Part shown: positions 1 to 64,000 of the stretch, in pieces | Position numbering within the stretch: the stretch's first letter is position 1 | Layout of the letters: every line of letters begins with the position of its first letter | Assembly (NCBI GenBank): GCA_017550535.1 | Contig: JAFZOS010000039.1 | Span: 1 to 64,000 of the forward strand | Origin: Lachnospiraceae bacterium | Lineage (GTDB): Bacteria > Bacillota > Clostridia > Lachnospirales > Lachnospiraceae | Length of the DNA stretch: 64,000 bases | Direction: 5' to 3' | Notes under the pieces: generated by a model | Told to the model about the DNA's origin: nothing | What the model saw: the letters and a program-made list of their open reading frames with translations, nothing else | Databases searched by the model: none | Position numbers and translations under genes: made by a program

Positions 1-211
1 AAAACCCTGGCTATCCGCGAGCAGATAGGCAACATTTGACGCGTTTCGATAAAACGGATAAGATGTAGGAGGTTCAAGAACAAAACCAGTCTCATTGGGA
101 GTTCTCTCATCTTTTCCAACTGACAGTAAGTTTACGCCGTCGTTTTATACGAACATGATTGCGGTTTATGTTATAATATTTTCGTTGGGATAAAATCACA
201 GGAGCAAAGAT
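1..211. other. 5' edge of window, no complete gene
   Basis: Nothing complete is seen here. Two plus-strand frames are open from base 1 and stop at 37-39 (TGA) and 64-66 (TAG); either could be the tail of a gene that begins outside the window, but both are too short to judge. A GGAGG at about 67-71 is not followed by a usable start. The stretch ends in the promoter and ribosome binding site of the potassium channel gene. Confidence 0.3.
172..177 (+). promoter_or_regulatory. -10 box of the potassium channel gene
   Basis: A perfect TATAAT lies about 35 nt before the ATG at 212. No convincing -35 hexamer is seen 16-18 nt upstream, so the promoter is inferred mainly from the -10 and its position ahead of the GGAG ribosome binding site. 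Confidence 0.45.
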
Positions 212-940
212 ATGCGAAAACGTATATATGAGATCATAGAAGTTTCCCAGGATAATGATAAAGCCAGCATGTGTTATGACATACTCATGATGATATCCAT
301 CGTAATAAGCGTCGTACCGCTTGCATTTAAGGAAACCAATACATTGTTCCATGTCGTGGATATAGTAACGACGACGCTGTTCATCACAGATTATATTTTA
401 AGATTTGCTACAGCGGATCTTAAGCTTGGGAAGAGCGGTATCCTTACATTCATAAGATATCCGTTCACACCATGGGCTATAATAGACCTTGTTTCAATAC
501 TGCCTGCGCTGAGTATATTGAGCAGCGGATTCAGACTGTTAAGGCTTTTCAGGATATTCCGCACATTCCGTGTTTTCAGGGTCTTTAAAGCTTTCAGGTA
601 TTCAAAGAGCATCACGATCATAATAAATGTGATGAAGAAATCAAAGGAACCCCTGCTTGCCGTATGCGTTCTGGCAGTCGGATATATACTGATATCGGCA
701 CTTATCATATTTAATGTTGAAGGGGATTCGTTCACGACTTTTTTTGATGCCATATACTGGGCGACCGTATCACTTACAACTGTTGGTTATGGGGATATCT
801 ATCCGGTCACGACGGCCGGGCGCATCATCACGATGTTATCTTCGATATTCGGGATCGCTATCGTGGCATTGCCGGCAGGCATAATAACAGCCGGATATCT
901 TGATGAGTTAAATTCTGAAAAAGACAGCAATAAAACCTGA
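212..940 (+). CDS. Voltage-gated potassium channel, six-TM type
   Basis: A 242-residue integral membrane protein with the layout of a prokaryotic Kv channel. The voltage-sensor S4 is exceptionally regular: residues 108-129 carry a positive charge at every third position (R108, R111, R114, R117, R120, R123, K126, R129). The selectivity filter TTVGYGD is at 189-195, between the S5 and S6 helices. The length is near that of KvAP-like channels, and there is no C-terminal RCK domain. The start follows GGAG at a good distance. It stands alone and converges on the zinc-ribbon gene across a shared terminator. Passive potassium flux across the cell membrane is the expected role; gating properties cannot be read from sequence. 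Confidence 0.93.
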   Translation: MRKRIYEIIEVSQDNDKASMCYDILMMISIVISVVPLAFKETNTLFHVVDIVTTTLFITDYILRFATADLKLGKSGILTFIRYPFTPWAIIDLVSILPALSILSSGFRLLRLFRIFRTFRVFRVFKAFRYSKSITIIINVMKKSKEPLLAVCVLAVGYILISALIIFNVEGDSFTTFFDAIYWATVSLTTVGYGDIYPVTTAGRIITMLSSIFGIAIVALPAGIITAGYLDELNSEKDSNKT

Positions 941-945
941 CATTA

Positions 946-978
946 AAAATCCTCTGTTTAAGAACAACAGAGGATTTT
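946..978. terminator. Bidirectional rho-independent terminator
   Basis: A perfect 13-bp inverted repeat, AAAATCCTCTGTT (946-958) and AACAGAGGATTTT (966-978), with a 7-nt loop and A/T runs on both flanks. It lies between the convergent potassium channel and zinc-ribbon genes and can serve both strands. Confidence 0.9.
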
Positions 979-985
979 GTTAACA

Positions 986-2971
986 TCAATTCTTCACGGA
1001 TACAGAGCCTTTATTCTTATCCATTATATATCCATCATCATATACAAAGAAATAATCACCGCTGAAATCAGGTACTTCAAAAGCAAGATAGATGTTTGAT
1101 GACATGCCGCTTTCTATATTGTCGATATTGAAGATATTGCTGAATCCATCGATCTTATCATCAAGCGTAAATGTGGGATCCTCTAACAGATATCCGTTGC
1201 GGTATGCCCGCATGTTATAACCGGCAAGGTCATAATCGATCTGTTTATCAGATGTATTGTTCAGCGTAAACTCAAAAACAGCATATTTTTCTTCACCTGA
1301 AATGACATTATTGTATGTATGCTCAGCGAATCCTTTATACTGGAGCTCATAGTCTTCTGAATATATGATCGTATCTGGTGCCGTTTCTTCATGTTCTGCC
1401 GTAAACGTATACATGGAATCCTTGTTAAACGGTTCCGTACTCACATCATCAGGTGTGACAGTCCATACACAATCTGATTTATAGAAGAATTTTATCTCAT
1501 TCCAGCCTTTAGGGACTTCAAAATCCTGGCATGAGAGCATCTTCATGTCCGTATCGACACTCGCGCTGTAAAACTGATCCACTTCATCCACTACAACATT
1601 TATATATGTATCCACATCCTCGACCTGTGTACCGTCCACATAACAGGTTATATCACCAGGAGAAATGGATGTCTTATCACCCGTGGCATTCAGGAAATCG
1701 AAAAATCCTATGATAACCTCATTATTGCCTGAAATATCTTCTTTGCCAAGGGCGGTTGGAAGATATGTCATTGCTTTTACATATGATAAACCAACGAAAA
1801 TACCACTTTTTTCGCCGATATCACCAACCTTCATATCTTTTGATGACGGAGCTAGCGTGACTGAATACTTTTCCGCAAGACCACCGGCTGATATGGATGT
1901 ATCGGCAGCTTTTTCTTCAACAGCCGGAGTTTCAACAGGTTCTTCCTCTGCCTCTTCAGCTGCGGTATCCTGAACTGTCGCTTCTTCTTTGACAACGGGG
2001 GTTTCTTTTACAGCATTTTTCTTATCCGAATTGCCGGAAAGGCCTATCACAAGATAGACAAGCCATGCAAGGACGATTGACCCGTATTTAATGAGCGGTT
2101 TCAGTTCTTTTTTACGCAGCAGGAGTATCGTGAGCGGGAGCGGGAATATGCATATCCAGCCGAGTACCCATAGCGCAGTATGATCTTTCTTTTTTGGAGG
2201 GGTGGATGGTGTCCATGTGTGTCCGCAGTCTTTACAGAATCCTACGGTACTTCTGACTATAGAAGTCCCGTTCTTACCTTTATATTCGCCCTGTTTCTCG
2301 CGGTTAAAGGTGATATTTGAACTACCACATTTTGGACAGCCTTCCTTTGTGACCATCTCACGTTCCTTGCGCATATCAGATGTGATGTAAGCGCCGCAGA
2401 ATGTACACTGCTTGCTCTTCATATCGATATCTGCACCACAGCTTGGGCATTTCATGAGATTTACCTGCTTATTTATCGGGGTTGAATTTACTTTATCTTC
2501 ATATCCTGCAAACAGACTGGTTGACTGAGGCTGCGGTGGGACCACAACGGGCACTACCACCGGCTGTACTATAGGTGTCGGGGCTGGAGCGGGTATTGGC
2601 GCCGGTGCCGGAGGCGGAGTTTGTACCGGTGCAGATTCTGGTGCTTTTTGCGTAATGAAATTATAACCGCATTCATTACAGAATTTTGAACCATGTTTTA
2701 TTTCAGTCCCGCACTGAGGGCAGGTTATGGTCTTTTCAGGTTCTTTGAGGATCTGCGGTTCTGCGGGTGTTACTACAGGCGTAGCCGGAGTAGAAGCTTT
2801 CTGCTTTGCGTTTTCTTTTTCATCTGCGCTCAATGTACCCCAGTCTTCAAATGCAATCTTTGTATCAGCAAGAAATACGGCACATTTGGTACACTTAACT
2901 CGTTTATTGCTGCCCTGTACCTTAAAAATCTTTTTGCATTCAGGACAGACATACATGAAATAATCGCTCAT
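986..2971 (-). CDS. Multi-zinc-ribbon membrane protein, function unknown
   Basis: A 661-residue protein with at least four CxxC zinc-ribbon units in its N-terminal 250 residues (CPECKK...CTKC near the N terminus, CPQCG...CNECG, CPSCG...CTFCG, CPKCG...CKDCG). A proline/alanine-rich linker separates the second and third. Two hydrophobic segments follow (ALWVLGWICIFPLPLTILLL and a second one ending in LVYLVIGL), then an acidic linker and a long C-terminal region with no recognised motif, probably extracellular. The start follows GAGGA. Such ribbon-TM-extracellular architectures are common in Clostridia and may scaffold or sense at the membrane, but I recognise no specific function. It is monocistronic. 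Confidence 0.85.
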   Translation of the reverse strand: MSDYFMYVCPECKKIFKVQGSNKRVKCTKCAVFLADTKIAFEDWGTLSADEKENAKQKASTPATPVVTPAEPQILKEPEKTITCPQCGTEIKHGSKFCNECGYNFITQKAPESAPVQTPPPAPAPIPAPAPTPIVQPVVVPVVVPPQPQSTSLFAGYEDKVNSTPINKQVNLMKCPSCGADIDMKSKQCTFCGAYITSDMRKEREMVTKEGCPKCGSSNITFNREKQGEYKGKNGTSIVRSTVGFCKDCGHTWTPSTPPKKKDHTALWVLGWICIFPLPLTILLLRKKELKPLIKYGSIVLAWLVYLVIGLSGNSDKKNAVKETPVVKEEATVQDTAAEEAEEEPVETPAVEEKAADTSISAGGLAEKYSVTLAPSSKDMKVGDIGEKSGIFVGLSYVKAMTYLPTALGKEDISGNNEVIIGFFDFLNATGDKTSISPGDITCYVDGTQVEDVDTYINVVVDEVDQFYSASVDTDMKMLSCQDFEVPKGWNEIKFFYKSDCVWTVTPDDVSTEPFNKDSMYTFTAEHEETAPDTIIYSEDYELQYKGFAEHTYNNVISGEEKYAVFEFTLNNTSDKQIDYDLAGYNMRAYRNGYLLEDPTFTLDDKIDGFSNIFNIDNIESGMSSNIYLAFEVPDFSGDYFFVYDDGYIMDKNKGSVSVKN

Positions 2972-3062
2972 ATCCGTATCCTCATATATGGTTTATTGAA
3001 ATGGAAATAATCATTTTGACTATATAACAGGATTATATCACATTTTGATGTGTATAGATTAC

Positions 3063-3287
3063 TTATTCTATACTTCCACCTTGCATCTCAATATAATCCT
3101 TCAAATCATCGATAATGCCCTGGTTTCCGGTAGAATTATATTTTTCATAGCAAACATCAATATACCCTGGCACGTCATATTTCTTAAATATACCAGATAA
3201 CTCAGAATATGATTTATTCCATGCCTTTGCCAAAACCGGTATCAGAGTCAACTGCATATTTAGTACTTCCTTGTCTCTCGTTTTCAT
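3063..3287 (-). CDS. DUF3791-like small protein
   Basis: A 74-residue protein with the helical pattern and the conserved FKKYDVPGYIDVCYE core plus a D-DLKDYIE ending, as in DUF3791 proteins. A start at the internal ATG (64 residues, preceded by GGAAG) is also possible. It is 46 nt downstream of the BRO-like gene and probably co-transcribed. DUF3791 genes often sit next to putative toxins, so an antitoxin-like role in this islet is conceivable, but no toxin partner is recognisable here. Confidence 0.65.
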   Translation of the reverse strand: MKTRDKEVLNMQLTLIPVLAKAWNKSYSELSGIFKKYDVPGYIDVCYEKYNSTGNQGIIDDLKDYIEMQGGSIE

Positions 3288-3333
3288 AATCAGAAAGATC
3301 CCCTGTCCGCCATATAACTACTTCTCTGCGTTA

Positions 3334-4212
3334 TTATTCCTCTTCTTGGTTATCACTTTTGTCATTAACAGTTTCTATAAGACCTGTAACTAACTCCTGC
3401 AATTGCGCAGCATTTTTGCTTGTGATCACAGGTTTTCCTGTTCTCTTTTCCACCGCCATTCTTGCTTCTCCTGCAGCTTCTCCGCCTTCAATTGCAACCA
3501 TTCGACTTTCCTCAAATGATTCCGGTTGTTTTTGCTTTGAAATTTCTGTAGTAGTAGCCTCTGCCAGCATATTAAGGACAAGTTCCAGGGTGGACATATT
3601 ATCCCTTAAGTTTTCTTTTTTCAAGCCTTTAAGATTCTTATACTGCCGCGTTGTCATTCCGGACCAGGCTTTCGTTATTTCATCAGTCAGGATTGCGTAT
3701 TCTACGCCTTTCTTGACACCGCGTTTATCCCACTCATCCGTAAGTTCTTTTCTTACCTGGATTGCCTGCAGGCGCTGATTGATCCACTCCCGGGAATAGC
3801 CTTTTTTAGCGTAGGTTTCGAGAGCTCTTTCGATAGTTTGCTCAGGATCGATCACTTCCTCGATTCGTTCTCTGCCAACCTGAGCAAGCCACATTTTAAA
3901 TGGCTCCGCTTTTTTTGAAGGAATAGACTGAATAATTCGCAGTAACTGCTCTGTATTAGCTACATCCGTGTTATAACGCTTTCCATCCTTTGATGATTTC
4001 ATTTTCAGTTGGTGACAATTTGTCACCAACTGACTTCCCTCATCTTTAAGCCTTTGTTTCAACTTATTCCAGTATTTGCGTCCATCGGCGCTTTCAGTAA
4101 GCGCCTGAACCACATCCACAATCGAAAAATACCATTCTTCTTCGTCCTCGACCCACGCTGTCCTAATAGGCTGGTCTTCAAATAATTGTACCTTATCATT
4201 TGTTATCTGCAT
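3334..4212 (-). CDS. BRO/DinD-like protein with Bro-N domain
   Basis: A 292-residue protein whose first ~110 residues match the Bro-N fold known from phage antirepressors (IRTAWVEDEEEWYFSIVDVV opening, then ALTES...YWNKLKQRL). The middle (residues ~125-200) is a helical region like DinD/BRO proteins of bacteria, and the tail is acidic and low complexity. It overlaps the upstream HTH gene by 17 bp, so the two are translationally coupled. Known BRO proteins bind DNA or repressors; here an antirepressor or partner role toward the HTH protein is an inference from the overlap. Probably horizontally acquired. Confidence 0.75.
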   Translation of the reverse strand: MQITNDKVQLFEDQPIRTAWVEDEEEWYFSIVDVVQALTESADGRKYWNKLKQRLKDEGSQLVTNCHQLKMKSSKDGKRYNTDVANTEQLLRIIQSIPSKKAEPFKMWLAQVGRERIEEVIDPEQTIERALETYAKKGYSREWINQRLQAIQVRKELTDEWDKRGVKKGVEYAILTDEITKAWSGMTTRQYKNLKGLKKENLRDNMSTLELVLNMLAEATTTEISKQKQPESFEESRMVAIEGGEAAGEARMAVEKRTGKPVITSKNAAQLQELVTGLIETVNDKSDNQEEE

Positions 4213-4405
4213 AATCTCCCCCCCTTATTAATTCCTCATACTTTAACTGATATGACAATAGTCGCGGTATATACTCAGGTGGTGTTCTTCTTCCCGCCTC
4301 CCAATCTTCCAATGTCCTGACTGGGATACCCGTATGTTCCGAAAACTCTTTTCGATTCATATTTGTACTCTCACGTAGTTCTTTAATAACCTTTGCAGTA
4401 TCCAT
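4196..4405 (-). CDS. HTH DNA-binding protein (XRE-like), repressor of the islet
   Basis: A 69-residue protein with a helix-turn-helix of the type 'NRKEFSEHTGIPVRTLEDWE', followed by AGRRTPPEYIPRLL, typical of short phage-like or toxin-antitoxin-like repressors. I chose the ATG at 4405 because GAGGGAG lies 3-9 nt upstream; a longer in-frame start at 4462 would run through the promoter. Its stop overlaps the start of the BRO-like gene. Two near-identical palindromic sites in its own promoter suggest autoregulation. Confidence 0.75.
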   Translation of the reverse strand: MDTAKVIKELRESTNMNRKEFSEHTGIPVRTLEDWEAGRRTPPEYIPRLLSYQLKYEELIRGGDYADNK

Positions 4406-4416
4406 GGCTCCCTCCT

Positions 4417-4467
4417 CGCATTGCGTTTGTTTAATTGTATCATACAAATCGTGACCACGCAATGCGT
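4417..4467 (-). promoter_or_regulatory. Promoter with paired operator palindromes for the HTH gene
   Basis: On the minus strand a -10 TACAAT (plus-strand 4434-4439) and a weak -35 TTGCGT (4457-4462) are separated by 17 bp. The palindrome CGCATTGCGT (4417-4426) lies just downstream of the -10, and ACGCAATGCGT (4457-4467) covers the -35. Two copies of one site bracketing the core promoter is the classic layout for repression by the protein encoded immediately downstream. Confidence 0.6.
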
Positions 4468-4554
4468 TTTGGGGATTTAATTCTGCTTTGCTGCATACTC
4501 CTTCGCACTGCGCTGCGCTTCGTGCTCATGTATGTTGTCGCCAAATACTACGTT

Positions 4555-4675
4555 AATAAATATGGAAATCCCTTCGGGATTTTACGCACAAAACAAAAGG
4601 CGGGATTCGAATGCAAGCATTCATCCCACCTCTCGTTTTGTGCTAAAAACAGCTTCGCTGTTTTCCATATTTATT
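4555..4675. repeat. Compound palindromic element, multi-hairpin
   Basis: Outer 14-bp arms AATAAATATGGAAA (4555-4568) and TTTCCATATTTATT (4662-4675) are perfectly complementary. Inside are three further hairpins: AAATCCC/GGGATTT (4566-4582), GCACAAAAC/GTTTTGTGC (4586-4594 with 4635-4643, itself enclosing a second stem around GAATGC/GCATTC), and AAAACAGC/GCTGTTTT (4646-4664). Together they could fold as a cloverleaf-like junction. It lies between guaA and the HTH islet in a 230-bp gene-free gap. It may be a miniature mobile element, a structured RNA, or an unusual terminator for guaA. No second copy was noticed in the window. Confidence 0.7.
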
Positions 4676-4695
4676 CCTTTGTACTTGGCTCGTTA

Positions 4696-6417
4696 TCACT
4701 CAAGTTCGATAGTCCCGGGCGGCTTTGTTGTAAGATCATAGAATACCCGGTTCACGCCGCGGACTTCGTTGATTATCCTGCCCATTACGGTCTGGAGGAC
4801 TTCAAACGGTATGTCGGCGGCTTCGGCGGTCATGAAATCAATCGTTTTGACGGCGCGCAGTGCAACTGCATAGTCATAGGTGCGCTCGTCGCCCATTACG
4901 CCGACGCTTCGCATGTTGGTAAGCGCCGCGAAATACTGGTCAGGCATCCACGGCGGTTCACCCGAAAGGCTGCGTTTGCAGGCATCCTTAAGTCCCTCGT
5001 ATTTAGCCCTGTCATATTCACTCGCAGCTTTCTTCATCTGCCAATCCCTGACGGCGGCAGCTATCTCCTCCCTGAATATCGCATCCGCCTCCTGCACTAT
5101 CCTGACCTTATCTGCAGTCACCTCGCCCACTATCCTGACGCCAAGTCCGGGACCCGGGAAGGGCTGCCTGTACACAAGGCTGTTGGGAAGTCCAAGCTTA
5201 AGCCCGACCTTCCTTACCTCATCCTTAAACAGATCCCTGAGCGGTTCGATTATGCCCTTAAAATCTACATGGTCCGGAAGTCCACCGACGTTATGATGGG
5301 ACTTTATGACGGCTGATTCTCCCCCAAGTCCGCTTTCGACCACATCGGGATATATCGTTCCCTGCGCAAGGTAATCAACCTTGCCTATCTTCTTTGCTTC
5401 CTCTTCAAAAACCCTTATAAACTCCTCACCTATGATCTTACGCTTCTGTTCCGGTTCGCTTACCCCTTTAAGCTTTTCATAATATCTGTCCTGAGCATTG
5501 ACGCGGACAAAATTAAGGTCAAAACCTCCTTCGCTCCCGAATATCGCCTCGACCTCGTCGCCCTCGTTTTTCCGAAGAAGGCCGTGATCGACAAACACAC
5601 AGGTAAGCTGTTTTCCTATTGCACGTGCAAGCAGTGCGGCAAGTACGGAAGAATCAACCCCTCCGGACAGCGCAAGCAGCACCTTGCCCCTTCCGACGCG
5701 CTCCCTTATATTAATGACCGCATTGTCAACGAAGGTATCCATCCTCCATGAACCGCTGCAGCCGCATATCTTCCTGACAAAATTGTAAAGTATCTTCGTG
5801 CCTTCGACGGTATGCAGTACCTCGGGATGAAACTGTATGGCATACAGCTTCCTGCTTTCATCCTCAGCCGCCGCAACCGGACAGTTCTCCGTATATGCGA
5901 CTGTCGAAAATCCCGGCGCAAGCTTTGAAATATAATCAAAATGGCTCATCCATACCTGGGTGACCATCGTATCTATCTCATCAAAAGCCCTGTTTGACTT
6001 TTCCCTGTTTGATGGCAGGTCTGCAAAGCTTTCCCTCGGATCCATGGCTTCGCCCACATTTTCAAACAGCTTTGATTTTGAATTGATAAGGGTCCTTGTC
6101 CTGCCGTACTCCCTGTTGTCTGCCTTCTTGACTTCGCCGCCGAGCACATGCTGCAAAAGCTGCGCTCCGTAGCATAGACCGAGTACCGGTATACCTGTCT
6201 CAAACAGCTCCCTTCCCGCAGATGGCGCACCCTTTTCATACACGCTGTTCGGGCCGCCGGTAAGGATTATTCCCCTGGGCTTTGATTCCAGTATCTTATC
6301 AAGAGGCGTCTTATACGAATATATCTCGCAGTAAACGTTACACTCGCGTACACGCCGTGCAACCAGCTGGTTATATTGTCCTCCGAAATCAATGACTACT
6401 ATCTTTTCTCTGTTCAT
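4696..6417 (-). CDS. guaA: GMP synthase (glutamine-hydrolysing)
   Basis: GuaA aminates XMP to GMP using glutamine and ATP. Residues 1-220 form the class I glutamine amidotransferase with catalytic C82 (LGLCYGAQ) and H197/E199 (QFHPEV); the ATP-pyrophosphatase loop SGGVDSS is at 251-257; the dimerisation domain ends with the expected KPPGTIE. At 573 residues it is about 50-60 residues longer than the usual ~515. Extra segments lie at about 120-153, between the amidotransferase core strands, and at about 455-490, just before the conserved RSVGVMGD stretch. The active-site motifs are intact, so it should be functional. It appears monocistronic. Confidence 0.95.
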
Positions 6418-6577
6418 TTTATGCTCCGTTCCCGGCTTTAGAACGCCTGATATTAAGGAAGCTCCAAACAGTTATAATATTAACACTCAGTCCCGCTTTC
6501 TTTCAATAGTTACAATTAGCAGATGATTTTTTCAATATAAAGTGGTATCATTAGGATTAGTTTAGGAGGCTGAGCCG

Positions 6578-7966
6578 ATGTTTAAGCAAAAAAAGCCCGT
6601 TAAACAGGGGCTCCACATCATTATCGTAGGATGTGGAAAGGTGGGTTCCACACTGGTCGAGATCTTAAGCAATGAAGGAAATGACATTACCATCATCGAC
6701 AAGGATCCCGCGATTGTTGAATCACTTACCAATACCTTCGACGTAATGGGGATCGAGGGTAACGGAGCAAGCTTTACCACTCAGGAAGAAGCCGGGATCA
6801 AGAAGGCCGACCTTATGATCGCGGTGACCAATTCCGACGAGCTTAACCTCTTATGCTGCACCGTTGCAAAGCAGGTTGGTAACTGTGCCACGATAGCAAG
6901 GGTAAGGACTCCCGAATACAATAAGGAAGTACAGTACCTGACCGAACAGCTTGGCCTTGCGATGATCATAAACCCCGAATATGAAGTGGCCAAGGAAATA
7001 TCACGTATCCTGTATCTTCCGTCCGCGCTTGAGGTAAGCTCATTTGCACACGGACAGGCCGAACTCATCAAATACAAGATAAGCGAAGACAATCCTTTAA
7101 ACGGGATCAAGATCGCCGATCTTTCAACCGTCATCAAAACAAAGATACTTATCTGCGCCATCGAGCGCGATGACAAGGTATACATCCCTTCCGGAAACAA
7201 CCATATACAGGCCGGGGATATCATATCATTCGTGACTCCCAGGAAGTCCGTTAAGGATTTCTTTTCGCAGATCGGTGTCAAGACAAACAAGATCAAGGAT
7301 ACGATGATCATCGGCGGAGGAAAAGCGGCTTATTACCTTGCCAATATGCTCCTTAACATGGGCATGGCAGTTAAGATAATCGAAGCGAACAAAGCAAGAT
7401 GCGAGGAATTAAGCATCCTGCTGCCCAAGGCCATAATCATAAACGGCGACGGCACAAACGAGGAACTTCTCAATGAAGAAGGGATCGACGGCGTCGGCTC
7501 ATTCATACCGCTTACAGGCATTGATGAGGAAAACATAATCCTGACTCTTTACGCCAAGCAGGTATCAAAGGCAAAGGTCATAACAAAGATAAACCGCATC
7601 AATTTCCGCGGCGTAATAAGTAAGCTGGATCTTGGAAGCACCGTTTATCCGAGGTACATCACAAGCGAAGCTATCATTGCATACGTCCGCGCCAAAAAGA
7701 ATTCAATGAACTCAAACATCGAAACCCTGTACCATATGTTTGACCACAGGGTTGAAGCGATCGAGTTCAATATAGACAAGGAATCCCAGGTCACCGGTAT
7801 TACGCTTGCCCAGCTTCAGCTTAAGGACAACCTGATCATCGCCTTTATAAACAGGAGCGGCAAGGTATTCATCCCCAGCGGTTCCGACTGCATGATGGTA
7901 GGGGATTCGGTAATGATAGTAACAACCCATACGGGATTTGATAATATACTCGATATACTTGAGTGA
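6578..7966 (+). CDS. trkA: Trk system potassium uptake regulator TrkA
   Basis: A 462-residue cytoplasmic protein with two tandem RCK/TrkA modules. Each has an N-terminal NAD-binding Rossmann fold (VGCGKVGSTL near residue 17 and IGGGKAAYYL near 246) followed by a TrkA-C ligand domain. TrkA binds NAD(H)/nucleotides and gates the TrkH channel. The start follows AGGAGG at a good spacing. Only 15 nt separate it from trkH, so the two form an operon. A short N-terminal basic extension precedes the first Rossmann strand. Confidence 0.95.
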   Translation: MFKQKKPVKQGLHIIIVGCGKVGSTLVEILSNEGNDITIIDKDPAIVESLTNTFDVMGIEGNGASFTTQEEAGIKKADLMIAVTNSDELNLLCCTVAKQVGNCATIARVRTPEYNKEVQYLTEQLGLAMIINPEYEVAKEISRILYLPSALEVSSFAHGQAELIKYKISEDNPLNGIKIADLSTVIKTKILICAIERDDKVYIPSGNNHIQAGDIISFVTPRKSVKDFFSQIGVKTNKIKDTMIIGGGKAAYYLANMLLNMGMAVKIIEANKARCEELSILLPKAIIINGDGTNEELLNEEGIDGVGSFIPLTGIDEENIILTLYAKQVSKAKVITKINRINFRGVISKLDLGSTVYPRYITSEAIIAYVRAKKNSMNSNIETLYHMFDHRVEAIEFNIDKESQVTGITLAQLQLKDNLIIAFINRSGKVFIPSGSDCMMVGDSVMIVTTHTGFDNILDILE

Positions 7967-7981
7967 TATACGGAGCAGCAA

Positions 7982-9451
7982 ATGAACAGTTCTATAGTCC
8001 GCTATACACTTGGACAGGTACTTAAAATAGAAGCGGTGCTTTTACTTCTTCCCTGCATGATAGCACTTATATATATGGAAAGTAAGGGCATCTGTTTTCT
8101 TGTTGTCGCGGCAATATGCGCATTCCTTGGTTTCGGAATGACGATATTAAAGCCCGAATCCAATTTGTTCTATCTTAAGGAAGGCTGTATAATCACATCC
8201 TTAAGCTGGATATTCCTAAGCTTTTTCGGTGCGCTTCCTTTTTACTTAAGCGGTGAGATACCTTCCCTTACCGATGCGCTGTTTGAAACGGTATCCGGAT
8301 TTACCACCACCGGGGCAAGCATCTTATCCGAAGTCGAATCATTGAGCAAATGCGTGACATTCTGGCGCTGCTTCACCCACTGGATCGGCGGCATGGGCGT
8401 GCTCGTTTTCCTTCTTGCCATCATCCCGATAGGCGGCGGCTCCCAGATAAACATCATGAAGGCGGAGAGTCCCGGGCCTTCCGTTGGCAAACTCGTTCCA
8501 AAGATAAGGTCAACGGCCCGAATATTATACATAATCTACTTCTGCTTAACCGTCGCCGAAGTCATCTTCTTAATGGCAGGCGGTATGTCGCTGTTTAATT
8601 CCGTATGTACGGCAACTGCCACGGCCGGAACCGGCGGTTTCGGTGTCATGAATGACAGCCTTGCCGGGTTTTCTCCTTACATCCAATGGGTAGTCACCAT
8701 ATTTATGATCCTTTTCGGCGTTAACTTCAACGCCTACTATCTGGTAGTCTTTAATCAGGTCCGCAAGGCCCTTACAATGGAGGAAGTTGTCCATTATTTT
8801 GCCATTATCCTGATCGCCATCGGTATAATATTTACAAGGATAGTGGGAAGTTACGCACATGCTGCGGATGCACTCAGGGATACTGCATTCCAGGTTGCTT
8901 CAATCATAACAACCACCGGATTTTCAACCGTGGACTTTGACAAATGGCCTGCCGTATGCCAGACGGTACTCGTGTTCCTTATGTTCATCGGCGCCTGCGC
9001 GGGCAGCACCGGCGGCGGCATCAAGGTATCCCGCCTTATCATCCTTCGGAAGACCATAATAAAAGAAATGACCTCCTATGTACATCCGAAGAGTATCAAG
9101 AAGATCAAGATGGATGATAAGCCCGTCGAGCACGAAGTCGTGAGGGCCACCAACGTATTCTTTATTACTTTTGTTATCATTTTTTCGGTTTCGGTACTTA
9201 TCGTATCGATAGACGGAAACGACCTTATCACCAATTTCACGGCCGTTGCAGCCACCATAAACAACATAGGTCCCGGCCTGTCCAAGGTCGGACCGGCTTT
9301 AAACTACGGTCACTTCTCTATATTTTCCAAGTATGTCCTGATGTTTGACATGATCGCCGGACGTCTTGAGCTGTTCCCGCTCCTTATGCTGTTCCATCCC
9401 GAAATGTGGAAGGAACTGTTCGCACACTACATAAGGAAATTCAGCAAATGA
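7982..9451 (+). CDS. trkH: Trk system potassium transporter TrkH
   Basis: A 489-residue membrane protein of the TrkH/KtrB superfamily with four repeated TM1-P-TM2 units. Filter-like glycines are visible in ETVSGFTTTGAS, TATAGTGGFG, SIITTTGFST and AATINNIGPG. It forms the potassium-conducting subunit controlled by TrkA, encoded just upstream. Together with the channel at 212-940 it gives this window both uptake and leak routes for potassium. Its stop is one base from that of the convergent NlpC/P60 gene, with no terminator between them. Confidence 0.95.
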   Translation: MNSSIVRYTLGQVLKIEAVLLLLPCMIALIYMESKGICFLVVAAICAFLGFGMTILKPESNLFYLKEGCIITSLSWIFLSFFGALPFYLSGEIPSLTDALFETVSGFTTTGASILSEVESLSKCVTFWRCFTHWIGGMGVLVFLLAIIPIGGGSQINIMKAESPGPSVGKLVPKIRSTARILYIIYFCLTVAEVIFLMAGGMSLFNSVCTATATAGTGGFGVMNDSLAGFSPYIQWVVTIFMILFGVNFNAYYLVVFNQVRKALTMEEVVHYFAIILIAIGIIFTRIVGSYAHAADALRDTAFQVASIITTTGFSTVDFDKWPAVCQTVLVFLMFIGACAGSTGGGIKVSRLIILRKTIIKEMTSYVHPKSIKKIKMDDKPVEHEVVRATNVFFITFVIIFSVSVLIVSIDGNDLITNFTAVAATINNIGPGLSKVGPALNYGHFSIFSKYVLMFDMIAGRLELFPLLMLFHPEMWKELFAHYIRKFSK

Positions 9452-9452
9452 T

Positions 9453-10730
9453 CTATACTATCCTTCTTACGGTAACGATCGAACGGTAAAGGGCATTGCT
9501 TATCTTGATACCGGTCGAAGGCGTACTTGCATGTACTATCTGTCCGCCTCCTATGTATATACCCACATGACCGCCGTAATAAATGATATCTCCCGGCTGT
9601 GCCTCGGAATAACTTACTTCCCTTCCGTAGATTGACTGCGCGTAGCTGCTCCTTGGCAGTGAATAACCGAAATGATTGTACACAGCCGTTGTAAATCCCG
9701 AGCAGTCACACCCTTCCGTAAGTGACGTTCCTCCGGCAACATACGGATTTCCTACATATTGACGGGCAAAATCGGCGATCTCCCTTCCTTTTGCAGAATC
9801 ACCCGGCGAAGCGCTTCCGCCGCCCGAACCGCCTGATGACCCTTCATCCGGCTGACTGCTTTCATCGGAATCTTTTGAACTATCGTCTTTGTTTTCGTCT
9901 TCGCTCTTTTCTTTATCCTTCTTCTTTTTTGATTCTTCCTCGGCTTTTTTCTTTGCTTCGGCTTCGGCTTTCTTCCTGGCTTCTTCCTCGGCCTTACGCC
10001 TTGCGGCTTCTTCCGCTTCTATCTGTTTAAGCACAGCCGTCTGCTGTTTTATCTGATTCTGGTATTCACCGGCTTTCTTCTTCGCTGCCGACAGCTGCGC
10101 ATCAAAATCATCTATCGCGCGTTTTTTCTCATCTATGAGTTCCTGTAAGTGCTTACTCTCGGAAACGTATTCCTCCTGCATTTCGGTAAGCTCGTCTTTT
10201 TCCTCCTCAAGCTTAGCCTTAAGCTGTGCTTCCTCTTCTTTTGTCTGCTGGTAGCTTATGAGCATCTGGCGGTCATATTCATACAGCTGTTCAACATAAT
10301 CCGCCTTGTTGACGATATCGGCTATGCTTTCCGACTGGAGGAACATCTCTATGTACTTCTTTTCGCCGCGCTCATACATGAACTTTATGCGGCGCTTCAT
10401 CGATTCGTATTGCTGTTCTTCCTTGTTCTTTGCCTCCTCATACTCGGCCTGGGCAACATCGATCTCGCCCTGTTTTGATTTAATATCGTCAGTAATAAGA
10501 TCGACCGTAAGCAGAAGATCAACGAGTTGAGCATCTATCTCAACGATCTCCTCCTGTACGGCCTCCTTGTTTTCTTCTATATTCTCAATGTTGCTGTTTA
10601 CTGCATCGAGGTTCTTCTGCGCTTCGTTCTTTTTATTCTGCGCTTCGCTCTTGGTGGTCGCCGCCACATTAAGTGCCGGTGTCACCGTAAGAACCAATGC
10701 CATTAAAAGCAAAAAACCCCTCTTCCTCAT
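9453..10730 (-). CDS. Secreted NlpC/P60 peptidoglycan hydrolase with coiled coil
   Basis: A 425-residue exported protein. A signal peptide spans residues 1 to ~24 (basic MRKR then a leucine-rich core ending in AAT). Residues ~28-265 are almost continuously helical and charged (coiled coil, ending in lysine/glutamate runs), as in CwlO/PcsB-type hydrolases that are regulated by FtsEX. A Ser/Gly/Asp-rich linker leads to an NlpC/P60 domain (about 315-425) with catalytic C343 (CDCSGFT), H388 (YGGHVGIY) and H400. It should cleave D-glutamyl-diaminopimelate peptide bonds. The specific DL-endopeptidase assignment rests on architecture. Confidence 0.9.
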   Translation of the reverse strand: MRKRGFLLLMALVLTVTPALNVAATTKSEAQNKKNEAQKNLDAVNSNIENIEENKEAVQEEIVEIDAQLVDLLLTVDLITDDIKSKQGEIDVAQAEYEEAKNKEEQQYESMKRRIKFMYERGEKKYIEMFLQSESIADIVNKADYVEQLYEYDRQMLISYQQTKEEEAQLKAKLEEEKDELTEMQEEYVSESKHLQELIDEKKRAIDDFDAQLSAAKKKAGEYQNQIKQQTAVLKQIEAEEAARRKAEEEARKKAEAEAKKKAEEESKKKKDKEKSEDENKDDSSKDSDESSQPDEGSSGGSGGGSASPGDSAKGREIADFARQYVGNPYVAGGTSLTEGCDCSGFTTAVYNHFGYSLPRSSYAQSIYGREVSYSEAQPGDIIYYGGHVGIYIGGGQIVHASTPSTGIKISNALYRSIVTVRRIV

Positions 10731-10819
10731 TTATACTCCTCCTGCCATAAACGCCTGCCTTTAACGGCCGGTGCCCATGACATCAAACAACAGGTATGTC
10801 CCTCAAAATACCTATTGTT

Positions 10820-10847
10820 ATTGTAACATATCCGCAACAAAGTTGCG
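10820..10847 (-). promoter_or_regulatory. Possible promoter/operator upstream of the NlpC/P60 gene
   Basis: A minus-strand -10 TACAAT (plus-strand 10820-10825) is followed upstream by a perfect inverted repeat CGCAAC-AAA-GTTGCG (10833-10847) that lies over the spacer and -35 position. It could be an operator, or a weak stem ending the asnS transcript; it lacks a T-run for asnS. Weak evidence. Confidence 0.3.
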
Positions 10848-10873
10848 AGCATTTTATGTAAACTTTTTGTGAA

Positions 10874-12265
<1,392 letters not shown>

Positions 12266-12309
12266 AAAAATACCGCCTTTTCGATTGTTCTTTAAAAAAC
12301 CTAAATTAA

Positions 12310-12363
12310 GTTATAACACACTTTATCAGCCTGTTGCAACCGTTCCGTCTGTTATGGTACAAT
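12310..12363. promoter_or_regulatory. Overlapping divergent promoters sharing a palindromic -35
   Basis: For the plus-strand gene at 12407: -35 TTGCAA (12334-12339), 18-bp spacer, -10 TACAAT (12358-12363). For asnS on the minus strand: the same TTGCAA, which is its own reverse complement, an 18-bp spacer, and -10 TATAAC (plus-strand 12310-12315). One hexamer could therefore serve both directions, making the two promoters mutually exclusive. Confidence 0.5.
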
Positions 12364-12406
12364 ACATTCTGCGTTAAAAATTCATAATGTTTACGGGAGG
12401 TGTATC

Positions 12407-12883
12407 ATGTCACCGGTAGCGATCACTTTGATCATAATTGCGGTTGTCCTTGTAGGTGCGGCCGTGGCGCTGTATTTTCTAGGGAAACGTGCCCAGAAGA
12501 AGCAGGCCGAACAACAGGAACAGATAAATGCCACCAAACAGACCATTTCCATGCTGGTAATAGATAAAAAACGGTTAAAGCTTAAGGATGCGGGTCTGCC
12601 GGCCATAGTTTTGGAACAGACGCCGAAGCTCCTTCGAGGGCAGAAGCTTCCGATAGTAAAGGCCAAGATAGGACCTCAGGTAATGTCCCTTATATGCGAT
12701 GAAAAGATATTCGATCTTGTTCCCGTTAAAAAGGAGGTCAAGGCCTCAGTCAGCGGAATATACATCGTGGATGTAAAGGGCCTGCGCGGAGGCAACGCCA
12801 AGGTTGACAAAAAACCCAAGGGCAGGTTTAAACAGGCGATCGAGAAGATGCAGGAAAAGGCAGGAGCAAAACCAATCAAATAA
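12407..12883 (+). CDS. Conserved membrane-anchored protein, unknown function
   Basis: A 158-residue protein with one N-terminal transmembrane helix (residues ~4-26), a charged glutamine/lysine-rich helix, and a basic cytoplasmic domain (ISMLVIDKKRLKLKDAGLP..., ending in a lysine-rich tail). Proteins of this size and pattern are common single-copy hypotheticals in Lachnospiraceae. The start follows GGGAGG. It is monocistronic, with its own promoter and a strong terminator. No function can be assigned. Confidence 0.85.
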   Translation: MSPVAITLIIIAVVLVGAAVALYFLGKRAQKKQAEQQEQINATKQTISMLVIDKKRLKLKDAGLPAIVLEQTPKLLRGQKLPIVKAKIGPQVMSLICDEKIFDLVPVKKEVKASVSGIYIVDVKGLRGGNAKVDKKPKGRFKQAIEKMQEKAGAKPIK

Positions 12884-12891
12884 TTAAATGA

Positions 12892-12919
12892 TTAAGGACG
12901 GTCAGTTGACCGTCCTTTT
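12892..12919. terminator. Bidirectional rho-independent terminator
   Basis: AAGGACGGTCA (12894-12904) pairs perfectly with TGACCGTCCTT (12907-12917), followed by TTTTC on the plus strand. It sits between the convergent gene at 12407 and galU. Confidence 0.9.
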
Positions 12920-12921
12920 CT

Positions 12922-13812
12922 TTATTCGTAGTCGAGCATTTCATCCATGTTGTCATGCAGCTCATTTATGTATTCAAGCATCTCATCCCGTACCTCGGGG
13001 TTCCTTAACGCAAATTCGACATTTGCCTGGATAAACCCGAGTTTTGTTCCGACATCATAACGATGGCCCTTAAAATCATAGGCATACATTGCTTCATCCT
13101 TGCTCATCCGCCTCAGAGCATCTGTAAGCTGGATCTCTCCACCGGTGCCTGCATCCTGGTTTTCGAGATAATCAAATATCGAAGGTGTGATTATATACCG
13201 CCCGAGGATCGCTATGTTCGACGGAGCTTCATCGACAGCGGGTTTTTCTACAAGATCCTTGACCTTGTAAACCCTTTCATCTATCATCTTGCAGTCGGCG
13301 ATACCGTATTTGTTTACCACTTCACGTGCCACCTTCTGGACACCAAGTACGGAAGTCTTATATTCGTTGTAAACATCTATCATCTGGCTTAAGCAGGGCT
13401 TTTTGGCGACCACCACATCATCACCCAGAAGTACAGCAAAAGGCTCGTTTCCGATAAAATGCCTTGCGGTATATATAGCATGCCCCAGGCCCCTCGGCTC
13501 CTTCTGCCTTATATAATGGATATTGGCCATCTCGGATATTTCCCTGACCATTTCCAGCATATCCTGTTTGCCGCTTTTCTCAAGTTCCAGTTCAAGCTCT
13601 ATGGAGCGGTCAAAATGATCCTCAATGGAACGCTTGTTACGACCGGTAACTATTATGATATCCTGGATCCCCGAGGCAACGGCTTCCTCGATTATGTACT
13701 GTATCGTGGGCTTATCTACGATTGCGAGCATTTCCTTGGGCTGAGCCTTGGTTGCGGGAAGGAACCTTGTTCCCAGGCCTGCTGCCGGGATAATGGCCTT
13801 TCTTACCTTCAT
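12922..13812 (-). CDS. galU: UTP--glucose-1-phosphate uridylyltransferase
   Basis: A 296-residue nucleotidyltransferase that makes UDP-glucose from UTP and glucose-1-phosphate for cell-envelope and glycan synthesis. The N-terminal nucleotide-binding signature [17 protein letters not shown], the QPKEMLAI region and the VEKPA stretch are all present and of normal spacing. The start follows GGAGG. It is the last gene of a likely murI-DUF1934-galU unit, 25 nt behind DUF1934, so three cell-envelope-related functions may be co-expressed. Confidence 0.95.
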
Positions 13813-13837
13813 ATTTCCTCCTTATAAAGCAATTCCT

Positions 13838-14287
13838 TTAACTTAACGTGAATGATTCTCCGCTGTTCTTTGGCTGTATATCCATGTGGAGCCTGCAGTC
13901 GGCCAGATGCTCGTAATTTACATCCAACGAGTAGGCTATATCCACCTGTATGTTTTCGTTGTTCTCAACTACATCTATCCTGCTGGCATCGACTCCCACA
14001 AGCATGCTGCCGTACGGTGTGATATAATTGGTGATGTTCCTTTTGTTCTGCTCAAAGGACATGTTCACATTGGTATATCCGCTCTTTGAGATATGGAATT
14101 CGTCAGAATCAAAACGGGCAACATTCTTTGTTATCTCGTCCTGTCCCTCGCCTATCTCATCGTAAAGGAGATAATGTTTGTTGTTCTTCTTATAATAGCA
14201 TCCGCTCGTGATGATCTCTATCTTATCGGCATCCCTGAATTCGTCCGACTGTATTCCCGAAATGGTGATGAGTACATCCTTCTTCAT
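13838..14287 (-). CDS. DUF1934 family protein
   Basis: A 149-residue protein of the DUF1934 (calycin-like beta-barrel) family, recognisable from the opening KKDVLITISGIQ and the alternating beta-strand pattern with YLLYDE and ISKSGYTNVNMSFEQNKRN. I chose the ATG at 14287, preceded by GGAGGA at 5-nt spacing; longer in-frame starts would overlap murI. In Firmicutes this family is usually a lone small gene near murI or argS and has no established function. It follows murI by 29 nt. Confidence 0.85.
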   Translation of the reverse strand: MKKDVLITISGIQSDEFRDADKIEIITSGCYYKKNNKHYLLYDEIGEGQDEITKNVARFDSDEFHISKSGYTNVNMSFEQNKRNITNYITPYGSMLVGVDASRIDVVENNENIQVDIAYSLDVNYEHLADCRLHMDIQPKNSGESFTLS

Positions 14288-14316
14288 ATATTCCTCCATC
14301 CGCTCTGTTGCGGATA

Positions 14317-15138
14317 TCAATACGTTTCTATGTCCACCTTTTTGGTGTTTATACCATCATTGTCAAGTATGTCGGCGGCAAACTTTGTGAACTTATCCGC
14401 AAGGTCGCTCACATAAAATTCGTGATCCCTGTACTGCTTCCCTGCAGGAGTATCGTTAAGCATACCTTTTTCCTCAAGCATCTGCTTTAATTCCCTGGCG
14501 GTTTCGTAAGCAGGATTGACAAGCCTTACCTTATCACCTACAAGCCTTTTAAGTGCGGGAGCCAGCAGCGGATAATGCGTACACCCCATGATAAGGGTAT
14601 CTATATCCTTATCCATAAGCTCCTTAAGGTACCGCCTTGCAACCTCATCGGTCACGGGATCGTCAAGCATTCCTTCCTCAACAAGCGGGCAGAACAGCGG
14701 GCAGGCCTTACCAAGCACCTTTACCGTAGGATCGATGTTTGTGATGAACCTTTCATACATGCCGCTGCCTATGGTACCTTCGGTAGCGATGACTCCTATC
14801 CTTTTGTTTTTGGTCTGTTCGGCTGCGACCCGGGCTCCGGGTTTTACAACACCTATGACCGGCAGCGATACTTCCTTTTCCACCTCATCTATTGCATAGG
14901 CGCTCATCGTGTTACAGGCTATGACCAGTGCCTTAACATTTTGCGTTAATAAAAACCTTACTATCTGTTTTGTGAACTTGGTGATGGTAGCCTTTGATTT
15001 GCTTCCGTAAGGAACCCTTGCCGTATCTCCGAAATATACTATACGTTCATTGGGTATCTGCGCCATTATCTCCCTGGCAACAGTCAACCCTCCGACACCT
15101 GAATCAAAAACGCCGATCGGCGCTGTGTTATCCGGCAT
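14317..15138 (-). CDS. murI: Glutamate racemase
   Basis: A 273-residue enzyme that interconverts L- and D-glutamate for peptidoglycan. It has the FDSGVGGLTVAREI opening and the two catalytic cysteines C75 (IACNTMSA) and C186 (GCTHYPLL). The start at 15138 follows GAGG by 7 nt; an ATG six bases upstream is possible. It heads the murI-DUF1934-galU unit. Confidence 0.95.
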   Translation of the reverse strand: MPDNTAPIGVFDSGVGGLTVAREIMAQIPNERIVYFGDTARVPYGSKSKATITKFTKQIVRFLLTQNVKALVIACNTMSAYAIDEVEKEVSLPVIGVVKPGARVAAEQTKNKRIGVIATEGTIGSGMYERFITNIDPTVKVLGKACPLFCPLVEEGMLDDPVTDEVARRYLKELMDKDIDTLIMGCTHYPLLAPALKRLVGDKVRLVNPAYETARELKQMLEEKGMLNDTPAGKQYRDHEFYVSDLADKFTKFAADILDNDGINTKKVDIETY

Positions 15139-15202
15139 TATCATACCTCATTTAAACTTTGGATTTCATTAATTCTATACTTTAAACAGGTTTATTGCAA
15201 CC

Positions 15203-15871
15203 CTATAATTCCAACTGGCTTATTATGTTTTTCTCCTGATTGTCGATATGTGTTTCGATCGCCATACAGGCATTTTTCTCATCGCCGTTTTCGATGTATT
15301 TTACAATCTTCCGGTGCTCTTCAATAAGCCTTGAATGGTTCCTGCTGTCCTTTATGTACTCAAGCCTGTACCTGTAAACCCGTTCGGCAAGATTGTTGAC
15401 CATCTGCATGAGCCTTCCGTTTTTGCTTGCCGTAAGTATGACATCATGAAACTTAACATCCGCCTCGGCAATGGTTGTGGCATCGCCTGTTTTTACCGCC
15501 CGTTCAAAATCATCTTCCGCCTGTTTAAGCGCTGCCCTTTCATCATCATCTATCCGCGTGCATGCAAGGCTTACCGCAAGTGAATCGAGGGACCTCCTTA
15601 CCTCGAGCACATCCCTTAGATCCTGCTTGCTTATCCTTGCCACCTCAGCACCCTTTCTCGGCACCATGGTAACAAGGCCCTCAAGTTCAAGCATCCTTAT
15701 CGCTTCCCTTATGGGTGTCCTTGATACTCCCAGCCTGCTCGCAAGATGTATCTCCATCAATCGCTCGCCCGGCTTAAGATCTCCCTTTAAGATCCCCTGC
15801 CTTAAGGTTTTGAAAACTACATCCCTTAACGGAAGATATTCATCCGTCAGTAACTGAAGTTTATCTGCCAT
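15203..15871 (-). CDS. GntR-family regulator with FCD domain
   Basis: A 222-residue transcription factor. Residues ~5-75 are a winged helix of the GntR type (LKPGERLMEIHLASRLGVSR, TPIREAIRMLELEGLV), and residues ~85-215 are an all-helical FCD ligand domain with the conserved D/H metal-binding residues (FHDVILTASKNGRL). It belongs to the FadR subfamily, whose members usually sense small organic acids or metals. It lies 23 nt downstream of ispE and is probably co-transcribed with it, so its target cannot be guessed from neighbours. The start uses GGGAGG at 6 nt. Confidence 0.9.
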   Translation of the reverse strand: MADKLQLLTDEYLPLRDVVFKTLRQGILKGDLKPGERLMEIHLASRLGVSRTPIREAIRMLELEGLVTMVPRKGAEVARISKQDLRDVLEVRRSLDSLAVSLACTRIDDDERAALKQAEDDFERAVKTGDATTIAEADVKFHDVILTASKNGRLMQMVNNLAERVYRYRLEYIKDSRNHSRLIEEHRKIVKYIENGDEKNACMAIETHIDNQEKNIISQLEL

Positions 15872-15894
15872 CCGCATCCTCCCTTAGCCGGCCC

Positions 15895-16755
15895 TTATAC
15901 AGGCCCTGCCACTGCGATATCCTTAGCCATTCCCGTTTCCTTCACTATATCTGCCGCCCTGCAGGCTGCATCCCTGTCCTTAAACAGACCAAAGACCGTC
16001 GGACCGCTTCCGCTCATAAGCGAGCCGAGAGCGCCCGCCCCGATCATGGTTTCCTTTATCTTTCCTATGACCGGATACTCGGCTTCCGTTACTCCTTCAA
16101 GTGAATTACCGAGGTTATCGGCTATCGCAAAAAGATCTCCTTCGTCAACCGCCTTAAGCATGGCGTCAACGTCCGGGTGATCCTTTTCTTTTAAAGAATC
16201 AAATGCTTTGTATACATATCCTGTCGACACGTCGATCCCCGGTTTTGCGATAAGGATCCCGCATTCAGGTATTCCCTTAAGAGGCGTTAACACTTCCCCT
16301 ATACCTTCGGACAATGCAGTCCTGCCCATGATACAGTAGGGCACATCCGCTCCTATCTTAACGCCTGCCTTACACAGCTTATCTTCAGACAGCCCAAGGT
16401 CAAACAGTTCATTCATTCCCTTAAGCGTGGCTGCCGCATCCGTGCTTCCGCCGGCAAGTCCCGCAGCAACCGGTATGTTCTTTTTAAGGGTTATCTTAAC
16501 ACCATCCTTTATACCGCATGTTTCACGGATAAGTGCGGCCGCCCTGTATATAAGGTTGTCTTCATTAAGCGGGATACCTTTGGCGTCTGATTCTATCACT
16601 ATCCTGTCATCCCCTGACTTTGATACGGTTATCTCGTCATACAGGCCGATGCTCTGCATCACCATGCGGACTTCATGATATCCGTCAGGCCGCCTGTTTA
16701 CTACATTCAATACAAGATTTATCTTGGCAGGGGCTTTAAGTGCCACTGTATCCAT
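15895..16755 (-). CDS. ispE: 4-diphosphocytidyl-2-C-methyl-D-erythritol kinase
   Basis: A 286-residue GHMP kinase of the MEP isoprenoid pathway. It shows the KAPAKINLVLNV opening and the glycine-rich ATP loop IPVAAGLAGGSTDAAA, then the C-terminal SGSGPTVFGLF motif. I placed the start at 16755, behind GGGAG, instead of a longer frame that would add 14 unrelated residues. An ispE-gntR pair is seen. Confidence 0.94.
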   Translation of the reverse strand: MDTVALKAPAKINLVLNVVNRRPDGYHEVRMVMQSIGLYDEITVSKSGDDRIVIESDAKGIPLNEDNLIYRAAALIRETCGIKDGVKITLKKNIPVAAGLAGGSTDAAATLKGMNELFDLGLSEDKLCKAGVKIGADVPYCIMGRTALSEGIGEVLTPLKGIPECGILIAKPGIDVSTGYVYKAFDSLKEKDHPDVDAMLKAVDEGDLFAIADNLGNSLEGVTEAEYPVIGKIKETMIGAGALGSLMSGSGPTVFGLFKDRDAACRAADIVKETGMAKDIAVAGPV

Positions 16756-16860
16756 AAGTATTTTCTCCCGTCCGTCCGCATTGTATTCTGTATACAATCC
16801 TGTAAAAAATCATATCATTTTTTTCATAAAAAAGCTAATCTAATTTGTCATGTGTTCCGA

Positions 16861-16866
16861 TATAAT
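16861..16866 (+). promoter_or_regulatory. Possible -10 box for the gene at 16946
   Basis: TATAAT preceded by CCGA, about 80 nt before the start codon. There is no clear -35 at 16-18 bp. The CCGATAT part resembles a flagellar sigma factor -10, but no matching TAAA box is found at the right distance, so a vegetative promoter is as likely. Confidence 0.35.
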
Positions 16867-16945
16867 AGATGAAGCTATTACTATCCTCTTTTTGCGCGGA
16901 CATCTGTTTCCGTAATAAAAGAGCATAACACCAAGGAGGGTAAAT

Positions 16946-17587
16946 ATGAGTGTGAACGGAATTCAGGGATACTCACAGATCGATGCCTACAGCGCATACA
17001 ATTCTGTAAAGAAATCCACCAGTGAAAAAAAGACCGAAGATACTTCCTCCGCTTCTGCAAACAAGGCTGCAGAAACAGGTGTCATATACGAAAAGAGTTC
17101 GGAAGCAGCTGCTCTCGAAAAGTCCGGTGTTACCTATAAACCCAACACGGCACTTGTCGATCAGCTAAAGGCTGACCAGGAGGCTAACAAACAGCGTCTC
17201 CTTGATATGGTACATGATACTTTATCGGGTCAGCTGTCTGCATTCCAGGCCGCTAACGGCAATGACGAAGACAGTATATGGCGTTTCCTTGCAAGCGGTA
17301 AGTTTACCGTTTCGGCCGCAGCCAAGGAAGAGGCTCAAAAGGCCATATCCGAGGACGGATTCTACGGTGTGAAGAACACTTCGGACAGGATCCTTGAAAT
17401 GGCCAAGGCTCTTACAGGTGGAGATCCCGACAAGATCGAAGAAATGAGGAATGCCTTCAAGAAGGGCTACGATCAGGCTACCAAGTCCTGGGGACAGGCT
17501 CTTCCCGACATTTCGAAAAAGACTTACGATGCGGTAATGGAAGGATTTGACAACTGGGCTAACGAATCTCAAACTAAGGTTAGTTAG
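16946..17587 (+). CDS. Soluble protein of unknown function, weakly DUF5610-like
   Basis: A 213-residue protein with no signal peptide or membrane helix. The first 65 residues are low complexity (Ser, Lys, Glu, Ala rich); the rest is helical. The C-terminal part (FKKGYDQATKSWGQALPDIS, then TYDAVMEGFDNW) resembles the conserved end of DUF5610-type proteins, some of which are found near motility genes. That similarity is from memory of the pattern and is not tested. AAGGAGGG gives a very strong ribosome binding site, suggesting high expression. It has its own terminator. Confidence 0.75.
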   Translation: MSVNGIQGYSQIDAYSAYNSVKKSTSEKKTEDTSSASANKAAETGVIYEKSSEAAALEKSGVTYKPNTALVDQLKADQEANKQRLLDMVHDTLSGQLSAFQAANGNDEDSIWRFLASGKFTVSAAAKEEAQKAISEDGFYGVKNTSDRILEMAKALTGGDPDKIEEMRNAFKKGYDQATKSWGQALPDISKKTYDAVMEGFDNWANESQTKVS

Positions 17588-17616
17588 GATACTACCATAC
17601 CAAATGAAGTTTGAGT

Positions 17617-17651
17617 AAAAAACACGCAGGCTTAAAAACCTGCGTGTTTTA
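17617..17651. terminator. Bidirectional rho-independent terminator
   Basis: AAAACACGCAGG (17619-17630) pairs with CCTGCGTGTTTT (17639-17650) with A- and T-runs on both sides. It ends the gene at 16946 and overlaps the stop codon of the convergent SDR gene. Confidence 0.9.
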
Positions 17652-18470
17652 TTCTATGGTACGCCTCAACGTAAATATATCCTTATCAGCACATATTTCC
17701 TTAAAATCATCCTTATCCCAGCCATCCCATACGGCGCTTATTAGCTTTCCGGATATGCCGTCCGACCTGTCGGATGCAAGAAAGGTTATAAGCTGTGCCG
17801 GTTTTTTAAGGGAAGTAAGATCGCCCTCAATCTGTCCCGCTGCGATACCGTACTCTCTTTCTCCTGACTTCTCCTTACCTGCCGCCGTGATAAGTTTTAA
17901 CATATCGGTGTTCATAACACCAGGAGCTATCGCATTTATGTCTATACCGAATTCCCTGTTTTCATCGGCAAGTACCTCGGTCAGCCTTACCAGTGCGCAT
18001 TTGGCGGTTGCATATCCGCTGAAGTTGGGCCTGCTGGAGGTTGCTCCGCCACCCGATAAATTGATTATCTTGCCCCTGCTATTTTGATCCTTAAAAACCC
18101 CTATTGCCCTGCGCATGCTGTAGGCGGTCCCGAACAGGTTTACATCAAAAACATTCAGCCATTCTTCCCAGTCATTTTCCTCAAACCGTCCGATCGGACC
18201 CTGTATGCCTGCATTGTTTACCACGATATCAAGTCCGTCGAGCTTATCAAGGGCAAAATCATATAACCGGTCAATATCTTCCGTCTTTCCCATGTCGGCA
18301 GTACAGTAATAAATGTTTTCACCGCCTGCTGCCGTTACGGATGCCTTAAGTTCCTCTTCGCTTCGCGAGCAAATGACCACGGAAGCGTGATTCATAATAA
18401 AAACCTCAGCCGTGTACCTGCCAAGTCCCCGGCCGGCTCCGGTTATCAAGGCTTTCTTACCCTTTAACAT
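17649..18470 (-). CDS. Short-chain dehydrogenase/reductase
   Basis: A 273-residue classical SDR with the cofactor motif TGAGRGLG at 11-18, NNAG (NAGIQGP), and the catalytic Ser, Tyr and Lys in SGGG...GYATAK. An Arg-Ser after strand 2 (CSRSEEE) suggests NADP preference. It overlaps the Gfo/Idh gene by 14 bp and follows the glycosyltransferase, so it may oxidise or reduce a sugar in a small glycan pathway. The substrate is unknown. Confidence 0.88.
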   Translation of the reverse strand: MLKGKKALITGAGRGLGRYTAEVFIMNHASVVICSRSEEELKASVTAAGGENIYYCTADMGKTEDIDRLYDFALDKLDGLDIVVNNAGIQGPIGRFEENDWEEWLNVFDVNLFGTAYSMRRAIGVFKDQNSRGKIINLSGGGATSSRPNFSGYATAKCALVRLTEVLADENREFGIDINAIAPGVMNTDMLKLITAAGKEKSGEREYGIAAGQIEGDLTSLKKPAQLITFLASDRSDGISGKLISAVWDGWDKDDFKEICADKDIFTLRRTIE

Positions 18471-19449
18471 CCGACCCTCCGTATATCTGCTCGACTATCT
18501 TTAGTGATTCGTAAGCATCATGGATATCGCCCATGAACAGTTCGCTGCCGCTTTCAACCGCTTCAACGACATCCTTAAGCTCCATCTTCCATGAATCGTC
18601 GCCCCTTGAATACTCATAGATCTTCGTTATCGGAGGACCCATCTCGGGGAGCATCTTATAGTAATAAAGTCTCTCAACGCCGTAGCTTCCGCCCAGGCCT
18701 TCTATCATAAGCTTGGCATATTTGCAGTATATCTCAAATGAAAACATGTTCTTCCATTCGGTACAACTCACCTGCAGCCATGCGCACCTGTTGTCTTCCT
18801 TTCTTAAGCAGATGAAGCCGTTGTCATCAACTTCCATATCCCAGTAGTAAGTTGCCGCAAATCCTTCAACTTTGTCAAAGTCACCCATAAACCACCTTGA
18901 AAGATCGATTAGGTGTACACCCTGGTCTATGGTCTCACCGCCACCGGAGATTGATTTGTCGGCACGCCATTCACGGTCATAGCCCACACGTCCGCCGTGG
19001 CCGTACCGTCCGCGTATGAACATTATCTCGCCTACATCTTCATTCTTTATTATATCCATTGCCTGTAGCATTGCCGGATGATAGCGGTGGTTGAAACCTA
19101 CCTTCACTACGACTTTTCTTTTTTCCAGTTCACTTATTATGGGTTCCAGTTCATGTGAACTGATGGCACCGGGCTTTTCAACAATGACATTCTTATCATT
19201 CTTAACCGCTTCAAGTGTTATTTGGGCAAGCAGGTTATTGGATGTAGCCACCACTATTATGTCCACATCCTCTTTATGTATGACATCTTTATATGTATTT
19301 GTTATACAGTCGCATTTGAACTGATCCGCGAGTGCCCTTGCCTTGTTAGAATCAACATCACACATTATCGTGATCTTATGCCCGCTTTCAAATATCGACC
19401 TTGCGCGTTTAACTCCGATCAGTCCGCAGCCTATGATACCGAAATTCAT
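18457..19449 (-). CDS. Gfo/Idh/MocA-family oxidoreductase
   Basis: A 330-residue NAD(P)-dependent sugar dehydrogenase-like protein. The Rossmann motif IGCGLIGVKRA is at residues 5-15, EKPGA marks the conserved catalytic-site lysine, and GGGETIDQGVHLIDLSRW carries the usual histidine. Family members act on sugars, inositols or nucleotide sugars. It lies in a co-directional set with a GT2 glycosyltransferase upstream and an SDR overlapping downstream. A structured intercistronic repeat lies 20 nt ahead of its start. Confidence 0.9.
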   Translation of the reverse strand: MNFGIIGCGLIGVKRARSIFESGHKITIMCDVDSNKARALADQFKCDCITNTYKDVIHKEDVDIIVVATSNNLLAQITLEAVKNDKNVIVEKPGAISSHELEPIISELEKRKVVVKVGFNHRYHPAMLQAMDIIKNEDVGEIMFIRGRYGHGGRVGYDREWRADKSISGGGETIDQGVHLIDLSRWFMGDFDKVEGFAATYYWDMEVDDNGFICLRKEDNRCAWLQVSCTEWKNMFSFEIYCKYAKLMIEGLGGSYGVERLYYYKMLPEMGPPITKIYEYSRGDDSWKMELKDVVEAVESGSELFMGDIHDAYESLKIVEQIYGGSDVKG

Positions 19450-19469
19450 GATTCCTCCTATTATAATGT

Positions 19470-19542
19470 AATGCCCCTTCCTTCGTCAGCGGCCAATCGT
19501 CGAAACCATCCTGAATTCTGCTACGCAGAATGGTTTCTCCTA
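19470..19542 (-). repeat. Intercistronic structured element, copy 1
   Basis: On the plus strand: GAAACC (19502-19507), invariant bulge ATCCTGA (19508-19514), ATTCTGC/GCAGAAT inner stem (19515-19521 with 19525-19531), then GGTTTC (19532-19537). The outer arms pair perfectly. Flanking blocks AATGCCCC and GGCCAATCGTCG are shared with the copy at 56520. It begins at the stop codon of the glycosyltransferase gene and ends about 20 nt before the Gfo/Idh start. Transcribed from the minus strand as part of the leader or intercistronic RNA. Confidence 0.8.
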
Positions 19543-20535
19543 CCTGTCTCCGTAGTCATATACATCCGCTATTACCCTGCTGTACCACAATGCCTTCAGA
19601 CCCTCGAGCGGATTCCCGATAAGATCCACCTTCTTGCCCTCGGCATATGACCTTGCGTTATAAGTAATCTGCATTTCAACAGGTTTATATCCCTTCCTTA
19701 AGAACCTCGTCACTATCTCCCAGTCAAGGCCGAACTTGCCGCCCCTGAAATTTATGCCGTACATGCAGTCTTTATGAAATATCTTATACATCGTGAAAGG
19801 ATCCGTCATTTTGGATCCGCACGCTAAGTTTATTACTCCCGTTAGCAACTTCTGCCCGAAGTTAAGGTAACCTGCGATCAGGTTGTTTTTGCTGCCACCC
19901 TCGGAAAACTTGCGCATCTTCCAGTCATCCTTGCGGTATCTGCTTCCGAGTACAAACAGTGCCTCCCCGTCCTTTATGGGTTTAAGCAACCTGTCATAAT
20001 CATCAACCTTGTATTCAAGGTCACCGTCCTGTATGGCGTAATAATTGCCTTCAGCCTGCTTTATCCCGTTAAGTACCGCATTGCCCTTGCCCATCGGCTT
20101 TTCTTCAAGTATGAGCTTAACGAGGCCGGGATTTGCCTGCGCATGCTTTTGGGCTATTTCCCTGGTACCGTCGCTTGAATTGCTTTCCACGATTATGATC
20201 TCAATATCCATTATCCATTCGTGGTTTATAAGAAGAGTAAGGAGTTCATCGGCCGTGCGTCCCTCATTATACATCGGGACTATGACAGAAAGCTTGGGCT
20301 CCTTTTTTTCGCTCTTAACGCACTTTATAAGGAAGCATCCCTTTTTAGGACACTCCCTCATCTTAACGACCTTTTCAAACCCGCATCTGATAAGAAGAAG
20401 ACCTTCTTTTTCCTGGTCTATCTTCTTACCTTTTCTGTATATAAACAGCTCCTGTCCCTGTTCCATCCGGGAATAAAACTCATTAAGCAGCTGCTCGTTT
20501 ATCATTGTATTTTCGTCTATAACCTGCTTTTCCAC
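19540..20535 (-). CDS. GT2 family glycosyltransferase with extra N-terminal segment
   Basis: A roughly 331-residue glycosyltransferase of the dolichyl-phosphate-mannose-synthase-like GT2 group: LSVIVPMYNEGRTADELLTL opens the GT-A domain, with VESNSSDGT, the QDGDLEY metal-binding acidic motif, and DPFTMYKIF. The ~65 residues before it (LLIRCGFEKVVKMRECPKK) resemble the last strands of a SAM-dependent methyltransferase, hinting at a fusion remnant. The start is uncertain: GTG at 20535 behind AAAGG fits, and TTG at 20541 or an internal ATG are alternatives. It probably transfers a sugar to a lipid carrier or glycan; no membrane helices are seen. Confidence 0.82.
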   Translation of the reverse strand: MEKQVIDENTMINEQLLNEFYSRMEQGQELFIYRKGKKIDQEKEGLLLIRCGFEKVVKMRECPKKGCFLIKCVKSEKKEPKLSVIVPMYNEGRTADELLTLLINHEWIMDIEIIIVESNSSDGTREIAQKHAQANPGLVKLILEEKPMGKGNAVLNGIKQAEGNYYAIQDGDLEYKVDDYDRLLKPIKDGEALFVLGSRYRKDDWKMRKFSEGGSKNNLIAGYLNFGQKLLTGVINLACGSKMTDPFTMYKIFHKDCMYGINFRGGKFGLDWEIVTRFLRKGYKPVEMQITYNARSYAEGKKVDLIGNPLEGLKALWYSRVIADVYDYGDR

Positions 20536-20587
20536 AAACAACCTTTCATGTAAATATGCTCATGTTGTTTCGCGCTGACTGTCATGA

Positions 20588-20593
20588 ATTATA
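20588..20593 (-). promoter_or_regulatory. -10 box upstream of the glycosyltransferase gene
   Basis: TATAAT on the minus strand, about 50 nt before the start, with a weak TTTAAT 17 bp further upstream that overlaps the pyrD stop codon. This separates the sugar gene set from the pyr operon. Confidence 0.45.
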
Positions 20594-20611
20594 ACACAGT
20601 TTCATAAATTA

Positions 20612-21529
20612 TTAAACCTGTTTCACACAGCCTGTCAGTTCCCTGATATCCTTAACGCCGTACTTTATCATGTAATCATGTATCCCGTCGATGACCTCCT
20701 GTGTTGTGTAAGGGTTGTGGAAGTTCATCGCGCCCACCGCAACGGCAGTCGCTCCCGCCATTATAAATTCAAGCGCATCTTCGGCATTTGCGATACCGCC
20801 CATGCCGATAACGGGAATCTTTACTGCCTGAGCTGCCTGGTATACCATCCTTACGGCCACCGGCTTTATCGCAGGTCCCGAAAGGCCTCCGGTTTTGTTT
20901 GCAAGCGCAAAGGTACGTTTATGTATGTCGATCTTCATTGCAGTCAGGGTATTTATCAGTGATATGGCATCGGCGCCTGCTGCCTCAGCCGCCTTTGCCA
21001 TTTCTGCTATATCCGTTACATTTGGAGAAAGCTTCATTATCACGGGCTGTGCCGCATGCTTTTTTATCTGTTCCGTAATGTTAAACAGAGCATCCGCCTT
21101 CTGGCCGAACGCTATGGCGCCTTCCTTTACATTGGGACAGGATACGTTTATCTCAAGCATATCCACTGCCTTATCTGACAGTCTTTCCACTACTTCCAAA
21201 TAATCCTCAACTGTTTTACCGCATACGTTTACTATTACCTTCGTATCATAGTCCTTTAAAAATTCAAGGTCTCTTTCGATAAAGGTATCTATACCGGGGT
21301 TCTGCAGTCCTATCGCGTTTAACATACCGCCACAGGTCTCAACGACCCTGGGAGTGGGGTTTCCGAGCCACGGCACGTTTGCAACGCCCTTGGTCACCAC
21401 TGCTCCGAGTTTGTTAAGGTCGACAAATTCCGAATACTCCATGCCCGATCCGAAGGTGCCCGAGCCTACCATGACAGGGTTCTTAAACTCAACCCCGGCG
21501 ATGTTTACAGTCATTACAGCATCACTCAC
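20612..21529 (-). CDS. pyrD: Dihydroorotate dehydrogenase B, catalytic subunit
   Basis: A 305-residue FMN-dependent TIM barrel that oxidises dihydroorotate to orotate. The catalytic cysteine lies in NVSCPNVKEG, and FMN-phosphate binding residues lie in GMGGI and GATAVAVGAMNF near the C terminus. It is the class 1B enzyme, which passes electrons to NAD via PyrK. Its start overlaps the pyrK stop by 4 bp (ATGA), consistent with a stoichiometric complex. Last gene of the pyr operon. Confidence 0.96.
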   Translation of the reverse strand: MSDAVMTVNIAGVEFKNPVMVGSGTFGSGMEYSEFVDLNKLGAVVTKGVANVPWLGNPTPRVVETCGGMLNAIGLQNPGIDTFIERDLEFLKDYDTKVIVNVCGKTVEDYLEVVERLSDKAVDMLEINVSCPNVKEGAIAFGQKADALFNITEQIKKHAAQPVIMKLSPNVTDIAEMAKAAEAAGADAISLINTLTAMKIDIHKRTFALANKTGGLSGPAIKPVAVRMVYQAAQAVKIPVIGMGGIANAEDALEFIMAGATAVAVGAMNFHNPYTTQEVIDGIHDYMIKYGVKDIRELTGCVKQV

Positions 21530-22293
21530 AGCTCCACCTCCGTTGCGTTAAATACGGGACCGTCCGCACAAATCCTTTTGTTCTTCACCTTCGAATGGTC
21601 ATCCGTATCTGTTGATTTACATACACATCCAAGACATGCTCCTACCCCACATGCCATTCTTTCTTCAAGTGAGATATAGGCTTCAATGCTATTTTCTTCA
21701 GCAAACTTCTTTACCCCACGCAGCATCGGAGTCGGTCCGCATGCATATATGACCCCTCCGTCCACCTTATTTTCCTTTATCGCATCGATAACATTACCTT
21801 TTGTTCCCAGTGACCCGTCATCTGTTGCAATAACGACATTCCCGTAACTTAAAAACTCCTTATCAAGAAAAGTGTCTTTATTCCTGTATCCCAAAACTAT
21901 GGTCTTTTCACCCTTAAGCCTTTTTGCAAGTTCAAGCATCGGGGGTATTCCGATGCCCCCTCCTACAAGTATTGCCTTTTCATTCTTTATGGGAAATCCG
22001 TTTCCGAGCGGACCTAATATATCAACCTCATCTCCCGTTTTATACTTAGAAAACTCCTTTGTGCCCGCACCGGCGATCCTGTATACGATCCTTAACCTGC
22101 CTCCGTCCTTATCGTCAGCCTCACATATACTTATCGGCCTCGGGAGCAGCCTTGTCTTATCCTTCGTATAAACGGATAAAAACTGTCCCGGGACCGCATC
22201 TGACGCGATACCGGTCTTTATCCACATGCTGTATATTTCGTCCGCCAACTTTTCCTGGGATATTACCCTTGCGGTTTCCTTCCTTTTGCTCAT
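21526..22293 (-). CDS. pyrK: Dihydroorotate dehydrogenase B, electron transfer subunit
   Basis: A 255-residue ferredoxin-reductase-like subunit with an FAD domain (LLPRPISI), an NAD domain (GGGIGIPPMLELAKRLKG) and a C-terminal 2Fe-2S site (C-GVGA-CLG-C-V-C and a later ICADGPVF cysteine). It relays electrons from PyrD to NAD. It overlaps pyrD, its partner. Confidence 0.96.
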   Translation of the reverse strand: MSKRKETARVISQEKLADEIYSMWIKTGIASDAVPGQFLSVYTKDKTRLLPRPISICEADDKDGGRLRIVYRIAGAGTKEFSKYKTGDEVDILGPLGNGFPIKNEKAILVGGGIGIPPMLELAKRLKGEKTIVLGYRNKDTFLDKEFLSYGNVVIATDDGSLGTKGNVIDAIKENKVDGGVIYACGPTPMLRGVKKFAEENSIEAYISLEERMACGVGACLGCVCKSTDTDDHSKVKNKRICADGPVFNATEVEL

Positions 22294-22367
22294 ACTCTTC
22301 TTTATCCTTACTGTAGTTACTCTGTCTTCTTTAATCCTGCAGCCCTGATGATATCCCTACACAACAT

Positions 22368-23663
22368 TTATACAATGGTTTCATCTTTATATACGACCTC
22401 TCCACCGCAGATGGTATACTTAACCCTGCCCTTAAGCCGCCAGTTAACAAAAGGCGAATTGCATGACTTTGATACAAAATCACCCACTATCCACTCTTCT
22501 TCCGGATCAAATATAACGATATCCGCAGGACTGCCCATCTTAATGCTTCCCGCATTGATATTAAAAACAGCCGCCGGCGTGGTGCTCATCCTTTCAATAA
22601 GCTGCATCATATTAAGATATCCCTTGTCAACAAGTGTGGTGATACCAAGCGCCAGCGATGTTTCAAGTCCTGTTATACCGCTCGGGGCCTCGGTTATCGG
22701 CATACCCTTTTCTTCCTTTGTGTGAGGCGCATGATCGGTAGCTATCATATCGATAGTGCCATCCTTAAGCCCTTCTATTATCGCCATTCTGTCCTCTTCG
22801 GTCCGAAGCGGCGGGTTCATCTTTGCATCAGATCCGTATTTAAGGACAGCTTCCTCCGTGAGTGAAAAGTGATGCGGAGTGGCTTCCGCATGTACATCGG
22901 CGCCCAGTTCCTTATACTTTCGCACAAGGTCAACCGCTTCTTTTGTGCTTATATGCTGGATATCAATACGCGCCCCGGTTTCAAGCGCGAGCTTTAAGTC
23001 CCTCTTTACCATGAATATCTCCGCACTGCGGTCGGCACCTCCGATACCCAGCTTCTTTGATACATAACCCTTGTTGATCCCGTTATCTTCTATAAAATCA
23101 GGATCCTCTTCGTGCAGGCTTACCGGTATATCCAGTTCCTTTGCCTTCATGAAAGCTTCCTTTACAAGCGCTTCATCAAGCACCGGCTTTCCGTCATCCG
23201 ACAATCCTACCGCACCTGCGGCCTTTAAAGCTGTGGCATCGGTAAGCTCTTTTCCCTCAAGCCCCTTTGTAACAGTACCTACCGAGTAGATATGTATATC
23301 CTCGCCCTCTGCTTTATTAAGGACGCTCTTAAGATCCTGCTCGTTATCCGGCGCGGGTTTTGTATTACCCATCATCACAACGGATGTGAATCCGCCCTTT
23401 GCGGCAGCCATCGCCCCCGTATGGATGTCCTCCTTATGTATGAACCCCGGATCCCTGAAATGCACATGCACATCCACCAGTCCCGGCGCGGCTATAAGTC
23501 CCCTTCCGTTTATCACCATATCCGCCTGGATCTCACGGATAGTACTCTTACTGTGCAGATCGACAGCCGTTACCTCACCCTTGCTTATGAGGATATCGAC
23601 AATTTCATCCGTATGACTTTCCGGATTTATAAGCCTTATGTTCCTTATCATTATTCCTGCCAT
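22368..23663 (-). CDS. pyrC: Dihydroorotase, class I
   Basis: A 431-residue amidohydrolase that cyclises carbamoyl aspartate to dihydroorotate. It has zinc ligands in the HVHFRDPG motif near residue 60 and the conserved DHAPH toward the C terminus. The start may instead be the ATG four codons in (MIRNIRLIN), which has a closer ribosome binding site. Within the operon it lies 74 nt before pyrK. Confidence 0.95.
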   Translation of the reverse strand: MAGIMIRNIRLINPESHTDEIVDILISKGEVTAVDLHSKSTIREIQADMVINGRGLIAAPGLVDVHVHFRDPGFIHKEDIHTGAMAAAKGGFTSVVMMGNTKPAPDNEQDLKSVLNKAEGEDIHIYSVGTVTKGLEGKELTDATALKAAGAVGLSDDGKPVLDEALVKEAFMKAKELDIPVSLHEEDPDFIEDNGINKGYVSKKLGIGGADRSAEIFMVKRDLKLALETGARIDIQHISTKEAVDLVRKYKELGADVHAEATPHHFSLTEEAVLKYGSDAKMNPPLRTEEDRMAIIEGLKDGTIDMIATDHAPHTKEEKGMPITEAPSGITGLETSLALGITTLVDKGYLNMMQLIERMSTTPAAVFNINAGSIKMGSPADIVIFDPEEEWIVGDFVSKSCNSPFVNWRLKGRVKYTICGGEVVYKDETIV

Positions 23664-23688
23664 GATCCTATACCTTTTCCTTCATCCT

Positions 23689-25035
23689 TTACCCGTTAAG
23701 CTTAACTGCGGCGTCCCTTCCCGCGATCGCGCCTGAAGAAAACGCCCACTGGAGATTGTAACCTCCGCATGTACCGTCCACATCCGCCAGTTCGCCGACA
23801 ATGTACAGGCCGGGGATGATCTTCGATCCGAGATCCTCTGTAAGCTCATCAAGGCTTACTCCTCCCGCTGTGACCTGTGCCCGTTCAAATCCGGCATCTC
23901 CCGTGACCTTTACGTTAAGGTTCTTAAGCAGCGCCGTAAGAGTCATTAGTTTTTTATCCTGCACATTCCCCGCAAGTGAACGGGGAATGATGCCTGCCTC
24001 GTTTAAGCAGTATTCCGCAAGCTTTTCGTTAAGGCACAGACTCAACGCTTCAAGCGCGCTCCTATCCCGTCTTGTATCCTTATTTCGCATGCTCGATACA
24101 TCGTAATATCCGTCAAATGCCCTTCTCATAAGTGCAAAAAGTTCATCTTCTGTCTCATCAGGAAACAGGTCTATCCTTACCGATACTTCCCTGCCTTCGT
24201 CAAAGGCCGGCCCGGCATACCTGCTCACCTGCATTACCGGGATCCCGCTTACATTATCCTTATTGAATATTATCTCACCCTTCTCGTCCGATACCTCCCT
24301 GCCCGAAACCACAAGGGTTACCGCACATTTGACCCGTACGCCGGCAAGCTTTGACAGCTTCTTATCCGAATGCATAAGGGGCACAAGAGCGGGCCGCTGG
24401 GGCTTTATCGTATGTCCCAATCCGGTTATGACACTGTTCAGATTACCGTCACTCCCGTGTGCCGGGCTTGCTTTTCCTCCAACGGCGAGTATCAGTTTTT
24501 TGCAACTGTATGTACTTTTACGCGTCGTTACCGTGAACCGCCTTTCTTCATCCGGTTCATCATATATATCCGAAGATGAGGCATTTTCATCGTCCGGGGT
24601 ATATGTTATATCGATCACAGGTTCCTCACAGCATATCTTTACCCCGAGCCTCCTGCATTCAAGCAGCAGGGCATCAGCTACGCTCTTTGCCTGCTCGTTG
24701 TAGGGATAGATGTAATCTCCTATATGTTTGGTCATCATGCCCAGCTCATGGAAGAAAAGCAAAAGGTCGTCCCTGTTGTAGTTATCCACTATCTTAAGCG
24801 CAAACCCGGGATCCCCTCCCCTGTACACCTTATCATCCATATACAGGTTTGAAAAATTGCACCTTCCGTTTCCGGTGGCATACAGCTTCTTAAGCGGCTT
24901 ATCCTTCTGTTCGAACACAGTAACAAAGGCGCCTTCCCGTGCAGCACTTATTGCTGCCATAAGTCCTGCCGGTCCTGCGCCTGTTATTATCACATCACAT
25001 TTATTATCTTTTGATCTCTTTGAGTTATCAAGCAT
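23689..25035 (-). CDS. HI0933/BaiN-family FAD-dependent oxidoreductase
   Basis: A 448-residue flavoprotein with dinucleotide motif ITGAGPAGLMAAISAA near the N terminus, the family signature YATGNGRCNFSN, and the C-terminal GELADVDGTCGGYNLQWAFSSG. This family includes BaiN, which reduces steroid double bonds, and many uncharacterised members. Its position inside the pyr operon, 25 nt before pyrC, does not reveal a substrate. A ~20-residue acidic insert (around DDENASSSDIYDEPDEER) is unusual. Confidence 0.88.
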   Translation of the reverse strand: MLDNSKRSKDNKCDVIITGAGPAGLMAAISAAREGAFVTVFEQKDKPLKKLYATGNGRCNFSNLYMDDKVYRGGDPGFALKIVDNYNRDDLLLFFHELGMMTKHIGDYIYPYNEQAKSVADALLLECRRLGVKICCEEPVIDITYTPDDENASSSDIYDEPDEERRFTVTTRKSTYSCKKLILAVGGKASPAHGSDGNLNSVITGLGHTIKPQRPALVPLMHSDKKLSKLAGVRVKCAVTLVVSGREVSDEKGEIIFNKDNVSGIPVMQVSRYAGPAFDEGREVSVRIDLFPDETEDELFALMRRAFDGYYDVSSMRNKDTRRDRSALEALSLCLNEKLAEYCLNEAGIIPRSLAGNVQDKKLMTLTALLKNLNVKVTGDAGFERAQVTAGGVSLDELTEDLGSKIIPGLYIVGELADVDGTCGGYNLQWAFSSGAIAGRDAAVKLNG

Positions 25036-25043
25036 GTTTTGTT

Positions 25044-25901
25044 CTATATGGCGACCTCTCCCGTAAACACTGTCCGGGCGGGTCCCGTCATGTATATATG
25101 TCCGTCTTCCTCATTCCATTCTATCACAAGATCGCCGCCTCTTAAACCAAGAACTGCTTTTCGCTCACTCCTTCCCGTAAGTACCGCCGCAACAAGCGAT
25201 GCACAGGCTCCCGTACCGCAAGCAAGTGTTTCACCGCTGCCCCTCTCCCATACACGCATCCTTAAGTGACTCTTATCGATCACCTTTACAAACTCCGTAT
25301 TAACGCCTTCCGGGAACGCGGGATGATGCTCATATGCGGGCCCGATCTTATCAAGCTCGAGGCTGTCCGTATCATCAACAAATATGACCGCATGCGGGTT
25401 ACCCATTGAAACCGCCGTCATCTTCTCATCTTTACCGTTTACGTTATAGGTAACGTTAATGAGCCTGCCCTCACCGTCCGTGCCTGTGGCCGTGTGTGAA
25501 GCATCGGCCGGGATATCACAAGCCTTCAGTATAGGCTCGCCCATATCTACCCTTACGGTATCAACCTTTCCGTCCGCAATATTAAGGTAAAGGGTCTTAA
25601 CGCTGCCGCAGCTTACTATCTTAACGGGATTTAAATCCGTAAGTCCGTTGTCATACACGAACTTGGCCACACACCTTATTCCGTTTCCGCACATATTGCC
25701 GCGCGAACCGTCGGCATTATACATCTCCATCTCGAAATCGGCTTCATCGGAAGGGTTTATGAATATGACCCCGTCCCCGCCTATACCGAAGTGCCGGTCG
25801 CTTAACCTTACCGCGATCCCTGACCTGTCATTAACCTCCTGGTCACCGGTATAAACGTATATATAATCATTGCCGCAGCCCTGCATTTTAGTAAATTTCA
25901 T
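25044..25901 (-). CDS. dapF: Diaminopimelate epimerase
   Basis: A 285-residue PLP-independent epimerase turning LL-DAP into meso-DAP for lysine and peptidoglycan. The two catalytic cysteines are C71 (NMCGNGIRC) and C228 (LACGTGAC). The product of DapL, encoded at 58422, is its substrate, so this organism uses the aminotransferase variant of the DAP pathway. It is embedded in the pyr operon, 8 nt from the FAD enzyme. Confidence 0.96.
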   Translation of the reverse strand: MKFTKMQGCGNDYIYVYTGDQEVNDRSGIAVRLSDRHFGIGGDGVIFINPSDEADFEMEMYNADGSRGNMCGNGIRCVAKFVYDNGLTDLNPVKIVSCGSVKTLYLNIADGKVDTVRVDMGEPILKACDIPADASHTATGTDGEGRLINVTYNVNGKDEKMTAVSMGNPHAVIFVDDTDSLELDKIGPAYEHHPAFPEGVNTEFVKVIDKSHLRMRVWERGSGETLACGTGACASLVAAVLTGRSERKAVLGLRGGDLVIEWNEEDGHIYMTGPARTVFTGEVAI

Positions 25902-25914
25902 GATAGTCTCCTTA

Positions 25915-28900
25915 TTAGATCTCCGATATCCTCGGTGTTATCTCCTCAAGTACGTCAAGCAGTATCCTTACCGTGTCAAGAGAGGTGAACATCGTTACCC
26001 CGTTAAGTATCGCGCATTTCCTGATCGCCTCGCCGTCAACGTAATGAATGCCCGACAATATCGCCCTCGTATTGATTATATAGCTCACGTAACCGGCGCG
26101 GATCGACTGAAGTATCTCGTCGCTTCCCTCCGAAAGCTTTCCGCGGATCCTGGTCCTTATACCGTGCTCCTTAAGGAACACTCCCGTTCCTATAGTGGCT
26201 TCGATATTAAAGCCCAGTTCGTAAAACCGTTTTACGAGCGGAAGTGCCTCTTCCTTATCCTCATCCGCCAGAGTGAATATCACTGTGCCGTATTCCTTCA
26301 TCTTAATGCCGGATGCCTGCAGTGCCTTATACAGCGCCCTCTTTAAGCTCCTGTCATACCCTATCGCCTCACCGGTTGACTTCATCTCGGGCGACAGGTA
26401 TGCATCCATTCCATAAAGCTTCTCAAAGGAAAATGCCGGTGCCTTGACATACCAGAAGTCCTTTTTTTCAAGCACCTTATCCGCATATCCCTGTTCCTTC
26501 AGGCTTTCTCCGAGCATTACCCTTGTTGCGATATCCACAAGCGGGACTCCGGTTGACTTTGACAGAAAGGGAACGCTCCTTGATGCCCTGGGATTGACCT
26601 CTATTATATAAACTTTCTCATCCTTATCCACGATGAACTGGATGTTGTACAAACCTACGATCCCTATGCCCACTCCCAGCTTCTTGGTATAATCGGCAAT
26701 GGTTTCCTTAACCTTATCCGATATCGAAAACGGCGGGTAAACGCTGGTAGAATCACCCGAATGCACGCCCGTCCTCTCGACAAGCTCCATAATACCGGGA
26801 AGAAATACATCCTTTCCGTCACAGATCGCATCTATCTCAACTTCCTTGCCGACCACGTATTTATCAACGAGAACCGGCCTGTCAGTATCGACTTCGACCG
26901 CATTCTTAAGATACTTTGTAAGCATATCCTCGTTGGCAACTATCTCCATCGCACGCCCGCCTAATACGAACGAAGGACGCACAAGTACGGGATATCCTAT
27001 TTCCTTGGCCGCTTTAATACCTTCTTCGATATTTGTAACGGCAACACCTGTAGGATGCGGGATGTTAAGTTTTATGATAACGTTCTCAAATGCATCCCTG
27101 TCCTCGGCCGCGAATATCGCATCGGGATCGGTACCTATTATCTTAACCCCGCGCGCTGCCAAAGGACCCGCAAGGTTAACTGCTGTCTGTCCTCCGAGCG
27201 ATGCTATCACACCATCGGGCTTCTCAAGCTCGATTATGTTCATTATATCTTCGACCGTAAGCGGTTCAAAATATAGTTTGTCGGCTGTTGTGTAATCCGT
27301 GGATACCGTCTCAGGGTTGTTATTTATGACAATCGCCTCATATCCCATCTCGTGGATCGTCTTTACTGCGTGCACTGTTGAGTAATCAAATTCAACGCCC
27401 TGACCTATCCTTATCGGACCGGATCCGAGTACTATGACCTTCTTGTTATCTGATATCCTTGATTCATTTTCATCCTCATATGTCGAATAGAAGTAAGGCA
27501 CATAACTTTCAAACTCGCTCGCGCAGGTATCGATCATCTTATATACGGGCTTAATGCCGTACTCCTTACGAAGCTCCCAGATATCCTCCTCACTGCTGCC
27601 GGTGAGTGATGCTATGGTTTTATCACAAAAGCCCATGCGCTTTGCTTCATATAACAGTTCCTTTGAAAGCTTATCCGAGGCCTTTATCTTTCCTTCAAGA
27701 GTCACTATATCCTTAAGCTTGTCAAGGAAGAACATATCTATCTTGGTCCTTAAGTATATTACTTGAGGATCCACTCCCATACGAAGGAGCTGCGCTATCG
27801 CATATATCCTGTCATCCGTTCCTTCCCCGATATATTCAAGCAGCTTCTCGGTCTTATCGGTATCACCGTAAAAGTCACCCTTTTCATATACCGTATCGGG
27901 ATCAAATTTAGCCGAATACAGATAGTCGTAACCTTCCTCAAGCGAACGAATCGCCTTAAGCAGGCTCTCCTCCATCGTCCTTCCGACACTCATTGTCTCT
28001 CCCGTTGCCTTCATCTGGGTTGACAGTGCGTTTGAAGCGGTTGTGAACTTATCAAACGGAAAACGCGGCATCTTGGTGACCACATAATCAAGCGCAGGCT
28101 CAAAGCAGGCCGGCGTGTTCGCAAGCATTATCTCATCAAGGTTCATGCCCACCGCTATCTTGGCAGATACCCTCGCTATCGGATATCCGCTTGCCTTTGA
28201 TGCAAGCGCCGATGACCTTGATACCCTGGGGTTTACTTCTATAACGTAATAATCAAACGACTCGGGATCTAAGGCAAACTGAACGTTACATCCGCCCTTT
28301 ACCTTAAGTGCGCGGATGATACGGATCGCAGCGTCCCTTAACATATGATATTCCTTATTGGTAAGGGTCTGACTTGGCGCAACGACTATGGAATCACCCG
28401 TGTGTATGCCTACGGGATCTAAGTTTTCCATGTTGCAGACGGTGATGACCGTATCGTTGGCATCCCTTATGACTTCGTATTCTATCTCCTTATATCCCTT
28501 GATGCTCTTTTCAACGAGCACCTGATGTACGGGGGACAACTCAAGCGCATGCTTCATCATCCGCTCCATCTCTTCGGGATCGCCCGCAAAGCCGCCGCCT
28601 GTACCGCCTAAGGTAAACGCGGGGCGCAGGATCACGGGATAACCTATCTCCTGAGCGGCCTTAAGTCCTTCCTCAACTGTGACCGTTATCATCGAAGGAA
28701 CCACCGGCTCATTAAGCTGCTCGCACAGCTCCTTAAACTGCTCTCTGTCCTCTGCCTTCCTGATACTGTCGGCATCGGTCCCCAAGAGCTCTATCTCACA
28801 TTCACCGAGCACTCCCTTGTCATAAAGCTGTAATGATAAGTTAAGGCCCGTCTGTCCTCCGATGCCCGGAACTATCGCATCAGGCCTTTCATAGCGGCAT

Positions 28901-29130
28901 ATCCTTGCCATGTATTCAAGGGTCAGCGGCTCCATGTATACCTTGTCGGCTATCGAATGGTCGGTCATTATCGTGGCGGGATTTGAGTTCGCAAGGATGA
29001 CCTCGTAGCCCTCCTCCTTAAGAGCAAGGCAGGCCTGTGTGCCGGCATAGTCAAACTCCGCCGCCTGGCCAATGACTATGGGTCCGGAACCTATCACCAG
29101 TACCTTCTTAATATCAGTCCTCTTAGGCAT
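25915..29130 (-). CDS. carB: Carbamoyl-phosphate synthase, large subunit
   Basis: A 1071-residue enzyme with the two homologous ATP-grasp halves. They are marked by the paired openings [20 protein letters not shown] and [20 protein letters not shown], and end in an MGS-like allosteric domain. With CarA it makes carbamoyl phosphate for pyrimidines and arginine. I chose the ATG at 29130, 8 nt behind GGGAGG; a GTG three codons upstream is possible. It overlaps the carA stop by 8 bp. Confidence 0.97.
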   Translation of the reverse strand: [1071 protein letters not shown]

Positions 29131-30211
29131 TCGGTTCACCTCCCATAAGTCTTATGAAATTCTCAAACAGATATGTGCTGTCCTGCGGTCCGGGTGCACT
29201 CTCGGGATGGTACTGCACCGAGAACACCTTATCTTCATCGCTGTATACACCCTCGACCGTATTATCAAGCACGTTTATATGCGATACCAAAAGGCCTGTT
29301 CCCTTAAGGGATCCATCATCGACCGCATACGAGTGATTCTGACTGGTTATCTCGATCTTTCCCGTCCTTATGTCCTTGACGGGATGGTTGCCGCCCCTGT
29401 GTCCGAACTTAAGCTTGTAGGTCTGCGCTCCGTATGAAAGGGACAGAAGCTGATGTCCTAAGCAGATGCCGAACATCGGGAGCTTTCCCTTAAGTTCCTT
29501 AAGAGTGTTTATGACCTCGGGAACATCCGTCGGGTCTCCGGGACCGTTTGATATGAACAGCCCGTCGGGCGAGAGCGCAAGTATATCCTCACTCCTTGTG
29601 TCATAGGGAACGATGATCACGTTGCACTTGTATTTATTTAACATCCTTACTATGTTGGATTTCATGCCGCAGTCTATCGCGACGACGTGGTATTTTGGTT
29701 TTGATGTGCGGCTGAACCACCGTTTTGTGCAGCTGACGCGTTTTACCGCATCGTGTCTTACGGGCGTATCTTCTATCATCTTAAGCCCGGCTTCACGGGA
29801 TGTGTTTATATCCGTAATGAGCACCCGCCTTGATCCTAAATCCCTTATGCTCCTTACGAGCTTCCTTGTATCAACCCCGTATATCCCGGGAACTCCGTTT
29901 TCCTCAAGCAGTTCCGAAAGCGTCCTCGTTGCCCGAAAGTTTGAGGGGTTATCGTTTATGTCCCTTACTATGAAAGCGGACGGTGCTACATACTTACTCT
30001 CATAATCCTCATCCGTTATCCCGTAATTGCCGATGAGCGGATATGACATGACCACCGCCTGATCCGTATAAGACGGGTCGGAAACGATCTCCTGATATCC
30101 GACCATCGATGTGTTGAACACTATCTCACACACCGCATCGGCGTTTGCTCCGAACTTATAGCCTAAGTATTCGCTTCCGTCCTCAAGGATAAGTTTCCTG
30201 TCGTAAGTCAT
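29123..30211 (-). CDS. carA: Carbamoyl-phosphate synthase, small subunit
   Basis: A 362-residue glutamine amidotransferase subunit. The N-terminal CarA domain (LILEDGSEYLGYKFG) precedes a class I GATase with the nucleophile cysteine in FGICLGHQ and the HPES histidine/glutamate pair near the C terminus. It passes ammonia to CarB, with which it overlaps. It is second in the operon, 23 nt behind the dehydrogenase gene. Confidence 0.97.
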   Translation of the reverse strand: MTYDRKLILEDGSEYLGYKFGANADAVCEIVFNTSMVGYQEIVSDPSYTDQAVVMSYPLIGNYGITDEDYESKYVAPSAFIVRDINDNPSNFRATRTLSELLEENGVPGIYGVDTRKLVRSIRDLGSRRVLITDINTSREAGLKMIEDTPVRHDAVKRVSCTKRWFSRTSKPKYHVVAIDCGMKSNIVRMLNKYKCNVIIVPYDTRSEDILALSPDGLFISNGPGDPTDVPEVINTLKELKGKLPMFGICLGHQLLSLSYGAQTYKLKFGHRGGNHPVKDIRTGKIEITSQNHSYAVDDGSLKGTGLLVSHINVLDNTVEGVYSDEDKVFSVQYHPESAPGPQDSTYLFENFIRLMGGEPNA

Positions 30212-30234
30212 CTGTATGTCTCCTTATTCTTAGA

Positions 30235-31191
30235 TCAATCCACCCTGTTGCGGCTTTCGCCGTTTAGAAACGCCTTTATATTAAGATATATCTCATCAAC
30301 GCAGCGCTGCCTTGCTTCAACGCTCGCCCATGCCATGTGCGGCGTGATGATCAGTTTCCTGCTGTCCTTTATCCTGTGAAGCGGATTATCCTTCGTCATC
30401 GGTTCCTTCGTAAGCACGTCAAGTCCCGCTCCCGCGATGATTCCCTGCTCAAGGGCCTGCGTAAGATCTTCATCCACTATTACCGGACCCCTTGCCACAT
30501 TTATAAGGACTGCCGAGCTTTTCATCTTCTTAAGCGCCGTCATATCGATAAGTCCGCGCGTATTGTCATTTAACGGGCAGTGCAGCGATAATACGTCCGA
30601 CTGTGTGAGCAGTTCATCAAAGCTTACCTGCTTAAAGCCATCAACCTTATTCTTCCCTGTCGTTGAATAATATATGACCCTGCACCCGAAGGCTGCTGCT
30701 ATTTTTGCGACACTGCGGCCGATATTGCCCATGCCGACTATACCCCAGGTCTTGCCGTCAAGCTCGTTAAAGTGTTCGTCAAAGTTGCAGAACCCCGTTT
30801 GCGAACTGTACTTTCCCGACTTAACGTAATCATCATAGTAGCTTATCTTTTCAAGTACATAAAGAGCGAGCGCAAATGTATGCTGTGCAACCGCCGGTGT
30901 AGAATATGCCTTTACGTTTGCCACCGCGATGCCGCGGCTCCTTGCATAGTCAAGATCAATATTGTCATAACCCGTAGCGGTCACACACAGGAGCCTGACA
31001 TTTTCAGCGTCCCCAAGCATCTCCTCGTTCATGACTGCTTTATTGAATATAACTATATCCGCGTCCTTTATGAATCCTCGGTTGTTTAAAACAGTGTCAG
31101 AATCATGCTGCTCATATTCGCCGAAATCGGCAAATACGGTTGTGTCGATATCATATCCGAGTGTGTTTCTGTCAAGTTCTACTATCTTCAT
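30235..31191 (-). CDS. D-2-hydroxyacid dehydrogenase
   Basis: A 318-residue NAD-dependent dehydrogenase of the glycerate/hydroxypyruvate reductase type. It has the Rossmann motif GIVGMGNIGRSVA and the catalytic Arg (NVARGP), Glu (TKEPM) and His (ITPHMAWAS) triad. I placed the start at 31191, behind GGAAGGG. It is the first gene after the attenuator-like leader of the pyr operon. Why a hydroxyacid dehydrogenase leads a pyrimidine operon is not obvious; serine/one-carbon linkage is a guess. Confidence 0.9.
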   Translation of the reverse strand: MKIVELDRNTLGYDIDTTVFADFGEYEQHDSDTVLNNRGFIKDADIVIFNKAVMNEEMLGDAENVRLLCVTATGYDNIDLDYARSRGIAVANVKAYSTPAVAQHTFALALYVLEKISYYDDYVKSGKYSSQTGFCNFDEHFNELDGKTWGIVGMGNIGRSVAKIAAAFGCRVIYYSTTGKNKVDGFKQVSFDELLTQSDVLSLHCPLNDNTRGLIDMTALKKMKSSAVLINVARGPVIVDEDLTQALEQGIIAGAGLDVLTKEPMTKDNPLHRIKDSRKLIITPHMAWASVEARQRCVDEIYLNIKAFLNGESRNRVD

Positions 31192-31285
31192 ATCAGTAAC
31201 CCTTCCATCCAACTTTACATAGCCAACGCGTCTATTTTACCATATATAATGGAAGGGGTATACAAAACCTCATTAAGTGCTCTGC

Positions 31286-31367
31286 AAAAAAAAACAAAGC
31301 CACCCCGGATTTACCCGAAGCAGCCCTGCTCCAAAAATCATTATAATCCATAAAACCGTTCTGTCAA
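31286..31367 (-). promoter_or_regulatory. pyr operon promoter with promoter-proximal attenuator
   Basis: On the minus strand: -35 TTGACA (plus 31362-31367), 16-bp spacer, -10 TATAAT (31340-31345). Only 12 nt after the -10 a 13-bp stem begins (31296-31327: AGGGCTGCTTCGG, loop GTAAAT, CCGGGGTGGCTTT, counting G-U pairs). It is followed almost at once by nine consecutive T (31286-31294). The hairpin with U-tract is a terminator lying about 95-105 nt ahead of the first start codon. An alternative small hairpin, GGAGCA pairing with TGCTTC, could compete with it. No PyrR-type leader is recognised. Confidence 0.75.
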
Positions 31368-31374
31368 CAGTATT

Positions 31375-31686
31375 TCATCCTTCTTTCTTAAGTGCTCTCC
31401 TGACAGAACCCGTTGGATCGGTCACAAGCAGCCTTACCACCCATACGATAAGTCCCAGGGCAACGGCCGCAAGTCCCAAAAATGTATCGTTTAACATATC
31501 CTGTCCCGAAGGAGTAAAATATTCAGCGCCCAGCTCAAAATACTCAAAGAACGCATCTACAAGCCACATAAGGGCCGCGCCCCAGTACATGAAGCACAGG
31601 ATACCCAGCTTCATAGAGTCATCCTTACGCCTGTACCAGATGACGGTTGCAATGACCGCCGCATATATAGTGATAAGAAGTGTCAT
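31375..31686 (-). CDS. Small membrane protein, unknown
   Basis: A 103-residue protein with three predicted membrane helices (residues ~2-18, ~26-46, ~68-88) and a basic C-terminal tail. No family recognised. Its start overlaps the stop of the gene at 31683 (ATGA), and the ribosome binding site GGAGG is inside that gene. It ends a three-gene unit with the lipoprotein gene. Confidence 0.75.
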   Translation of the reverse strand: MTLLITIYAAVIATVIWYRRKDDSMKLGILCFMYWGAALMWLVDAFFEYFELGAEYFTPSGQDMLNDTFLGLAAVALGLIVWVVRLLVTDPTGSVRRALKKEG

Positions 31687-32081
31687 GCCTTTGCTACCTC
31701 CGTTTCTTCGTCAGTCTTACGGTTCATTATGCTGTCCGCAGCCCTGCATATCCCGGCCCAAACCGCCGTGATAAGTGCCGCCATGCATACGCCCGTTGTT
31801 CCTATCTCTTTAAGCATTTCAGCTGTATCCTCGGCGTTACTCATTGCCGTAAGGAACGGGAACCACGCTGTTACCTCACCGTGCCATACGTGTTCGAAAG
31901 CAAGCAAAAACGCTCCGCCCCACAGCATACGGGTAAGCCATTTAAGCTTACGGCGCAGGGGTATCTTTACAACTCCTTCGCTGTTCTCTACAGTCACCGT
32001 ATCCTTTGTGCCTGCCTCCATCTTCTTTTCAACTGCGGTAACTATGACCGCCTCCGTAACCGGTGCCAAAAAACAAGCCAT
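31683..32081 (-). CDS. Membrane protein, unknown
   Basis: A 132-residue protein with an N-terminal hydrophobic stretch, a charged loop, and two further helices (around residues 50-70 and 95-115). The overall look (MLWGGAFLLAFEHVWHGEV) suggests a small integral membrane protein partnering the 103-residue one, with which it overlaps by 4 bp. No family recognised. GGAG precedes the start. It lies 13 nt downstream of the lipoprotein gene. Confidence 0.75.
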   Translation of the reverse strand: MACFLAPVTEAVIVTAVEKKMEAGTKDTVTVENSEGVVKIPLRRKLKWLTRMLWGGAFLLAFEHVWHGEVTAWFPFLTAMSNAEDTAEMLKEIGTTGVCMAALITAVWAGICRAADSIMNRKTDEETEVAKA

Positions 32082-32094
32082 TTGATTCTCCTTT

Positions 32095-33015
32095 CTATTC
32101 CTTTCTCTTAAATGTCAGTACCATTTCTCCGTCAACCAGGACCAAAAACTCATTATTGGTAATGGTATAAGTGTATTCTTCCCTTTTGCCTTCTCCGTTA
32201 TCGGGAACCACGATCTGACCTTTTTCCCACTCCATGTCCATCAGCCTGCCTACAAGGTCGATCTGCCCGGTACCGTCATCGTTCATCCGTATGGTCGAGT
32301 TTATTCCCTTCTTTATAAGCTCATCCTGCATATACGTGCGGCCTTTCTCCACAACGACATACAGCTCCCATTCGCCTGCATCTTCCGAAGCGTCAAACAA
32401 TCCGCCAAATGCGCCTTCCCCGGACTCTCCGGATCCCGTATCACCGCCATTGTCATCAGATCCCGAATTTTTCGCTCCTGTTTTGGCTGCTATGTAAGCC
32501 TCCTCCTTTGAACCTGAAAAATCGCTGCTTTCCTCTGATCCGGAATCATCCCTGCTTTTATCTTTTTTCCCAAGCTTGCTCTCTTCTTTTCTTTCTCCGT
32601 CGTCTCCTTCATCTGACGATCCTTTAGACGATGCCACAACATCATCGCACACCAGCGTTACGCTCATTCCGGAATCAAGTATGTTTTCAAGGACCATAAC
32701 TCCGTCACTTAATGTTCCGTCATATTCGTTTCCGCCGCCTTCCGCATGGAAATCATTTCCGTCAAGCGTCCATTTTATACTGTCCGAAGCTCCGTCACAG
32801 TATATTTTTCCCTTTCCCTTCTTCTTAAGCTCTACGGATATTCCTTCTTCGAATAACTGGTCCACGCCTACGGTAAATCCGCTCATCTCAGCCGATTGCC
32901 CTTCATACTTTCCCAGGTTCGGATCATCCGCACTGTCACCTCCCGAGCAGGCAGTAAGCGTAAACATCATTATCGCTGCCAACAACAGGGGTAAGAATAT
33001 ACCTTTATTTTTCAT
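32095..33015 (-). CDS. Putative lipoprotein, unknown function
   Basis: A 306-residue exported lipoprotein. A lipobox LTAC lies at about residues 19-22 after a hydrophobic signal peptide. Two small beta-rich modules (around 30-125 and 215-306, each with a GKGKIY/GTGQIDL-like strand pattern and VLEN/VLVDGEMVLTF endings) flank a Ser/Asp/Gly-rich linker. Such lipoproteins are abundant in Lachnospiraceae and uncharacterised. It leads the three-gene unit with the two membrane proteins. Confidence 0.82.
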   Translation of the reverse strand: MKNKGIFLPLLLAAIMMFTLTACSGGDSADDPNLGKYEGQSAEMSGFTVGVDQLFEEGISVELKKKGKGKIYCDGASDSIKWTLDGNDFHAEGGGNEYDGTLSDGVMVLENILDSGMSVTLVCDDVVASSKGSSDEGDDGERKEESKLGKKDKSRDDSGSEESSDFSGSKEEAYIAAKTGAKNSGSDDNGGDTGSGESGEGAFGGLFDASEDAGEWELYVVVEKGRTYMQDELIKKGINSTIRMNDDGTGQIDLVGRLMDMEWEKGQIVVPDNGEGKREEYTYTITNNEFLVLVDGEMVLTFKRKE

Positions 33016-33107
33016 GATTTCTGTCTCCTTAGTAGGTCATATGCCTGTGTATAGAATACTAGCCGCGCAGGGAACTTGTCAATAATAAAGGGGGACCCCG
33101 GTCTCAT

Positions 33108-34544
33108 TCAAATCCCGTGTTTGTCCCGAAGCCTTTCTACAACCCATTTTGAGTAATTAAACTTGCGCAGGGGCGTTGGCTTAAGGTCTCCGTAATCCAT
33201 GACCTCCTTTAAATAATCGATCTTTAATTCTTCATCATTAAGATACTTATCAACTGCGGGTGCGGCATCCGTCGACAGACTATGAAAGATGTAATGATAA
33301 TCACAGTCATCCTGCGTCTGAAGATTATATGCCGCAATGCTGTAATCCGGCCTTATACATATAAAAGCTGCCCACATACAGGTAAGGACAACCATGCAGT
33401 ACTTACAAAACGGCATACCCGGAACAAATATAAAGATAAGGGTACCGATCATGGCAAGTCCGATCACCGCAAGTGCCCAAAGTACATAAAGCCTAAGGAA
33501 TGTCAGTCCGTACGCATCCACATACAGCGCCATCCTGTACGCACTTGAAAAGATCATGATGAAGGTACACATGGATATAAGGCTTAACATGACCTTAAGT
33601 ACCGTATTGTCCTTCGAATACTTCCTGCACAAAAGGACCAGTATGAGGTTTATGATGCACACGAATACAAGCTGGTAAAAACCTTCATGCACATATTTTG
33701 CATATGTATAACCGTCGGGAAGGGTACCGTATCCCATGAAGAGATACACGATCTGTATAATGCAGTATAAGCCGTATACTATTAACATGACCGTGCTTAT
33801 GGTTATCGCTACTATCGGGTTTGCCCTTCGCTTATCCTCCGATGGAGAATCAAGCTTCTGCATCCTTACATTAAGCCTTGTTATAAGGGCATAGGCAACA
33901 AAGAAGATGACCAGTATCATCCATGCAACCCCTATGATATCCTCGTTAAAGTCAAACTCAAAATACATGATATTATCAAGAAGTTCCTTAAACACCGCAT
34001 CGGATGATGCAAGAAGGGGCAGTACCACCAAAAGTATCGGGACGGATATCGCAAGTCCTATGAAGATATACAGACCGGCGCCGTGACCCTTTCCGGCTTC
34101 TCCTTCATCCTTTTTTTTGTGATCCTTAATAAATCCGATCAGGTCCTTAACGGGCCGCGGCAGAAAACGCACAGACGATGCTGCCATTGCTGCGATCGCG
34201 CCTAAGTATCTTGACACATCCCAGTCTCTGTCATCGTATAAATTATGTAAAAACAGGGTAAAAAAGAGCACAAAAATAAAAGCCCTGTCAAAATCAGCCA
34301 ATATCGCGCTGCCGGTAAGGCAGACGTGAGTGCTAAATATCAATATCCCGGCCACAGGAAAGACGGAAAACGTTTTCATAGTAAGACCTTGTTTTTTCAT
34401 ATAATATACAAAAATGCACAAGGTCCCGACGGCGAAAAAAGGGAAAGTCACACCGCTGTAATTCTTATAAAGGCAAAAGGTATAGAACAGGGAATACGCC
34501 CCGCACAAAAGGGCAAGCCCCAAACCGTTAAGTTTATCGATCAT
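33108..34544 (-). CDS. DUF4173/DUF4153-like polytopic membrane protein
   Basis: A 478-residue integral membrane protein with about eleven hydrophobic segments and the C-terminal YNLQTQDDCDYHYIFHSLST-type stretch. That ending is seen in DUF4173 proteins, with conserved tyrosine and aspartates after the last helix. I chose the ATG at 34544, 6 nt behind GGAGGAAG. Function unknown. Upstream lie the YozG-like regulator and DUF2975 protein; the third copy of the structured intercistronic element occupies the gap. Confidence 0.83.
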   Translation of the reverse strand: MIDKLNGLGLALLCGAYSLFYTFCLYKNYSGVTFPFFAVGTLCIFVYYMKKQGLTMKTFSVFPVAGILIFSTHVCLTGSAILADFDRAFIFVLFFTLFLHNLYDDRDWDVSRYLGAIAAMAASSVRFLPRPVKDLIGFIKDHKKKDEGEAGKGHGAGLYIFIGLAISVPILLVVLPLLASSDAVFKELLDNIMYFEFDFNEDIIGVAWMILVIFFVAYALITRLNVRMQKLDSPSEDKRRANPIVAITISTVMLIVYGLYCIIQIVYLFMGYGTLPDGYTYAKYVHEGFYQLVFVCIINLILVLLCRKYSKDNTVLKVMLSLISMCTFIMIFSSAYRMALYVDAYGLTFLRLYVLWALAVIGLAMIGTLIFIFVPGMPFCKYCMVVLTCMWAAFICIRPDYSIAAYNLQTQDDCDYHYIFHSLSTDAAPAVDKYLNDEELKIDYLKEVMDYGDLKPTPLRKFNYSKWVVERLRDKHGI

Positions 34545-34569
34545 TGCTTTCTTCCTCCTCATCTAAAAT

Positions 34570-34649
34570 GTATTGCCCCCTCAAAAACAGTCGGCGGCCT
34601 GTCGTCGGAAGACATCCTGAATATGACTTCGTCATATGTCTTCCTCCTC
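34570..34649 (-). repeat. Intercistronic structured element, copy 3
   Basis: Same topology as copies 1 and 2 with different stem sequences: outer arms GGAAGAC (34607-34613) and GTCTTCC (34638-34644), inner arms ATATGAC (34621-34627) and GTCATAT (34631-34637), loop TTC, and the invariant bulge ATCCTGA (34614-34620). Flanking GTCGGCGGCC and TGCCCCC are shared. The XRE stop codon lies inside the hairpin. The element ends about 25 nt before the DUF4173 start. Confidence 0.78.
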
Positions 34650-34847
34650 ATATTCAAATAAGTCCCCGGGCTGGCATTTTAAGATATCGCACAGTGCCTC
34701 GATCGTTGACACCTTGATGGCTTTTGCCTTGCCCGTTTTAAGTATCGACATGTTTGCGAGCGTTATCCCGACGCGGTCCGCAAGCTCGGTCACGCTCATC
34801 TTTCGTTTTGCCAGCATAACATCTATGTTAAAAACCAAATGGCCCAT
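34632..34847 (-). CDS. YozG-like XRE/Cro HTH regulator
   Basis: A 71-residue Cro/CI-type HTH protein (MSVTELADRVGITLANMSIL, followed by KAIKVSTIEALCDILKCQPGDLF), as in the YozG family that is almost always paired with DUF2975 membrane proteins, as here (19 nt upstream). It probably represses its own operon; an inverted repeat in the shared promoter is a candidate site. The acidic C-terminal tail overlaps the structured element. Confidence 0.88.
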   Translation of the reverse strand: MGHLVFNIDVMLAKRKMSVTELADRVGITLANMSILKTGKAKAIKVSTIEALCDILKCQPGDLFEYEEEDI

Positions 34848-34866
34848 TGTTTTCCCTTTCCGTAAA

Positions 34867-35346
34867 CTATACCGTCAGTTCGTTTTCCTCCTGAATGTCG
34901 GCTGCCTTGATGATAAGGTGGGACAGGGCTGCCGCACATACCGAAATGGATACTCCGAAAAATACTACTATGATGATCACGAGCATGACCGCTGCCGCAG
35001 ACATATCAAGCAGAAGAAATACCGCGTGTGCAATAAAGACAAATATCGAATCCCCCATAGCAAGATAAGAAGCCCATTTAAGGTACCTTGCATTATCGTA
35101 ACAGAAGGTCCTGTCCTTTTTTATATTTCCGGCTACCTTCCAGCCAAGATACAGCACTCCGTAGCAGGGTATCGCGCTTATCCATATAAGTACAAGCCAG
35201 GGCAGTACATTCTTCTCAAGCATTGAGTTCTGGTTTACAAGGTAAGTTCCGAACCTCGGCATGATCACCGAATACACTATAAACCCGCATATCCCGACTC
35301 CGATTATCACAAACCTGATCCAGTTGGCCAAAGCATCCTGTTTCAT
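34867..35346 (-). CDS. DUF2975 family membrane protein
   Basis: A 159-residue protein with four membrane helices (around residues 10-30, 47-68, 94-112, 118-142) and the DRTFCYDNARYLKW loop typical of DUF2975. I chose the ATG at 35346, 5 nt behind GGAAGG; the longer frame would extend into the promoter. DUF2975 with a YozG-like HTH is a widespread, uncharacterised pair. Confidence 0.86.
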   Translation of the reverse strand: MKQDALANWIRFVIIGVGICGFIVYSVIMPRFGTYLVNQNSMLEKNVLPWLVLIWISAIPCYGVLYLGWKVAGNIKKDRTFCYDNARYLKWASYLAMGDSIFVFIAHAVFLLLDMSAAAVMLVIIIVVFFGVSISVCAAALSHLIIKAADIQEENELTV

Positions 35347-35380
35347 TTTATCCTTCCTTTCTTTAAACCCGGACAAAAAA

Positions 35381-35428
35381 GTGTACCCTTTACGAGTACA
35401 CAATACCACCACAAAATCAGAAAGTCAA
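35381..35428 (-). promoter_or_regulatory. Promoter and inverted-repeat operator of the DUF2975 operon
   Basis: Minus strand -35 TTGACT (plus 35423-35428), 17-bp spacer, -10 TATTGT (35400-35405). Overlapping the start site is the inverted repeat GTGTAC-N9-GTACAC (35381-35401), a candidate operator for the HTH protein encoded in the operon. Confidence 0.6.
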
Positions 35429-35564
35429 CAAATATTTATCGATTTACGATAAATTATTATTGAATTACTGATCATTGCCCGCAACAGCAATATGTGCTAG
35501 ATTATACATAGTAACGATTGCCGCATATATAAACGGAAAATCATTTCATATTAGGGAGACTGAC

Positions 35565-37061
35565 ATGCGTCTTAAAGATCTTGACAAATTCGAAAAAATA
35601 ACCATCCAATGCCACGATAATCCCGATCCCGATGCACTGGCTTCGGCATACGGCTTATATAAGTATTTTAAGCAGGGAGGTAAGGATGCCCGCATCATTT
35701 ACAGCGGTCCTTATAAGATAAAAAAATCCAATCTTCTCCTTATGATAAATGAACTTGATATTCCGGTTTCATATTATCCGGCCGATTCGGGAAAGATAGA
35801 CGGTCTCCTTCTTACCGCCGACTGCCAGTACGGACAGGGAAACGTAACAAGGCTTAATGCGGACGATATAGCGGTCATTGATCATCACAACGGAACGACC
35901 GACCTTGAACTTTCCGAGATACATCCGGAGCTTGGCGGCTGCACTACCCTTGTATGGAAGCTCATGCAGGACGAAGGATATGATGTATTAACGGACAGGA
36001 CTCTATGCACCGCCCTGTATTACGGTCTTATGACGGATACCGGTAATTTTTCCGAGCTTTCACATCCGCTTGATAAGGATATGCGCGACTGCCTCATCGT
36101 TAACGAGGCGCAGGTGCGGCTTTTTACAAACAGCAATATCTCACTTGAAGAGATGCGAATAACAGGGGAAGCCCTTGCGGGATATGCCTGCATCAGCAAT
36201 TACAGCTGCGGGCTTTTGAAGGCAGATGAATGCGATCCCAACATTTTAGGTATCATAAGTGATATGGCCCTGCAGGTAGCGGAATTTACGGTTGTTGTAG
36301 CTTTCGGTCATGTATCCGGAGGTTACAAGCTGTCGGTCCGCAGCTGTACCAGGGAAGTAATGGCTGATGATTTTGTAAAGGCTCTCACCGACGGTGTAGG
36401 ATCGGGTGGCGGACATGATTTTAAGGCAGGCGGTTTCATAAGCGAAGATAAGCTTGATGCCCATTTCCCTTCCGTTTCCATAAGGGATTATCTTGAAAAG
36501 ACAATAAGGGCATATTTTGAATCCTTCAGCATCATTTTTGCAGCCGAATACAAGCCCGATATGAACCTGTTTGCAAAATACAGGAAGAATCAATTGACCC
36601 TTGGTTTTATCGATCCTTTGTCATTTCTTGATAAAAATATCCGGATCAGGGTACGTACGCTTGAGGGTGATACCGAGCTTGTCACCGACGGAAGTTTTTA
36701 TCTGATGGTCGGTGTATTGGGCGAAGTATACCCGATGGCCATATCAAAATTCGAAGCAAGCTATGAAATATCCGATGCGTCCTTTGACAGGGATCTTGAA
36801 TATGTTCCGAGGATATATGCAGAACCCGACGGCCATGTATATGACCTTTACGAACACATAAAAACATGCATCCCTACCGGGACCTCATATATCCTGGCCA
36901 TGGAGCTTGATAAAAACGTCAAGCTGTTCACCAAATGGTATGAGGAAAAATATATGAAGGGTGAAAAAGGCGATTATATCGCTTGCCGTGAAGACGACCT
37001 GCACGATTTTTACATAATCCGCAGGGATATCTTCGAGATTACCTATTCACCCGTTAATTGA
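35565..37061 (+). CDS. DHH-family phosphoesterase
   Basis: A 498-residue protein. Residues ~10-300 carry the DHH superfamily motifs: DNPDPDALASAYG (motif I), TADCQYG (II), VIDHHNG (III, the DHH signature) and MTDTGNF (IV), followed by a DHHA1-like segment with GSGGGHDFKAGG. The last ~190 residues are a distinct C-terminal domain of unknown type. Relatives cleave nanoRNA, pAp or cyclic dinucleotides; which applies is not decidable. The start follows AGGGAG. Its end overlaps the convergent TIR gene by 8 bp. Confidence 0.86.
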   Translation: MRLKDLDKFEKITIQCHDNPDPDALASAYGLYKYFKQGGKDARIIYSGPYKIKKSNLLLMINELDIPVSYYPADSGKIDGLLLTADCQYGQGNVTRLNADDIAVIDHHNGTTDLELSEIHPELGGCTTLVWKLMQDEGYDVLTDRTLCTALYYGLMTDTGNFSELSHPLDKDMRDCLIVNEAQVRLFTNSNISLEEMRITGEALAGYACISNYSCGLLKADECDPNILGIISDMALQVAEFTVVVAFGHVSGGYKLSVRSCTREVMADDFVKALTDGVGSGGGHDFKAGGFISEDKLDAHFPSVSIRDYLEKTIRAYFESFSIIFAAEYKPDMNLFAKYRKNQLTLGFIDPLSFLDKNIRIRVRTLEGDTELVTDGSFYLMVGVLGEVYPMAISKFEASYEISDASFDRDLEYVPRIYAEPDGHVYDLYEHIKTCIPTGTSYILAMELDKNVKLFTKWYEEKYMKGEKGDYIACREDDLHDFYIIRRDIFEITYSPVN

Positions 37062-39459
37062 TGTTGTATTTTTCGCAGATATCCTTGCCGGGAACGTAAG
37101 TGCCAAGGATCTCATCTGCCCTTTTTATCATCTCGTCATATGAAAGCAGGGATATCTTATAGTAGGTATCCAGCGAATAGGGCGAGTTTATGACAACGCT
37201 TTTTCCGTCCGTTCCTATCCCGCTTAAAGCGCCGTTCGGAAGGGTGGATATCATGTTGAAATCCCTGTCAAACACACCGTTTTCAATGATATATACATCC
37301 GCAGCCTTAAGGTAAGGAAACTTCTTATGTGACAGCAGGATGTTTGAATCATATACTTCCTTTATCTTTTTCCCTGTTCCCGTATCGAATATATAAAGCA
37401 CGCTGTCATCTGACTGTACGGCGGTGTATTTCCCGTCATCCGAGACGGCTGTATAGAACACGCTTAAATCACTTATCCCTTCAAGGTTTCTTAAGCCTAT
37501 CTCAATATCCGAATACTCATAAGGTATAGCATCGCCGATATCCGACATGGCTTCATAAGCGGGTGATAAGGGCGAATATATCACTAACCTTCCCGTATCA
37601 TCGGGGATCACAAAAAACTCATCATCCTTATAAAGCGCATGGCTTAACCTTGCATCATCATGTCCGTATAAACTGTAACTCTTGCTGACCCCCGAATAAA
37701 CACCGTCCGAAAATATGCGGCCGTTTACATCAAGGATCATAAACCCTTCCTCACGTGCGATCCCGCATACGGCCTCAGTGTAACCGGTTATGTTTGAGAG
37801 CATGTTAAGATCCTCATCAAGGATGTAGGAAAGGTTGTCGGATATTACCAGTATGCCGTTATCGCCGAATACCATCTTAAAGAAACCGTATCCGGGGATA
37901 TCGCAGGAAATCGTATTCCCGGATGAGATATCAAGGGCTTCCATCACGCTTGTCTCGGAGGCATCCATGTTATCGCTTTCATCCTCGTAGCAGAAATACA
38001 GCATTTTTCCGTCGGTACCGACACAGCCGGCTTCGATATCATCAACCTTTATGCACTTTTTAAACCTTCCCTCTCCGATATCGATAAGGCCGTACCATGT
38101 ATTGTCAAAACCGCTTACCGAAAAGGCTGCGTATTTACCGTCATCCGTAATGAATACGTCCTCTATGAGATAGTCGGGATCGTCTATCATGTTTTCGGGA
38201 TCGATATCCCTGCTGTCGGTAAAATCGATAAAGAAATCCTCGGCAAGGTTTTTGTACCCGCCTATGCCGTCAGAAAAAAATACAAGAGTCGCCTTCGCGG
38301 CAGGCGAATAATAAAGGTCGAAGCCTCCGTCCGCAATAACGGTCTCTTCACCGGTTACCGGATCAAGATGCTTAACCTTAAGATCGCTGTCGATATATGC
38401 CACGCCCGTATCGTCAAACACCGCGCTGTCACTTAAGTCACTGTCAATGCGGCACAATTCGGTATCGTTTACGATATCGGTCACAGTAAAATACCCGCCG
38501 CAGTTCATAAGGGCCATAGACTTATCATCGGATACGGAAAATCCTCTTGCATCCTTGGGGCTCCTTATTATCTTTGAGGGGAAATATGAGTTTTCTACTT
38601 CATAGGGTGCTATACCCTTAACCAAAGCATTGTAGGCCTCTGTGTTATATCCCTTCTTTTCACTTGCGGGAAGTACGTTCCGTACCGCGTATATCGCATC
38701 GTTGCGAAGGCCCCGTGACAGAAGCTCCCCGGAAGCGGATGCCATGGCTCCAGCATATTTGTCACTTATTATCTTATTCTGTCTGCTTATCTTTATGATA
38801 AAGGACAGACAGGTGATGGCAAAAACAGTGACTATCGCAAGTGCTGCGGACAGGGCTATGAGCCTTCTCCTTATCTGACGCTCCCTGTGCCTTTGCTTTA
38901 AGTCATCGTAATTTAAATTAAAGATCGCGGCACACAGCTTAAGCACTACGTTATCAAGCGCCTTAAGCCTCTGTTTGTTATTGTCTCCGCGGCAGTCGGC
39001 GGCCAGGGGTTCCCTGTCGACCTTAACCTTTATATCATTCCCGTTTTCATCCTTTGCCGTGACATAGTCATACATAAGGATATCCGGGAATGATTCTTCA
39101 GGTTCACCCTCCGCGAGCACCAGCAGTACATGCTGCCTGTCATGGGTCTCGACAAAGGTCTCTATCTCCTTTTTACACCACTGCGACTGGGGAAGCCTGG
39201 GAGTGCATATGACGATGAGGAATTCCGAATTATCAAGCGCTTCGGATATGGGATCCGAAAGGTTATTTGAAAGCGGCAGCTCGGCTTCATCCCTGAATAC
39301 GCGCTCGATCTTTGTTTTGGCGGGATCGAGTTTTTTGATCACTGACGCGGGCATCTTATAGCTTTCAAGCTTTTTATGAAGATTCTCCGATATGAAAGAA
39401 TCAAGCTCACAATGCCTGTAACTTATAAACGCATCGTATTTAACATTCTCAAGAGACAT
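37054..39459 (-). CDS. TIR domain-TM-beta-propeller-like protein
   Basis: An 801-residue protein. Residues ~6-185 form a TIR-like domain (KYDAFISYRHCELDSFISEN; VFRDEAELP; ALDNSEFLIVICTPRLPQS; WCKKEIETF). E98 in the WCKKE motif sits where TIR NADases keep their catalytic glutamate. A single membrane helix follows (about 200-223). The remaining ~570 residues show repeated short strands (DDKSMALMN, DDGKYAAFS, DDGKYTAVQ) like a WD40/propeller sensor, presumably outside the cell. Its function could be signalling, stress response or defence. It is a solo gene with GGAGGG before the ATG. Confidence 0.85.
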   Translation of the reverse strand: MSLENVKYDAFISYRHCELDSFISENLHKKLESYKMPASVIKKLDPAKTKIERVFRDEAELPLSNNLSDPISEALDNSEFLIVICTPRLPQSQWCKKEIETFVETHDRQHVLLVLAEGEPEESFPDILMYDYVTAKDENGNDIKVKVDREPLAADCRGDNNKQRLKALDNVVLKLCAAIFNLNYDDLKQRHRERQIRRRLIALSAALAIVTVFAITCLSFIIKISRQNKIISDKYAGAMASASGELLSRGLRNDAIYAVRNVLPASEKKGYNTEAYNALVKGIAPYEVENSYFPSKIIRSPKDARGFSVSDDKSMALMNCGGYFTVTDIVNDTELCRIDSDLSDSAVFDDTGVAYIDSDLKVKHLDPVTGEETVIADGGFDLYYSPAAKATLVFFSDGIGGYKNLAEDFFIDFTDSRDIDPENMIDDPDYLIEDVFITDDGKYAAFSVSGFDNTWYGLIDIGEGRFKKCIKVDDIEAGCVGTDGKMLYFCYEDESDNMDASETSVMEALDISSGNTISCDIPGYGFFKMVFGDNGILVISDNLSYILDEDLNMLSNITGYTEAVCGIAREEGFMILDVNGRIFSDGVYSGVSKSYSLYGHDDARLSHALYKDDEFFVIPDDTGRLVIYSPLSPAYEAMSDIGDAIPYEYSDIEIGLRNLEGISDLSVFYTAVSDDGKYTAVQSDDSVLYIFDTGTGKKIKEVYDSNILLSHKKFPYLKAADVYIIENGVFDRDFNMISTLPNGALSGIGTDGKSVVINSPYSLDTYYKISLLSYDEMIKRADEILGTYVPGKDICEKYNIN

Positions 39460-39555
39460 AACAAACCCTCCGGATATAAAGTCATCTTTTATATTTTAGC
39501 ATATTTTTCGGACCACGGGGACGGTTCTTTTGGCCCGCACAACAGGAAAAAAACA

Positions 39556-39590
39556 TAAAAAGGCGGCGTGGTAAGGAGTTCCACGCCGCC
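39556..39590 (-). terminator. Rho-independent terminator of amt
   Basis: GGCGGCGTGG (39562-39571) and CCACGCCGCC (39581-39590) form a perfect 10-bp stem. On the minus strand it is followed by TTTTTATGTTTTTTT, 20 nt after the amt stop. Confidence 0.92.
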
Positions 39591-39610
39591 CGGACAAAGG
39601 ATTTATAGGA

Positions 39611-41365
39611 TCACTCGACGTCCTTAAGGGCTTCGAGATCTTCCTCGCCTGTTCTGATCTTGATGACTTTCTCAACAGGATATACGAATATCTTTCCGTC
39701 TCCGATATGACCCGTATAAAGTGCCTTCTTCGCCGCTTCGATGACATTCTCAATGGGTACGTTACCGATAACGACTTCAACCTTAACCTTGGGAGTAAGG
39801 GTTGCATCAACCTCGACACCACGATACTTCTGGCCGCCGCCCTTCTGGACGCCGCAGCCCATTACCTGGGTGACTGTCATGCCGGTGATACCCGCTTCGT
39901 TGAGCATTTTCTTTAAGATGTCGTATCTGGCCAGCTTTGCGATGATGACAACCTTGTTCATGCCGGTATCGACAAACGGAGTGGTGACAACGGGTACCGC
40001 CGCGTTGATCTTCGCGGGTGACGCCTCTTCGTATTCTCCGACACCAAGATCTGTGTTCTCGTTTACTTCCATTGTCATGGTGTTGGCAACATCCATGAGT
40101 GAGAAGCCCGAGTATGCAGATGCAAGTCCGTGTTCCGTAGAATCAAGTCCTGCGATCTCCTCTTCCTCGGAAACACGCAGACCCACAACCTTCTTTATGA
40201 TCGAATATGCGATTATTATGGTTACAACCGTCCAGATAATCGTAACGAACATTCCGCCGAACTGCTTTCCAAGCTGGGTAAATCCGCCGCCGTAGAAAAG
40301 TCCTTCCATGATCTCGGCCTTTGCAAAGCCGGGAGCTGTATCTGTCGCAAACAGGCCGACCGCCAGCGTACCCCAGATACCGTTCATCATATGTACCGCA
40401 ACGGCACCGACGGGATCGTCAACATGTACTACGTTATCGGTAAACCATACACCGAATACCACTAAAAGGCCTGCTACTATACCTATAACGGTCGCGCCGA
40501 AACAGTCGGTAACATCACAGGGAGCCGTAATGGCTACAAGGCCTGCAAGTGAAGCGTTTAAACACATCGAAACATCGGGCTTGCCGAATTTGATCCATGT
40601 AAAGATCATACAGGTCACGGTTGCAACAGCGGGAGCTACGGTTGTGGTTAAGAATACCGAGCCGAGAGTAGGAATGTCTGTTGCAGCCGCGCCGTTGAAT
40701 CCGTACCATCCAAGCCACAGGATGAATACGCCCAGTGCCGCGATCACAAGGTTGTGACCCGGGAAAGCATTGACTTTGGTGACTTTGCCTTCCTTATCCT
40801 TAACGAACTTTCCGATACGGGGACCGAGCATCCATGCACCTATAAGTGCGCAGATACCGCCTACCATATGGATACAGTTGCTTCCGGCGTAATCGTGGAA
40901 TCCCCACTGTGCAAGGAAACCGCCGCCCCATGTCCAGTGCGCCTCCACCGGGTAGATTATCGCCGAGATTATTGCAGAATAAATACAGTATGCCGAGAAC
41001 TTGGTACGCTCAGCCATCGAGCCTGATACGATCGTCGCCGTGGTCGCACAGAAAACCAGGTTGAACACGAACGCCGAATAATCGAAGTTCCCGTAGTTTG
41101 TGAACACATCAAAGCTGAACTTTCCCGAAAAACCTCCGAGCATGTTCTCGCCAAGCATGATGGATGCGCCGCAGATGAACCACATAACGGTACCTATACA
41201 AAAGTCCATAAGGTTCTTCATTATGATGTTGCCTGCGTTCTTGGCCCTCGTAAAACCCGCCTCGCACATAGCGAAGCCCGCCTGCATCCAGAACACCAGC
41301 GCGGCACCTATAAGGAACCATACGCCGTACACTTCAGTGTTGATCAATTCCATGATTTCTTCCAT
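39611..41365 (-). CDS. amt: Ammonium transporter with fused C-terminal PII domain
   Basis: A 584-residue fusion. Residues ~10-405 are an eleven-helix Amt/Rh ammonium channel (GFAMCEAGFTRAKN; SYMWGG-like TWGGGFLAQWG; conserved pore histidine in GHNLVIAALG; HMMNGIWGTLA). After a ~60-residue linker, residues 469-584 form a complete PII/GlnK-like signalling domain (MNKVVIIAKLARYDILKK, T-loop KYRGVEVDATLTPKVKVEVV, GDGKIFVYPVEKVIKIRTGE). The tyrosine uridylylated in E. coli PII (Y51) is valine here (residue 519), so control by uridylylation is excluded; ATP/ADP/2-oxoglutarate binding in cis is likely. No free glnK is seen nearby. Confidence 0.94.
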   Translation of the reverse strand: MEEIMELINTEVYGVWFLIGAALVFWMQAGFAMCEAGFTRAKNAGNIIMKNLMDFCIGTVMWFICGASIMLGENMLGGFSGKFSFDVFTNYGNFDYSAFVFNLVFCATTATIVSGSMAERTKFSAYCIYSAIISAIIYPVEAHWTWGGGFLAQWGFHDYAGSNCIHMVGGICALIGAWMLGPRIGKFVKDKEGKVTKVNAFPGHNLVIAALGVFILWLGWYGFNGAAATDIPTLGSVFLTTTVAPAVATVTCMIFTWIKFGKPDVSMCLNASLAGLVAITAPCDVTDCFGATVIGIVAGLLVVFGVWFTDNVVHVDDPVGAVAVHMMNGIWGTLAVGLFATDTAPGFAKAEIMEGLFYGGGFTQLGKQFGGMFVTIIWTVVTIIIAYSIIKKVVGLRVSEEEEIAGLDSTEHGLASAYSGFSLMDVANTMTMEVNENTDLGVGEYEEASPAKINAAVPVVTTPFVDTGMNKVVIIAKLARYDILKKMLNEAGITGMTVTQVMGCGVQKGGGQKYRGVEVDATLTPKVKVEVVIGNVPIENVIEAAKKALYTGHIGDGKIFVYPVEKVIKIRTGEEDLEALKDVE

Positions 41366-41398
41366 AATATTTTCTCCTCTCCTTATTTATTCAGAAAA

Positions 41399-41439
41399 GG
41401 CGCCAATCTTTTCGATCGACGCCTTTGCCATTTATTATA
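41399..41439 (-). promoter_or_regulatory. amt -10 box and promoter-proximal hairpin
   Basis: A minus-strand TATAAT (plus 41434-41439) without a good -35 is followed after 10 nt by a 10-bp stem, GGCGTCGATC, loop GAAAA, GATTGGCGCC (41399-41423, counting G-U pairs), and TTTTC. It shares the GCAAAGGCG onset with the asnB and dapL leaders. It lies 33 nt before the amt start. The weak -35 suggests an activator or read-through from glnN. Confidence 0.6.
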
Positions 41440-41455
41440 GAGTCACTTCTTTAAA

Positions 41456-43567
41456 TTATACGTAAAACAAAATCTCCTCATACTTCGGATACGGCAGGTA
41501 CTCTGCGGGGATATAACCCTCGATCTCATCCGCAACGCTGCGGATCTTATCCATATCCGTGATGACCGTTTCATGATAGAACTTAGCCTGCTTTAATGAA
41601 TCGCTTATTCCTTCCGCCTTATCGGTATCCTTTGAAAGCTTCTCGGTAAGGTCGAATATCTTATCGTAGCTGTCACTTAAGAGCTTTATTACCTTCATGT
41701 CAGCCTTGCTCGTAAGTGAAGCATCCAGTGCCTTCTTTGCGCTTACCGAAGCGATAAGTCCGTCGACATACTCGCCGACTGCCGGCAGGAACTGCGAGAT
41801 GATCATATCCTTAAGAGTCAGGCTCTCGATATGCAGCGTCTTGCTGTAGTTCTCAAGCAGGATCTCATACCTTGAATCGATCTCCGATTCCGTAAAGATA
41901 TTGTGCTTCTCAAACAGCTTCTTGTTCTTCTCGGCAATGAATACGGGAAGAGCATCGGGTGTTGAACGTAAGTTGTAAAGTCCTCTTTTCTCGGCTTCCT
42001 TAACCCATTCATCCGTGTATCCGTTACCGTTAAAGATAACCCGCTCATGAGCCGTGATCGATTCCTTTACCAGTGAATGTACCGCAGATTCCATATCCTT
42101 CTTGGATACATCCTTAAGCTTATCGTAGAACCTGCTGAGTACTTCCGCTACTGCCGTGTTAAGTATGATGTTCGGTCCGGAAACCGATACCGATGAACCG
42201 AGCGACCTGAACTCAAACTTGTTGCCCGTAAACGCAAACGGTGAAGTCCTGTTACGGTCCGTGTTATCCTTCGTAAAGTGAGGGATTACCGTGGTGCCTA
42301 TGTTCATCTTGGTTGTCTTTATCTTTTCAAAGAACGTGTCATTCTTTATAGAATCAATTACCGCCTGCAGCTCCTCGCCAAGGAAGATCGAAATGATCGC
42401 CGGAGGTGCCTCGTTTGCTCCGAGCCTGTGATCGTTTCCGGGGCTTGCAACCGATAAACGTAAGAGATCCGCATAATCATCAACCGCTTCGATTATCGCC
42501 GCAAGGAATACCAGGAACTGGATGTTGTCAGCCGGTGTCTTGCCGGGATCCAAAAGGTTTACTCCCGTGTTTGTGGTCATCGACCAGTTGTTATGCTTAC
42601 CCGATCCGTTGATGCCGTCGAACGGTTTCTCATGGAGCAGACATACAAGGTCATGCTTCTCCGCAACCTTTTTCATGATCTCCATTGTCAGCTGGTTGTG
42701 ATCGCTTGCTATATTCGTCGTATCATATACCGGTGCGAGCTCATGCTGGCAGGGTGCAACCTCGTTGTGTTTAGTCTTTGCGGGAATGCCCAATTTCCAG
42801 AGTTCAAGGTCAAGGTCATGCATGTATGCGGCAACCCTGGGCTTGATGGCTCCGAAATAATGATCCTCCATCTCCTGACCCTTGGGAGGCAGCGCACCGA
42901 GCAGCGTCCTTCCGGTAAATATAAGGTCCTTCCTCTTCTTGTATGCTTCCTTGTCGATAAGGAAATATTCCTGCTCGGGACCTACCGTTGTCGAAACGCC
43001 TGTGACTTCCGTCTGGCCTATAAGGTTAAGCACCTTGGTCGCTTCCTTTGACAGCGCATCCATTGACCTAAGCAGCGGTGTCTTTTTATCAAGAGCCTCA
43101 CCCGTATATGAACAGAACGCCGTCGGGATGTATAAGGTACCGTCCTTTATGAATGCCGGTGACGTGGGATCCCATGCCGTATATCCCCTTGCTTCGAATG
43201 TTGCCCTCAGTCCGCCTGAAGGGAAGCTTGATGCATCGGGCTCACCCTTTACGAGCTCCTTACCCGAGAAGTCCATGATGATGTCACCGTTTCCTACGGG
43301 AGTTATGAAACTGTCATGCTTCTCTGCGGTAAAGCCTGTCATCGGCTGGAACCAATGGGTGTAATGTGTGGCTCCGTTCTCAACAGCCCATTCCTTCATA
43401 GCGACTGCAACCGAATTGGCTACGTCAAGTTCCAGATGCGTATTATTTTCAATGGTCTTCCTAAGTGCTTTGTAAATGTCCTTGGGAAGCTTGTCGCGCA
43501 TGACTTTATCATTAAAAACAAGACTCCCGTACAACTCAGGTATCTTCTGCTGTGCTTCTCTCATCAT
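41456..43567 (-). CDS. glnN: Glutamine synthetase type III
   Basis: A 703-residue GSIII, the large glutamine synthetase of Bacteroidetes and some Clostridia. It has the GSIII-type N-terminal domain ([25 protein letters not shown]), the catalytic [21 protein letters not shown] stretch, the HEVAPCQHE-like metal site ([16 protein letters not shown]), and [11 protein letters not shown] strong consensus promoter and GGAGG indicate high expression. It is probably the main ammonia-fixing enzyme here, since the second glutamine synthetase gene is short and divergent. Confidence 0.96.
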
Positions 43568-43590
43568 TTCGTCCTCCTTTGTCTTTGAAA

Positions 43591-43668
43591 ATAAAGAAGG
43601 CCGCTCCGGTCAAACCGGAGCGGCCCTGCTCACATGCCTCATTATAAACACAAAATTCATTCTGTCAA
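43591..43668 (-). promoter_or_regulatory. glnN promoter with promoter-proximal attenuator hairpin
   Basis: Minus strand -35 TTGACA (plus 43663-43668), 16-bp spacer, -10 TATAAT (43641-43646). After 15 nt a perfect 12-bp stem GGCCGCTCCGGT/ACCGGAGCGGCC (43599-43625) with a TTG loop is followed by TTCTTTATTTT. The ribosome binding site and start codon come about 30 nt later. A possible competing pairing is GAGC with GCTC in the 5' arm. Confidence 0.78.
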
Positions 43669-43698
43669 TAGGGAATTTGTATTTTTTTTAACACAGTC

Positions 43699-45207
43699 TC
43701 AAATCCCCGAATAACCCATAAGGGCTTCATCCACCGCTTTTGCTGCATTTCTGCCCTCACTTATGGCCCAGACGACAAGCGACTGTCCCCTGTGCATATC
43801 GCCCGCGGTGAACACACCGTCACGGCTCGTTTCATAACAATCCTCTGCGGTCGCTACGTTGGTACGGGCGTTTACATCCACCTTGAAACCTTTGGTGACA
43901 TACTCCTGCGAACCCAAAAATCCTGCCGCGATAAGGACAAGATCCGCCTTAAGCTCACCTTCCGTACCCTCAACCGGAACCATCTGCATACGTCCGGTAG
44001 CCTCATCCTTCTTTGGCGTAAGCTTAACCGTTTTAACGCTTGTCAGGTTACCCTTTTTGTCCTTTACAAACTCCGTGACCGTAGTCTGATATATCCTCGG
44101 ATCGCTGCCGAAACAGGTTATTGCTTCCTCCTGGCCGTAATCGGTCTTTAAGACCTTCGGCCACTCAGGCCACGGGTTTGACTCTGCCCTTTCAGAGCAC
44201 GGACAGGGCATCATTTCAAGCTGGATGACCGACTTTGCACCAAGCCTTATGGATGTACCGACACAGTCATTTCCCGTGTCGCCACCGCCTATGACGATGA
44301 CACTCTTACCCTTAAGGCTCCCGAAGGAGTAATCAGTCGCGGCGATGCACTTCTTGTAGTCATAATCCGAGTCCATTATCCTGCGGGAAACCTCTGTAAG
44401 GAAATCGACCGCAAAATAAATCCCCTTGGCATCTCTTCCGGGCGCCTTTATATCCCTGGGGTTCGATGCACCGCAGGCAAGCACGACCTTGTCATACTGC
44501 TTTATGAGTTTCTCGGGATCCGTATCTTTACCGACATCTGCATTGTAAACAAATCTGATGCCGCTTTCCTCCATGAGTTTTATGCGCCGGTCTATGACTC
44601 TTTTATCAAGCTTCATGTTGGGTATACCGTAACGGAGCAGTCCTCCCGCCCTGTCACGGCGCTCGTAAACCGTCACCTCATGGCCCCTTTTATTAAGCCA
44701 GTACGCAGCCGACAGCCCCGACGGACCACTGCCTATAACGGCTATCTTTTTCCCGGTCCTTACGGGCGGATCGTCCGCTTTCACAAGCCCGTTTGCAAAA
44801 GCATATTCTATGACCGTCCGCTCATTTTCCTTTGTGGATACGGGGTCACCGTCACAGCCCGCCGTACATGCAGCCTCGCACAGGGCAGGGCACACACGTG
44901 AGGTAAACTCGGGGAAACAATGAGTCTTTGAAAGCCTTACATATGCCTGCTCCAGGTTCCCGTGATATACGTAATCGTTTATTTCCGGCACAAGGTTATG
45001 CAGCGGGCAGCCCGATGCCATTCCCGCTATCATCACACCCGCCTGACAGAAGGGCACACCGCAGGCCATACACCTTGCACCCTGCAGCATCTGATCCTTT
45101 ACCTTAAGCTGTCCGTGAAATTCGTCAAAGTCATTTATCCTTTCCTTAACGCCCCTTACCGGACCTTCACACCTTTCATATTCCAAAAAACCGGTCGGTT
45201 TACCCAT
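43699..45207 (-). CDS. gltD: Glutamate synthase, small subunit
   Basis: A 502-residue NADPH-dependent flavoprotein subunit. The N-terminal half has 4Fe-4S cysteine clusters (CMACGVPFCQ; CPALCEAACT) and the rest has FAD and NADPH folds (VIGSGPSGLSAAYWL; VIVIGGGDTGNDC). It feeds electrons to GltB, whose stop it overlaps by 8 bp. Last gene of the asnB-pyrG-purF-gltB-gltD run. Confidence 0.96.
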   Translation of the reverse strand: MGKPTGFLEYERCEGPVRGVKERINDFDEFHGQLKVKDQMLQGARCMACGVPFCQAGVMIAGMASGCPLHNLVPEINDYVYHGNLEQAYVRLSKTHCFPEFTSRVCPALCEAACTAGCDGDPVSTKENERTVIEYAFANGLVKADDPPVRTGKKIAVIGSGPSGLSAAYWLNKRGHEVTVYERRDRAGGLLRYGIPNMKLDKRVIDRRIKLMEESGIRFVYNADVGKDTDPEKLIKQYDKVVLACGASNPRDIKAPGRDAKGIYFAVDFLTEVSRRIMDSDYDYKKCIAATDYSFGSLKGKSVIVIGGGDTGNDCVGTSIRLGAKSVIQLEMMPCPCSERAESNPWPEWPKVLKTDYGQEEAITCFGSDPRIYQTTVTEFVKDKKGNLTSVKTVKLTPKKDEATGRMQMVPVEGTEGELKADLVLIAAGFLGSQEYVTKGFKVDVNARTNVATAEDCYETSRDGVFTAGDMHRGQSLVVWAISEGRNAAKAVDEALMGYSGI

Positions 45208-48200
45208 CTTGTCTACCTCCTATACTCTCGTAGAAAGCTTCGATCTGCGCTTCCTCATAAGACATCCCCTTCTCCTCAAACTGGCCCGTTAAAATCATGA
45301 GCTTCTTGTAATCCTCGGGGATTATCTTTTTAAACTTCGGCAGATATTCCGTGAAGTTATCGAGTATCTTGGCCGCCTTTTTGGAACCCGTGTATTTAAG
45401 GTGTTCCTTCAGCATGTTCTTAAGCTCGGTCTGGTCGCTCTTATTCTCGACCGGTTCCATAAGCACCATTTCCTTGTTGAGGTTGCGGTACAGCGTATTG
45501 TGCTCATCCAGTACATAAGCCACGCCGCCGCTCATGCCCGCGGCAAAGTTCTTGCCCGTCGGTCCTATTACTACCACGCGTCCGCCTGTCATGTACTCAC
45601 AGCCGTGCTCTCCCACACCCTCGACAACTGAATATGCGCCCGAATTTCTGACCGCGAACCGCTCGCCGGCCACGCCTTCAAAATAGGCTTCACCTGATGT
45701 CGCGCCGTAAAGGGCCACGTTTCCGATTATGGTATTGTATTCCGCATCATATCCGGCATCATCGGGTGAGCTTACTATGATCCTGCCGCCCGACAAGCCC
45801 TTGCCGATGTAATCGTTGCTGTCACCCTTAAGTATAAGAGTCAGTCCGCGCGGGATAAATGCGCCGAAGCTCTGTCCGCCGTGCCCCTTACACCTTATGG
45901 TCACCGTACCGTCCTTAAGCCCCTCGGGATTTTTCCTTGTTATCTCGCTTCCGAGCAGTGTTCCGAAGGTCCTGTCCGTATTTATAAGCTCAACGCTTAA
46001 CTCGGATGCACTGCCGTCCTTAATCGACTTTTTGATATGCGCCGACTTAAGGAGCTTTGATTCATCCACGGTATCCTCAAGCTTAAAATCAAATACCCGC
46101 TTGGGATCGAATACCCTCTTATCCGATTCCGTGTATTTAAGTATCTCCGATATATCAACCTTAACCGCATTACCCGTAAGGTCATCCCTCTTCTTAAGCA
46201 GGTCCGTACGTCCCACCATCTCGTTAATGGTGCGGAATCCCAAGCGGGCCATGTATTCCCGAAGCTCCTGTGCGATAAACTTCATGAAGTTTTCCACATA
46301 TTCGGGCTTACCCTTAAAACGCTTTCTGAGTTCGGGATTCTGAGTCGCCACACCAAACGGACAGGTATCAAGGTTACATACCCTCATCATCGCGCAGCCC
46401 AGAGTCACAAGCGGAGCCGTGGCAAACCCGAATTCCTCTGCGCCAAGCAGCGCAGCGATCGCCACGTCCCTTCCGCTCATCAGCTTGCCGTCCGTTTCTA
46501 TCATGACACGGTCCCTTAAGCCGTTCTCGATAAGCGTCTTATGTGTCTCGGCAAGTCCCAGTTCCCACGGAAGCCCCGCATTATGGATCGAGCTTACGGG
46601 TGCCGCACCGGTACCGCCGTCGTATCCCGATATAAGGATCACCTGCGCACCTGCCTTGGCAACGCCTGCTGCTATCGTTCCGACGCCCGCTTCCGATACA
46701 AGTTTCACGCTGATGCGGGCATATTTGTTTGAATTTTTAAGGTCATAAATAAGCTGTGCCAGGTCCTCGATCGAATAAATATCATGATGAGGCGGCGGTG
46801 AAATAAGGCTTACACCGGGCGTTGAATGCCTGGTCTTTGCTATCCACGGATATACTTTTCCTGCGGGAAGGTGTCCGCCCTCGCCGGGCTTAGCTCCCTG
46901 CGCCATCTTTATCTGAAGCTCACGGGCACTTACCAGGTACTTATCGGTCACGCCGAACCTGCCGCTCGCAACCTGCTTGATCGCGGAACTGCGGTCATGA
47001 TCCGTACCCGACGAAGCGATCCTTTCATCACTCTCGCCGCCCTCGCCGCTGTTTGACTTTCCGTGAAGCCTGTTCATCGCAACGGCCAGCGCCTCATGCG
47101 CTTCCTGGGATATCGATCCGTATGACATTGCACCGGTCTTAAACCTGGTGACTATGCTCTCAACACTCTCAACCTCGGATATGTCGATACCCTCAGCCGG
47201 ATAATCGAAATCCATGATGCTGCGAAGGTAACCCGTCTGCTCCCTGTCGACCATTGAGGTATACTGTTTGAATTTGTTATAATCCCCCTCCCTTGCCGCA
47301 CACTGCAGCATATGTATGGTCTGCGGATTGTACCGATGATCCTCGGCCCCCGAACGCATCTTATGCCTGCCCACCGAATTAAGCGTAAGATCCGTATTAA
47401 GTCCCAGCGGATCGAAGGCCTTCGAATGCTGTTCATCGGTAGTCTGTGCTATATCGTCAAGGGTGATGCCTCCTATGCGGCTTACCGTTCCCGTAAAGTA
47501 CTTATCCGTTACCTGCCTTGAAATACCCAGCGCTTCGAAGATCTTGCTGCCCTGGTATGACTGCACCGTGGAGATACCCATCTTCGAAGCTATCTTGACT
47601 ATGCCCGACAGTACCGCACTGTCATAATCATTCACCGCGGCGTAGTAATCCTTGTCAAGGCTTCCCTTGTCTATAAGCTCGGCTATCGTCGCATGCGCAA
47701 GGTATGGATTGACCGCGCTCGCACCGTATCCAAGGAGCAGTGCAAAATGGTGCACCTCCCTCGGCTCGCCCGATTCGAGTATGAGAGACATCGCCGTACA
47801 TTTCCTGGTATCAACAAGGTGCTTATGCACGGCCGCTACCGCAAGCAGTGAAGGCAGGGCCACGTGATTCTCATCGACTCCGCGGTCTGAAAGGATCAGT
47901 ATGTTCGCACCCTCCCTGTACGCCTTATCCACTTCGACAAACAGATGATCCATGACTCTCTTTATCGGCGTGCTCTTGTAGTACAGGATCGGAACCTTCG
48001 CAACCTTGAAGCCTTCCTTGTCCATCTTCTCGATCTTTAACAGATCAAGGTCCGTAAGTATCGGATTTTTCACCTTTAATACATGGCAATTTGATGCTTG
48101 TTCCTTAAGCAGGTTACCGTTCTTGCCAAGGTATACCGTGGTGGAAGTAACTATTTTCTCCCTTGCCGCATCAATAGGCGGGTTCGTTACCTGCGCAAAC

Positions 48201-49759
48201 ATCTGCTTAAAGTAATTAAACAGCGGCTGGTACTGCTTCGACAGTACCGCGATCGGTGTATCTATTCCCATGGCGCCTAAGTTTTCCGAACCGTTAAGCG
48301 CCATCGTTTTAATGCTCTCCATGCATTCTTCATAAGCATATCCGAATGCTTTCTGGAGCTTCATCCTTTCCACATCATCATAGGAGGTGACCTTGCTGTT
48401 CGGGATCTTAAGCTCTTTAAGAGTCAACAGGTTCGAGCTTAACCACTCACCGTAAGGCTCCTTCATCGCGTAGTATTCCTTAAGCTCCTCATCCGATATT
48501 ATCCTGCCCTTTTTTGTATCTATAAGGAGCATCTTTCCGGGATGCAGCCTCTCCTTCCTGGTTACATGCGCCTCAGGCAGAGGAAGCACGCCGACCTCGG
48601 ATGATAATATAAGTCTTCCGTCATCCATTATGTAATACCTTGACGGCCTAAGTCCGTTACGGTCAAGGATCGCTCCCATCACATCACCGTCCGAGAACAG
48701 TATGGATGCGGGACCGTCCCAGGGCTCAAGCATCGTCGCGTAATACTGGTAAAAATCCCTGATCTCATCTGATATGGTATCGTTATGCGCCCACGGCTCC
48801 GGTACCATGATCATCGCCGCAAGCGGCAGGTCAAGCCCGCTCATGGTAAGGAACTCAAGCGTATTGTCAAACATAGCGGAATCGGATCCGTAGCTTGGGA
48901 TGACCGGAAGCACCTTGGTCATATCCTCGGGCGTAAAGCATGTCGTGTACATGGTCTCCTCACGCGCCAGCATCTTGTCCACATTGCCCTTGATCGTATT
49001 TATCTCACCGTTATGCACCATGAAACGGTTGGGATGTGCCTTTTCCCAGCTTGGATTTGTATTTGTTGAAAACCTTGAGTGCACCATGGCTATCGCCGAC
49101 TTGTATGACTTATCCTCAAGGTCTTTAAAGAACGTCCTTAACTGCCCTACCAGGAACATTCCCTTATAAACTATGGTACGGCAGGAAAGCGAGCATACAT
49201 AGGTATTGTCAGTGCTCTGTTCGAATACGCGCCTTATTACATAAAGCTTGCGGTCAAAATCGATATCATCCCCTATATCCTCGGGCCTTTTTACAAACCC
49301 CTGATAAATGCACGGCATGCAGTCACGCGCCCTGCTGCCAAGGACATCCGGATTTACCGAAACGGCGCGCCATCCCAAAAACTCGGCGCCCTCCTTATTT
49401 ACGATCACCTCGAACATCTTCATCGCGCGCGATCTTTTAAGCTCCTCATTCGGGAAGAAGAACATGCCTACCCCGTAGGTCCTTAAGTTTCCGAGCTCGA
49501 TGCCTTCCTTTTTGCATTCCTTTTTAAGGAAATCGTGAGGTATCTGCGTAAGTATCCCGACACCGTCTCCGGTCTCTCCCAGAGCATCCTTTCCTGCGCG
49601 GTGCTCCAGATTCTCAACTATCTTAAGTGCATCATCCACTACCGCATGGTCCTTCGAACCGTTGATGTTGACTATAGCACCTATGCCGCAGTTGTCATGC
49701 TCGTAGGTCATTGATTCTTCCGAACCCCTGATACGTCTGTTCCTTGCGTTTTCTCTCAT
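45200..49759 (-). CDS. gltB: Glutamate synthase, large subunit
   Basis: A 1519-residue enzyme converting glutamine and 2-oxoglutarate to two glutamates. It has an N-terminal Ntn glutaminase whose nucleophile is C24 (HDNCGIG), so a 23-residue propeptide must be removed. It is followed by the central domain, the FMN/3Fe-4S synthase barrel (SGYDGGTGAAP; CNLDTCPFGVATQ) and the C-terminal GXGXG beta-helix. I chose the ATG at 49759 behind GAGGAG; a start 16 codons later is also plausible. It lies 40 nt behind purF. Confidence 0.95.
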   Translation of the reverse strand: MRENARNRRIRGSEESMTYEHDNCGIGAIVNINGSKDHAVVDDALKIVENLEHRAGKDALGETGDGVGILTQIPHDFLKKECKKEGIELGNLRTYGVGMFFFPNEELKRSRAMKMFEVIVNKEGAEFLGWRAVSVNPDVLGSRARDCMPCIYQGFVKRPEDIGDDIDFDRKLYVIRRVFEQSTDNTYVCSLSCRTIVYKGMFLVGQLRTFFKDLEDKSYKSAIAMVHSRFSTNTNPSWEKAHPNRFMVHNGEINTIKGNVDKMLAREETMYTTCFTPEDMTKVLPVIPSYGSDSAMFDNTLEFLTMSGLDLPLAAMIMVPEPWAHNDTISDEIRDFYQYYATMLEPWDGPASILFSDGDVMGAILDRNGLRPSRYYIMDDGRLILSSEVGVLPLPEAHVTRKERLHPGKMLLIDTKKGRIISDEELKEYYAMKEPYGEWLSSNLLTLKELKIPNSKVTSYDDVERMKLQKAFGYAYEECMESIKTMALNGSENLGAMGIDTPIAVLSKQYQPLFNYFKQMFAQVTNPPIDAAREKIVTSTTVYLGKNGNLLKEQASNCHVLKVKNPILTDLDLLKIEKMDKEGFKVAKVPILYYKSTPIKRVMDHLFVEVDKAYREGANILILSDRGVDENHVALPSLLAVAAVHKHLVDTRKCTAMSLILESGEPREVHHFALLLGYGASAVNPYLAHATIAELIDKGSLDKDYYAAVNDYDSAVLSGIVKIASKMGISTVQSYQGSKIFEALGISRQVTDKYFTGTVSRIGGITLDDIAQTTDEQHSKAFDPLGLNTDLTLNSVGRHKMRSGAEDHRYNPQTIHMLQCAAREGDYNKFKQYTSMVDREQTGYLRSIMDFDYPAEGIDISEVESVESIVTRFKTGAMSYGSISQEAHEALAVAMNRLHGKSNSGEGGESDERIASSGTDHDRSSAIKQVASGRFGVTDKYLVSARELQIKMAQGAKPGEGGHLPAGKVYPWIAKTRHSTPGVSLISPPPHHDIYSIEDLAQLIYDLKNSNKYARISVKLVSEAGVGTIAAGVAKAGAQVILISGYDGGTGAAPVSSIHNAGLPWELGLAETHKTLIENGLRDRVMIETDGKLMSGRDVAIAALLGAEEFGFATAPLVTLGCAMMRVCNLDTCPFGVATQNPELRKRFKGKPEYVENFMKFIAQELREYMARLGFRTINEMVGRTDLLKKRDDLTGNAVKVDISEILKYTESDKRVFDPKRVFDFKLEDTVDESKLLKSAHIKKSIKDGSASELSVELINTDRTFGTLLGSEITRKNPEGLKDGTVTIRCKGHGGQSFGAFIPRGLTLILKGDSNDYIGKGLSGGRIIVSSPDDAGYDAEYNTIIGNVALYGATSGEAYFEGVAGERFAVRNSGAYSVVEGVGEHGCEYMTGGRVVVIGPTGKNFAAGMSGGVAYVLDEHNTLYRNLNKEMVLMEPVENKSDQTELKNMLKEHLKYTGSKKAAKILDNFTEYLPKFKKIIPEDYKKLMILTGQFEEKGMSYEEAQIEAFYESIGGRQDG

Positions 49760-49799
49760 ATCCCTTGTCTCCTCATTTGTATCACATTTGATACTGTAT

Positions 49800-51170
49800 C
49801 TAAACCGGATAGTTATTGTCAAAGCAGGCACTGCACAGCGGCAGATCGTTAAGCATCGTTTTAAAATCCTCCGTATCAAGATAGCTTAACGAATCCGCTC
49901 CGACCGCCTTCCTTATCTCCTCGGCGGAATGTCCCGAAGCTATCAGCTGCTTGCTGCTCGGAACGTCCGTCCCGTAATAGCAGGGGTACAAAAACGGCGG
50001 CGAGCTTATCCTGACATGGACCTCCTTTGCCCCGCAGGACTTAAGCATCTCTATTATCTGCCGCATCGTGGTCCCCCTGACTATCGAGTCATCGATAAGC
50101 ACAAGGCTTTTATCCTTTACCACGTCCTTAAGGACGCTTAACTTCATATGCACGGCCGTGTTTCTTTCCTCATCGGTCGGTTTTATGAAGCTCCTTCCGA
50201 TATAGCTGTTCTTCTGAAAAGCGAGCTTAAACGGTATCCCGGATTCCTTTGAATACCCTTCCGCTGCGGCGAGTCCCGAATCGGGAACCCCTGCCACCAG
50301 ATCGGCCTTTACCGGATTCCTCCTTGCAAGCGCCATGCCGGCCCTTAACCTTGCTTCATGTACGTTTATACCGTCTATTACCGAATCTGTCCTTGCAAAA
50401 TATATATATTCAAACACGCAGTGCGCGGGCCGTTTTCCGCACAGCTCCTCGTTGCTCTTTATGCCTTCATCCGATATCGTTACTACTTCACCGGGCTTAA
50501 CATCCCTTATAAGCTCGCCTCCGACCGAAACGATCGCGCAGCTTTCGGATGCCAGTATGTAGCTGTCTCCCTTGCGTCCGAGTACGAGCGGCTTTATCCC
50601 GTATGGGTCCCTTATGCCTATCAGCTTTTTGGGGCTCATCACTATAAGTGCATATCCGCCCCTTAACCTGCCGGCCGCCCTTTGAACTGCCACTTCAACC
50701 GAGGAAGAATACACCCTTTCGCTGACTATCTCATAGGCCAGCACCTCGGTGTCCGATGTCGTGTAATGCGCCTGCCCACGGTACATCTGCTCCTGCTTTA
50801 TCTCATCGGCATTTACTATGTTGCCGTTATGCACTACGGCCAGCGAACCTTTGATATAATTCATCGCTATCGGCTGGGCGTTTGCAAGGACACTGCCTCC
50901 GGTCGTTGAATAACGCACATGCCCTATGCCTATGTTTCCCTTTGTCTCATCAAGGAAGTGCCTGTCAAACACCTCGCTCACAAGACCCATTCCCTTGTGG
51001 GTTATGATGTTTCCCATGGGCCCCTGCGTATCGCATACGGACATCCCCGCCGATTCCTGTCCCCTGTGCTGAAGGGATAACAGCCCGTAGTAGATATCCG
51101 CGGCCACATCCGTGCCGTTTCCCGCATATATCCCGAATACGCCGCATTCTTCATGAAGCTTATCAGTCAT
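49800..51170 (-). CDS. purF: Amidophosphoribosyltransferase
   Basis: A 456-residue enzyme catalysing the first committed step of purine synthesis from PRPP and glutamine. An 8-residue propeptide precedes the Ntn nucleophile C9 (EECGVFGIY). The phosphoribosyl domain has the PRPP loop VLIDDSIVRGTT and late cysteines (LCSACFD) that likely bind a 4Fe-4S cluster, as in the Bacillus type. The start follows GGGAG. It is 16 nt behind pyrG. Confidence 0.96.
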   Translation of the reverse strand: MTDKLHEECGVFGIYAGNGTDVAADIYYGLLSLQHRGQESAGMSVCDTQGPMGNIITHKGMGLVSEVFDRHFLDETKGNIGIGHVRYSTTGGSVLANAQPIAMNYIKGSLAVVHNGNIVNADEIKQEQMYRGQAHYTTSDTEVLAYEIVSERVYSSSVEVAVQRAAGRLRGGYALIVMSPKKLIGIRDPYGIKPLVLGRKGDSYILASESCAIVSVGGELIRDVKPGEVVTISDEGIKSNEELCGKRPAHCVFEYIYFARTDSVIDGINVHEARLRAGMALARRNPVKADLVAGVPDSGLAAAEGYSKESGIPFKLAFQKNSYIGRSFIKPTDEERNTAVHMKLSVLKDVVKDKSLVLIDDSIVRGTTMRQIIEMLKSCGAKEVHVRISSPPFLYPCYYGTDVPSSKQLIASGHSAEEIRKAVGADSLSYLDTEDFKTMLNDLPLCSACFDNNYPV

Positions 51171-51186
51171 CTGATTCTCCCTCACT

Positions 51187-52842
51187 CTATACGATACCGG
51201 ATTTTATAAGCGCCTGCTCTATAAGTCCCTTAAACAGCGGATGAGGGGCATCAGGTCTTGACTTAAATTCCGGATGCGCCTGCGTTGCCAGGAAATACGG
51301 ATGGTCCTTAAGCTCGATCATCTCGACTATGCGCCCGTCGGGAGAGAGTCCCGAAAGAGTCATTCCCGCCTTCGTAAGTACCTCCCGGTAGTCATTGTTT
51401 ACCTCGTACCTGTGACGGTGGCGCTCGGAAATGAGCTTATACTTACTTCCTTCCGCAGCCTTTATATCCTCACCGTTCGAAAGATCGTAATCATAAAGTT
51501 CATACGCCCTGCTGCCTTCCTTAAGCACACAGGGATAGGCTCCGAGCCTGAGCGTTCCGCCTAAGTTTTCAACACCCTCCTGATCGGGCATAAGATGGAT
51601 CACGGGGTTCTTTGTATCCGGTGAAAACTCTATGCTTCCCGCATCCTTTAAGCCGCATACGTTCCTTGCAAACTCAACGATCGATAGCTGCATTCCCAGG
51701 CACAGCCCAAGGAAAGGTATCTTATTGACCCTTGCGTATTCGATCGCAAGTATCTTTCCTTCTATCCCCCTTGAGCCGAAACCTCCCGGCACAAGAATGC
51801 CCTGAAGGTCATGCAGGTATTCGTCGATATTGTCGGGAGTAAGCTCTTCAGAATCCACCCAGCGGATCTTAACTTCCGTCTTATTTGCGATACCGCCGTG
51901 CTTTAATGCTTCCGCTACGCTTAAATATGCATCATGCAGCGCAACGTATTTTCCTACTATCCCTACCTCGACCGAATGCTTCGGATGATGGAAATCTTCG
52001 ACCATCTGCCTCCATGCACTTAAGTCGGGCTCGGGACATGGGAGCTTCAAACACTCGCATACAGCCTGTGCAAAGTTCTCTTCCTCAAGCATCAAAGGAA
52101 CTTCATACAGTGACTGTGCATCAAGGTTCTGGAGCACATGCTCCTTTTTAACGTTACAGAAAAGCGCAATCTTTTCACGCATCGAATCATCTATCGGGTA
52201 ATCCGAACGGCACATTAAGATGTCCGGCCATATACCCATGCTCTGCAGGCTTTTTACGCTCATCTGCGTGGGCTTTGTCTTCATCTCGCCCGAAGCCTTA
52301 AGATACGGGATAAGAGTCACCTGTATGATGATCGCATTCTCGCGTCCCACTTCCGCCTGGAACTGCCTTATCGCCTCAAGGAACGGCTGGCTTTCGATAT
52401 CGCCCACTGTGCCTCCGATCTCGATTATCGATATCGTCTCTTCATCCGGTGACTGCGCCTTGTGGAACCTGTCCTTTATCTCGTTTGTTATATGCGGTAT
52501 CACCTGAACGGTTCCGCCGCCGTAATCGCCGTGCCTCTCCTTATTGAGGACCGACCAGTAAATCTTTCCCGTGGTTACGTTTGAATTCTTATTGAGGCTT
52601 TCGTTTATGAAGCGTTCGTAGTGCCCTAAGTCAAGGTCCGTCTCGGTACCGTCATCGGTTACGAACACCTCGCCGTGCTGTATGGGGTTCATCGTACCCG
52701 GATCCATGTTTATATACGGATCGAATTTCTGCATGGTCACGTGATATCCCCGGGCCTTAAGCAGGCGTCCGAGAGACGATGCCGTTATTCCCTTGCCGAG
52801 GCCCGATACAACGCCGCCTGTTACAAATACGTATTTGATCAT
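51187..52842 (-). CDS. pyrG: CTP synthase
   Basis: A 551-residue enzyme aminating UTP to CTP. The N-terminal amidoligase begins [17 protein letters not shown], and the class I GATase has its nucleophile in [10 protein letters not shown] and a histidine/glutamate in QAHPEF. I set the start at 52842 (MIKYVFVTG), behind GGTGGGGG; a longer frame would add 43 unrelated residues. It belongs to the run headed by asnB. Confidence 0.96.
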
Positions 52843-52855
52843 ATTTTCTACCCCC

Positions 52856-52945
52856 ACCACGATACAAGGTAAGAAGTACTCCGTACTTCTTTTGAACACG
52901 CTCGCCGCTAAGGCATCATAAGGACTCCTCCCGTAAACGGGTCCC
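52856..52945 (-). repeat. Possible diverged copy of the structured intercistronic element
   Basis: In the asnB-pyrG gap the minus strand shows GGAC, CCCG-TTTA-CGGG, AGGA, GTCC. This is the same order of outer stem, inner stem and 3' bulge as in copies 1-3, followed by TTAGCGGCGAGCG, which resembles TTGGCCGCCGACG. A separate palindrome AAGAAGTAC/GTACTTCTT follows, and a G-run lies before the pyrG start. The resemblance is topological rather than strict. Confidence 0.35.
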
Positions 52946-52954
52946 TCCTCATGA

Positions 52955-54535
52955 TCATTGCCCTGACGCACCGTAGTTCGCCAGCACCCTCGCCGACGGA
53001 TCGTTTACGTTACAGCCCTCCCATGACTTGTTGGGCATCCAGAAATCAACCACCATCTTCGACTGTCCCGGATAGTATTCCTCAAATATCTCACGGTACA
53101 AAAGTGATTCTTTTGTAAACGGCCTTGCATGGTCGTACTTCTTTATAAGCTTTTCATATTCTTTATCCGAGTACTTCTCCTCGGCATAAGCCTTAAGGTG
53201 ATCCACCATCGAATGTCCGACCGCATCCGAGAACGCAGCCTTCTCACGCATCAAAATATCGTAAGGCAGGTAATCGCCCTCAAACGCATGGCGCAGCAGG
53301 TATTTGCCCTTTCCGTAAACGTTCATCTTCTTTTTGGGATCGATGCTCATCACATACTGTACAAAATCAAGATCTCCGAACGGTACCCTCGCCTCAAGCG
53401 AGTTAACTGATATACACCTGTCCGCCCTTAGCACGTCATACATATGGATCTCGTCGATACGCTTGACCGCTTCCTTCTGGAACTCCTCCGGACTCGGAGC
53501 AAAATCTGTATATTTATATCCGAACAGCTCATCCGATATCTCACCCGTAAGCAGCACGCGGATATCGGTCTGCTCATGTATCGCCTTGCATACAAGGTAC
53601 ATTCCCATGCTCGCGCGGATCGTCGTTATATCGTAGGTCCCGAGGATAGAGATGACCGTCGGCAGTTCGCGGATGACATCCTCTTTCGTGATGATGACCT
53701 CTGTATGGTCGCTTCCCAGGTAATCCGCAACCTCCTTTGCGTACTTAAGATCTATTGCATCCGTGTTCATGCCTATCGCAAATGTCCGTATCGGCTTATC
53801 CATAAGCTTTGCGGATACCGCGCACACAAGCGAACTGTCAAGGCCTCCGCTTAAAAGGAACCCCAGCGGCGCATCCGAATCAAGCCTCTTCTCGATTCCC
53901 TTTACCAGCTTATCGTGGATGTTCTTACAAATGATCTCGATATCATCATCAACTACCTTATCCACCTTCGTCATGCACCTGTAGCTTACAAACTCACCGT
54001 CCTTATAGTAATGTCCGGGAGGGAACGGGAACACTTCCTTAACAAGCCCGACAAGGTTCTTTGCTTCCGATGCAAACACGATCTCACTGCCGTTTACATA
54101 CCCGTAGAACAGCGGCCTTATGCCGATCGGATCACGCGCCGCGATGAGTGATTCTTCCTTTGCATCATAGATAACACAGGCAAATTCGGCGTCGAGCTTT
54201 TCAAACATTCCCGTGCCGTACAGTTCATACATCGGAAGTAAAAGCTCGCAGTCAGAATCACTTAAAAAGGTATATCCCTTACTCTTAAGCTCTTCCTTAA
54301 TCGGCCTGAACCCGTATATCTCACCGTTACATACAACATAGTTATCGTTAAGGGAAAACGGCTGCATGCCCTCCTCATGAAGACCCATGATGGAAAGGCG
54401 CTCAAAGCCCATTATGCCGCCCGGGATATTTATGATACGCTGCATATCCGGACCCCTCGATGTGGTTTTATCGAAATGCTCCTTGAATTTTTCTATTGTA
54501 AGGCTGCTGCCTAAGTAACCCATTATGGAACACAT
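52955..54535 (-). CDS. asnB: Asparagine synthase (glutamine-hydrolysing), class II
   Basis: A 526-residue AsnB. The Ntn glutaminase nucleophile is C2 (MCSIMGYLG), and the synthetase domain has the pyrophosphatase loop [13 protein letters not shown] and the SLEARVPF signature. It makes asparagine from aspartate, glutamine and ATP. It heads the asnB-pyrG-purF-gltB-gltD run under its own promoter and attenuator-like leader. GGAGG precedes the ATG. Confidence 0.96.
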
Positions 54536-54559
54536 ATCTTTTTCCTCCTTTGTCCTTTG

Positions 54560-54645
54560 CCAAACAAAAGAGGCGCCTTGGACTTAAAGTCCAAAGCGCC
54601 TTTGCTTAACGAAAACAATATATTCCTTTTTTTTATTTAAGTCAA
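54560..54645 (-). promoter_or_regulatory. asnB promoter with promoter-proximal attenuator hairpin
   Basis: Minus strand -35 TTGACT (plus 54640-54645), 17-bp spacer, -10 TATATT (54617-54622). After 16 nt comes a long stem, GGCGCTTTGGACT/AGTCCAAGGCGCC with a TTA loop (54572-54600, one G-U pair), and TCTTTTGTTT. The 5' arm can alternatively form CAAAG-GCG-CTTTG with the sequence just before it, a possible antiterminator. The start codon is 36 nt past the hairpin. Confidence 0.75.
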
Positions 54646-54660
54646 GAGTCAGTTTTTGGT

Positions 54661-56499
54661 TTATTCAACCGTAACGCTCTTTGCAAGATTTCGCGGCTTA
54701 TCGACATCAAGTCCGCGGGCAACGCTCATATAATAACCCATAAGCTGTAACGGGATGACCGCAACGGAGGCCGCGAACAGCTCGTCCGTCTTTGGGATAT
54801 ATACGGTAAAGTCAGCCGTATCCTCGATCTCGTAATTACCGCTGTTGGTAAGTCCGCAAAGGTAGGCGCCCCTGCTCTTTACCTCGACCATGTTTGACAC
54901 GGTCTTTTCATACAGGTCGTTCTGCGTGATCACTCCGATGACCAGGGTTCCGTCCTCTACAAGGCTTATGGTGCCGTGCTTTAATTCACCTGCGGCATAT
55001 GCGCCGGAATGGACGTAGCTTATCTCCTTCATCTTAAGGCTGCCCTCAAGGCTTATCGCATAATCGATGCCTCTTCCTATGAAGAACACATCATGAACGT
55101 TTGAGAACTTAGCCGTAAACCACTGAAGGCGTTCCTTATCCTCAAGCGACCTTTCTATCTTGCCGGGAAGTTTTTTTAATTCCTCTATGAGAGCCGCTTC
55201 CCTTTCGTCATCTATCATGCCCTTGGCCTTTGCCAGCCTTATCGCAAGGATGTATACCGCGATAAGCTGTGCGCTGTAAGCCTTGGTCGTTGCCACCGCG
55301 ATCTCGGGGCCTGCCATGGTATACATCACATGATCCGCTTCCCTTGCTATCGTGGAACCGACCACGTTTACTATGCCCAGTGTCTTTATCCCCCTGCCGT
55401 GAGCCTCCCTTATGGCTGCCAGGGTATCTGCCGTCTCGCCCGACTGCGATATGGCTATGACTAAAGAATCACTCGAAAGAATGGGATCACGGTACCTGAA
55501 TTCGGAAGCAAGCTCAACCCTTACCGGTATCCTTGCAAGCTTTTCGATCACATACTGTGCGACCATGCCCACGTGGTAAGCCGAACCGCAGGCTGTAATG
55601 TGAACCTGTGATAAACCTTTTAATTCTTCATCCGTGATACCTACATTCGATAAGTCGATCCCGGTATCCTTGACATAGGCATTTACCGTATCCTGAACTG
55701 CCTTGGGCTGCTCATGGATCTCCTTCATCATGAAATGCTCGAACCCGCCCTTTTCGGCTGCTTCGGCATCCCACTCAACCTTGGTAAGCTCCTTTTCTAT
55801 CTCCTCGCCGTCAAGGTTATAGAAATGAACTTCGCCGTCCTTAAGGCATGCCATTTCAAGGTTGCCTATATAATAAACATTTCTTGTATGCTTAAGTATC
55901 GCCGGTACATCGGATGCAACAAAGCTTGCCTTGCTGTCAACGCCGATTATCATGGGCGAATCCTTACGGGCTACCCATATCTGTCCCGGATAATCCTTAA
56001 ACATCACGGCAAGTGCATATGAACCGCGGACACGTACCATCGTCTTTGCAAGTGCATCTATGGGACCGATATTGTATTTCTTATAATAATAATCTATAAG
56101 CTTTACTATGGCTTCGGTATCCGTTTCCGAGTAGAATTTGTAATTCTTCTTAAGGAGCTTGTCCTTTATCTCGGTGAAGTTCTCGATAATACCGTTATGT
56201 ACTGCAACAACCTCGAAATCGTCGCTGTGGTGCGGATGCGCATTGTTCTCGGAAGGCTCACCGTGAGTGGCCCAGCGTGTATGCCCTATACCGCAGCAGC
56301 CCTTCATGGCCTTGCCGTCATCGGTCTTATTGGCAAGCTCCAGCAAACGTCCCTTGGCCTTAACTATCTTTACCTTGTTCTCACCGTCGCGCACCGCAAG
56401 ACCGGCAGAATCATAGCCCCTGTATTCAAGCTTTTTCAGTCCCTCAAGCAGTATGGGCGCCGCCTGTTTGTTTCCGCAGTAACCTACTATTCCGCACAT
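54661..56499 (-). CDS. glmS: Glutamine--fructose-6-phosphate aminotransferase
   Basis: A 612-residue enzyme making glucosamine-6-phosphate for the cell wall. It has an Ntn glutaminase (nucleophile C2, MCGIVGYCG) and two SIS sugar-isomerase domains (VHITACGSAYHVGM; SQSGETADTLAA), ending in KSVTVE. The leader contains copy 2 of the structured element instead of a recognisable glmS ribozyme. It is probably the last gene of the dapL-glnA-ANTAR-glmS unit. Confidence 0.96.
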   Translation of the reverse strand: MCGIVGYCGNKQAAPILLEGLKKLEYRGYDSAGLAVRDGENKVKIVKAKGRLLELANKTDDGKAMKGCCGIGHTRWATHGEPSENNAHPHHSDDFEVVAVHNGIIENFTEIKDKLLKKNYKFYSETDTEAIVKLIDYYYKKYNIGPIDALAKTMVRVRGSYALAVMFKDYPGQIWVARKDSPMIIGVDSKASFVASDVPAILKHTRNVYYIGNLEMACLKDGEVHFYNLDGEEIEKELTKVEWDAEAAEKGGFEHFMMKEIHEQPKAVQDTVNAYVKDTGIDLSNVGITDEELKGLSQVHITACGSAYHVGMVAQYVIEKLARIPVRVELASEFRYRDPILSSDSLVIAISQSGETADTLAAIREAHGRGIKTLGIVNVVGSTIAREADHVMYTMAGPEIAVATTKAYSAQLIAVYILAIRLAKAKGMIDDEREAALIEELKKLPGKIERSLEDKERLQWFTAKFSNVHDVFFIGRGIDYAISLEGSLKMKEISYVHSGAYAAGELKHGTISLVEDGTLVIGVITQNDLYEKTVSNMVEVKSRGAYLCGLTNSGNYEIEDTADFTVYIPKTDELFAASVAVIPLQLMGYYMSVARGLDVDKPRNLAKSVTVE

Positions 56500-56519
56500 A
56501 CATTTTCCCCTTTTCTAAG

Positions 56520-56600
56520 GTAATGCCCCCTCCGCATACTTCGTCGGCGGCCAATCGTCGGGATCATCCTGAATTCTGCTACGCAGAATGATCCCTCCTA
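56520..56600 (-). repeat. Intercistronic structured element, copy 2
   Basis: Plus-strand outer arms GGGATC (56560-56565) and GATCCC (56590-56595), invariant bulge ATCCTGA (56566-56572), inner arms ATTCTGC (56573-56579) and GCAGAAT (56583-56589), loop TAC. The blocks TAATGCCCCCTC and CGTCGGCGGCCAATCGTCG lie on the other side. It begins at the stop codon of the ANTAR gene and ends about 20 nt before the glmS start. Confidence 0.82.
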
Positions 56601-57188
56601 ACCTTCCAGATCATCGATTATCATCTCGGCTATACGCCGTTTGGATAATCCGTTATCCATTGCCTGTTTTATGACATACTTATGGGCTTCGGCCTCCGTC
56701 ATACCCTTTTCCTCCATGAGCATGAACTTGGCCTTATCCACCGTTCTTGTTTCCTCCAGCTTATCCCTTGCGGCTTCCACCTCACGCTTCAGCTGATATA
56801 CCCTGTCCTGAAGCGCAAATACAAGCTTAACCGTTTTGCGTAAATTCCCCTCACGGAACGGCTTTGCGATAGCGATTATCCCGCCCGAAGCGATGTGCTC
56901 GGTCACGTCATCATACGCAGCGGCAGGGACCACCATCATAACGGTGGCACTGCACATATCCGTTACGTCCATGGCAAACTCATATCCGATCTCATCGGGA
57001 AGCGGTGAATTTATAATAACTATATCATAAAACCGCTCCTGAATACACTGCCTTGCAGTCGCCGCGCTTTTGCGATGGTCCAGTAAAAAGAATGTCCCGT
57101 CAGGCAGGGCTGCTTTTATCAGCGCATTGAACTTCTCGGAATTTGAGACTATCAATATGGAATGTTGTATATCATCATTCCTTGGCAT
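56598..57188 (-). CDS. ANTAR-domain response regulator-like protein
   Basis: A 196-residue RNA-binding regulator. Residues 1-120 are a receiver-like domain, but the phosphoacceptor position is asparagine (N60, in DIVIINSPLPDEIG), so it cannot be phosphorylated in the usual way; the conserved lysine (AIAKPF) remains. A coiled-coil helix (125-150) leads to an ANTAR domain (about 140-192, KAKFMLMEEKGMTEAEAHKY, then LSKRRIAEMIIDDLE). ANTAR proteins prevent termination at leader hairpins of nitrogen genes. It lies between glnA and glmS, 49 nt behind glnA, surrounded by leaders with terminator hairpins. Confidence 0.9.
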   Translation of the reverse strand: MPRNDDIQHSILIVSNSEKFNALIKAALPDGTFFLLDHRKSAATARQCIQERFYDIVIINSPLPDEIGYEFAMDVTDMCSATVMMVVPAAAYDDVTEHIASGGIIAIAKPFREGNLRKTVKLVFALQDRVYQLKREVEAARDKLEETRTVDKAKFMLMEEKGMTEAEAHKYVIKQAMDNGLSKRRIAEMIIDDLEG

Positions 57189-57237
57189 ATAAACCCCTTT
57201 GTCCTGTTTATCCTTAATTACTTATTATTTCTTATCC

Positions 57238-58410
57238 CTACTTCGTATAGTTCCTTATGATCGCCTCGGGAACTATTTCCTTTACAAAGTCACTCTCCGT
57301 TGCAAGCTTTACGGCCTCCCTTTTGGAACCGGGAAGCAGCACGCTCTTTTCATCCATTTCCTTTGGAAGCACAAGCTTATCCTTAATGCCCTTAAGTCCC
57401 GCATGGATGAGCAGTGAATAAACAAGATACGGATTCGACGATGCATCCGGCGATCTTAATTCCGCGCAGGTCCTTCCGTTAAATTCCTTAAGTGACATAA
57501 GCTCAGAATCACCATCGTTTGACCAGTTGACTTTATCGGGAGCGGTATTGTTTCCAAGCCTTGCATACGATGCATCGGCCGGATTCAAAAACAGGGTGAT
57601 GTCCCTTATCTTATCCATGATGCCGGCCGCAACGTACCTTGCCACATCATTTCCGTCCTTATCGGTCGCATAAATGTTTATATGATATCCGTTACCGGGC
57701 TTTCCCTGTATCGGGAGCGGCGAAAAGTCAGCCACCAGTCCGTAACGGTCAGCCACCGTGCATACCACCATCTTGAATGTCGTCATCTGATCCGCAGCCT
57801 TAACGGGCTTTCCGTAATGAAAATCGATCTCATTCTGCCCGGGCCCCTGTTCATGGTGTGACCTTTCGGGAGTAAGTCCCATCTTCTCTATGGTAAGGCA
57901 GATCTCTCTCCTTACGTTCTCACACCGGTCAAGCGGAGCGATGTCCATGTACTGAGCCTCATCATAGGGGATCTTTGTCGGATTGCCGTCCTCGTCCTTA
58001 AGGAATAAGTAAAACTCGGCTTCCGAACCGAAACGGAAATCAATACCGGCATCCTTTGCAGCCTTTGCCGCCTTCTTAAGTATGCTCCTGGTATCCTGTT
58101 CAAACACTTCACCGTCCGGTGTGTAAACATCACAGAACATCCTCAGCACCTTGCCGCTCTCCGACCTCCACGGAAGTATGGACAGGGTTGAAGGATCCGG
58201 CTTCAGATAAAGCACGGGATGCTGACTCTCCTCAAATCCGGTTATCATCCGGGCATTTATCGGCGCACCGAAATCGAAGGCTTTTTTAACCTCGCCCGGC
58301 ATGACCGAAATGTTTTTCTGTTTTCCGAAAGCATCCCTGAAAGCCAGCCTTATAAACTGCGCCTCCTCTTCCTCGATGTATTTTAAAACCTCTTCTGCCG
58401 TGTATTCCAT
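57238..58410 (-). CDS. Short, divergent type I glutamine synthetase paralogue
   Basis: A 390-residue GSI-fold protein, shorter than the usual ~440. Metal and glutamate residues are recognisable (GSEAEFYLF, HHEQGPGQNEIDFHYG, GNGYHINIY, ELRSPDASSNPYLVYS). The ATP/phosphate region, however, is altered: the usual RLVPGYEAP is RLGNNTAPD, and the NRSALIRIP segment is replaced by a Ser/Asp-rich stretch. It may be a true glutamine synthetase of a divergent clade, a gamma-glutamyl ligase, or a regulator of the neighbouring ANTAR protein. It lies 11 nt behind dapL. Confidence 0.85.
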   Translation of the reverse strand: MEYTAEEVLKYIEEEEAQFIRLAFRDAFGKQKNISVMPGEVKKAFDFGAPINARMITGFEESQHPVLYLKPDPSTLSILPWRSESGKVLRMFCDVYTPDGEVFEQDTRSILKKAAKAAKDAGIDFRFGSEAEFYLFLKDEDGNPTKIPYDEAQYMDIAPLDRCENVRREICLTIEKMGLTPERSHHEQGPGQNEIDFHYGKPVKAADQMTTFKMVVCTVADRYGLVADFSPLPIQGKPGNGYHINIYATDKDGNDVARYVAAGIMDKIRDITLFLNPADASYARLGNNTAPDKVNWSNDGDSELMSLKEFNGRTCAELRSPDASSNPYLVYSLLIHAGLKGIKDKLVLPKEMDEKSVLLPGSKREAVKLATESDFVKEIVPEAIIRNYTK

Positions 58411-58421
58411 GTGTTCCTCCT

Positions 58422-59642
58422 TTATATATGAAGCTTCTTTATCCTGCCTACCGCCTCGATCGTATTCTCGCGGCTTCCAAATCCCGTAAGTCTGAAGTAA
58501 TGCTCTCCGCCCGGCCCGAAGCCCGAACCCGGAGTGCCTACCACGTTTGCATCCTTTAAAAGATGATCGAAGAAATCCCAGCTGCTCATGTCACCGGGTG
58601 TCCTAAGCCAGATATAAGGCGCGTTCACTCCACCGTAAACCTCATAGCCGCATTCCTTAAGCCCGTCATAAATGCATTTCGCATTTCCCATATAGTAAGC
58701 AACCTGATCAAGCACCTGCCTGCGGCCCTCTTCAGAGTATACAGCCTCGCCGGCCCTTTGTACAATATAAGGCGCACCGTTATACTTGGTGCCGTGCCTC
58801 CTTGCCCACAGTGAATGAAGGCTCACGCCGTCTGCCTTAAGCTCCTTGGGAATAACGGTAAATCCGAGCCTTACTCCGGTAAAGCCCGCTGTTTTTGAAA
58901 ACGAACGGAACTCGATCGCACATTCCTTAGCTCCGCTGCATTCGTATATGCTGTGCGGCACATCTTCCTGCGAGATATATGCTTCGTATGCCGCATCATA
59001 AAGTATGATTGAACCGTGCTCATTCGCGTAATCCACCCACTTCTGCAGCTTGTCTTTGCTTATAACGGCTCCCGTCGGATTGTTGGGGAAGCATAAGTAT
59101 ATAAGATCGGGTACCTCCTTCGGAAGATCGGGGGTAAAATCATTCTCCGCCGTGCATGGCATGTATATGATCCCCTTATAACACCCTGCGTCGGGATCAT
59201 ACCCGCCTGTCCTTCCGGCCATCACGTTTGAATCCACATATACCGGATACACGGGATCACATACGGCAATAGTATTATCGGTTGAGAATATCTCCTGTAT
59301 GTTACCGCAGTCGCACTTGGCACCGTCCGAAACAAATATCTCGTCTGCCGCTATATCACAGCCCCTTGACTTATAGTCCTTCTCGGCGATCGTACTCCTT
59401 AAAAACTCATAGCCAAGGTCGGGCGCATATCCCTTAAAGGTTTCCTTATTACCCATTTCATCGACTGCCTTATGCATTGCCTCGATCACTTTGGGTGCAA
59501 GCGGCTGGGTAACATCCCCGATACCGAGCCTTATTATGGTCGCTTCGGGATGTTCACTTTCATATTCCCGTACCTTCCTTGCTATAGTCGAAAACAGGTA
59601 ACTGCCCGGAAGTTTTAAATAATTACTGTTTGCCTTAGCCAT
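58422..59642 (-). CDS. dapL: LL-diaminopimelate aminotransferase
   Basis: A 406-residue PLP aminotransferase converting tetrahydrodipicolinate directly to LL-DAP with glutamate as donor. It shows [14 protein letters not shown] at the start, CFPNNPTGA, the PLP lysine in [18 protein letters not shown], and the terminal [12 protein letters not shown] chose the ATG at 59642, 8 nt behind GGAGG; a TTG five codons upstream overlaps that ribosome binding site. It heads the dapL-glnA-ANTAR-glmS unit and links glutamate status to cell-wall precursors. Confidence 0.95.
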
Positions 59643-59677
59643 GATATGAACCTCCAAAATGTATTCCTTTCAAAGCA

Positions 59678-59760
59678 AAAAAGAAGACACTTTGAGCATA
59701 ACCCAAAGCGCCTTTGCTTTACAATATGAAATGATACATCTCTCCCGCCTTATATGTCAA
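59678..59760 (-). promoter_or_regulatory. dapL promoter with promoter-proximal attenuator hairpin
   Basis: Minus strand -35 TTGACA (plus 59755-59760), 18-bp spacer, -10 TATCAT (59731-59736); TATTGT at 59721-59726 is an alternative -10. The stem (59686-59712) starts GGCGCTTTGGG, has loop TTATG, and closes CTCAAAGTGTC with two or three G-U pairs; TTCTTTTTT follows. The upstream gene, plsC, is divergent, so this hairpin cannot be the terminator of a preceding operon. CAAAG-GCG-CTTTG is again available as an alternative pairing. Confidence 0.72.
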
Positions 59761-59798
59761 TGCTTTTTGCCTTCCCGCTCTTCCTTTAAGCCTTTGTC

Positions 59799-59827
59799 TT
59801 GTTTTTTGATCTGACTTTTTTTATAAT
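59799..59827 (+). promoter_or_regulatory. plsC promoter
   Basis: -35 TTGTTT (59799-59804), 17-bp spacer, perfect -10 TATAAT (59822-59827), 34 nt before the ATG at 59861, with GGAGG as ribosome binding site. Confidence 0.65.
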
Positions 59828-59860
59828 CGGTTTAAAGTTGTAACAACCGGAGGGATCATC

Positions 59861-60601
59861 ATGATACGTTTTATTGCTTCGGCACTGTATCTTTTATTAT
59901 ATCTGATAATCACGCTGCCGCTTGAGCTGGTTCTTTTTATAATAGGTAAATTCAATATGCCTCTGCGGGATAAGATAAGCATGGCCTGCGTTAAATACGG
60001 CGGTTTCATGGTGGTACGGAAGCTTTCCGGTGCCAATGTTATTGTAAACGGACTTGATAACATTCCAAGCGACACGGCCTGCCTTTTTGTCGGCAATCAC
60101 AACAGTTTTTTTGATGTGATCATAAGCTACACTCTTATGAACCGCCCGACAGGCTTTGTTGCTAAAAAGGAATTCCGCAAATACCCGTCCCTTAATGTAT
60201 GGATGCACTTCATCCGCTGCCTGTTCATCGACAGGAAGGATGTAAAGCAGGGGATGAAAACTATCCTTAAGGCTGTCGAATATCTTAAAAGCGGCATAAG
60301 CATCTTCGTGTTCCCCGAAGGCACCCGCAGTAAAACGGGTGAGATGCTTCCTTTTAAAGAAGGCTCGATGAAGATGGCCGAGCGCTCGGGCTGCCCGATA
60401 ATCCCCGTTGCGATATCAAATACCGGCGTCATGTTTGAGAATCATTTCCCGCGCATCACAAAGGAGACCGTGGTGTTCACCTTCTGCGAGCCGATATATA
60501 CCAAGAATCTTGAGGGAGAAAACAAAAAGCATGTAGGGCAATACGTGCAGAATATAATCCGTGATACCATGGAAAATGTAAACAAACCATTGATTTCATA
60601 A
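59861..60601 (+). CDS. plsC: 1-acyl-sn-glycerol-3-phosphate acyltransferase family protein
   Basis: A 246-residue membrane-bound acyltransferase with an N-terminal hydrophobic helix, the catalytic NHNSFFD (HX4D) motif near residue 78, the RKEFRK region and the substrate motif FPEGTRSKTG. It should acylate lysophosphatidate in phospholipid synthesis. It is divergent from dapL and followed by a 220-nt structured gap before proA. Confidence 0.92.
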   Translation: MIRFIASALYLLLYLIITLPLELVLFIIGKFNMPLRDKISMACVKYGGFMVVRKLSGANVIVNGLDNIPSDTACLFVGNHNSFFDVIISYTLMNRPTGFVAKKEFRKYPSLNVWMHFIRCLFIDRKDVKQGMKTILKAVEYLKSGISIFVFPEGTRSKTGEMLPFKEGSMKMAERSGCPIIPVAISNTGVMFENHFPRITKETVVFTFCEPIYTKNLEGENKKHVGQYVQNIIRDTMENVNKPLIS

Positions 60602-60652
60602 CATAAGCAAACACAGCACATCCACAAGCAAACAATTCTGACATGGAACGCA

Positions 60653-60751
60653 GGTAAGATCCACTGCCTACGCAGACTTAGCATCCGAGATGAGAACGTA
60701 TCGTCGGGTGAACATTTCGGATGCATAGTCGGAGTTGGCAGTTAGCTTACC
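60653..60751 (+). other. Long imperfect inverted repeat upstream of proA
   Basis: The 220-nt gap between plsC and proA contains nested pairings: GGTAAG/CTTACC (60653-60658 with 60746-60751), CTGCC/GGCAG (60664-60668 with 60737-60741), GACT/AGTC (60675-60678 with 60727-60730), and GCATCCGA..ATG/CAT.TCGGATGC (60681-60692 with 60713-60724). They form one ~99-nt hairpin with symmetric internal loops and a 20-nt apical loop, ending 70 nt before the proA start. It could be a leader RNA or a degenerate mobile repeat. No T-box motif is seen. Confidence 0.6.
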
Positions 60752-60821
60752 GGAGTGGGTCAGGTTTGCGGTGGATGCTGCTGGGGTTGCGCAGATTATC
60801 AACAATTGAAAGGATAAAAAC

Positions 60822-62099
60822 ATGAGCATACGTGACGACGTTATCAAGATGAAAAGTTCAGCACCCTTCCTGGCCGCATCTTCTATAGAAGATCGTAATA
60901 ATGCATTGGCTATGATAGCAACTGCTCTCCGTGAAAACGCGGATAAGATCTTTGATGCGAACAGGGCGGATGTCGATAAAGCCGGAGAAAACGGTATCTC
61001 CCAGGCCGTCATGAAACGCCTTAAATTCACGGAAGCCAAGTTAACCGACTGCCTTAAAGGCATCGACCAGCTTATTTCGCTTAATGACCCCCTCGGCAGC
61101 ATCACCCTTTCAAGGGAACTCGACGAAGGCCTGACCCTTAAGCGCGTGACCTGCCCCATAGGCGTCATCGGCGTTATATTCGAAGCCCGTCCCGACGCAC
61201 TCATACAGATATCAACCCTCTGTTTAAAGAGCGGTAACTGCGCAATCTTAAAGGGCGGCAAGGAAACAGCAAATACAAATATGACTCTTTTTAAGATAAT
61301 ACATGAAGCAGTGGTTAAAGCAGGACTCCCTGAGGACTGCATGCTCCTTGCGCAGTCACACGCCGAGATAGACGAACTCCTTGACTGCCACGGATATGTG
61401 GACCTCCTTATCCCCCGCGGCAGCAATGCCTTTGTTCGCTATATTATGGACAACACGAACATCCCCGTAATGGGACATGCCGACGGGATCTGCCATATCT
61501 ATGTCGATAAGGATGCCGACTTTGACAAGGCAATAAAGGTCATCGTTGATGCAAAGACCCAGTACACCGCCGTATGCAACGCGGTCGAAACTCTTCTTAT
61601 AAACAGGGACATCGCAAAGGACTTCCTTCCCCTGCTTTCAAAAGCCTTACGTGAAAAAGGCGTTAAGCTTCGCGGGACAAAGGAAGTAAGTGACATGATA
61701 AGTGACGTCGAAACAATAGACGAGGACGGTTTTATCGAATACCTTGACCTTATCGCATCCGTTAAGCTCGTTGATGACGTTAACGAAGCCATCGCACATA
61801 TAAACCGCTTCGGCTCGCACCACACCGATTCGATCATGACAGAAAATGAAAAAACCGCCGAAACCTTCATGCAGATGGTAGATTCGGCGGGTGTATATCA
61901 AAACTGTTCAACAAGGTTTGCCGACGGCTTCCGATACGGCTTCGGAGCCGAGGTCGGTGTCAGCACCGGTAAGATCCATGCCCGCGGACCCGTAGGTCTT
62001 GAAGGCCTTGTTACCTATAAATACAAGCTCTACGGCAACGGCCACATCGTGGATGATTACGCCACCGGCAGAAAGCAGTTCCACTTTAAGGATCTGTAG
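60822..62099 (+). CDS. proA: Glutamate-5-semialdehyde dehydrogenase
   Basis: A 425-residue NADPH-dependent enzyme reducing gamma-glutamyl phosphate in proline synthesis. It shows the CPIGVIGVIFEARPDALIQI signature, GGKETANTN, the catalytic cysteine in TAVCNAVETLL, and the closing HARGPVGLEGLVTYKY. proB is not adjacent, which is unusual but not rare. The ribosome binding site is a modest AAAGG. It converges on the TPM gene. Confidence 0.96.
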   Translation: MSIRDDVIKMKSSAPFLAASSIEDRNNALAMIATALRENADKIFDANRADVDKAGENGISQAVMKRLKFTEAKLTDCLKGIDQLISLNDPLGSITLSRELDEGLTLKRVTCPIGVIGVIFEARPDALIQISTLCLKSGNCAILKGGKETANTNMTLFKIIHEAVVKAGLPEDCMLLAQSHAEIDELLDCHGYVDLLIPRGSNAFVRYIMDNTNIPVMGHADGICHIYVDKDADFDKAIKVIVDAKTQYTAVCNAVETLLINRDIAKDFLPLLSKALREKGVKLRGTKEVSDMISDVETIDEDGFIEYLDLIASVKLVDDVNEAIAHINRFGSHHTDSIMTENEKTAETFMQMVDSAGVYQNCSTRFADGFRYGFGAEVGVSTGKIHARGPVGLEGLVTYKYKLYGNGHIVDDYATGRKQFHFKDL

Positions 62100-62121
62100 A
62101 AGCCGGCGCAGTCGTTTCCTT

Positions 62122-63567
62122 CTAGAATTTACGTCCGGAACCCGAATGGGTCCTGCCGGATGATCCCGAGTAGCTGCTCGAATAGGACGAGCGGCCCGAT
62201 GAACGGCCTGAACTTCCCGATGAAGATGAATCCGATGTAGTCTTCACGGGTCTATATCTTCTTTCGGTACGGCTGTTAATGAACCTGTCCTTACCGGTTA
62301 TCTTAAGGCTGTTCGCGACAAGATAGGCATCAGCACTTTCCTTGAGCGCGGGTACAGCCATTTTTTTCTTTGCACCTTTGAGCTTGCCTGCTCCCATGGC
62401 CGCTCCGCAGCCCGAACCGAATATCGTGATCCATATCCAGTACCCGACTGATCTTGATACCCTTCCGGTCCTTTCCATGTGCTCGACCTGTGAAAGCCAG
62501 TAACTCATCCCTGCAGCTTCCGAACCGCTCGTGGCAAGCCTTACTTTATTATCGGCAATACTGTTTAACCTGTCGTGATTGGTATCCGTAAGCCTGTCAT
62601 AACCTGCTCCGGAGAAATAGTTATAATAGAAAGTATTTATGCTGCTGGTGTCACCCTTATTGTATACCATTGTTAACAGTATACCGTCATAATCATCACC
62701 CAGGCCGTATCCGTTATATCTGTAGTATTTCTCGGCATATTCCGAAATATCCATTCCGTATGCTGAATTAGAAGTGTGTATAACGACATCTATGCCGTAT
62801 TTATCGGTAATAGCCTCTGCCTGATCCGTAAGGCTTTTTATTTCAGCGTCTGTAAGGATCCCGGCCCTGTCATCTATACGCGGGTTTTCCGCATTATGTG
62901 TCCTTTCGGGTTCCTCACCCTGATCCGGAAGCCAGTCCGGAGCAAAAGGCCTTCCTTTTATATAAAGAGTATTAAAATTCTCTATCCAGTCCTCAATACC
63001 GGCTGCATAATCGCCTGCTGCCATATATTCATACAGAGCATCGTCCATATCGTTGGCGAATTCCTCAGTGTAGAGCCTCCGGGTTTCGGAACCCGTACAT
63101 GCTACCCACCATCCGCGGTCATTCGGATCCATGCATACGAACAGGCACGCGCCTTCATATTCACTGCCGCATCCGTAACCGTTAAAATCAAAGAAATCCG
63201 CTGCGAGAACGCTCTGTTCCATTCCATATGATGAAACATCCGTGTATATTACCAGGTCCTTATCGATCCCTGAACGTATCTCATTAAGCCTCTGCTCGAT
63301 CCGGGCCTCATCTTCATCCGGAATTATCCCGGCATCATCGACAACCCTTCTGGCATTATCATCATGAAAAGGTACAAATGCCGAAACATCCCCGGGATAC
63401 CATGCAGGAAGCTCCTGTGTTCCGGAAACGACTCCCGTATCTTCAGAGTCATCTTCCATACTGTTTTCTTCATCAAAAATATCCGTTTCATCCGCGTATG
63501 CGTATGAAGGATATGACAGTCCGAGCATCAGCGCGGCTGCAGTTATTATCATCCATCTTTTCTTCAT
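62122..63567 (-). CDS. Exported protein with two TPM domains
   Basis: A 481-residue protein. A signal peptide (residues 1-26) is followed by two tandem TPM domains (about 50-195, VVDDAGIIPDEDEARIEQRL; and about 225-370, IDDRAGILTDAEIKSLTDQA). Then come a membrane helix (WIWITIFGSGCGAAMGAG) and a Ser/Gly/Arg-rich tail ending GSGRKF. TPM proteins (YgcG, TLP18.3) occur in envelope and photosystem repair; a duplicated TPM with Ser-rich tail is common in Firmicutes. It is 3 nt behind the truncated gene at 63571. Confidence 0.88.
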   Translation of the reverse strand: MKKRWMIITAAALMLGLSYPSYAYADETDIFDEENSMEDDSEDTGVVSGTQELPAWYPGDVSAFVPFHDDNARRVVDDAGIIPDEDEARIEQRLNEIRSGIDKDLVIYTDVSSYGMEQSVLAADFFDFNGYGCGSEYEGACLFVCMDPNDRGWWVACTGSETRRLYTEEFANDMDDALYEYMAAGDYAAGIEDWIENFNTLYIKGRPFAPDWLPDQGEEPERTHNAENPRIDDRAGILTDAEIKSLTDQAEAITDKYGIDVVIHTSNSAYGMDISEYAEKYYRYNGYGLGDDYDGILLTMVYNKGDTSSINTFYYNYFSGAGYDRLTDTNHDRLNSIADNKVRLATSGSEAAGMSYWLSQVEHMERTGRVSRSVGYWIWITIFGSGCGAAMGAGKLKGAKKKMAVPALKESADAYLVANSLKITGKDRFINSRTERRYRPVKTTSDSSSSGSSGRSSGRSSYSSSYSGSSGRTHSGSGRKF

Positions 63568-63570
63568 GAT

Positions 63571-64000
63571 CTACATCCCCAACAGATATTTTGCGATAAA
63601 AAACAACAGGATCCCGGCGAGCAGCGGAACCGCATGCTTAATGTAATACTCAAGGCACACGCTCCTGTCTGTCGGAAGGGTTCCGACTACCTCTCCCGTC
63701 TGTCCGTTTACCGAGAACTCATACTGTTTTCCTCCGAAAGTAAGGGAAAACATATAGACCGGGAGCAGCACATATTTTGCGTTAAGCGAAGCCTTTAAGC
63801 TTCCACCGGCCCTTCTTACATTTGAATAACCCGCTCCGGCTATCGGGCTCACCGCATTGTACGCGGTGGTAAACATCCTCTTCTGTGCCCTTTTCGAAAT
63901 AGTGTCCTTCGCTTCATCGAAACGTTCGGAAGTATATCCGGCAAGATACCGCATATCAAAGGCCTTAACATCTTTCATGTCAAAAGGCTCAAGCGAATCC
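63571..64000 (-). CDS. C-terminal part of a membrane-anchored protein, truncated by window edge
   Basis: The frame is open to the end of the window, so the N terminus is missing. The visible ~143 residues contain FDMRYLAGYTSERFD, a beta-rich region (LLPVYMFSLTFGGKQYEFSV) and a C-terminal membrane helix (AVPLLAGILLFFIAKYLL). The same ending is known in larger proteins with N-terminal zinc ribbons that are co-encoded with TPM-domain proteins. An ATG at 63978 is internal, not the likely start. Confidence 0.75.
   Translation of the reverse strand, partial: DSLEPFDMKDVKAFDMRYLAGYTSERFDEAKDTISKRAQKRMFTTAYNAVSPIAGAGYSNVRRAGGSLKASLNAKYVLLPVYMFSLTFGGKQYEFSVNGQTGEVVGTLPTDRSVCLEYYIKHAVPLLAGILLFFIAKYLLGM

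Follow-up and report, generated by a model that had tools for sequence, protein, structure and literature searches.

GA-cis RNAs as candidate mobile repeats at ribosome-binding sites in Lachnospiraceae and their relatives

Three structured intercistronic elements in a 64,000-nt stretch of a Lachnospiraceae genome (the window, meaning the whole of the DNA that was analyzed) belong to an RNA family already catalogued as GA-cis. Although the family is not new, its nature as a dispersed mobile repeat, associated with Shine-Dalgarno (SD) sequences and nested in other repeats, is reported here for the first time. GA-cis is probably a noncoding mobile repeat of ~85 nt that uses short homology to enter ribosome-binding sites and whose hairpin covers the additional start site it brings. 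A family catalogued with no assigned function can now be explained as a mobile repeat, and the position of its copies upstream of unrelated genes is therefore no longer a regulatory puzzle. If insertion into ribosome-binding sites via target-matching arms is true, it would give a selfish sequence an uncommon route into operons that does not silence them.

Identity and placement of the window copies

With the Rfam covariance model RF02987 (GA-cis), copies 1, 2, and 3 score 65.5, 69.0, and 70.8 bits, all above the gathering score of 34.7 bits, and their alignments cover model positions 1 to 88 of 88. A match to a described family had been named as a refutation of the original prediction, and the Rfam check found such a match: the window copies share the sequence and two-hairpin structure of GA-cis, with no structural difference. 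In PMC11701678, GA-cis appears in a table of R-scape improvements, and this was the only naming of GA-cis or RF02987 that our literature search found.

The predicted stems are present in the sequence in all three places, but the RNA reads on the minus strand, which is the strand of the flanking genes, and not on the strand first described. Intercistronic placement was borne out, as each copy contains, within its initial 20 nt, the stop codon of a minus-strand gene and is followed by the start of the next gene; the genes that follow the three copies are indeed unrelated to one another. The conserved GTCGGCGGCC and TGCCCC blocks, noted earlier beside the stems, turn out to be part of a separate 3' hairpin (GCCGCC...GGGGGC). 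The features are as follows.

19463-19544, minus strand: GA-cis copy 1 (Rfam covariance-model span)
19540-20541: glycosyltransferase-2 gene, neighbor of copy 1
18457-19449: GFO/IDH/MocA oxidoreductase gene, neighbor of copy 1
19532-19537 / 19502-19507: outer arms of copy 1, GAAACC / GGTTTC
19525-19531 / 19515-19521: inner arms of copy 1
19508-19514: bulge of copy 1
34565-34651, minus strand: GA-cis copy 2 (Rfam covariance-model span)
34632-34847: HTH_26 gene, neighbor of copy 2
34544 (start as read): DUF4153 gene, neighbor of copy 2
34638-34644 / 34607-34613: outer arms of copy 2, GGAAGAC / GTCTTCC
34631-34637 / 34621-34627: inner arms of copy 2
34614-34620: bulge of copy 2
34639-34651, minus strand: left copy of the 13-nt direct repeat ATGAGGAGGAAGA, the 5' arm of copy 2
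34550-34562, minus strand: right copy of the same repeat, containing the SD of the DUF4153 gene
56515-56602, minus strand: GA-cis copy 3 (Rfam covariance-model span)
56598-57188: response-regulator/ANTAR gene, neighbor of copy 3
54661-56499: glmS-like SIS/amidotransferase gene, neighbor of copy 3
56590-56595 / 56560-56565: outer arms of copy 3, GGGATC / GATCCC
56583-56589 / 56573-56579: inner arms of copy 3
56566-56572: bulge of copy 3

Insertion sites and start-site masking

Across the family, GA-cis is mostly sense oriented and sits just ahead of the ribosome-binding site of the downstream gene, with a tendency toward genes within operons. A sense gene starts within 60 nt of 74 of 92 copies, and an antisense gene starts on the other side of only 3; 70 of the 92 lie at the end of a sense gene, and 33 have an antisense gene ending at their far side. 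This tight sense placement between genes and the overlap of the element's initial bases with the stop codon upstream make it very improbable that GA-cis is a free-standing small RNA, a reading in whose favor we can cite only the Rfam type field, "Gene; sRNA."

The 5' arm of the hairpin often duplicates 6 to 20 nt of the downstream SD or start sequence, and the resulting direct repeat exceeds chance. For 91 copies, the longest string common to the 5' arm and the downstream sequence is 7.42 nt with the copy's own downstream region and 5.78 nt with those of others (0 of 10,000 permutations); at 51 other loci, the values are 7.22 and 6.27 nt (0 of 10,000 permutations). The length of the repeat varies among sites, with no fixed target duplication length, and the repeat is missing at some, such as G036:C10, where the empty sequence has no SD. 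An arm with both AGGA and a start codon is found in only 52 of 85 copies, and in genomes G061 and G063 many copies lie away from any SD, some of them inside TwoAYGGAY RNAs. By reading of the copies, terminal inverted repeats are absent, the ends being AGGAGG... and ...TTAC.

Comparison of orthologous junctions points to insertion. We queried 28 sites and, for 13 of them, recovered the two flanks close together in one or more other genomes; in 12 of the 13 cases, there is a relative that lacks the element and has no visible remnant. Many such relatives still keep the gene pair. Copy 2 is missing from the orthologous site in G014, G021, and G036, and ATGAGGAGGAAGA is present there once in G014. 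The insertion of copy 2 truncated the upstream reading frame. For the window site at 34565, for G036:C59, and for G032:C118, three or four relatives without the element were found in each case, and no other occupied relative was seen. Some "empty" sites may nevertheless be precise losses between repeats. G036:C349, G036:C198, and the place in G036 that corresponds to G032:C184 are empty yet retain the 5' arm of the element. Copy 3 is represented in G014 only by an internally deleted remnant sharing the GGGATCAT arm and the GGGGGCATTA end.

As we picture its spread, the SD-like 5' end of GA-cis (AGGAGG...ATG) and the SD/start region of the target would provide the short homology for an exchange that would leave the downstream gene with a working SD. 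The hairpin, comprising tandem G.A pairs, an outer stem, and an inner stem, would cover the additional SD and start codon created by the insertion, and we propose that the insertion is tolerated because of this cover. Pairing of the arms would be maintained by selection, by DNA hairpin templating, or by both. Masking is a thermodynamic prediction: the decoy SD has a predicted accessibility of 0.43 and the real SD one of 0.56, the decoy being the less accessible in 49 of 73 cases, and for the starts the values are 0.20 (decoy) and 0.43 (real), with the decoy less accessible in 40 of 51.

Homology-driven spread from a resident donor is strained for arms that are unique in their genome yet fit the target, such as that of the copy at 34565. 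Another explanation, which we regard as unlikely, is that GA-cis is a gene-less element whose 3' arm, complementary to the target, guides insertion or is copied from the target. Were this true, a core of ~65 nt would constitute an insertion element guided by base pairing and aimed at translation start sites, with each insertion carrying a stem made with the SD/start sequence of its target. A strictly target-templated 5' arm was rejected, as near-identical copies in G036 bear one arm ahead of different targets.

It also seems doubtful that GA-cis is a cis-regulatory RNA in which the 3' arm alternates between its own 5' arm and the mimicked downstream ribosome-binding site, thereby switching translation. 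The 3' arm does pair more strongly with the region downstream of its own copy than with those of other copies (means of -11.7 and -10.0 kcal/mol; 0 of 5,000 permutations), and intercistronic sense placement and compensatory changes at orthologous sites are what such a switch would lead one to expect. However, this downstream pairing comes within 2 kcal/mol of the pairing with the 5' arm in only 19 of 82 copies and in none of the 9 in the source genome, so that a general regulatory switch was rejected, the alternative pairing not being found in most members. For 6 of those 9 copies, pairing with the own downstream region is weaker than the average over the downstream regions of other copies, the genes behind the three window copies are unrelated, and the copies within TwoAYGGAY RNAs have no such downstream site. 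On these predicted pairings, a general riboswitch-like role for GA-cis is not supported. The structure at the heart of the original prediction stands, while GA-cis fits a mobile dispersed repeat better than a regulator of particular genes.

Folding and covariation of the hairpins

Folding z-scores for copies 1, 2, and 3 are -3.66, -2.99, and -3.93, and in the minimum-energy fold of copies 1 and 3 a rival 12-bp stem takes the bulge into pairing. The compensatory change claimed for the stems proved to be strong: 42 distinct hairpins contain 27 outer arms, and arm pairing is perfect in 83% with the own partner versus 13% when mispaired. The 3' hairpin likewise covaries, as judged by reading its variants, and it is retained across contexts together with the tandem G.A extension. 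The bulge had been described as never changing; on the minus strand it reads TCAGGAT, and it does so in only 18 of the 42 distinct hairpins. A CsrA site, with GGA in the bulge, was set aside, as some bulges have GCA or GAA instead, and so was a small peptide encoded by the SD and ATG in the arm, neither frame nor length being conserved.

G-U pairs are rare in GA-cis, at 12 of 524 standard pairs versus 24 of 291 in 13 tRNAs, and orthologous copies show 14 double changes versus 1 single change. Compensatory change had been taken as the signature of a selected RNA structure. Structure and covariation hold, but the step from compensatory change to a selected RNA is weakened by the low G-U share and the mostly double changes. 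Templating or conversion at the DNA level would also give few G-U pairs and double changes, and pairing may be kept at that level, besides or in place of stepwise selection on the RNA. The family also serves as a warning that a spreading hairpin can itself show strong covariation. At some orthologous sites the copy has been kept and shows compensatory changes, which fits retained function; the orthologue of copy 1 (G014:C153:15160-15241) has outer arms GGAATC/GATTCC.

Distribution, candidate partners, and comparison with known systems

The source genome holds 9 copies of GA-cis. The family occurs in 24 of 61 genomes, at 0 to 22 copies per genome with several tandem pairs, and 11 further genomes carry 1 to 96 copies each. 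Carriers are gut and rumen bacteria, Lachnospiraceae and relatives, among which the distribution is patchy and often tandem, with nested arrays as well. Carriage by phages or plasmids was rejected on the queries used: one exact GA-cis pattern had no match in viral contigs, and the window copy at 34565 had none in plasmid and phage collections.

Our search for a parent transposon covered Y1 transposases only, with 28 matches, and 20 loci were fetched. A Y1/RAYT transposase is a weak but not dead candidate as a partner, because no GA-cis was found in the 20 fetched Y1_Tnp loci, yet at G032:C242, outside these, a copy lies ~0.74 kb from the Y1 gene by coordinates; this is the 1 of the 28 matches with a copy within 1.5 kb of a Y1/RAYT-type gene. 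Of the 37 genomes of the genus, 15 encode a RAYT-sized Y1 protein (218 to 305 aa), and GA-cis occurs in 13 of these 15 and in 11 of the 22 without one; G036 has 18 copies and no RAYT-sized Y1 protein.

REP elements are bulged hairpin repeats in tandem and mosaic arrangement, and GA-cis resembles REP/BIME and RAYT systems in both respects, differing in its association with SDs and in the near absence of Y1/RAYT-type genes close to its copies. By analogy, GA-cis could be an intercistronic hairpin that serves mRNA stability, processing, or protein binding and spreads as a by-product. The stable two-hairpin RNA, the kept G.A extension and covarying 3' hairpin, and the tandem and nested arrays suit such a role, which we nonetheless hold to be quite unlikely, given the many relatives that keep the gene pair without the element, the low G-U share, and the single nearby Y1/RAYT-type gene.

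TwoAYGGAY RNA (Rfam RF01731), which has no match within the window, is, like GA-cis, a structured RNA candidate and contains some GA-cis copies, but the two differ in sequence and structure. The guide sequences of IS200/IS605 and the EBS/IBS of group II introns are internal stretches complementary to the insertion site. The GA-cis arm is likewise complementary to its insertion site; the likeness is one of logic only, as GA-cis has direct repeats, no protein, and no catalytic RNA core.

Pneumococcal BOX and RUP and other small MITE-like repeats are small, noncoding, intergenic, hairpin forming, and multicopy, and they are presumed to be mobilized in trans. GA-cis shares these first five features, and filled and empty sites and a direct repeat were found for it, without terminal inverted repeats or the single repeat length of most transposons. 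It departs from BOX, RUP, and MITE-like repeats in entering SD/start sites in sense, with a direct repeat of variable length, and in having arms that differ from copy to copy yet stay paired.

Family identity and structure of the window copies

The three copies in the window are members of a known RNA family, GA-cis (Rfam RF02987), a hairpin element of about 85 nt that was reportedly first described in a 2017 paper on 224 candidate RNAs.

19463-19544, minus strand, GA-cis copy 1
34565-34651, minus strand, GA-cis copy 2
56515-56602, minus strand, GA-cis copy 3

They score 65.5, 69.0 and 70.8 bits against the RF02987 covariance model (cut-off, 34.7), cover all 88 model positions and fold better than shuffled sequence (z -3.66, -2.99 and -3.93); at E values up to 0.5, Rfam matched no other RNA family in the window. 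The RNA is encoded on the minus strand, as are the genes on both sides, and the genes that follow (oxidoreductase, DUF4153 and glmS-like) are unrelated, as had been proposed. The stems of the original prediction were present at all three places on direct reading, so the structure is real, in a family already catalogued. The blocks GTCGGCGGCC and TGCCCC, which it had listed as conserved sequence, pair on the minus strand to give a second, 3' hairpin, GCCGCC...GGGGGC, whose pairing is backed by the variants ATCACA/TGTGAT, GACACGAT/ATCGTGTC and CCCCGATC/GATCGGGG, read by eye.

The 61-genome search listed 135 GA-cis matches, of which 122 lay within retrieved stretches and 13 weak ones were left out. 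The hairpin was readable in a fixed register in 77 of the 122, with an outer stem of 6 bp in 76 of those 77, and these copies comprise 42 distinct hairpins with 27 different outer 5' arms. The proposed covariation holds across this set: 83% of distinct hairpins have a perfect outer stem, versus 13% when an arm is paired with a different arm from another copy, and at least two standard pair types occur at every one of thirteen stem positions. The bulge is not invariant as claimed, TCAGGAT being found in only 18 of the 42. Reading by eye, tandem G.A pairs flank a covarying step and prolong the stem (AGGA/GACGA, GATGA/GAAGA, GACTGA/GAAGGA, AGGGA/GACCGA and GACGA/GAGGA). RNAalifold on a MAFFT alignment gave only 8 pairs, four in the inner stem, four in the 3' hairpin and none in the outer stem, a result we put down to the arms shifting register. 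In PMC11701678, GA-cis is one of the families to which a single covarying pair was added.

Distribution and occupancy of GA-cis sites

Of the 61 genomes, 24 had matches: the window's own (nine copies) and 23 of the 36 remaining members of its genus. The 24 genomes that represent other families of the order had none, and copy number across the 61 ranged from 0 to 22. Scanning GTDB genomes for an exact pattern returned at least 115 stretches; among the 80 matches listed, titles were Lachnospiraceae, other Clostridia or "Bacterium D16-56", with the exception of one Roseibacterium stretch (L255). This stretch and L314 were rejected as GA-cis on reading the sequences, and L299 is doubtful. Eleven genomes from the scan carry 1 to 96 copies each. 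Copies often stand in tandem, with one spacing.

Relatives were queried for 28 sites, with a systematic recount over the retrieved loci. For 13 sites, some other genome has both flanks close together; for the remaining 15, one flank or none was found. At 12 of the 13, at least one relative is without the element and shows no visible remnant; the thirteenth is window copy 3, whose sole relative, G014, holds an internally deleted remnant. At the site of window copy 2, G014 has a single GATGAGGAGGAAGAA and no element between flanks 88-93% identical, and G021 and G036 are likewise element free. The upstream HTH protein continues as FEYVE... in all three relatives and ends within the element in the window as FEYEEEDI, and on this sequence comparison we read the copy as an insertion, not a loss.

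Three relatives lack the element of G036:C59 and four that of G032:C118; the G000:C50 site is empty in three and occupied in G026, and for G026:C13 eight relatives have an empty site, G009 a filled one and G032 a remnant. Further remnants are found in G000 at the G036:C349 site, in G009 at the G036:C156 site and in G014 at the G000:C14 site, and G000:C64:27011-27023, before what we take to be a flagellar-hook-like gene, is the remnant of a GA-cis 3' end, with a full copy at the orthologous place in G036. Three sites are ambiguous, namely G036:C349, C198 and the G036 counterpart of G032:C184: what stands at the empty site is identical to the 5' arm of the element itself, as a precise loss between repeats would also leave it. 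In the G032:C118 case (L074), the element lies at the end of a small gene, presumably ThiS-like from its MGGG ending, with the frame, by eye, extended into the element. These sites point to GA-cis as a mobile element, which no paper found within limited literature coverage describes.

Placement before start sites and a proposed effect on translation

Among 92 copies of at least 45 bits with 400 nt of flank, 74 have a sense start within 60 nt downstream (start codon, Shine-Dalgarno sequence [SD] and open frame of at least 40 codons), versus 3 with one on the antisense side; in 70 a sense gene has its end at the element, and in 33 an antisense gene ends on the far side. The beginning of the element is often a repeat of the SD/start sequence found downstream. 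Across 91 copies, leaving out tandem copies, any scoring below 42 bits and any at a contig end, the longest string in common with the copy's own downstream region averages 7.42 nt versus 5.78 nt for the regions of other copies (0 of 10,000 permutations), and 20 share at least 10 nt versus 2.9 expected. A second test on 51 of 85 further matches (16 from genomes already used, 10 tandem, 2 end and 6 unreadable copies left out) gave 7.22 versus 6.27 nt (0 of 10,000 permutations). The longest match, 20 nt, takes in the downstream gene's start codon (L253). The empty junction at G036:C10 shows no SD. Recent G036 copies have an identical arm before different targets, sharing 6-8 nt, so in these the arm travels with the element. 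In other copies, window copy 2 among them, the arm is unique among parsed copies and fits its target, which carriage by the element would not account for.

The element carries an SD-like sequence, with AGGA and a start codon in the 5' arm of 52 of 85 copies. This decoy is predicted to be less accessible than the real site, both at the SD (0.43 against 0.56, with the decoy lower in 49 of 73) and at the start (0.20 against 0.43, with the decoy lower in 40 of 51), from which we propose that the stem masks an extra start site brought in by insertion. A switch between the 5' arm and the downstream ribosome binding site is possible in only 19 of 82 copies and in none of the nine in the window's genome.

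Neighboring elements and the level of pairing

Many copies in G061 and G063 are not at an SD. TwoAYGGAY RNAs (RF01731) surround a GA-cis copy at E <0.01 in 4 of 11 sources tested (G061, G063 and G071), one of the four above its cut-off; the family appears in a table of PMC2864571, marked y, n, n. In G071, with 96 matches, the four copies read (L416-L419) have common, partly palindromic flanks (GTCATTYTGAG ... GCCCGAAGAATCTTT) and so appear to be nested within another repeat. Some copies in the window's genus have a further hairpin repeat with a variable inner stem, GTCATRAGG...GGACC...GG...CCTTATGAC, either inserted in the 3' hairpin or in its place; this repeat had no Rfam match at E 0.01. 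A near match to its start (one mismatch) lies at window 52940-52955, minus strand, though the number of such matches does not exceed chance.

Elements associated with GA-cis
L371, L373, L405, L407: GA-cis inside TwoAYGGAY RNAs, two Lachnospiraceae-type genomes
L071 2499-2629, L102 2481-2595, L106 2460-2560, L119 1753-1884, L098 2489-2617: GTCATRAGG repeat in or replacing the 3' hairpin
G032:C242 4864-5190 and 5934-6016: Y1/RAYT-sized transposase gene and GA-cis about 0.74 kb upstream, a pairing unique among the 28 Y1 matches

A fluoride riboswitch adjoins a copy in G061 (L360 333-404). Elsewhere, a RAYT-sized Y1 transposase gene lies near a strong palindrome (L432, G000:C1) that in Rfam matched miRNA models only, far below their cut-offs.

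At orthologous occupied sites, where 11 of 15 copy pairs were comparable, some with a copy in common, the stems keep 126 pairs as they are, while 14 pairs differ on both sides, 1 differs on a single side and 2 no longer pair. G-U accounts for 12 of 524 standard hairpin pairs versus 24 of 291 in 13 tRNAs from the retrieved loci (Fisher p 1.3e-4, with cells that are not independent), a lower share than stepwise selection on the RNA would be expected to leave. The pattern would be expected, we infer, from gene conversion among copies, from re-insertion or from correction of the DNA templated by the hairpin.
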